The position numbers and the translations under genes were made by a program. From positions 198,326-235,578 of the forward strand of contig NW_014577382.1 in the NCBI RefSeq assembly GCF_000485595.1: 37,253 nucleotides of DNA, given 5' to 3'. The notes beneath the pieces are model-generated. The model was not told the DNA's origin. It saw nothing but the letters and a program-made list of their open reading frames with translations, and ran no database searches. Below are positions 1 through 37,253 of the stretch, one piece after another; the stretch's first letter is position 1; each line of letters begins with the position of its first letter. Source of the DNA: Priapulus caudatus. Its lineage: Eukaryota; Priapulida; Priapulimorpha; Priapulimorphida; Priapulidae.

Positions 1-265
1 TCTCCCTAGACTTGTTCGTGAGTAGGCGAGCGATGGTCGGCATATTAGGATAGTACAGGTACGTTCCGCAGTACCTGGGGGACATAGGCCTCTGCGCTAA
101 GGCGCTCTGGATGTGGCCGGCAGCATTAAGTCAATGCATTTGGGGGGTAACGAGGGACTGGAAGGAGAAAAAACGAAAGTAAATTATTCCAGAGCCTCCC
201 GCTTCCTAGGCTTGAATAGATTAGTTGAACAACTCTAGTTAACTGATGCTGGTTAAAGCGCACAA

Positions 266-716
266 TTGGCGCAGTCACGCTAATTGCTCCAGTACTAGAC
301 TAGCAAACTTCGTGAGAGGCTAATCACAAACCGTTTGACCTTATGACAAATTAACTCAGTTGCTCATTTCACGGCGCGTTGCTTAAAGCCCACAGAAGGG
401 GTGAGAAAACTGGCATTCTGGGCGCAACGCGACTGGTTGCAACAATGTAGCCTCGAGTGGGTTGGTGACGTCACGTTTTTCTTGCTGTCACCGTACGCTG
501 TATCCGCCAGCACCGACCTGCATGGTTGCTTGGGGAAACTGTCAACAACATCGGAGGATTTTGAAAAACATTGGGTATTTTCAAAATACCTTTTATAAGA
601 CAACGCGCATGTGAATGAGGAATGCAAGTTTATTGTCATAATGTATTGGGATTCATGCATGGACACGAAGTATTTGCTAGTCTAGTACTAGAGAAATTAG
701 GGTTTGGATGCGCCAT
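266..716. mobile_element. Foldback element of about 450 bp
   Basis: AGTACTAGACTAGCAAACTT (291-310) and its flanks reappear inverted at 664-690. With gaps the similarity extends outward through CTAATT and GGCGCA, giving arms of about 50 bp. The inside has no credible ORF. The superfamily is not recognised. Confidence 0.55.
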
Positions 717-2373
717 GTGTACAGTTTATATTGCCAACTACGCTGAGGGCCGTCTTGTCCTACAGGGTATGCCGGACGTGACCTGGTATATCTAATAGCC
801 GGACATACCTCGCCTACTCACTACAAGTCGTAGGGAGTCGCCTAAGCTACTCCCTAACCTAACCCTAACCGCCTAACCATATTCAATAGTTACCAGGGTG
901 TTTTCGGTATTCGCGGACGTACCCAGGCGTAATACGGTAGCTACCCTGGGAGGACAAGACCTATTGAGTCAATAACAGCAAATAAACAGCCCACAGTTAA
1001 TGCATTAAATGTTAGTTTTTTATATACTATTTTGGTACTCACTGCTAGTAAATACGGAGCATAGATGTTTGTGGCAGGACAACAACTGTCAGAAGTTTGT
1101 GAGTCCCTGTGCTGTTCCACTAGATTTTCAGCCAAATTTCAAACCATGCGTAATTGTGCGAAGAGTGTAATTTCTGTGGTGCCTCAGAGTCAATTGTTCT
1201 AACGCAACAACTTATAACCGAAGGAAGGTATCGATTACTGGACGAACCATGATGAGTTCATGAGTCAGGAGCGTAGATTTGATACACAGAGCCCATTGAA
1301 TGAGCAAATTCAAAATGCATTCTTGCAGAACAAAATAATCAATTTTATCGTAGGTGTGCGGGTGTTTATCCGAAGGCGCCACGCTGAGCCGATTTTACAA
1401 ACGATGAAGAGATTTTTTAATCGGACCGATTTCTGGGAAAATCTGTTTAGGTATGCGCCGGCCTTTAACCTATATAAGATTGGATATAGGCATCTCGTAA
1501 CATTTCGAATGATTAGCATTAACAATTTTGATTAATATTGAGTAGTATAATGAGTTCATAGATATACACTAACAATTTTAGATAAAACATGAATTAATAA
1601 GTAATAGTGTACGAACATATATGCATTCATGCGTGAATGCATGCACACGTACTCCGTGTGTCTGCGGCTACTATACTAACGATGACACATCCCACCTTTG
1701 TCCGTATTATTGTTAGCATTGCCGTAGCTCTGAGACATTGCACGCATCGGGCCACGCGTCTCTGTGGCATCCTGCTGCGCTCGTCGCTTCTGGTGGATAT
1801 CCCAGTACGTCATACCCACCACTTTACCTGCAGGGACACACACACAGAGAGAGAGAGAGACAGTTAGCCGCATACATAGTCAATAAGTGACCCCTTGGTA
1901 ATTAACTCCACCCCCAGCGCGCGCCTCCTCTATACCCCCCTTTCCCACTAGCGTGTATTTACATTGCCGTTGAATATGTACCTATGGAGGATGCTGCGGC
2001 TACAACGATGCTAATGAGATACGGGAGTTTGCTCAGCGAGCGCACCTGGCTTAGCCCCACCGGCGCGTGCAAGGCTCGTGTTGTTACTACTGCAGTGTTA
2101 GTCGCGTGAGGCGGCGTGTTGAAGGGAGGGAAATTGATCGGTGAAACTGCCTGCCTGCCTGCTGCCATCACGACCATAACACATGCTGCTTGCTGCCATG
2201 CACTACCGCAGTTACGCTGTGCACAGATACAGTGTCTACCGCACACACAGGTGACCCACCAAATTGCGGTTCATCAAACCCGTGTAAAAGCTGTGCGTAA
2301 GTCAACGGGGAATTTTCAAGGCATCGACTTGTATGTAAATAGTGATGAAAGACACACATATATATATATATAT
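717..2373. other. Unique DNA without recognised genes
   Basis: Contains CCTAAC repeats near 856 and a short CA/GA stretch at 1836-1862. Open frames here are short, overlap on both strands and match nothing I know. Confidence 0.5.
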
Positions 2374-2445
2374 CAAGAGCTTATAATACCTCATATGTAA
2401 CCTTATATATATCAAGAGCTTAAATATAGGTATTATAAGCTCTTG
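2374..2445. mobile_element. Palindromic 7-bp-TSD family, copy 1 (nested)
   Basis: The arms are CAAGAGCTTATAATACCT and AGGTATTATAAGCTCTTG, exactly complementary. A second CAAGAGCTTA start at 2413 shares the right arm, giving a nested hairpin. Target duplication cannot be resolved because both flanks are (AT)n. Confidence 0.75.
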
Positions 2446-2838
2446 ATATATATATATATATATATCACTACTAGTTGTTAATCTATTTTTGGTAGCGGGT
2501 ATGTTGTTTATTGATCTGTCTGTGGCACTACTGAATTTGAATGAAATAAAGCAAGAATAAAGCAGTCAGTGTGCTAAGCATAACCCGCATAAGTTGCACC
2601 ACACAATGTCGCTAATCGTTCAAATCACTACAATTTCATTTTCACTGCACAATCGCAACAAATTACGATCAAATCTCAACGATCAACGATCAGTGCAAGC
2701 TAATGGGTATAAAACACGCCATCACACACCGAAGAGGTTTCTAGTTACGCGGACACGAAACAAAATTCGCTGTACTTCGATTGTTAATGTAAATTTAATT
2801 TTAATCGTGAATTCGTTCGTCGTGTGTTTTTTGTTTCA

Positions 2839-3015
2839 GTTTTTATACGCTCTTACTCGAGTCCACGGACGATGGAGAGCTGCGTTCACGTGTCCCATTG
2901 ATTCCACCTTTGTCTTTGGGCCACGTTGCGAGACCTCCAGACAGTTCACCATCAGGAACGCTCGCCTTTGGTGCCACTCCATCTGGCAGTGAACACCCAG
3001 TTGCTCTTGAATCTC
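2839..3015 (+). CDS. Weak candidate exon
   Basis: The acceptor-like TGTTTTTTGTTTCAG precedes an open frame reading LLLESTDDGELRSRVPLIPP and then HVARPPDSSPSGTLAFGA. The composition looks protein-like, but two other frames are also open, no donor is convincing, and no family is recognised. Confidence 0.18.
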
Positions 3016-3195
3016 TCTGCAACGCAATCAGATATCATCGGTGTGAATTTCAATATACTACATACGCGCACACTGGTAGATTGCTATTACACGTAAACAC
3101 CCAGTTGCTTTTGCATCTCTCTGCAACGCAATCAGATATCATCGGTGGGAATTTCAATATTACTACATACGCGCACACTGGTAGATTGATGTTCT
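2994..3195 (+). repeat. 101-bp tandem duplication
   Basis: AACACCCAGTTGCTCTTGAA starts at 2994 and recurs as AACACCCAGTTGCTTTTGCA at 3095. Both copies run through CGCAATCAGATATCATCGGT and ACGCGCACACTGGTAGATTG. A few substitutions separate them. Confidence 0.9.
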
Positions 3196-3728
3196 ATGGT
3201 TGGAATTGATGTTCTATTGTTGGAAGACCATACCTGATATCACATTATTACAGCATTTCATTGGCAACTCGAATTGTTTATAGTTTTGCTACATGACAAG
3301 CGGCAATGTTCGGTAAATTACGGAAGGGAGACCAGGAACAGACGCATGATAACTGTTGGTGTATACTAACTATGTGGTAATTCGTATGAGCTTCATATAT
3401 ATGCATACATGTTCGTTACGTAATTACTGGTAATGTATTGCATACAATCACTACTAAATTTGGGTACACACCACGTAGCTTGCAATTCTCTGTGTGCATA
3501 TGTACATTAGACGGTAGCTATTAAAGTAAAACTCACTTGGCGAACAATTGGTACGGTAATGGTTTATTTATTATAGCTACATGGTAGTATAATACAGCAT
3601 AATTAATAATGAATTTTGCACAGGGGAGAGATAGTGATCCGCTAGGGGACGGCTCTGATTTGCTAATTTTGTCTCTTATTTATTTTATTTTTTATTATTT
3701 TTGGCTAATTTTGTTTTATTTTAGAATT

Positions 3729-3766
3729 AGGGATAGGGTTAGGGTTAGGGTTAGGGTTAGGATTAA
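3729..3766 (+). repeat. Interstitial telomere-type (TTAGGG)n
   Basis: AGGGATAGGG is followed by four uninterrupted TTAGGG units and a degenerate one. CCTAACCTAACCCTAACC lies at about 856-873. This is the canonical metazoan telomere motif in an internal position. Confidence 0.9.
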
Positions 3767-3864
3767 CTGATTTCTATATCCACAACTGATTTCTATATTC
3801 ACTATATCTCTCCCCTGAGACCTACTAATTCATAATAGCTTTCATACATTATCATATATCGTAT

Positions 3865-4066
3865 TTCTATTACTGTAACATGCAAAACATCTCTTAATGG
3901 TAGATTCACTCGTGACACGTAGAATTTTACATTTTATACGTATTATAAATATTTTATACATATTATAAATATTTTATACATATAGCATAATTCTATTACT
4001 GAAACATGCAAAACATCTCTTGATGGTAGATTCAACCGTTACACGTAGAAGTTTATATTTTATATG
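3865..4066 (+). repeat. Direct duplication with 126-bp spacing
   Basis: TTCTATTACTGTAACATGCA (3865) recurs as TTCTATTACTGAAACATGCA (3991). Both continue through AAACATCTCTTRATGGTAGA and ACACGTAGAA. An ATTTTATACATATTATAA tract lies between. Confidence 0.85.
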
Positions 4067-4348
4067 GGCAAGGCACGCACGGTGCACCCTGAATAGCTTA
4101 GTTAGGCGCGGCAAACAGCTGCTAATATGCTACTATCGATCATAGGGTGCAGCATTCCTGTCGCAGGTGAAACGCCACACGATGCATTCAAGCAACTGAA
4201 CGCTCAGACGAGCCAGGTGATGCGAATGTGCGTGCGTGCAGTCAAATGGCTGCGCTCCAGCTTCCTACAGCAAAGACATCTCCTGCAGTGAGTATAGTTC
4301 ATACAGCTCTTCTTGTCGTACCTCCACACCGAATGTCAGTGATAGCTT

Positions 4349-4466
4349 ATATATATGCTATATGATTAGCTATATGATTAGCTATATGATTAGCTATATG
4401 ATTAGCTATATGATTAGCTATATGATTAGCTATATGATTAGCTATATGATTAGCTATATGATTAGT
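4349..4466 (+). repeat. 12-bp satellite (TATATGATTAGC)n
   Basis: Nearly perfect, about ten copies. Translation gives repeated MISY, so ORFs over it are artefacts of a period divisible by three. Confidence 0.95.
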
Positions 4467-6200
4467 GTACTGGCAGGTTAGTGTTCTGGTTCCCTTTTCG
4501 TAGGTTGGTGTAACGGAACTGCAGCAGATCGAGAGTGCTGCGTGGAACCAGGAAGGATGTAAGTTGTAACTCACTATATGTACAGTACCTGTACGTGTAT
4601 ATAGCCACACCAGGCGATTAGTACAGTATCAGACAAGACAAGACAAAACAAGACAGTATACAAGTTACAACGAGAGCACCGCGGATGACATTCAGTCGGG
4701 TTTAACAAAGATTACGCATGAACTAACAGAACTATATATATGTCACCTTGCAAGAAGCAAAAAAGTAAAGCGATGAAATAAAATCCTTTTAGGGACATTG
4801 CCTTGGCCTCTTTTCTTCTCGTAAAGAAATTGACGTTTCAAAGGCTAGGCAGCTTCCAATAACGTAATGAAAGCAAATCACGGTTCTTCACTGTGTCCAC
4901 TGAACGACGTGTTTCTGTGAAGCTGCTATTTATCATTTAACATCTTCGCCATTTGAACAACGAAATAGTTCATAGTGGCCTTATAGTCACCACGATACTA
5001 TAGCTTGAATATAAATCAAACAGGTGCTTCAATCAGGAATATGTTATAACCTTAACAGGAAAAGTTCAACCTACACTTTAACCGCCAATAAGATAACGGA
5101 CAACAACTTAGTATTTTGTATATTTTGATTCGCATATATTCATGTCACGTGGTATTTTCCATGGCGAACATACGAATTCATCTTTCACAATCCATCCTCG
5201 TCTTGTTGATCTTGCACATTTATTTCAAGTGATATAATTTGATAAATTAAAAGATAAGAGGAAACGCAATGCATGAAACTTCACGGGTATGGTCATAACA
5301 TGGCTTTAAGAGGGCAATTAATGAGGCATCCTTAATGAGGCAATTAATGAGAGAAGTTCTCTCTTATTCATGTTGTTTGTGCACGCAGCACAGGGCGGGC
5401 GTGCGGTGTACTTAATTGTGTTGCAGATGAGCATTTGACCGGCATTTACAGGTGATTATAGGCGAAATAGAGTAGAGAAACATTAAGACTTTGGTACATT
5501 TCGTGTTTATTTACCATTAATTTTTTTTTATTGAGACGTTCCAAGTGCCTGTGGTTCAACGCATGTGGTGACATCAACAGAGTAGAAGGTCAGAGGGTCA
5601 ACGGTTATACTTTCACATGGTAACTATGTATTTATGAGGTATTTCTCTGGACTGTCTCCATAGGTCGTAGCTTTATATGTTGTCCTTGTATGGGCATCCA
5701 CGAGGATGTTTGAAGTCTAGTCAGTGCTTCTCATATCTTTATTACAAGGTATGTCACACCTGACGCACAAGCATACACAGAGTGCTGCGCGGCTTTCTTA
5801 CTATATGTCTACGGATACTCCAACCAAACTCCTTATTGATGAGTTGAGAGTAGATGATGGAGCGAAAATATATAACGAGTGTGACCATAATTAACCGAGA
5901 CATGCGCATATATACTTAGTGTATTCATACGGCATATCCGAAACACTAATGCACATGGCTTGAGCTATTACAGCGTTTACATGATTGCCATCACATAGTG
6001 TATATAGATGCGCACACACTACACGACACAGGCCACACAGACGTCACTAGTCCTGCCCAGTGATGGGAATAAGTTCAATGCGCATATGCCACATTCCATA
6101 TTATCAAGAGCGTAAATTACGAAGGCACTTGATATTATATATGACATATTAACGTCGATTCGTCGACAACGATAGACAACTATATTAGCATATATTACCA
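4467..6200. other. Unique AT-rich DNA without recognised genes
   Basis: Only small direct repeats, such as GGCAATTAATGAGGCA near 5310-5350. No exon or RNA gene seen. Confidence 0.5.
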
Positions 6201-6202
6201 CA

Positions 6203-6283
<81 letters not shown>

Positions 6284-6285
6284 GC
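6201..6285. repeat. (ACGC)n / (CA)n / (TA)n compound microsatellite
   Basis: CGCA tetranucleotides pass into CA and then TA repeats. Confidence 0.95.
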
Positions 6286-6683
6286 CACATTCGATCTTTA
6301 GTGCAAACCTTGCACAGGAACGCTGTACCTGAGATCTTCCATAAGAAGAAGCTCTAACATGCAACGTGCCTCAAGTCAATAAAGCATGAATGCTCGGCTT
6401 GATATTCACATGGTTTTATCACATGCCCGTGTGCGAATATTGATGTATATATAGTGCAAAACCCAGCGTATATTGCTGAGCCCTGAAAAACGACTGATCG
6501 ATGGTATTTAGTTATATATTATATCCTCTGTCCTCCATCTACCACCACCACCATCTACAACCCCTGCAGGTAACCACCGGCACCACCAACAGCATATCGT
6601 CATGATTTTGTTTTGCTTTAACTTTAAGCTTATGTCACTGAAATTAGTCAAACCTTTCTTATCGATATTAGCTACGATTATAC

Positions 6684-6753
6684 CAGGAGTGTATAATGTA
6701 GATATAATATAGATAATATAGATATATATATAGCTAGATATTATACACTCCTG
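6684..6753. mobile_element. Palindromic 7-bp-TSD family, copy 2
   Basis: The arms CAGGAGTGTATAAT and ATTATACACTCCTG are exactly complementary. The 7-bp flanks ATTATAC (6677-6683 and 6754-6760) are identical. The loop is AT-rich with further GATATA symmetry. Length 70 bp. Confidence 0.85.
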
Positions 6754-7133
6754 ATTATACTACCGTCCTAGCAAAATTCGTTGACACTGGTTTTCTGACG
6801 ATGCTCTGGTGATGACTGTTGCCATGGTAACCAACAACCCAATTCCCCTTGGCACACGCTAGCACACCAGTAATTGCAATCATCCATCCTTCCTATTGGA
6901 TTTACGGCTAAAATCGGTTTTCAAGATGTCATCAACAGCAGCTGCCAGTATGAAGGGTTGATTCTGAATTATCACTTGCCTTTAATTTCCTATACGCTGC
7001 ATGGTATTGTAATCTTGCAATTATCATTCTATAACACCGCCACAGTTTCAATATTTATATATCGGCAAAAATGCTTTTAAACAACTATTTAAAACTAGAA
7101 AGGGCCGTTGTCGCCAACTACATGTATCCCCCG

Positions 7134-7735
7134 TGTTCTCCCCAAGATGTGTAAGTATACGAAGTTTGGTCGCGCTAGGTCAATTAGGGGCCGAGTTATA
7201 GAGCGGAAGGAAAATATCATAAAGGTCAAGGTAAAGGTCAAATAAAGGTCGTAGTGACCTGGTTTTGGTACGCGACACACCTTCTCCCCAAGATGTGTAA
7301 GTATACGAAGTTTGGTCGCGCTAGGTCAATTAGGGGCCGAGTTATAGAGCGGAAGGGAAATATGATCAAGGGCAAAGTAAAGGTCAAATAAAGGTCGCAG
7401 TGACCTGGTTTTGGTACGCTGCTCACCTTCTCCGCAAGATGTGTAAAGCCCGGCGCACACGTGGCGATTTTTGTCGACAGAACCGGCGATTTTGTTGGTA
7501 CTGTCGATAAAAATCGCCACGTGTGCGCCGGGCTTAAGTATACCAAGTTTGGTAGCGCTAGGTCAATTAGGGGCCGAGTTAGAGAGCGGAAGGGAAATAT
7601 GATCAAGGTCAAGGTAAAGGTAGCAGTGACCTGGTTTTGGTACTATGCACACCTTCTCCCCAAGATGTGTAAGTATACCAATTTTGGTAGCGCTAGGTCA
7701 ATTAGGGGTCGAGTTATAGAGCGGAAGGGAAATTC
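7134..7735. repeat. Four tandem units of a TGACCT-rich repeat
   Basis: Units start at about 7134, 7281, 7428 and 7650 with CTTCTCCCCAAGATGTGTAA, continue through CTAGGTCAATTAGGGGCCGA and AAGGTCAAGGTAAAGGTC, and end with AGTGACCTGGTTTTGGTAC. The period is about 147 bp; the last two are shorter and the third carries a MITE. No reading frame is conserved. Confidence 0.85.
7447..7534. mobile_element. PIF/Harbinger-like MITE inserted in the third tandem unit
   Basis: The 88-bp element has 34-bp terminal inverted repeats (AGCCCGGCGCACACGTGGCG at the left tip; one mismatch over 34). It is flanked by TAA at 7444-7446 and 7535-7537. Sister units carry GATGTGTAAGTATAC uninterrupted, which is the empty site with a single TAA. 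A 3-bp TWA duplication is typical of PIF/Harbinger. Confidence 0.85.
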
Positions 7736-7881
7736 TCTGCGGCGGACCGAGCGGCGGTGGCGGCTGGGGAGACATGAAACCATAGTATCCCCGCCGACTT
7801 CGTCGTGGGGAATACAATAATGGTTTGCAAACTTATAGAGCAATAAATTATAACACAATTTACAGAAACAATATACTAACA

Positions 7882-7960
7882 GGGTTCGAAATTAAGGGCA
7901 GCAAGCAGCAGCCTTGCTGCTTACGATTTCCAGTTTGCTGCCCTATTTCAAAATATTAGA
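7882..7960. mobile_element. Small foldback element
   Basis: TTCGAAATTAAGGGCAGCAA pairs with TTGCTGCCCTATTTCAAAA about 35 bp later, leaving a GCAGC-rich loop. No clear target duplication. Confidence 0.45.
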
Positions 7961-8509
7961 TTCAAATTATAATTGCTTGTATATCATAGAGAGAATCTGA
8001 CCTACTATTATTAACACCTACAAAGGTCTCTAAGATTTCATATTCATAATTCTGGCCATAAATCAATTTCGAACTCTTCACACAGAGCAAGGTACGCGGA
8101 TATTACAGGTGGTGTGTATACGTATTCACGTGGCAATACTATAATACTATTAAAAAGTACTATTCTATAGAACCACAACGCTAATTACCCCCCTCGTTCA
8201 ATGCGGCATGTAGGGTGTACGATGAGAATGAGGATGTGGATGGATTTCAGCGTATCGGCACTTTCTACAGTAACGACGCGATATGCACACGCCCGCACGA
8301 ACGCCAGCAAAGCAGCAGGTGTGATCACAAGAATGCAGGCCGATAGGGGAGGAAGTCCACACACGATACGTGACAGATACGTAACATCTAGATACAAACG
8401 TAGCCGAAAGCCTTGCGCGTTCATCCACTGACATTTACACAGAGTCCCTAACCGCGGCCTGCACCCGAAGCTGTTCCCAATTCTCGTTTAGCACCCCGGA
8501 TTAGTATAG

Positions 8510-8511
<2 letters not shown>

Positions 8512-8550
<39 letters not shown>
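8512..8550. repeat. (AT)n microsatellite
   Basis: Uninterrupted AT dinucleotides directly left of palindromic copy 3. Confidence 0.95.
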
Positions 8551-8553
<3 letters not shown>

Positions 8554-8559
8554 AACTAT

Positions 8560-8740
8560 CAAGGGTTAATAATGACAAATAATTTTTCATTAATTTGTCA
8601 AATAAATCGTCATTAATTTGTCAAATAAATCGTCATTAATTTGTCAAATAAATCGTCATTAATTTGTCAAATAAATTGTCATTAATTTGTCAAACAAATT
8701 GTCATTAATTTGTCAAATAATTTGTCATTATTAACTCCTG
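8560..8740. mobile_element. Palindromic 7-bp-TSD family, copy 3, with internal 23-bp tandem array
   Basis: The arms are CAAGGGTTAATAATGACAAAT and ATTTGTCATTATTAACTCCTG. The flanks CAACTAT (8553-8559 and 8741-8747) are identical. Between the arms a 23-bp unit (CGTCATTAATTTGTCAAATA plus AAT) repeats at 8608, 8631, 8654, 8677, 8700 and 8723, in right-arm orientation. The largest copy, 181 bp. Confidence 0.88.
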
Positions 8741-8949
8741 CAACTATATAATACACCGGGGCCCAAACTAGGATTGAGCAACGAAGCTGCGGTGCTTACC
8801 AGAGGATGTACGGCATTGGACGTCCTGATAACTATCTGGGGCGTGTGCTTCTTTTCCTTGTCCTCTGCTGTTCTCCCCTCTTTCCTACACACGAAGAAAT
8901 CTACGCACAACATCGCAAAAACAAATCCACAAATCCACGCCGCCACTCC

Positions 8950-9480
8950 GCTGGCTGGTTCTTATCGACTTGCAGCTACGGCTAGAATGCGGCGACGTCT
9001 ATACGTCGCCATGACCGACGGTGCAAATCAACGCATCGCTTCACCAGCGTCAACGTTGCTGACTCGGTGAAAAACCCGCACCACCGCGACAACCGGCCAC
9101 TCGAACCACTAGAACAAAACGCTGTCAACAACGTGCAGCGGTGGCGGCGGTGCAGTTCCCGCCGATGCGACAACGACTACGCAGAGACAGAGTGTGTGTC
9201 GCCTGTGGACCGCGCGCGTGCGGGCGACGCGCGTGCGCATGCGCGTATCGAGCGACTGCTCGCAGCCCGTCTAGCCGGCCGTCGCGTCGCGTGCAGATGC
9301 GTTTACCTGCAGACGTTCTCGCAACAACCACCAGGCGGCGCTGCGGTCATCATCATCATCGTCCTCATCAGAGGCTGAACCCGGTGCGACGGCTACCGCC
9401 CGCGCTCTATGCATCCGCGCCCACGAAAACACATCGATTGGGGTTTTATAGTACACGGCGCATTTGCGCGCGCGCATAAC
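8950..9480. promoter_or_regulatory. CpG-rich patch
   Basis: GCG/CGC-dense DNA, e.g. 9210-9260 and 9460-9475, standing out from AT-rich flanks. It may be an unmethylated CpG island with an unidentified transcription start, or old GC-rich repeat DNA. Confidence 0.35.
9307..9414 (-). CDS. Weak candidate first coding exon in a CpG-rich patch
   Basis: An ATG on the minus strand at 9414 opens 36 codons, including an acidic DEDDDDDD run and AAWWLLRERLQ, ending at a good donor CGTCTGCAG|GTAAAC. The surrounding 8950-9480 is strikingly CpG-rich (GCGCGCGTGCGG etc.) in an AT-rich window, as expected of a promoter. I recognise no family, and the Asp run could be just an ATC/GAT microsatellite. No continuation exon was identified. 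Confidence 0.22.
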
Positions 9481-9676
9481 AACCCCGGCACTAGGCTGCC
9501 ATATGCCCACGCGGTCGCAAATTGATTTTGTCACACGACGCTGCTGCTCTGCAGGTACCAGTACATACGGAGTAATCACGCGCCTCAGAGCCGTGCTTGC
9601 GTTGTGACCTATTTTGGTGCCCAACGAAACCAGCAGGTAAATTCGCTGGCAAACTTCAACCGCAGACTCTGATTCG

Positions 9677-9730
9677 TTATTCCTTAGCGATTCGTGATTC
9701 CTTAGCGATTCGTGATTCGTTTAGCGAACT
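9677..9730 (+). repeat. Short tandem repeat, about 18 bp
   Basis: CCTTAGCGATTCGTGATT occurs twice with partial flanking copies (GATTCGTTATT, GATTCGTTTAGCG). Confidence 0.8.
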
Positions 9731-11689
9731 GCTATTCCTTGTGTTTATTATTGCAGATTATCCCTTAACCGTAAAGGAACAGTATTCACATAAGACGGAG
9801 CTCCACAAACTCATCATTACTTACGTGTGGCCCATTCCACAGCTACAGCAAATAGGATACGTTTTGTTTTCAATATGCGCACACACAATGTATATGAGGA
9901 ACCACAATAATAGATGATGAAGTTCTCAGTATAGGAAGTTTTTAGTAGAAGAAAGCATATTTATGTACGGTAACTGACTTAATTTGTAGCAATTCAGTAT
10001 TTATGTGTAAGATAATTACGATAAATTATCAATGGGCAGTGCCTGTCTTGTGTGTGTGTGTCGCGGCCCAATCCTTACATACATTTATATGCACTTATGG
10101 TGGTATAAACCATGTAAGGTTTTCCGGAACATTGCTTAAAAGTTGCCATGGAAACTAGATACACTTGCGGTCAATAAAGATCACATGAAAAACATACACC
10201 GCATCATAAGGTCATTGCCATGACATGGTACATACACATCAGCGAGGTAATCACGCGATACAATTATCTGTTAAATTGCCCTCTTCGTCCTTCCAATTTG
10301 AAAGGTTTCCATTTTAGCGGATCGTGTAGCGCGCTCATCGTATAGGAGCCATTCGCGGTACTGTGCACTGCACGCATGTTCCTTGAAAACCACCAGGCAA
10401 AACATGCAAGGATGTAATTTACAAAGACAGCTCGAGATTTATGTCCATGCCTGAAATAGTTGGATAATTTTTCATGAATCAAAACACTTCCTAACCAACA
10501 CAAGGTAGCAGGTGCGCGTGTATTGGCGTACAGCGTGCTGTATAGCAAAGCTACTAGTATTTGAACAAAATCGTTAAAACGGGACTCCAGCGCTAACCTC
10601 ACGCGGGAAAGTTCCAAACACAACTGCTATTAATTGATCAAATTGTTATCGAAGCTAAAATACGGATGCACAGCAAAACTGCGCAAGGTTGAGTCAATTA
10701 TACATAATTAAGCTTATACGGTATTATTATCATCTCAGTTAATATAATCCAACCATGTAGCTTCGTCTAATTAAGGTAAGATAATATGCCAGGCTATATA
10801 TACGCGTCAACGTATGTATACGATAGGCAAGGTTTCCCTGTGCAGCGTGCAGTCACAGAAGACGCGACATATAGGTTTCTCATAGCCACCAGCGCGAAGC
10901 AAATCACCGACCTTCCCGGGCTATGCGAGACGATTCTCCTCGTAATTTTATGCCTGGACTAGACACAGTCCATATATGTTTGTTGCTAAAATGCTCTCCG
11001 ATTGCTCAGTTAAAAGATCATGGTTTAAGTTATGGATTCTGAGCACCTGGTTGAGAAGACGCTCATTTGTGCGGAAAATTCAACGCTATCTGATGACGCC
11101 GGCAATTCTCAAGCGAAACAGATTCGCTTACGCTTCAGAATCTTCAGATACAGTTCAGATTCAGATTCAGATTCAGTTACGCGACAGGAAACGACGACCT
11201 TTTTGAAGGCCGTTGACACTTTTGAGTATACACTGAGTATACTCGCCTCATCTCTCGCACCTGCCGCCGGCCGTAAAACATTTCGGGGTTTTCACCGACG
11301 ACCTTGTGGGCGGCCTTGGCCCTTCTATTTTGTGAAGGCCCTCCTTCCGCGTGTTTAACGTGACACGGAATGGTTACAAGATAGGGGTGACGTTGCACGC
11401 ACATACGGCTACATTAGCAATCTACGGGGGCAATTATTTCAATTTCCCGCTGCTTTCGTTCCACGCTGCGTCTGTAGCGTGTCGCGTTTGAAACCACGAG
11501 CATTCGTGTCATTAAAAGCAATCGAAAGGTCATTATATCTGGAGACTTATATGATATTATTTATTATATTGTAAGTGTAGTGCGAGATTTTGGGCTAAAA
11601 TCGGATGCAAAGCCACAGAATTATGTACCCTGATGACTAACACTCCGGTGCTGACACTTGCATATATAGCAGCTAGCACACGCACATTC
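9731..11689. other. Unique DNA without recognised genes
   Basis: A 119-codon minus-strand frame (10264-10623) and a 108-codon plus-strand frame (11032-11358) with a CAGATT repeat have no recognisable domain, promoter or splice context. I treat them as unsupported. Confidence 0.45.
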
Positions 11690-11782
11690 CTTTACATTTT
11701 CACACATTTCACACTTTCACATCACACTTTCACACTTCACACTTTCACATTTCACACTTTCACACTTTCACATTTTCACACT
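11690..11782 (+). repeat. CACACTTT-type minisatellite
   Basis: Irregular TTTCACACTTTCACA units. Confidence 0.85.
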
Positions 11783-12617
11783 AGAAATTGTCCGACGTAT
11801 TCCCTTTGATATCAAGAAAAAAAACTGGGGAAAAAAGTACCGCTTTCTGTAAGACATATAGTGGGGTATGTAAATCTGATTTTAATTATAGATCTGGGAA
11901 TAAATACGATTGTAAATGATTTGGAAACTACATCGAGTGTAAACGAGTAATTGTTAATTTCCTAGTTACATGAAACCTCACATTACAAACCGCCGAGAAT
12001 ACATTCTGCACACCACAACCGAGGACACATGCCACGTAGTGCGCTGGCGTATTTCCATTCCAAAATGACCTGCGCTCTCACATGTTCCATGGGAAATATA
12101 AATTCTTAGTCACCGGAGGTTCAGGTGTGTAGTACCTGTAAATAGGTAACAGGTTATACGTGTGTTTATTATTATTACTGGGGTATGTCTCACTTTAACG
12201 CGATCGTAGAGTGGATATCGTGTACCATGCTTCTCCACAATTCAAAATCAATCTGGCTTGATCAAAACGATTAGACTATAACTTATAAGGAACTGCCTCA
12301 AAGAATTGTATGGCTTCAAAAAGGGCGAAGTGTCTCTGCTTCTATCTATTCTCTACTAGCTATTCTCTTTCACTATTCTCTTTCACTCTAAACAACACTG
12401 AAGGATGGATTGGTCTTCAACACACGCATCTCCTACAGTACCAGCAGTGGAGCGTCGCTGTACAATGTCAGGGTACAACAGCCAATTTGTTAGGAGAACC
12501 TTTACAAAGGAGGTGCATTATAATTTATAAGCGTAGTTTGCATTGAGTTGAATGACACGTTTTCACGGTTGCGCATTTTAGATGAAGTGTTCACCTTAAT
12601 TAATTAAAGTGAACCAA

Positions 12618-12723
12618 GCGCACGCACGCACGCACCTACGCGCACACGCACACACATACAAAAACACGCACACGCACACGCGCGCACACACACACGCACG
12701 CACGCACGCACGCACGCACGCAC
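12618..12723. repeat. (ACGC)n / (AC)n microsatellite running into the assembly gap
   Basis: CACG and CA repeats extend to the last known base before the N run, suggesting the gap was caused by this repeat. Confidence 0.93.
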
Positions 12724-13615
12724 NNNNNNNNNNNNNNNNNNNNNNNNNNNNNNNNNNNNNNNNNNNNNNNNNNNNNNNNNNNNNNNNNNNNNNNNNNNNN
12801 NNNNNNNNNNNNNNNNNNNNNNNNNNNNNNNNNNNNNNNNNNNNNNNNNNNNNNNNNNNNNNNNNNNNNNNNNNNNNNNNNNNNNNNNNNNNNNNNNNNN
12901 NNNNNNNNNNNNNNNNNNNNNNNNNNNNNNNNNNNNNNNNNNNNNNNNNNNNNNNNNNNNNNNNNNNNNNNNNNNNNNNNNNNNNNNNNNNNNNNNNNNN
13001 NNNNNNNNNNNNNNNNNNNNNNNNNNNNNNNNNNNNNNNNNNNNNNNNNNNNNNNNNNNNNNNNNNNNNNNNNNNNNNNNNNNNNNNNNNNNNNNNNNNN
13101 NNNNNNNNNNNNNNNNNNNNNNNNNNNNNNNNNNNNNNNNNNNNNNNNNNNNNNNNNNNNNNNNNNNNNNNNNNNNNNNNNNNNNNNNNNNNNNNNNNNN
13201 NNNNNNNNNNNNNNNNNNNNNNNNNNNNNNNNNNNNNNNNNNNNNNNNNNNNNNNNNNNNNNNNNNNNNNNNNNNNNNNNNNNNNNNNNNNNNNNNNNNN
13301 NNNNNNNNNNNNNNNNNNNNNNNNNNNNNNNNNNNNNNNNNNNNNNNNNNNNNNNNNNNNNNNNNNNNNNNNNNNNNNNNNNNNNNNNNNNNNNNNNNNN
13401 NNNNNNNNNNNNNNNNNNNNNNNNNNNNNNNNNNNNNNNNNNNNNNNNNNNNNNNNNNNNNNNNNNNNNNNNNNNNNNNNNNNNNNNNNNNNNNNNNNNN
13501 NNNNNNNNNNNNNNNNNNNNNNNNNNNNNNNNNNNNNNNNNNNNNNNNNNNNNNNNNNNNNNNNNNNNNNNNNNNNNNNNNNNNNNNNNNNNNNNNNNNN
13601 NNNNNNNNNNNNNNN
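12724..13615. other. Assembly gap, 892 N
   Basis: Unknown sequence; an open frame crossing it is meaningless. Confidence 1.
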
Positions 13616-13979
13616 AGGCGTCTATATAATTACGCTCCTGCTACAACTACATGTTCGTGCCTGCTGGTAACTGCGCGAAGAGACATCAGCTATGCATATA
13701 TTATAAATTATGTGCATGTAAAGAAATTGCGCAACCAATATACGTGAACGCTTCCAAATCGTTTTTATTTTTATAAGCGCTCATGAGTACCTCTCCTAGC
13801 TATTTTAGTTGTACGTTTGTTTCATGATAAGCTTCAATACCTGATCACCACAGAAACACTACTTGCAGTTTACAGGTTACCAGAAAAATGGCAGTAAATA
13901 ATGGTTTTGTCAGCTATGATGGGTGGTTGTATAGGGCTACAAGAAAACGGTGACGTATATGATATGGCATTTTAAGTGA

Positions 13980-14100
13980 GAGGTTGATGATCGAGAGACA
14001 GAGAGAGGAAAAGGGAAATGAAGCGAAAGAGGAAGAGGGAGAGGGCGAGAGAGGGAAAGGGAGAGGGAGAGAGAGAGACTGACAGGAAATTGAAAGAGGA
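13980..14100. repeat. Polypurine (GA-rich) tract
   Basis: Almost pure A/G on the plus strand (GAGAGAGAGGAAAAGGG-like), of triplex-forming type. Not coding. Confidence 0.85.
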
Positions 14101-14222
14101 AGCCAGGTGGTCACGGGAATAGTGGTGCGATGGGCAGGAATAACAGGGAAGAATGATGAACAAGAAATGGTGGGTGCGATTGATGGACGGATAATGGTTA
14201 TAGGTAGGGAGCCGGTGAATGG

Positions 14223-14370
14223 TATGTCACGTTATGTTATGTTATGTTATGGTATGGTATGGTATGGATAATGGTATGGTATGGTATGTTATGGTATGGT
14301 ATGGTATGGATAATGGTATGGTATCATGGTATAGTATGGTATAATATGGTATGGCATGGCATGGTATAGA
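14223..14370 (+). repeat. (TTATG)n / (GTATG)n pentanucleotide repeats
   Basis: GTTAT, GGTAT and GGATAAT units interleaved over 150 bp. Confidence 0.92.
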
Positions 14371-14736
14371 ATGGTAGTAAGGCGGGTTGGGCATAGAATA
14401 GTTGAGAGAGGACAGAATATTGACATACAATGCTGAAAGTGATGAATGGCGCGAGCACAGAGGGAGGAAATGTCGGCTAATAATATTGGTGAATGCAAAG
14501 CTAGTTATGCAATGACAAGAAGGACTGGCATAGAGCGGTTGAAGAAAGCTAGGCATGGATGCATGGAACAGTAGTAACAGGGGTGTCAAGCAATAGATGC
14601 AGAGGGAAAATATCACGTAAATAAGAGACTTTAGCTAGCTTACGGGGAAAATGATAAACATGCATCAGTTCCTTCGACAACCGCCGTTCATAAATCGTTT
14701 TGATCATTTTCCGGCTACGAGACATACACGTGTAAT

Positions 14737-14789
14737 CAAGAGCTAATAATAACGCTAATAATATAATATATAGGTATTATTAGCTGTTG
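14737..14789. mobile_element. Palindromic 7-bp-TSD family, copy 4
   Basis: The arms are CAAGAGCTAATAATA and TATTATTAGCTGTTG (one tip mismatch). Identical flanks GTGTAAT lie at 14730-14736 and 14790-14796. Length 53 bp. Confidence 0.85.
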
Positions 14790-15084
14790 GTGTAATATAT
14801 ATATTTTATATATTATAATATCATTTATATACGACTCTACAACACCTCTGTTCTACAACATCGAGCTGTCTTTCTGTTCTGTCTTCTTCCTTCCTGTCTT
14901 TTTGCCAGCCTTCAGCGTTATTTTTTGGGATAATTGATTCGTAGTATCGATCAGATTCGACAGGGTATGTGACTATGTGTACTACGACGACTGGCGCGTT
15001 TCCATACTTCATTCTTTAGGCTCACATGCAGTTACCTGCACTGCTCGTGGTATTATGCACGTATACTGCCAAGGGCACATGAAT

Positions 15085-15106
15085 ATTATTATTATCATCA
15101 TCATCG

Positions 15107-15149
<43 letters not shown>

Positions 15150-15150
15150 T
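15085..15150 (+). repeat. (ATC)n microsatellite
   Basis: About 20 TCA/ATC triplets, directly left of palindromic copy 5. Confidence 0.95.
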
Positions 15151-15170
15151 ATTTAATTCTTGTTATTATG

Positions 15171-15221
15171 CCTGACAGTATAATGTATAGATATATTATC
15201 TATATTATACACTCCTGATAA
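15171..15221. mobile_element. Palindromic 7-bp-TSD family, copy 5 (degenerate left tip)
   Basis: The arms around GTATAATGTATAGATA and TCTATATTATACACTCCTG are complementary. TATTATG is repeated at 15164-15170 and 15222-15228, but the right repeat begins 4 bp beyond the canonical CTCCTG end, so boundaries are less certain. Confidence 0.65.
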
Positions 15222-15644
15222 TATTATGTGCTTTTGGTAGTATATATATATGCCGCTGTCATGCCATGCATACACTGCGCTTATAAATTTCTCCAGCAGC
15301 CTTGCAAACTTTCATCGGGCAGAAACAAACAAAACGTGCGACGACTATAAATTTATGCAGACGGACATTACCCTAGCGATGTAGTCGTCACCATTCGGGC
15401 GTCTTCGTCGCCTGTGTATGAGCGGCAACGGCGGCAGGCTGCAAGTCCACGAGGAGAACATTGTACACGGTACTGACGACACCAGCAGCAGCGAGGAGGA
15501 CGAGGAGGAGGATGAGGAATCTCTGCCATCCACGTGTGTCATGGCGTGTGATTGCCCCTCGCTCTACTGCTGCGACTGCTCGCCATATATACCCGCGAAT
15601 AGCAGTATCCTTACTTTTACGTCGTGTGGTAATCCTCGACCTAT

Positions 15645-15870
15645 ACCGACGACCTAGCCACAAGTTACCTTCTCGCTTCTCAATACGTGGCTAGAACGTG
15701 CTACGACATGAAACAGTCGTGGAGCCTGGTCGGGCTACAGACGACCTAGCCACGAGTTACCTTCTCGCTTCTCCCTACGTGGCACGTCCTACGACGTGAA
15801 ACAGTCGTGGAGCCTGGTCGGGCTACAGACCACCTAGCCACAAGTTACCTTCTCGCTTCTCACTACATGG
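15645..15870 (+). repeat. Tandem repeat of about 90 bp, 2.5 copies
   Basis: ACCTAGCCACAAGTTACCTT begins copies at about 15650, 15743 and 15832. They share CTCGCTTCTC, GAAACAGTCGTGGAGCCTGG and TCGGGCTACAGAC. No shared reading frame. Confidence 0.88.
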
Positions 15871-16400
15871 GCTTGCGACAAACACACGTATATACACGCG
15901 ACTCGGAAACGCCTACTTCTAGCTCTTCCTGTCCTCTGTCGTCAGCCCCCACCAGTTACTTCCTCCAGCATTGTTACTCTTTACCGAATGACATGCGCAG
16001 CAACATAACGCTAACTGACTACTAACAGTGTTACACACGTGCACAACAATGATCTCTGAGTCCTGACGTTCTTCCTCACATGTATAAACACACAGCTACA
16101 CCTATCCTATAACGGCGCCATGCATCCATCACAGGTGAAATGACACTGTTCACAAGTTACGCTCTCTCTGTCATTCACGCCAGAGGAATGACAACATAGG
16201 TGGCAGGGCGGTGCCGCTAGCTAGTCCAGCGCATGTGTGCGCACTGCTGCTCCTGCCTGAGCAGCAGATCAATGTACAGAACACAACTTCAATAGCTCGA
16301 TAACGAGGTAAAACTAAAAGACTGTGTATTCACGTCTAGGCGACTGGCGTGAAGGTGTGCATGTGTACGTATGGGCAAGTAGGCGTGTTGGTAAAGCTGC
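15871..16400. other. No feature recognised
   Basis: Unique sequence between the 90-bp tandem repeat and the MITE cluster. An 80-codon acidic frame and a hydrophobic antisense frame at 15388-15663, just to the left, cannot be distinguished from chance. Confidence 0.4.
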
Positions 16401-16404
16401 ATGT

Positions 16405-16757
16405 GGACACACTAGGCGATTTTTCAGTCAATTCATCGATGATTTTTCTCCCGCTGCAACACTAAAAAACACTCGTGCCACCTAGATTAATTGATAGTCA
16501 CATGATTGAAAATGCCACCGTTTGATTGGCTGATTAATTGTACATTCGGGTGACTCATTCGCCGACCCGGACACACTAGGCGATTGTAGTCGTGTGACTC
16601 AAATAATTGCACGATTTTATCAAACATGTTTGATTCGGGAGACTAGCTCAGTCGCCCGACACGAAAATTGCCGGCGACTCACTGGACACACTATAGTTAG
16701 TTAGGCGATTTTCACCGGGCGACTCAATCGCGAGTGAAAATCGCCTAGTGTGTTCGG
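16405..16757. mobile_element. Composite MITE cluster with ACACACTAGGCGA tips
   Basis: GGACACACTAGGCGAT occurs at 16405 and 16569 (plus), in degenerate form at 16684 (plus), and inverted as AATCGCCTAGTGTGTTC at 16742-16757. GCGACTCA and CGCCCG motifs recur inside. This looks like two or three related elements nested or fused. No transposase. Confidence 0.65.
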
Positions 16758-16825
16758 GTTGAAAGAGGTGGTCTGTTGGAATGATGGAGATCCCCAGAAT
16801 AAACGCATCCGCCCCCTTGCCAACC

Positions 16826-17235
16826 CCAGACATAAATGTCTGGGAGGCATGGTCTTCACTTAATATATCCTGAAAGTTCCACTGTGTAATAATGAAAAGT
16901 GACATCTCATAACACGGTCTATATATCTCGCTTTGTTTGGCTGAAAATTGAAATTTTGTCCTTCTGCCAACTCTTATGACCTTTAGTGACCTCGGATGTC
17001 GGATCTGACCTCATCCACCCACCTATTTGTGAGGTCAAGGAACATGCACTTCAAAACAAACTCTTTAACTGGCTTCGTTTAGCAACAAATAACTGTTTTG
17101 CTCCCGTGACTGTTTTGCCCTCCTGTAACCTCAACTGACCTTTGAGGTCAACGGCACCTATCTCATGACACTCCTTGGTCAAATGTCTAGCCCCCAGGGA
17201 CCAACAGTTACTTCACTTATAGCTAGATAGACGAA
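16826..17235. repeat. Interspersed repeat with TGACCT motifs and a hairpin
   Basis: A perfect palindrome, CCCAGACATAAATGTCTGGG, lies at 16826-16845. TGACCT/AGGTCA motifs then recur to about 17150, resembling the TGACCT-rich repeats at 7134 and 36850. No coding evidence. Assignment to a named family is not possible here. Confidence 0.4.
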
Positions 17236-17546
17236 CAGACGAGCAATCATTGGAAATATTAGTAGTCTAGATTACATTAGACTCACCCTGAAACACAGAC
17301 GTTTTATGTAGATCACGTATAATAAAATTAAAAGCTGCGTATTAGTATTAATTACCATTTTACTATTTAGCACGTTATAAACCACACCACACGCACAAAT
17401 GTCATTCGTTGTCACAGCAGACTTGCAATTTAGACTGCCACGTCTCTCATTAGCATGTGTATAGTTTGTACGCAGATGTAACCGCGCTGATTTCCAGTCC
17501 AGCATTCATTCACGAACCTTCCCTATACTGTCATCATCAGTGATAG

Positions 17547-17585
17547 CAGTGATTAATAATGACAAATTTGTCATTATTAACCCCG
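17547..17585. mobile_element. Palindromic 7-bp-TSD family, copy 6 (39 bp)
   Basis: The core TTAATAATGACAAATTTGTC continues to ATTATTAA as a perfect palindrome without loop. Tips are CAGTGA and CCCCG. Identical flanks GTGATAG lie at 17540-17546 and 17586-17592. The arm sequence resembles copy 3. Confidence 0.8.
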
Positions 17586-18185
17586 GTGATAGGTCAGCGA
17601 CATGGGCAGCAATATGGGGAGATGCATCAAGATTCAAGTGTGAGTGGAACAGCAGTCGCCACTATGCATACAATTATATGCCCATGCACAGACGAAACTC
17701 GATCACAGCATTAATTTTTTCGAGTGCAATATAAGCCAATAACTTATCCTGTTCTAATGAGAGTCGTTAATTACTGTGCAGCCTGCAATTCAATTATTAG
17801 AGCTTGGCCACTTCCTCGCATGCATAATTTACAAGGGAATATTAATTCACACTCGATTACAACATACAGTACTTATCTCCAATATATATATCTATGTACG
17901 TGTCTAAATGTATAATAATTATATTCGTTTAAATTAGTGTGACTGGCCCTGAACGTCATACCTGTACATTTGTCACAAATATGCCTTCCCGAGTTGTACA
18001 TAAAAACAAAATTGTTAAAACTACAACATAACATGATTATCAGAATTAGCTGCTATAGCCGCAGTCTAACGCTGGTTACGTCTCTACGTTAATTAGGTAA
18101 CCCAGCTTAATTACTGCAAAGTTATAATACTGACGATATACAGTGTAGCACGTACTGCTCGCAGTGGTTTTACTAAAAGTATTAT

Positions 18186-18246
18186 CAAGAATCTAAAATA
18201 GAGACTCTATTATACTGACATCTCTATTATTGAACTCTTAAACTTT
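18186..18246. mobile_element. Possible degenerate copy of the palindromic family
   Basis: CAAGAATCTAAAATAGAGA pairs imperfectly with TCTCTATTATTGAACTCTTA. GTATTAT occurs on both sides (18179-18185 and 18247-18253), but the right end overshoots the expected tip. AT richness makes chance similarity possible. Confidence 0.35.
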
Positions 18247-18366
18247 GTATTATCTCACCGACTTCGCTGCCGCGAACATATTATATTTATAATAACAATA
18301 TTAGACGATTTAGGAATCGAAACCAGACAGATGCAAATCCCATGCTAGTGTACGTGAAATTAATGC

Positions 18367-18386
18367 TTACGTCATCGCTATATAAG
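18367..18386 (+). promoter_or_regulatory. CRE-like plus TATA-like motif pair
   Basis: TTACGTCA is followed 4 bp later by TATATAAG. Suggestive of a promoter, but no downstream gene was found; weak. Confidence 0.15.
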
Positions 18387-18478
18387 GACTGGAGCGACAC
18401 TGCTCCACGAAGGGTGATGAGGATGACGAACAATTCTACTCGTCACAATTAACCCACTGATCTCTATATATATACTAA

Positions 18479-18562
18479 CAAGAGCTAATAATACCTTAGT
18501 AGGTGCTTAATCTACTTATGTGCTTATATTATTAAGGTGGTAAAAGGTATTATTAGCTCTTG
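18479..18562. mobile_element. Palindromic 7-bp-TSD family, copy 7
   Basis: The arms CAAGAGCTAATAATACCT and AGGTATTATTAGCTCTTG are exactly complementary. Flanks ATACTAA and ATACTAT agree at 6 of 7. The loop is about 48 bp. Arms differ from copy 1 by single substitutions that are complemented on the other arm. Confidence 0.82.
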
Positions 18563-18628
18563 ATACTATAAACCAAGTACGGTTAGTATCTTAGTACAGT
18601 CGTAACTACTACGGTTATTATATATAAT

Positions 18629-18671
18629 CAGGAGCTAATAATGAAATTTTTTTTGTCATTATTAGCTCCTG
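18629..18671. mobile_element. Palindromic 7-bp-TSD family, copy 8 (43 bp)
   Basis: The arms are CAGGAGCTAATAATGA and TCATTATTAGCTCCTG, with a T-rich loop. Identical flanks ATATAAT lie at 18622-18628 and 18672-18678. Confidence 0.85.
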
Positions 18672-18944
18672 ATATAATATAGAGATCAGTTGTCACGACG
18701 AGGTCTGGTGGTCAATACTGAATCGATTCACTGAAAGATCGCTGGGTGTACCACATTGCTTGTCTAGACATTGCACAACATACACAATACAATCGTTTTT
18801 TGTACATTTTCGTAATATTTCTATATTTTTTAGTTAGCATTACGTACATAATTGGTTCGTCTGTTTGTGGCTATGATTTTATAAGCCCGACTCCCGAGTC
18901 TGAGCATCACTGCACCTAACATATAAAGCGGCTCTCTCCTCTCC

Positions 18945-19110
18945 CAGACACACGCACGAACACATACACGCACGCACAAACACGCACGCACGCACACACG
19001 CACGCACACACACACACGCACGCACACACATAGAGACACGCACGCACGCACGCACGCGCACACACACACACATCTCATTCAGATACACGTACACATGCGC
19101 ACACACACAC
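18945..19110. repeat. (ACGC)n / (AC)n microsatellite
   Basis: Interrupted CACG/CA repeats. Cys/Val ORFs on the minus strand are repeat artefacts. Confidence 0.95.
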
Positions 19111-19358
19111 AGCTGAACTTTGATATATAATCATATATATAGTATCATGTATTGTATATATAATATATATTATAATTTATATATATAAATTTTCTGGCAG
19201 TTGATGGTCCCCGGCACCTCTTTTAGTCCAGCTAATATTACCCACTCAGTCATCAGAATTCTTCACACTGGCTGCACGCACATACAGTGGTAATCCCCCA
19301 CCGACTTCGTAGGTTTCTTAGCTTATATTAATGCTTACATTTAACCATGTAACTATTA

Positions 19359-19902
19359 CCGCGTTCACACGGTCATGGTTTGGCTCGAGCCAAATGGGCT
19401 AAATTTGGCTCGGGCTAAATTTGGCTTGGGCCGATTTGAGTCGAAGCGTTCACACGTACGCAAGTGAATACTGTCTGTCAAATTCAAAATTCAAATTCAA
19501 ATAAATTTTATTGCACAAATATCTCAGATACTTTGGCAGTACTTATGTCGCGAGATGGCGTTGTGTACGATTCAGTGTTTACTTCTGTTCTGAGTTCAAT
19601 TATCAATCTTGAAAACGTGCATCCTGATCAAATTTTTCGAATTTTTATACTGTTTTGGACTTTATTTCGTCGAAGTACGTATACACGTTCGACACTCGCG
19701 ACATCTACCGCTCAACCGATTTAGCTGGTGCTAAAATTTGGCTCGGGCCTGGTCCGACGTTTTCGATGGGACCAAATTGGCTCGTGCCAAATTGGCACGG
19801 CCCGAAAAACCGTATGTGTGAACGCCTGGCTCGAGCCAAATTTGGCGCGGGCCCCATTAGGCTCGGGCTATAAAAACGTCCGTGTGAAGTTGTGAACGCG
19901 CC
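19359..19902. mobile_element. Harbinger-type MITE with GCGTTCACAC ends and TTA target duplication
   Basis: The left end is CCGCGTTCACACGG and the right end inverted is GGCGCGTTCACAA, flanked by TTA at 19356-19358 and 19903-19905. Both ends carry strings of GGCTCGAGCCAAATTTGGC palindromes. The middle (19464-19724) has an 86-codon ORF without recognisable domain. Confidence 0.7.
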
Positions 19903-20367
19903 TTATGACTTCTAAGAGAGCTGCAACAAGTATCAGCGATGGAAGAGTCCTTCTCGACCCATCCATCGATTTCTTACATGTCAAACTCCTTTGAGATTAT
20001 TTACTCCTGATATAACAGATTAGCCAAGGCAGGAGGACATCACGATTCTTCAGATTCTGAGAAATTAATAATTTACGAAGTCTGATGGGCAGTATACTTG
20101 GTTACAGAGAAACAACTTAGCACAACACGCACTCGATCCTAATCGATTAGCCACCTTTAAATTTGCTTTCATGGACTGTGCCCGTCGGAACCAAGTGGAG
20201 CAGAAAGTTGCATCGGGATCCTAATGCAAGCGATTACGTTTCAAATTGTGCGATGACCAACATGCATGTAGGCCCTACATTGTACATATATATATATATA
20301 TCAAAAAAATTATTTCAATCATGTATAGAAATAATGCTTTAATAGTGAAAGTTCTGCTTTGTGGTAA

Positions 20368-20540
20368 GACACATACACGCACGCACAACACACACTCAAC
20401 ACACCACGCACGCACGCACGCACATACACACACACACGTACACGTACACATACACACACACACGTACACACACACACACACACGCACACACACACGCACG
20501 CACGCACACACACACACACACACCCCCACACACACACACA
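20368..20540. repeat. (AC)n / (ACGC)n microsatellite
   Basis: CA and CGCA repeats with GTACA interruptions. No coding content. Confidence 0.95.
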
Positions 20541-21414
20541 TCCCCTTCATATATACGTGATACATTTAATCATGATAATCATTTGTTTTACATTTTCGTA
20601 TTATTTTTAGAATGTTGTATTGACGAAAAATATAATTGGGTGAGTGTAAATAAAAAATAGTAAGTGAAATACATAGAGTAGTACTAGTAGAGCAATGAGG
20701 TTTTACGCTGTCGTATACCCTTATAACACACATAGTACTGTTACAACATAAATTACATCATTCATATTACAACCCACATACCGTTAAAAATTACAACAGT
20801 AGCCAAATTTTCATGGGAGGGAATTTATTAGCATTGCATGAAAGAGTGGGATTAGGAAAGAAAGTAATTGTACGATGTTGAGAGATGTCTAAAATGCAAT
20901 GGTGAGCATAACAAACATGAAGTAAACATAACATAAAGTAACGTAACGTACCATATTGCATAAATAACAATCGTAACAACATAAGTGAGACCAACACTTA
21001 GGGCCTACTGTGTTATATATAATGTTGCATGGTAAAGTGAATTATTGCAGGCAGACTTTACCTATGGTAATAGTGACACTATAATATCATGATGTACTTT
21101 AAGTAACGGTGATAGTGTGCGAAGTTATCGTATACTGCAGAATATTTTAATTTATATATATATATAGCTTAATATATGGAACAGACTATATATAAATTTA
21201 TAGAACATAAGGGGTATAATGGGTACATACTAATAGAAGGTACCACTTGTATGGTGTAAATACATCTAATTTTATTCTCTGCATATATATATGTGTGTGT
21301 AAGAAATCCTGGGAATAGTATCCTAAGACGATGTATAGGAGAATCTTGTAGGGATGCACTGACAGGGACAAGTAGGATAATAGAAATTATATGTATCCGT
21401 CAGTTTTCACTCAC
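20541..21414. other. TOGARAM1 intron start, AT-rich
   Basis: Sequence directly after the GTGAGT donor on the minus strand. No further exon, stop-proximal poly(A) signal or RNA gene recognised. Confidence 0.5.
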
Positions 21415-23346
21415 CTGATGTGCATCAGAAGAAAACGTTCCATCCAGCTGTCCAACTTCGTCCCACGGTAACTTGTTACGCTTTCCCGCACTTCTGAAAC
21501 GTGACTGGTTGCTACCTGGGCTATCCACCTTTTGGATGGCATCAATACCAATCACCCTCAGACTCGAGTTCGACGAAGTGTCGCTCGGGCTTTCGGAGCC
21601 AGTGTCCTGACAGACGGCGTGGGCTCTGGCCGAGCCACCGCCCGACCCCGCCATGATCCAGTCGATGTCGGCGCCAAACCGCATGCCTCGGTCGCGCAGA
21701 GAAGCAGACGTGGGGTGCAACTGGAGCGAATACTCGATGCACTGATCGGCGGTGAGCCGCGGCAACATCCTGCGCGCTAATCTCGCTTGAACGGCCGACA
21801 TTATACCCTCTGCATCGTACTGTAGCTCAAGACTATCTACAGCCTGAATAAGAGGTTGCATTTTATTCATACCCATCGCCTGCCCGATGGTCGCAAAACA
21901 TTCCAAGGATGCATGCCGCACTTTTCGCTTCGAATCTAGAAGTGTTGGAGCAAGTGTTCTGCATAGCCATGCAAGATCAAACTCGTAGCTTGGAAACGTC
22001 AGCAGGGACGCAATTACGATATTCAACGTCTCCTGTCTGACGTTGGAATTCTTGTTCATTAGATTTTGATCACATATCACAGTAAGCACGGATTTTGGCG
22101 AGAGTGTCTGCATCAGCCTCATAATAACTCGCATGTTCTCTTGCTTTAGCATTGTCTTGTTTTCCCCTATATGCTTAGACAAAGCCCCCACTATTGGCTT
22201 TAGGACTGGTTTCACAGCAACCTTGAGCTTTATCACCAACAGCTCAAGAATCTCTAGAGTTGTTGATAGAACCTTGAAGTTCACATCATCGAGTAAAGCT
22301 TGCAAGAAATTGATAAAGTTGTATAAGTTACTAACTAGTGAATTTGTGTTTTCTAACTGCTTTAAGATGTTCTTTAATTCCTCTACACCTTGTATACGAG
22401 CCTTCCAATCTGACTCATCAGAAAGCTTGTCCATCACATGGTTTGGCACAAAGCCAAATTGTACATTGTTCTGTTGACTAAGACTGTTACTACGGCCACG
22501 AATCTTGATAATATCCGGATTTGTACTTCTACCAATCTTCGTTGCAAATTCCTCAAAGTCACAGTTGGTGATTCTGCAGTAGTAAGTCAGATGTTGATCC
22601 GGTAGCTTCTTTAAGAATTCATTGAACCTTTTTTCACTAACTAATTCTTGTATTTTTTCCAGTGATACAAGAATGGGTTGTTGAGCCGTTTCATCGCCTG
22701 CAGAGTCGTGTAAGCGAATAACCAGTGCTTCGGTTAGCAAATGCAAATCTTCATTAGCAAACTCAGGCGTAAAAAGCAATGGCAAGCCAATCGTGATCTC
22801 CCGTCGGACAGCAGGATCTTCACTCTCTAGGCCATACTTCACCAGACCACGAAAGACAGACTCCAAATCACTAGAGTATTTCATATAGACGTGTACAGTT
22901 TGAATGACAGATCTACGCACTTTGGGATGAGAGATGTTCATTAGTAGTTTCGGGAAGATCACTGTCATGCAGTTATCCAACTCATGGCCGAATTGTGGAA
23001 TGAACTCACTAATTAGTATCACAGCATTATTTTTAACTTCCCAGTTAGTATCTATTAACGTGTAAACTAGACTTTGAAATAATGCTCGTTTCTCTTTAAA
23101 GAGCAGCCGGCCACCATTCTTTCTCAAATCATTTCGTAACCACTGGATAATGTCAAGTCGGCTGTACAGTTTTTGTTCTCGAAGCTGTTGTATCACTACG
23201 CTTTCTTCCATACTAACGATGCTCACTATAGTGGCTGCCTGATTGCCAGTAGTTACATTCCTTGAATCACTGTTTGCAAGTTGTGTACGGTTGTGGACAC
23301 CGTGTACATCTCCCACAACGGGGAACTTGGCAACCGTACCTGCCAT
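21415..23346 (-). CDS. TOGARAM1: TOGARAM1 (TOG array regulator of axonemal microtubules), first coding exon, 644 residues
   Basis: TOGARAM1/crescerin proteins bind tubulin through TOG domains and regulate ciliary axonemal microtubules. The exon is uninterrupted from the ATG at 23346 to CATCAG|GTGAGT, where the last exon base is 21415 (phase 0); reading on would add VSEN and a stop. Residues of about 50-265 form TOG1 HEAT repeats. Residues of about 295-545 form TOG2, opening with the typical helix segment ESDWKARIQGVEELKNIL. The block GIMSAVQARLARRMLPRL, then GADIDWIMAG and GKRNKLPW, aligns with the end of the large first exon of vertebrate TOGARAM1 as I remember it. Vertebrate proteins are about 1,700 residues with TOG3 and TOG4 further on. 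I found no such exons between 1 and 21414, so they lie left of the window, in the N gap, or were missed. An in-frame TGA immediately precedes the ATG. Confidence 0.93.
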
Positions 23347-23363
23347 TCATTCGGCGTGTTATT

Positions 23364-23771
23364 TCTGCAAATTTGATGAAACAATAGATTAATGTTATCA
23401 TATGAGGTTGAGATATATTTAAATCGTAATATTTAACAAGCGAGCACCTATTACTCATATACACTTAAATATAAATAGTGATCCATCATACCTGACTCAA
23501 TATGTAAACGAACATCTACATCAACGGCGTATAAACATTGTAAAGTACCCGGATTACGCTCAGGTGAAAATACGGATGTCGAAATGGTAGATGCTTGGTA
23601 AAGGAGTAAGAACATTATACTACATGATATAGTATAATCACATAGTATCACATATACACATTAATACGTATAAATAAAATTGTCGTGACAATAACCTTTA
23701 TCTGCGATACTAGGTAGGTTATGTTTATTTAAATTTAATGACGAAAGTAAGCAGTTGTGTGATTACTCACC
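23364..23771 (-). other. TOGARAM1: TOGARAM1 5' UTR intron and splice sites
   Basis: On the minus strand, TTTACG|GTGAGT ends a leader exon at 23771. ATTTGCAG|AAATAACACG begins the coding exon at 23364, 18 nt before the ATG. The intron would be 23365-23770. Both sites match consensus well. The leader exon extends to the right into the GC-rich stretch around 23800-23905, but its start cannot be fixed from sequence. This is an inference from splice motifs only. Confidence 0.6.
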
Positions 23772-23905
23772 GTAAAATTATCACACATTGCAGCGAATTC
23801 CTCCCGAAAGGTGGCGCCATTATACGCGCGCGCAGAGCTTTAGATGTATAGAGTCCACGGTCTCACTCTATAGAGAACTCTCTATCTAAGGCTCTGCGCG
23901 CACGT
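23772..23905 (-). promoter_or_regulatory. Putative TOGARAM1 promoter region with GC-rich inverted repeat
   Basis: Just upstream of the inferred leader exon, GCGCGCAGAGCTTTAGAT (23828-23845) is repeated inverted at 23884-23901 with one mismatch. The spacer is 38 bp and contains CTCTATAGAG. The motif AGGTGGCGCC lies at 23809-23818. Local CG content contrasts with AT-rich surroundings. The position fits a core promoter. The inverted repeat could equally be a small MITE; no transcription start can be read from sequence. Confidence 0.4.
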
Positions 23906-24259
23906 GCCCAATCTCCCAGACGTGATGCTGACGTATTTGTCGATATATAGATATATAGTAGCGCTGGTTATACATTATAATCAATGTTCATACTATCTGC
24001 TTCGCTGCCATGGCTTTGATTAATACGGGAAAGCATAGAATCAAGAGCACATAAGCTATATGTATCAAAATGTGTCTTTCAGGGGAAATCATTGTATCCA
24101 ATCTGAATTAGGAACTAAGATTACTAGCTATTGTTGATATATTATTTTCTCACTGTTAATTTGTCTACTCAAACTATTGTCTCCTATATAAATGGTGCAA
24201 ATTCCTAATCACGTTCCCACTGTAATTAGGAAAAGCACATAATAATCGCTGATAGTAAA

Positions 24260-24311
24260 GTGGCGCCACCAGGTGTACACAACAGAGCAAACTCCACAGC
24301 AGATGGCGCTC
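24260..24311. promoter_or_regulatory. Two CTCF-like motifs upstream of TOGARAM1
   Basis: CACAGCAGATGGCGCTC (24295-24311, plus strand) matches the bilaterian CTCF core (CCASYAGRKGGCRSY) at all but one position. A second, weaker match, CACCTGGTGGCGCC, lies on the minus strand within 24260-24277. A third core, AGGTGGCGCC, is at the TOGARAM1 promoter (23809-23818). The motif is established for bilaterian CTCF; that these sites are bound is inference. Confidence 0.35.
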
Positions 24312-24394
24312 TCGCTCTGGCTCAATTCTACTATTATCCTGAGTGTGGGAAGGGGCACTGCATGCAGTTTGACAACAGAGCTGTATAATATTAA

Positions 24395-24430
24395 CAGGAG
24401 TCCATCAATAGCTCTATTGATAGACTCCTG
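24395..24430. mobile_element. Palindromic 7-bp-TSD family, copy 9 (36 bp)
   Basis: The arms are CAGGAGTCCATCAATAG and CTATTGATAGACTCCTG (one mismatch). Identical flanks ATATTAA lie at 24388-24394 and 24431-24437. The shortest copy, essentially a bare hairpin. Confidence 0.85.
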
Positions 24431-24454
24431 ATATTAACATACACGCACGCATAC

Positions 24455-24551
24455 CAAAGGCGGATTTAGAGGGGGGGTCGAGGGGGTCCGGACCCCCCCC
24501 CCCTTTTACCACAAAAAAAGGAAAAAAGCATACAACACGGCAAGCGCTACG

Positions 24552-24637
<86 letters not shown>

Positions 24638-24981
24638 CTCTTACATTGTCTCCATAAAAAAATCTTGTTTAGCGCTAGTTTTTCTGATAAAGATTTACTT
24701 ATATATATGAAAATTCGTTATAAAAACCTAAAAATGGGCAAAGAGGGGACCGCAGGTGTCCGGAGGACCGGATCTGATAAATTTTTGCATTCTAGACATC
24801 ATAATTAGATGCTCTCAGAATGCACCAATTTTTAAAAAAAATCTTGGGGGAGGTCTACCCCCCAAACCCCCCCTAAGTGGCCTTCGGCAGCTTTTTAAAA
24901 CACCAAAAAAAATAAAGCAGAAAAAAGTGCCCTTTATTTCTTCCTGGACACCCTTTTTCAAAAGTCCTGGATCCGCCCCTG
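24455..24981. mobile_element. Degenerate hAT-like element with internal CA microsatellite
   Basis: The ends are CAAAGGCGGATTTAGAGGGG and GTCCTGGATCCGCCCCTG, the widespread CAGGGGCGGATCCAG terminus. The inner right part contains GGGGGAGGTCTACCCCCCAA, common in this family. A (CA)n tract expanded inside. The flanks are CA-rich, so the 8-bp duplication is unreadable. Confidence 0.65.
24553..24635. repeat. (CA)n microsatellite
   Basis: About 41 uninterrupted CA units inside the hAT-like element. Confidence 0.97.
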
Positions 24982-26670
24982 CATACACACACACGCGCGC
25001 GCACACACACACGCACGCACGCGTTAAGGAAGTTTAACATATCGCTCGGCGAGATACACGAAGAATTGTCGTTAATAACGCAATACTTGGGCTCCGTAAC
25101 AGAGAAGCAAATCTGTACACGTGTTGTCTGAAATCTTGGCAAATAATGGCAAACGCAAACCAAAGAAAACTATATTTAAATGTTCCAGTACCAAACATTT
25201 TTATTTTGATAGAGTTAATTATTACAAGACTACGTTTTGTGTCAAAATAGTTCAATACGTTAACCATAATGCTGCGCTACATGTAAACACTGTGTGAGAC
25301 AACTGATACATTACTTTATCAAACATCACTTTAGGAAATGAAGGCACTGAACACTATTTGTTTGCACACTATAGAGACATAACGAATACTTAAACTACAA
25401 TAACTAGCATTATAATAATTTTATTGCATGAATAACCGCAGAAAATTGTATTACATACAGTATTAGTATTAATTGTAGGTACACAATCGTTGTTTAGCAC
25501 AGAAAAACAACAGTAGTAAAGCTTTAAATGTTTGTTCAAAGTAATCTGGTTTCATTTTTCGACATAATTATGTTATAATCATATGGACGGACTTTATCCA
25601 GTTTTGGTTCCAGTCATCAGAATTAGTCTACGATCCTCTATCCTAAGGTTATCATATCGAAGTAACAATAAATTGATCGGTAATATCTAATTCTTTTTAT
25701 ATTGTCTATTAATTTCCATTCCAATTATTTGTAAAAAGGTATAGGCGGTATATACTTCAATAAATACGGATTCATGCATGCTTTGAGTAATAGGAAAATA
25801 GTGGTGAATTTTTTTGTTTTATGTTGATACACAGAAATTTGACATATAATACTCGACCTTAAATCACATCACACAACTACATAATTATTTGTAATACGTT
25901 CTTGTTATATACTGTTCCCACTGCGATATATATAGAAATTTGCATATTTCTTCAACGCTACGTTAAACCGTAATGGCACATAATGCGGTATTTGGCTTAG
26001 GAACATTTGCTCTATACTTAGGACTTAATGTTATAGGTACAAGTTATTAAAATAATAATGTTGCTAATTACTTTAATAGTATGTATTTTTCAGCAATACT
26101 GCAAATAAAGCAATGCTATGTGTTCAACCACATGGTCTATGCCACAAATAAATCGATGTAGCTATTTTTATCCTTAAAAAAAACGTGACAATTATAACGT
26201 AAAACTTTAAGGAATGATCTCCCTTTAATTTTTAATCAGCATATGCTTACTAACGCTATATCCCAAACAGTATAATAAATAAATAATTGCAAAAGGAAAC
26301 CTATACAAATAACATTGAGTTACAACTGAAAAGGAACAGATACGTATAGCCAGTTTAGTGGCATGCTTGGGAACCGTCTAACAGTGGAATATGAAGCATA
26401 TAAAACACTTTACTAGCTATAAGCACTAGTATAAGCATAGAAGTAACCCGACGTTCTAATCAATGCACTTGCTTAATTAAGCGAGGCAATTTAGCTACAA
26501 GACACAGGTATTCTACCCCCATCTACACGCGAGTCATGGAAGCACGTACGCGATTATAATGCACTTATTCTTATTCGCACAAGCACACAAAAGTAGCCGA
26601 TAATACCGACATATTATGTCCGTATGAACGACACTGTTCTAAGGCCCTTTCGTTGATTACATATTTAACA
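24982..26670. other. AT-rich intergenic DNA
   Basis: Starts with a short CACG/CA tract (24985-25022); otherwise unique AT-rich sequence between the calpain 3' end and the hAT-like element. No exon or RNA gene seen. Confidence 0.6.
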
Positions 26671-26676
26671 TTTAAT
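26671..26676 (-). terminator. Candidate poly(A) signal ATTAAA for calpain
   Basis: ATTAAA on the minus strand lies about 120 nt beyond the stop codon. No AATAAA was seen closer. The hexamer is a common variant, but in AT-rich DNA it occurs easily by chance. Confidence 0.3.
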
Positions 26677-26797
26677 ATTAGAAAACACATACATAGAACC
26701 TGATGATGTTGTTCCTTGCCATTATACTTTGTGTGGATTTTTGCGTATAGTCAGGGTCCCGCTAATGACCTGTCCACGCCAACACTGCTCGCATAAT

Positions 26798-26824
26798 TTA
26801 CGTGTACATGGTCAGCTCCACCCA
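26798..26824 (-). CDS. Calpain terminal coding exon (WVELTMYT, stop)
   Basis: The acceptor is TTTTCTTGCAG|TGGGTGGAG in phase 0, followed by eight codons, WVELTMYT, and TAA. Classical calpains end in W(L/V)xLTMY plus one residue. In vertebrates a last exon also begins at this Trp, so exon structure is conserved as well. Confidence 0.9.
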   Translation of the reverse strand, partial: WVELTMYT

Positions 26825-29800
26825 CTGCAAGAAAACAAAGTTGTAACTCAGGCATGATATCGATGCCGAGGTCGCTCTATACTTAATGAACATAACTTCT
26901 TACAGCTAATATTGCTTTCGGCTGCTATGGCTGCTGCTGTCGCTGCAGCAGGTCGTCACCCACCACTAGCGCCATTGCAGTCACCACCTCCGCCGCCACC
27001 GCCGCCGCCATTGCCGTCACCACCACCGCCATTGCCGTCACCGCTTCTGCCGCCACCACCACTGCCGCCGCGACCGCCATGGCCGTCTCCGCTGGCACCG
27101 CAGCCGCCACCGCCATTGCCGTCACCACCTCCGCCGCCACCACCACTGCCGCCGCCACTGCCATTGCCGTCTCCGCTGGCACCCCAGTCGCCACCGCCAT
27201 TACCGTCACCACCTCTGCCGCCACCGCCACTGCCGCCGCCATTGCCGTCTCCGCTGGCACCGCAGCCGCCACCGCCATTGCCGTCAGCACCTCCGTCGCC
27301 ACCGCCATTGCCGCCGCCACCAGCGCCGCCCTTACTACCGCCTCCTCATTACTATACGTGGCTATGATTGCTCTGTGAACGTGATAAATACTTACATCGT
27401 TCATATCGATCTCTGACATCTGCAGCTTCTGGAACTTTTCTGTAAAACAATGGTAAATTACACATGACTCGCGTTTGTTGAGTTGTGACATGAAAGTGAT
27501 TAAACTAGAAAATCATTAAACGTTTAATATGGCAGCTAGCTAGCGTCGATGTTCGATGTTGCTTCCGGCTTCCCCCACCAAGCAATTACGGGATGTTTCT
27601 TGATTTTCCCCTGCCAGGGAATTTCCCACTGGTCAAGTTGTTTCCCGCTGAAGGGGCCTGAACAGAGTGTTTTCAGTGATTCATGCTTCCTCCCTACCAC
27701 CCCCTAGGCAGTACGTTACTCTCTCCGTGTGCCACCCCCCCCCCATCTAGAGAGTGTTATTCACTGATCGTGCTTTTGCCTTCCTCACGAGCCTGGGTTA
27801 CTCATCTATCATCCTGCTCCCCCCTCCATGGAGTATAGTTCGCTGATCATGCTATATATACTTCCTCCCACCTACTGCGCAATCATACGCCAATCATGTT
27901 GTGCCACACCACCCTACTTACAAGGGACAGGGGGAGTGTTATTAACATATCATGCTTTGTGCCCCGCTCCCTCCCCCGCCACCAATTATGATGTGTCTTA
28001 CTGCACTATACTCACTATAGTCCAGTGGTTCCTAACCTGTGGTCCGTGGACCTTTTTGCGATCCGTGGATGGGCTTCAGGGGGTCCGTGAAACCCATTGT
28101 ATGCAAAATTTTGTGTTTATGTGCTTATGTGCATTTTTCTGGGGAGAAGTCTGTAGCTTTCACCAGATTCTCAAAGGGGTCAATGACTTAAAAAAGGTTA
28201 AGAACCACTGCTATAGCCAGTGGAGCTGCTTTCGCTATGGAGTATTAGTCATGACGTGGCCCCTTCTCTGCTAGAGTTCTAGTAATCAGCCATTTTGTGT
28301 CCACCTCCCCACGCCATCACGCAGACTCACCAATCATGCTCTTCAGCTTGACAGCACACATGACAAACTCATCAAAGTTCATCGAGTTGCTCTTGTTGCC
28401 ATAGCGAAGCACCAACACTTTCAGAACCATTGTGCTAAGGCGGTAACCTGGTAGACATCAAGACGCTGTCATTACAATTCGGCTCGTGAAAAGTCAACGA
28501 TAAAATTGCCTTATTGTATTCCTCACAGAAATCTTTACTGCTTTATTCGTAATTCTCGAGGGTCTAGAGTATAGTTTGACTGTTTGTAGATTCTTAACTG
28601 ACTTCTTAATTGTCGTATGTAGATTGCGTGCGTCATGAGAGCCGCTCAGCTGACACTATGTAACGAAAGTTTACTCTAAATTCTGAGCTGACTTATTATC
28701 AGTTTTATTCAAATCGAGTCTACTCAACTTTCCCATGCAATTAGTGGGGGTCAGGAAATCGATGAATTCGTGTGATTTTAAGCGACGCACGTGTTTTAAG
28801 TTTTTTTTATTTAAAAAAACAAAATTTAAAATTAACTTTATTGCGCAAAATGTGCAGTTGACTGACCAGCAGAGTGGAGCGCCTGCCTCAGTTCAAAAGT
28901 GTTCAAGTTTCCTGACTTGTCTTTGTCGTAGTCTCTGAACACGTTCTGTCACAAGAGCAAATAATCATTAACTCTCCGATTTCAGGTGATGTACTGGCTT
29001 GTTAATGCACCGTATGAGAAGTGTCATTATATAGACATGTGCGTCAATATTACATATGTGTCTATATTATGACACTCCTGATCGTATGACCAATACATAT
29101 GGCAAGCGAGCCGCGCGATCTTCGTAAAAACATATCTTTCTTCTTAATGTTTTACTATTAAAAAATATAAACCAAATATTATGTTGAAATAATGTGAGCA
29201 TAGAATGGCGGTTTGTACGAAGTTCCTGTGGCATAAAAGTTATAATTAGTTTGACTGCCAACATTTATTATTTTATTTGATGAAGCCCAACAGGACAGAT
29301 TCTGTTAATATGCATGAATAGGACTCACCTTCCACCACCTTATGTTCTGCCAGAGCTCTCTGAATTCATCTAGACCAAGCTTACCAGACCTATCATCCTG
29401 AGAACTGGGTTCAGGGCAAATATCAACTCATTACTGTTCCAGTATTTTTATTTTTATTATGTAGGCCCTACATGTATTTATAATCACATATGAATGAGAA
29501 AAATAACACACAAAGTAATAGTGTGGCAAGTAGCATACAAATAGTAGAACAGTTCGTTACTATGAAATCTCAAAGAGCGCCTCGTGGTATTTCACAAACT
29601 AATTGTATATGAATAATTATAGCAATTAATATGAAAACTTAATTAAATTAAATTAAAAAATGAAGGATACATCCATCATGGCAACCATGCTTCTGCAACA
29701 CTCCAGACTGAATCCTTCAAAGTTGAACTCTGTGAGGGACGAATATTGAATAACATATCATTATTTGATTATAATTGTATACATGTGATTATCGCGAAAC

Positions 29801-32800
29801 GAGCAAGAACCTAAATATTTACTTGCCTGATGTTGACTGAACATTCGCATATCAACCACTCGGACGCCACGCTTACGTACCTATACACGTACGGATAACA
29901 TACATATATATACTCACCCACGACAGAACCTAACCGTTGTCCGTAAAAGCTATTCTAATGCATGATAGGAAGGAGAAATGAAGGCATGAATAAGTTTTTT
30001 CAGTGTGTCAGACACTTCACCTTTGCGTAGTAAAGGGAGAGTATAAGCGTCGAGCTGGAAGTGTAGGGGAAGTGTACACTCAGGGATGACAAGCAGCAAC
30101 ACTGCTATGTGAGGCAGGCATGCTGCTAACCAAACTGTGTTTGGAAACTGGCGAGCGCAGGTGAAATCGGGCCCAACAAGTATAGCTTTAAACAACACAT
30201 ACGGGTATACGCATGGAAAACACGTGGAGAAATGCAATAAGAAGGCATCCATCCGCTACAACATAGCGTAAGAGTTACGATGCACAATTCCACATTACAA
30301 ACGCGGGTAGCGTTGTGAAAGCACAGTACCATATTGCGACATAGATTGCGCGGAAAATAAACGCGTCAATAAAAATAATAAAGAACGACGATCGAGACGG
30401 TGAATCCGATTCTAGACATTTATCAGATGTATTTCGACATACAAGCAACAGATATAAACAAATGAGCGCAAATAATAAATATAATAAAGCTATGAACGCT
30501 AAAGCAACAATGAATATTGGTGAACTAGTCGATCCTAGCTCGCATGCCGATTATCACCATGCAGAATCAGTCAAGCACACACACACACACACACACCATG
30601 CATCATCGCTGTAAATAATGTTAAAGCTAATATGTTAAAGCACACGGTTGCAGCAGCAGAATCGGATAGCTTTGTGGTTTCCCAGTCATAATTCTATCAG
30701 CAACTAATAGCAATATAATACAGCATAGAATTGTCGTAAAGCTTCTGTAAAATATAGAAGTAAATCGATGTACGCATCATGCAGGATAACCACAGATGAC
30801 TTATTAACATCGCAAACAGGTATAATAGACATGCAAAATAAAGACCGCATGGTTGGGAATTGAAGAGAATAGCTGGGAAATAAAAGTATATGTGGCACAC
30901 ACGATTGGACACAGATTTTCCATGTGAAATCTCCTGTGAAGGCACAAACATGAGGCGATCGTTTAGACAGGCAAACAAAATAAAGTTCTATACGACGGTA
31001 GCATCATGTCATATATTCGATGATTTAAAGGTTCCTGTGAATTATAGTGACAGGGCGTTTGAGGAAGGAGTGATTTAAGCTGTGTCTATGGTCAGTACTA
31101 GCTCCTAATCATCACCTTTTCTATGTAAAACTTCTAACGAGTGGTTATGCTATTTGATTATACCGACAGGCATATGAACTAATTAAACTAAGACAGTCTG
31201 TTATGAAACGCTTTCACAACAACGGAGTTCTAGGAAAACTGCAAAAATGTCAGTTGTTATATTATAAAACCTGAAATAGAAGAAATGCTTTGTTAATATT
31301 AGAGACAACGCGGAAGTAGATCCACGTCTAGGCAACATTATGCCAGCCATCTTTGCTGATTTGAAACATCGATCTGAATGATCTATTTAGATCTGTTTAT
31401 CACGTATATAATGACTTTCCATCGAATCCAAACTCAGCGTCAACTCCAATATTAGTTGAGCATATATTTTTTTAATTTTTTTATTATTATTACATTGTAA
31501 TTTCATTATTATTATATTTATATTAGTTACTTCAACCGAGAATGGCGCACGTCGATGCGTGCTTCTGTTTCAATAAGGCTACATCCATGTAACCCTTCGC
31601 TCCGGTACAGGAGCGAGGGTTACATAGGTAGAGCTATTGTTTCCTATATGCGGATCTATTTCCCTAGTTGTCGCGTTAGTCCAATGCGGTCGCGAACGCA
31701 ACCGTCGAGCGATAAACTGCAAAGGGTCAGAAAAAGTCGCAGCTATGAGAGGTAGTAGTAGCAGGTAGGCCTATAGTAGTAGTGGTAGTAGTAGTGGTAG
31801 TGGTGAGAGGCACTGCAAACAGCCCGCCCTGCGAGCGAGCGAGGGGAGAGGATCGAGTACCCTTCTTCAGCACGTGGTTTAGCACGGCCTGCAGCTCGTG
31901 CTGATCCACCTCCATGTCATCTCCGGCGATCCTGCGGAAAAACTCGTTCGCCTCGGGCTCCCTGGAAGCAGCGGACGCCTGCGCCGGCGCGGCAGCGTGC
32001 ACGGCCCTCACCTTTAGCGAGAGAAACACGGGGTTTCAGTAAAACACGAGACGGCGCCGGCTCACCTTTCATGACGACGGCGCTGAGCACGCTCTGCAGC
32101 TCGGCGTAGTCGACTTCAAGGTCGTCGCCAGAGACGCGCGCGAACATTTGCTTGATGGCGGTTTCCTGTTCCTTGCTGTCGCCCTGTGCGGGAGGCTGCG
32201 GGGCAGAACGCGTGAAACTCTCGGAAAGAAATAGTGATGGCGGTGCATGGCGGCGCTAGCATGCAGGCATGTAGCGAACGCCGCGTGCTCGGTTGCAAAA
32301 TAGCGCTACACTGTCATTACGGGAGCGTTTTCTGATGAGAAACGCGCATGAACGCGACAGCTTTGTTATTTCATTGGGTGAGAAATTTACTATTATTACG
32401 GGACCGTTTGACAGTGATTTCTGATGAGAAACGCGAATGAACGCGACTGTTTGTTATTTCTTGAAGTGAGAAATTCGGTCAGAAATAATCGCAAAGCTAT
32501 ATATATATTACCAGGAGTAGATAATAGGGAGGGGGGGATAATAGGGGGGGGGTCCCTATTATCTACTCCTGATATTACACACGATAAATTTAGTATATGT
32601 GCTACGTAAAACAGGTGTCTATACTGCATTTGGACCCGTATAGTTTACTTAAATATATAGCTGTTTTACATTGACCTCGGTTTCACCGTGGCAATCACTG
32701 AAAAATCAAGTATCATACTGTCTGAGTATAACCAGGACATAGACAACAATAATCAAGACAAAATATACATATACATACACGAACCAACATGAAACAACAA

Positions 32801-35033
32801 TTATCTGCACAGACATTAACAGCGCCCAAAAGACAACAGCTTACAATAGTACAAAAATAGAGAGAATCGTACAAAGCACGGCTTCAATAAAGTACATTTC
32901 CATGCCATTTTAAATTCGTATTTTCTATCATTCTCTCATAAAACTCTTATAATTAAAATGGTTCTCCAGGCGATACAACAACATATTTTTTTGTTTTTCA
33001 ATTAAAACGTGTTTTTGTTAAAGCTAAAATACTAAATACTGCCGCTAGAACCAGATCGCGTAAAGCATGAGATAGTGCAAAAGCGACCGGCTATATCCAA
33101 CCGATTTTGCACCGAATCGACTAAAAAAACTGATTGTGAGTACCGACATCATGAAATGAGAAATAACATCGAGATTGATCAATCGCGCACCAGAAATTCA
33201 GTTCTCTGGAACAGAGCCAATGTTGTTTTCATTTGGCAGCAGCGCGGCGTCACAAGCGACGCACCAACACGCGTGACTACAGAGCGAGATCGCTTACCTG
33301 CTTAGCCTATTGAAGTGGGCGGCAGAGCCCATCATTGCAGCAGAGTAACAGCCATCGCGGCATATGCATTGATAGCATGAATCATGCACGAATAGCAGCA
33401 CGAGATAAAGAGTGAAAAAAGAGAAAAGAGGCAATGCATGAAGCGGATGCGATACGCAGATCAACACTGATAAAACAGCACTGTAGCATCATACATAGCC
33501 AAGATGTAGCTGTCATACCAACTCTATCGATTATATCAATTCCTGTAGATAATCGAATATGCGAGCAATTGTTTTACATATTATAGCAGCGTTATTACTA
33601 CGATGCTTCAACATACCCTGTCAAGTTAGTAACATTAAATGAAAATTATTGATGAAATTGCACTAAATATAAATAATGCTTTCGACACTACATTAATGCA
33701 TATGTTAGTTATCAGTGGCAACACAAACACAGCATTAGATTTAATCAGTATCGAAATGTTTACAATCATGACACAATCGCATAAAATGATATATATTAAT
33801 GTTGAATTATTAATGTAAAATTTGTATTTATGTGAAATGTAGAAACATAAAATTATAATCTAATTAAAACGAACGTATAACCAAAACTGAAAAGGGATTA
33901 TGTCTTTAATTATCATTACAGTTATCTGGATGCGAGGGAAAATTAAAGTTTTGTTGACTGGGAAAATTAATGTTGCTCGAAATTGAATACAAGACAACAT
34001 TGATTTTCGAATAAAACACGAGAAACTCTTTCATTCAATTCATTATGATTATAATGATTCATGTAATTGTAATTACTCGCCACAATTATTTTTGTAAATA
34101 GCAGGAACTATTAGTGCACAGTGCAAAACCACACGAAGGTTACCTGGATGGTTTCATCGATACCAGTCTCCTCATCAAGCTCCCTGCAATATAGAAATAC
34201 CTATTTTAATATAGAAAATAATAATTTGATATAAAAATACCTGCAATATAGAAATACATATGTTGACATCAAATTAGGTGTCAAACAACCGACCGGAACT
34301 TCAATATACATGTGGTCAACGGTATCAGCAGAAAAATCACGCACCAGTGTCCAACTTTCTGCTCGTTGTGTAACCAGTTTATATACGCTCAGCCGACAAA
34401 ACGAGCACTTTAGCATAACCACACATACGCGCAAATTGTTAGTTGAGCCAGTGTTCTTGATAGTTCTCACTGTACGGCTAGCTTTCACTCGCTCTCCCTC
34501 TACCAGCTCTCACTCACTGATCCTCTGTCAGCTCTCACTCAATTTTCATCTGCTAGCTCTCACTCACTCTCCCGCTGCCAGTTCTCACTCACTCCTTCTC
34601 TGCCAGCTCTCACTCACTCTTCCTCTGCTAGCTCTCACTTACTCTTCCCCTGTCAGTTCTCACTCACGTTTTCTCTTTCAGCTTTCACTCACTCTTCCTC
34701 TGTCAGATCTCACTCGCTTTTCCTCTGTCAGACCTCACTCGCTCGTCCTCCGCTACCAGTTCAGATAGCCAATTCTCCCTTCAACTCTCTCACATACTCG
34801 TCATCGATCTATCATTGATCACTTACTTGTTATCGATTGATCATCTCTCACTCACCCCCCCCCTCTCTCTCTCCTCCTCTCTCTCTCGTCTCAGCTACGC
34901 TCACCTCACTCATTGACACACACACGACATTACACACACACAGCACGCGCACACACCAACCACACATCACACCACAACACACTATCACACACCACCACAC
35001 ACCCACACACACACAACACCACACACACACATA

Positions 35034-35073
<40 letters not shown>

Positions 35074-35143
35074 ACACACACACACACACACCACACACAC
35101 AGCACACACACACAACTCTTCACACACCACACTCTGTCTCTCT

Positions 35144-35180
<37 letters not shown>

Positions 35181-35226
35181 ATCTCTCTAGGCTCCTCTCT
35201 CTCTCTCTCTCCTCTCTCTTCTCTCT

Positions 35227-35257
<31 letters not shown>

Positions 35258-35556
35258 ACCTAACTCTCTCTCACACACACACACACCACACACACACACA
35301 CACACACCACACACACACTTTCTCTCTCCCACTTACTCGTCGTCGATCGGCTGCTCGGAGAAGATGCGCACGACGAATTCGCCGAGCTCGTTCGGCTCGA
35401 AGTCGACGGGATGACGTATAGTGGCCGGGCGGCAGGCTTGAAGCGATTGCTGATCTCGCGCAGGTTTATGAAGTTAGCGGCGCGCGCGCCACCGACGCGT
35501 TATCATAAAGAACTGCTTGTCATCGGGTCGTGCGTCTCCGCGTCATCGTCCTTCAA
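26798..35556 (-). CDS. Classical calpain, 3' half (domain III end, linker, penta-EF-hand domain); ten exons listed separately
   Basis: Classical calpains are cytosolic Ca2+-activated cysteine proteases. The gene reads leftward. Exons recognised in transcript order are 35337-35556 (C2-like domain III end), 34144-34183 (acidic linker), 32066-32195 or 31861-31978 (alternative EF1 exons), 29671-29729 and 29329-29397 (EF2), 28867-28945 (EF3), 28331-28447 (EF4), 27396-27439 (EF5) and 26798-26824 (terminal exon). Every junction from the linker on keeps frame, and introns have GT-AG ends. Signature matches include FINLREISNRF, GFSLECCRSMV, SGKLGLDEF, YDKDKSGN and WVELTMYT-stop, corresponding to calpain family positions. 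EF2 and EF3 have complete canonical Ca2+ loops. The catalytic CysPc domain (PC1/PC2) is not in the window and must lie beyond 37253. No typical catalytic-domain exon was seen in 35557-37253. Confidence 0.93.
26926..27352. repeat. GC-rich minisatellite in calpain last intron
   Basis: Imperfect tandem units of GCCGCCACCACCATTGCCGT type with CCGTCTCCGCTGGCACC blocks; no stop in several frames. It reads Pro/Leu-rich or Ala/Thr-rich on the plus strand and Ala/Val-rich on the minus strand. It fills most of the calpain intron 26825-27395. The minus (transcribed) strand is rich in GGCGG runs. Confidence 0.9.
27396..27439 (-). CDS. Calpain exon: EF-hand 5 entering helix
   Basis: The acceptor is TTGTTTTACAG|AAAAGTTC and the donor ATGAACGAT|GTAAGT (strong). 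It enters in phase 1 and leaves in phase 0, reading EKFQKLQMSEIDMND. This is the entry helix of the dimerisation EF-hand, several residues shorter than the vertebrate equivalent. Without splicing at this donor the frame stays open for a further 156 codons into the intron. Confidence 0.88.
27500..28330. repeat. Degenerate C-rich repeats in calpain intron
   Basis: Diverged copies of a unit containing CACTGATCATGCT and a CCTCCC / CACCCCC tract recur every 60-90 bp between 27600 and 28000, with the hAT MITE inserted at 28023. No coding signal was seen on either strand. Confidence 0.55.
28023..28210. mobile_element. hAT MITE in calpain intron
   Basis: The ends are CAGTGGTTCCTAACCTGTGG and GGTTAAGAACCACTG, typical hAT termini. 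The flanking 8-mers CTATAGTC (28015-28022) and CTATAGCC (28211-28218) agree at 7 of 8, as expected for the 8-bp hAT target duplication. At 188 bp it has no room for a transposase. Confidence 0.85.
28331..28447 (-). CDS. Calpain exon: EF-hand 4
   Basis: The acceptor is TCTACCAG|GTTACCGC and the donor ATGATTG|GTGAGT; phase 1 to 1, 117 nt. It encodes YRLSTMVLKVLVLRYGNKSN then SMNFDEFVMCAVKLKSMI. This aligns with the calpain VIVARFADD...IDFDNFVRCLVRL block. As in other calpains the loop lacks canonical acidic ligands at positions 1 and 3, so weak or no Ca2+ binding is expected. Confidence 0.92.
28867..28945 (-). CDS. Calpain exon: EF-hand 3
   Basis: The acceptor is TTGTGACAG|AACGTG and the donor TCTGCTG|GTCAGT; phase 0 to 1. 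It reads NVFRDYDKDKSGNLNTFELR then QALHSAG. The loop D-K-D-K-S-G-N-L-N-T-F-E has all canonical ligands. It aligns with the calpain IFRKFDLDKSG / YEMR..L..AG segment. Confidence 0.93.
29018..29082. mobile_element. Palindromic 7-bp-TSD family, copy 10 (calpain intron)
   Basis: The arms are GAAGTGTCATTATATAGACA and TGTCTATATTATGACACTCC. CGTATGA is repeated exactly at 29011-29017 and 29083-29089; the right end carries two extra bases after CTCCTG. It lies in the calpain intron between the EF2 and EF3 exons. Confidence 0.78.
29329..29397 (-). CDS. Calpain exon: EF-hand 2 loop and exiting helix
   Basis: The acceptor is GTTCTCAG|GATGATAGG and the donor TGGAAG|GTGAGT; phase 0 to 0. It reads DDRSGKLGLDEFRELWQNIR plus WWK. 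With the D from the preceding exon the loop is D-D-D-R-S-G-K-L-G-L-D-E, canonical at positions 1, 3, 5, 6, 8 and 12, so Ca2+ binding is expected. Confidence 0.93.
29671..29729 (-). CDS. Calpain exon: EF1-EF2 connecting helix
   Basis: The acceptor is CCCTCACAG|AGTTCAAC and the donor ATGGAT|GTATCC. It enters in phase 1 and leaves in phase 0, reading EFNFEGFSLECCRSMVAMMD. This corresponds to the conserved GFS.E.C..MV block of calpains; the final D is position 1 of the EF2 Ca2+ loop. The donor is weak but the phase and the next exon fit. Confidence 0.9.
29730..31860. other. Calpain intron between exon a and the EF1-EF2 helix exon
   Basis: Mostly unique AT-rich DNA with a (CA)n tract at about 30573-30593, a strong hairpin at 31577-31640 and GTAGTA repeats at 31750-31800. 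No further exon identified. Confidence 0.6.
31577..31640. repeat. Perfect-stem hairpin in calpain intron
   Basis: ATGTAACCCTTCGCTCC pairs with GGAGCGAGGGTTACAT (one bulged base) around the loop GGTACA, with weaker symmetry outside. It may be a foldback element or structured intronic RNA. Confidence 0.6.
31861..31978 (-). CDS. Calpain alternative EF-hand-1 exon a (downstream copy)
   Basis: The acceptor GCCGGCGCAG|GCGTCC keeps phase 0; an alternative CTTCCAG at about 31964 does not. The donor AAGAAGG|GTACTC is weak beyond GT. Its 118 nt also run from phase 0 to phase 1. It encodes ASAASREPEANEFFRR, then IAGDDMEVDQHELQAVL and NHVLKK, closer to the common calpain EF1 form (Ala at the carbonyl ligand). 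It can replace exon b exactly, with both flanking junctions in frame. Both exons together would not stay in frame. Confidence 0.85.
31979..32065 (-). other. 87-nt intron between the alternative EF1 exons
   Basis: Lies between donor GTGAGC of exon b and acceptor GCGCAG of exon a. It contains CTCGCTAAAGGTGAGG, a second donor-like string. Retention gives a stop soon after. Confidence 0.6.
32066..32195 (-). CDS. Calpain alternative EF-hand-1 exon b (upstream copy)
   Basis: The acceptor is TCTGCCCCGCAG|CCTCCC and the donor ATGAAAG|GTGAGC. Its 130 nt run from phase 0 to phase 1. It encodes PPAQGDSKEQETAIK followed by QMFARVSGDDLEVDYAELQ and SVLSAVVMK, the first EF-hand of the penta-EF domain. The loop is the short calpain EF1 type; Ser replaces the usual Ala at the backbone-coordinating position, while the Asp/Glu ligands are kept. 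About half of the 30 EF-hand residues are identical to exon a. It joins in frame to the linker exon and to the exon starting at 29729. Confidence 0.88.
32315..32475. repeat. Tandem duplication of about 80 bp in calpain intron
   Basis: TTTCTGATGAGAAACGCG occurs twice, each time followed by CATGAACGCGAC-like sequence, TTTGTTATTTC and GTGAGAAATT, with small indels. Confidence 0.8.
32512..32571. mobile_element. Palindromic 7-bp-TSD family, copy 11 (calpain intron)
   Basis: The arms CAGGAGTAGATAATAGGGA and TCCCTATTATCTACTCCTG are perfectly complementary over 19 bp. The loop has two G runs. Identical flanks ATATTAC lie at 32505-32511 and 32572-32578. Confidence 0.88.
32579..34143. other. Calpain intron between linker exon and EF1 exons, mostly unique
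   Basis: AT-rich, no exon recognised. A donor-like CTAAGCAG|GTAAGC on the minus strand at about 33300 sits in a slightly GC-richer patch (33230-33350), with ATGATGGGCTCTGCC upstream. It does not splice in frame to either EF1 exon. Confidence 0.5.
34144..34183 (-). CDS. Calpain exon: acidic linker between domain III and the EF-hand domain
   Basis: The acceptor is TATTGCAG|GGAGCTTG and the donor ATCCAG|GTAACC. With the phase-2 GA left by the previous exon it reads EELDEETGIDETIQ and ends in phase 0. Position, acidity and phase fit the linker of classical calpains. It is short, so identification depends on both neighbouring junctions agreeing. Confidence 0.75.
34480..34765 (+). repeat. Minisatellite array, CTCTCACTCACTCTTCCTCTGCCAG type
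   Basis: About nine units of 28-30 bp containing CTCTCACTCACTC, a TCCTCTG segment and CAGCT. Lies in the intron downstream of the domain III exon. Its reverse complement forms the array at 35620-35995. Confidence 0.9.
34836..35335. repeat. Long (CT)n and (CA)n tract
   Basis: Alternating CT-rich and CA-rich microsatellite, about 500 bp, ending 2 bp before the calpain domain III donor. Open frames over it are repeat artefacts. Confidence 0.97.
35337..35556 (-). CDS. Calpain exon: end of C2-like domain III, with several frameshifts
   Basis: The acceptor is TTCCCTCAG|TTGAAG and the donor GACGACGA|GTAAGT (phase 2). The segments DDKQFFM, NASVARA, NFINLREISNRFK, LPPGHY, VIPS and FEPNELGEFVVRIFSEQP match the end of calpain domain III in order. 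They lie in different frames, however: at least five single-base shifts are needed in about 170 bp. Because the downstream exons are perfectly in frame, uncorrected assembly indels are the likelier cause than pseudogenisation. The exon lies beside a 450-bp CA/CT tract. Confidence 0.8.
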
Positions 35557-35619
35557 CTGAGGGAAGATTCAATATTGATAGATGGCCCGCGTGTAGTTGT
35601 GACACGAAACGTGAGAGCT

Positions 35620-35995
35620 AGTAGGATCAGGTGAGTGAGAGCTAGTAGGATCAGTGAGGGAGAGCTAGTAGGATCAGTGAGTGAGAGCTAGTAGGATCAG
35701 TGAGTGAAATCTATTAGGATCAGTGAGTGAAATCTATTGGGATCAGTGAGTGAAATCTATTAGGCATCAGTAAGTGAGAAGCTGACAGAGGACGAGTTAG
35801 TGAGAGCTAACAGAGGAGCGAGTGAGTGAGAGCTAACAGAGGAAGAGTGAGTGAGAGCTGACAGAGGAAGAGCGAGTGAGAATGACAGAGGAAAGTGAGT
35901 GAGAGCTGACAGAGGATCAGTGAGTGAGATCTGACAGAGAATCAGTAAGTGAGATCTGACAGACAGAGGAATAGTGAGTGAGAGCTGATAGCTAT
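35620..35995 (+). repeat. Minisatellite array inverted relative to 34480-34765
   Basis: Units of the AGCTGACAGAGGAAGAGTGA type (right part) and GTGAGAGCTAGTAGGATCA (left part), period about 27-30 bp. The right part is the reverse complement of the array at 34480-34765. Confidence 0.88.
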
Positions 35996-36640
35996 GTCCA
36001 ACGTTCGAATAATACATAATTTCACACAGCGTTGGTCGCTTGTGCTTCGCTGAATCACCACAGGTGTTTGAACTGTGTGCAAGTAGAAACATTCACACGT
36101 AGTAAAAAATGACGCGAACGGATTCCTATTCTTTCGAACGGATAACCTGCAACTGAAAACCGAGGATAACTAATACTAACAAGACGCGCAGAGATCTGGC
36201 TCATCTGAGGCTGTTGTACGGTTATAACGTAACATTTATCGTGCGTGAGTGACACTTTGTTAGGTGCAGAATGCGAATACGCAGTTGCGTACATATCATT
36301 CAGCACGCTTCCTAGCATTCTGTATACCTCCCAAATCCATTGGTTGATGCAAATCCGTGCCTGAAACTCCTGTTTTAGTGGTCATTGTGACCCCCTAACT
36401 TTTTTTTTATTGTGTAAAAATTTTTGTTGTTATTAATTTGTTGTAATAAAATCATGTAAATATTTGCATTAATTGGAAAAAAATTGTTAAATGGATAAAG
36501 ATAGAAAATAGCAGAAAACAGGTAAATAATAAAAAATCTGAATGGACTCGATCTCGGCCGTAATCCGTGGCTGTACCGTTGGGCTTTCCAGAGAGATATT
36601 GGCTTTCTAGATTATGGATGTGCACGAATATAAGAACACT
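35996..36640. other. No feature recognised right of the calpain exons
   Basis: Unique AT-rich sequence. I searched for earlier domain III or catalytic calpain exons on the minus strand and saw none. Confidence 0.5.
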
Positions 36641-37253
36641 GTGACATCATTGAGGCAGTTCAGGAATCTTTGTTTACGCCTCCTCTTGAGGGTCAAAAGG
36701 TCCGACCTTACTCTTCGCATGTTAGCGAAAAGTACTTTCATGTCCTTTCAATAAAGCCTAAAAATGTAGGTCACGCGGCTTAAACAAAAGTTTTTCAATC
36801 GCTCGGTCAGACCATGTCCTCAGAAAATGTCTAATAATCTGTCCTGTGCCCCATTGACCTTTGACCTGTGACCTCCAATTTCGGCAGCAGTGATGGCTTT
36901 TCCTACCATGATGCTATACACCGACTATCACGAACCTAGGTCGAGCCGTTTAGATTTGTGCCGCAATTTCTGCATTTCCTCCTATACCTTAAGTTGGGGA
37001 GGGAATGTTCCCCTTTTTTTAACGACCTCTTGACCCGCCTTGACCTTTGACCCCAGCTCGACATTCCAACTCGTGTTTCGGATTACCCCGCCTACGATCC
37101 CGACTTTCGAATCGTACGTCAAGCCGTTTAGATTTGTGCCAACTGTTTGAGACGGAACGCCACGACGCAGGGCGGACGGACGGACGCCCACGCACGGCAA
37201 AACGCACGGACAAATCATGCGATTCTAGCTGACAATGCTGCATCTGACCTACG
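36640..37253. repeat. TGACCT-rich interspersed repeat, two units
   Basis: TTGACCTTTGACC at about 36853 and 37038, and AAGCCGTTTAGATTTGTGCC at 37124 with GAGCCGTTTAGATTTGTGCC at 36945, indicate two units about 180 bp apart. The right part ends in GGACGGACGGACGCCCACGC. No coding evidence. Confidence 0.75.

Follow-up and report, generated by a model that had tools for sequence, protein, structure and literature searches.

What are the minute palindromes that lie dispersed through this part of the Priapulus caudatus genome, and are they mobile elements or traces of something larger? In the window (the whole stretch of 37,253 nucleotides that was analysed) all eleven palindromes named in a preliminary description are present at their positions, and one part of its account was upheld, namely that the palindromes are dispersed members of a transposon-related family whose tips are shared and whose target duplication is mostly 7 bp. 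The analyses presented here indicate that the palindromes are very probably excision footprints (hereafter scars) and, with somewhat less certainty, that the enzyme behind them was P-type. The features of the window are listed below (TSD, target-site duplication).

2374..2445, no strand: scar of 72 bp in (AT)n; core with a 19-nt copy of flank plus left tip (TATATATATCAAGAGCTTA)
6105..6131, no strand: scar of 27 bp; TSD ATATTAT
6684..6753, no strand: scar of 70 bp; TSD ATTATAC
8560..8740, no strand: family C scar of 181 bp, its filler iterated; TSD CAACTAT
14737..14789, no strand: scar of 53 bp; TSD GTGTAAT; arm piece CTAATAATA inside the core
15171..15217, no strand: degenerate scar lacking the left tip and any flush repeat; right end intact
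17547..17585, no strand: family C scar of 39 bp; TSD GTGATAG; mutations in both tips
18479..18562, no strand: family G scar (CAAGAGCTAATAATACC) of 84 bp; TSD 6/7; genome match to itself only
18629..18671, no strand: family C' scar of 43 bp; TSD ATATAAT; 20 nt kept on the right, 16 on the left
19980..20009, minus strand: family D long-element end (CAGGAGTAAATAATCTCAAAGGAGTTTGAC), equal to C322:218305-218334
24395..24430, no strand: scar of 36 bp; TSD ATATTAA
29018..29080, no strand: degenerate scar with truncated left tip; right-hand CGTATGA offset by 2
32512..32571, no strand: family A scar of 60 bp; 19 nt of each end kept; TSD ATATTAC

Exact 7-mers are flush with both tips at seven of the eleven named loci (6684, 8560, 14737, 17547, 18629, 24395 and 32512), and at 18479 the flanks agree at six of seven positions, as had been claimed. 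The locus at 2374, which sits in (AT)n, scores 0/7 at k=7, although even repeat lengths do fit. Offset 7-mers had been proposed for 15171 and 29018; CGTATGA is indeed found, offset by 2 to the right of 29018, but neither locus has a flush repeat and the left tips of both are degenerate. The tips are exact on both sides at six of the eleven loci (2374, 6684, 18479, 18629, 24395 and 32512). At 8560..8740 the right end retains 20 nt exactly and the left end 20 nt with mismatches. The 27-bp scar at 6105..6131 had been overlooked, and was recovered by a search for tips combined with flush repeats.

When left and right flanks were paired across different loci as a control, none of the 110 pairs agreed at 7/7 and three agreed at 6/7. 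The search for tips with flush repeats, run on the window together with genomic stretches totalling 200 kb, returned 2 places at k=5, 5 at k=6, 12 at k=7, 2 at k=8 and none at k=9; the reversed sequence gave 2 at k=5, 1 at k=6 and none at the other three lengths. Of 67 non-simple inverted repeats scanned without regard to motif, 15 have flush repeats, comprising five of 7 bp, all of which carry CARGAG-type tips, one of 5 bp, and nine of 11-12 bp that all lie within one tandem array in L014. Across the 385 Mb of genome searched, CAAGAGN{0,25}CTCTTG occurs at 1029 places versus 227 in the control, and the family A scar pattern at 390 versus 0. Among 20 of the CAAGAGN{0,25}CTCTTG places, chosen by eye from roughly 50 listed matches, four have neither a 6/7 repeat nor an exact 8-mer, which counts against footprints. 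In one listing of 17 places L022:516, L022:5015, window position 3621 and the 18479-18671 cross pair were set aside as non-family.

Longer elements with the same ends are present, and the scars share a target preference with them. The target NTNNNAN is found at 27/30 scars and 10/10 long elements against a background of 7.8%, in a tally that is confined to exact 7-mers (6-of-7, 8-bp and no-repeat loci excluded) and counts the duplicated pair L001/L002 once. The stricter RTANTAY is found at 9/30 scars and 1/10 long elements, and the commonest target bases spell ATATTAT. The long-element end pattern, CARGAG...RRGAGTNTGAC, occurs at 448 places versus 0 in the control; since elements identified beforehand were used to build it, the sharing of the motif is partly built in. 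The copies read are foldback transposons of about 0.5 to 1.1 kb, large palindromes with ungapped arms of up to 330 bp. From a list of 23 close end pairs 16 were examined, and their duplications were exact at 7 bp in eight, exact at 8 bp in four, embedded in (AT)n in three and absent from one; the long elements display the 7-8-bp target duplication of the P superfamily. The earlier contention that 7 bp fits no superfamily does not survive, as Galileo, a P-superfamily transposon of Drosophila, makes 7-bp and sometimes 8-bp duplications (PMC4168063, partial text), and both lengths occur in the long elements here.

Seventeen of 18 scar arms (nine scars) match a parental long-element end to position 11-20, the sole exception being the mutated right end of 17547. 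The scar arms are the outermost part of the terminal repeats that longer foldback transposons carry. For family G, 127 scar places stand against two surviving long ends of the expected form. A partner for the family D end at 19980..20009 was searched for and not found.

The arms stop close to 20 nt. In the 100 ends of 50 scars listed from the 390 family A matches, the longest exact match to the best of five parent variants was 16 nt in 7, 17 in 7, 18 in 11, 19 in 22, 20 in 50 and 21 in 3, where the pattern requires at least 16 nt and up to 46 could have been detected. Ends of both the GGGAA and the GAAGA sequence show the limit, and GAGTNTGAC, a motif of long ends located just beyond position 20, is present in 0/39 scars. 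Such a near-fixed limit in the 50 listed scars would fit cutting far inside the end. Conversely, one end at C28:981174 keeps GGAGTATGAC (about 29 nt by eye, scored shorter by the script because the parent variant was missing from its list), which counts against a plain footprint there, and the long element L007:1803-2646 lacks GAGTNTGAC, which also counts against footprints. The palindromes had been regarded as themselves mobile; because the 20-nt limit is near-fixed, the one long core to give a clean test (that of the 84-bp scar) is unshared and longer elements carry the same ends, they very probably are not.

The cores were examined for sequence common to copies. The 84-bp scar at 18479 matches only itself genome-wide, and the 181-bp scar at 8560 has no second full copy, its 24 partial matches reaching at longest 76% over positions 21-156. 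A MITE should have an interior common to its copies, which was seen in neither of these two scars; it should also have terminal inverted repeats and a target duplication, both of which are present and both of which footprints predict too. Short scars lacking filler can be identical (7 among 50 listed). In family G the filler reuses pieces of the arms: for 12 scars with filler of at least 10 nt, the summed longest match was 100 versus 69 in shuffles, and 0/300 shuffles reached 100 (21 of 23 sequences printed, of 127 places, two same-sequence repeats being omitted). Taken singly, 4/12 family G fillers fell below 0.05. In nine scars tested one by one, templated filler was mostly not significant; the longest-copy test gave p 0/500 at 2374, 0.024 at 32512 and at least 0.15 at the other seven, and 7-mer coverage gave p ≤0.05 in four (2374, 8560, 14737 and L007:8519).

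In the mechanism proposed, for which we infer the acting transposase, how the two strands are cut and which enzyme repairs the gap, a P-superfamily-type transposase would insert foldback transposons at AT-rich sites, with a duplication of 7 or sometimes 8 bp. On excision it would cut one strand at the tip of the element and the other some 20 nt further in, leaving each side of the gap with a target copy and, as a 3' overhang, at most 20 nt of the terminal repeat. The overhangs would be united by end joining of a probably polymerase-theta-like kind, often with pieces of arm or flank copied into the junction, which would yield target copy, arm, filler, inverted arm and target copy. The scars have this anatomy. 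By analogy, it is that of known P-element excision with templated end joining, where the Drosophila value is 17 nt.

P-type transposase genes are present in this genome. PF21787, the P-type transposase domain, has 64 matches here and none in 14 control genomes, and an open frame of 827 aa contains HTH, RNase H, GTP-binding and THAP9_C domains, with no THAP DNA-binding domain reported in the domain search. In five P-type loci of 5.5-6 kb (L066-L070, L066 being cut by a contig end) no P-type transposase lay between CARGAG ends and no convincing end pair was evident. Dada, which lacks terminal inverted repeats and inserts into small RNA genes (PMC3706591, partial text), was rejected, as the ends here are inverted repeats and the window has no tRNA gene or Rfam match. 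As candidate autonomous elements, C286, where roughly 5 kb separates an end from a weak P match, yielded no left end within the 2.5 kb that was read (outside 26301-31299), and C96:346557-356210 (L045) has inverted rather than direct flanks, indicative of an inverted duplication. Long-element ends agree with the Drosophila P end at 9-10 of the first 15 nt, a comparison made without a shuffle control.

Large palindromes are prone to deletion, and the long elements, with ungapped arms of up to 330 bp, are large palindromes that might lose their interiors in place, through slipped replication or the cutting of a hairpin, with no excision by a transposase. Such collapse should stop at many points, whereas 50 of the 100 ends measured are exactly 20 nt and three reach 21, and we consider it very improbable indeed. 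It is only slightly less doubtful that palindromes of 24-84 bp transpose as such, as minute MITEs served by a P-like transposase. Their tips and 7-bp repeats do occur at dispersed sites, and identical 40-bp scars (20+20) recur at several loci, seven among the 50 listed, as expected of a 40-bp mobile element; five of the seven were read, with three exact 7-bp repeats, one exact 8-bp repeat and one without, and the repeat sequences differ. The near-fixed 20-nt limit, the absence of GAGTNTGAC from scars, the 84-bp core with no second copy and the arm-derived filler all argue against mobility of this kind, as does the requirement of Drosophila P elements for 138 and 216 bp at their ends (cited in PMC1562414, partial text). 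For Anopheles P elements a requirement of about 100 bp has been suggested (PMC1562414, partial text).

Excision by a non-P transposase, hAT-like or undescribed, that cuts 20 nt inside would accommodate the finding that P transposase is not tied to CARGAG ends at the loci examined. The Galileo target GTANTAC, however, resembles the target here, 7/8-bp repeats are common to both, the long-element ends resemble the Drosophila P end to the extent given above (without a shuffle control) and the long stagger has been cited as distinctive of P (PMC7776569, partial text), making such an enzyme unlikely. A hAT origin is less likely from the duplication length, mostly 7 bp here versus 8 bp.

If the palindromes are excision footprints, scars in this genome probably number in the thousands, by extrapolation; the excision junctions found in print derive from laboratory excisions, a few dozen at once (PMC2895639, partial text). 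On balance, we favour the view that departures of P-superfamily-like elements are archived in this genome as thousands of preserved germline scars, which would give the cutting offset (20 versus 17 nt), the spectrum of end-joining repair and families known almost only from scars. Were thousands kept in one genome, the cleavage offset, the range of in vivo repair outcomes in the germline and the past of transposon families since lost could be read from sequence alone. Minute palindromic MITEs catalogued elsewhere may be such scars, and repeat annotation can miscount scars as mobile elements.

Several known systems resemble the one described here. Zebrafish Pdre2 is a P-type transposon of another animal, but has 13-bp ends, CATACCTGTCAAC, and 8-bp duplications (PMC10983969, partial text). 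The P-related MITEs of Anopheles are likewise non-autonomous relatives of P elements, although their duplications are 8 bp long and their centre, flanked by less than 100 bp of P-end sequence, is unrelated; nor are they minute palindromes (PMC1562414, partial text). Galileo shares long, variable inverted ends and 7-bp with some 8-bp duplications; its target is palindromic and AT-rich, GTATTAC (GTANTAC), whereas the commonest bases here are ATATTAT, the comparison being one of targets and not of ends, and the available part of its description makes no mention of a footprint family (PMC4168063, partial text). A parallel in anatomy is the Drosophila P excision junction, in which filler lies between two arms of up to 17 nt, each bordered on the outside by an 8-bp target copy; P{wa} junctions display microhomology joins and templated filler, and resemble the scars in their order of target copy, arm, filler, inverted arm and target copy (PMC2895639, partial text). 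The P{wa} junctions have 17-nt arms and 8-bp copies and were induced in the laboratory, whereas those described here have 20 nt and 7/8 bp and are natural (PMC2895639, partial text).

All eleven minute palindromes of the preliminary description, whose tips are of the CARGAG type, are present in the window (C322:198326-235578 of a 385-Mb, 2952-contig assembly), and exact 7-mers flush with both tips, as claimed, stand at seven of them. Pairing left and right flanks between different loci produced 0/110 exact matches. A scan for tip plus flush repeat at k=7 returned 12 places, against none in the reversed sequence, while a motif-blind scan found flush repeats of 7 bp (five), 5 bp (one) and 11-12 bp (nine, all within one tandem array). 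Seven palindromes of the same kind, four of them clustered in one stretch, were counted in 200 kb of genome stretches sampled at fixed places. Scaling up seven per 200 kb gives, as a crude extrapolation, roughly 13,000 such palindromes genome-wide.

Features in the window and in the genome stretches examined
7446-7535: inverted repeat, 39-nt arms, 95% complementary (AAGCCCGGCGCACACGTGG...)
12724-13615: assembly gap of 892 N, adjoining ACACGC-type repeats
21400-23346, minus strand: open frame, 648 aa, TOGARAM1/FAM179B-like, best relative 73% identical; marks the source as an animal
L007:8519; L011:1552, 5324, 5756 and 7602; L012:5348; L013:815: sampled palindromes (6 of 7 repeat at L011:5756 and L013:815)
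L031 (C3:799233-799565): palindrome with exact 8-bp repeat ATACGTAT, like some long elements
L071 (C286:23800-26300): further palindrome at 26000, 6 of 7 repeat by eye, adjoined by broken protein frames
L010:4966-5785: long element, 820 bp, exact ATATAAG repeat
L007:1803-2646: long element, 844 bp, repeat 6 of 7

The 7446-7535 inverted repeat sits inside a local repeat unit; because neighbouring units resemble empty sites by eye, it suggests a distinct small transposon whose target duplication is the 3-bp TAA.

The two long elements come from the sampled stretches; both are foldback elements, and their tips are of the type seen in the palindromes. Genome-wide, the L010-type end pattern CARGAGYNNATAANNNNNNRRGAGTNTGAC occurs at 448 places and a second pattern (GAGTWTGAC ends, looser middle) at 137, with no control matches for either. 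Reading 16 of the 23 close end pairs listed gave complete elements of 500-1128 bp, with target repeats of exactly 7 bp (eight) or 8 bp (four), in (AT)n (three) or absent (one). In L045 (C96:346557-356210), 9.4 kb separates two ends of family A, one of several end-sequence classes, and one flank is an inverted copy of the other; the locus is either a palindrome created by the assembly or an inverted duplication.

The palindromes, which we read as excision scars, have pieces of long-element ends as arms. At 32512 both arms correspond to nt 1-19 of family A; at 8560 the right arm is identical to nt 1-20 of family C, a segment that the left arms at 8560 and 17547 match with mismatches. The 20-nt right arm at 18629 has one mismatch to family C and fits C' ends, and the arms of L007:8519 are family-E remnants of 18 and 20 nt. 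The continuation of long ends beyond the scar arms, GAGTNTGAC, is in none of the 39 scars compared; it is also absent from the L007 long element. Scars and long elements share a target preference: counting exact 7-mers only, NTNNNAN occurs at 27/30 scars and 10/10 long elements (background 7.8%), and the stricter RTANTAY at 9/30 and 1/10.

Scar ends show a near-fixed upper limit of 20 nt. The family-A scar pattern GAGTAGATAATAGN{0,30}CTATTATCTACTC occurs at 390 places genome-wide (control 0). For 50 of these, the 100 ends were compared with the best of five parent variants, and retain 16 (n=7), 17 (7), 18 (11), 19 (22), 20 (50) or 21 nt (3); remnants below 16 nt do not appear because the pattern itself demands 16, whereas longer ones are detectable. 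The commonest junction, GGGAA + TTCCC (7 of the 50 listed places), is 20+20, as is GAAGA + TCTTC in a sister end variant. An exception, C28:981174, retains GGAGTATGAC on one side, ~29 nt by eye, and was scored shorter since its parent variant lies outside the five used. The seven scars with this junction are identical over 40 bp, and flanks were examined for five; their repeats (exact 7-bp in three, exact 8-bp in one, none in one) are all different.

For the 84-bp element 18479-18562, the sole match in the genome is the element itself. The 181-bp element 8560-8740 is likewise without a second full genomic copy; its 24 other matches, which include its own reverse strand, often cover one end, the longest elsewhere being 76% over positions 21-156. 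The 2374 core repeats 19 nt of the adjoining flank and tip, the flank part lying in (AT)n. Filler of at least 10 nt is present in 12 of the 21 family-G scars analysed; summed over these 12, the longest match to the arm is 100 vs 69 in shuffles, and 0/300 shuffles reached 100. The family-G scar pattern occurs at 127 places (control 0) and its long-end pattern at two, both on C1623, although this pattern presupposes GAGT in its usual position and other long ends could be missed. On these counts family G may be nearly gone. The C1623 ends point outwards and have similar flanks, as in an inverted duplication; this contig (L079, L080) is similar in appearance to L045.

The scars would most likely arise by P-like excision, with one strand cut at the tip and the other 20 nt inside, followed by joining of the gap; we infer a P-type transposase as the enzyme. 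The PF21787 profile has 64 matches in the genome and none in 14 control genomes. A frame in L066 carries P-type HTH, RNase H, GTP-binding and THAP9_C domains, with no THAP domain reported; against the solved Drosophila P transposase it gives a match at 2.8e-23. At the loci examined, no P gene flanked by CARGAG ends was found. In the literature searched (titles and abstract openings, with most subscription journals outside the coverage), no description of natural genome-wide P-type footprints was found.

P transposase is described as making a staggered cut, at the tip on one strand and 17 nt into the element on the other (PMC7776569). In flies, joining of the gap left by P excision can yield 8-bp target copies around as much as 17 nt of each end plus filler, often copied from nearby (PMC2895639). 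The scars match these features, but with a 20-nt offset and 7- or 8-bp target copies. A mixture of 7- and 8-bp duplications, as in the long elements here, is reported for Galileo (PMC4168063).
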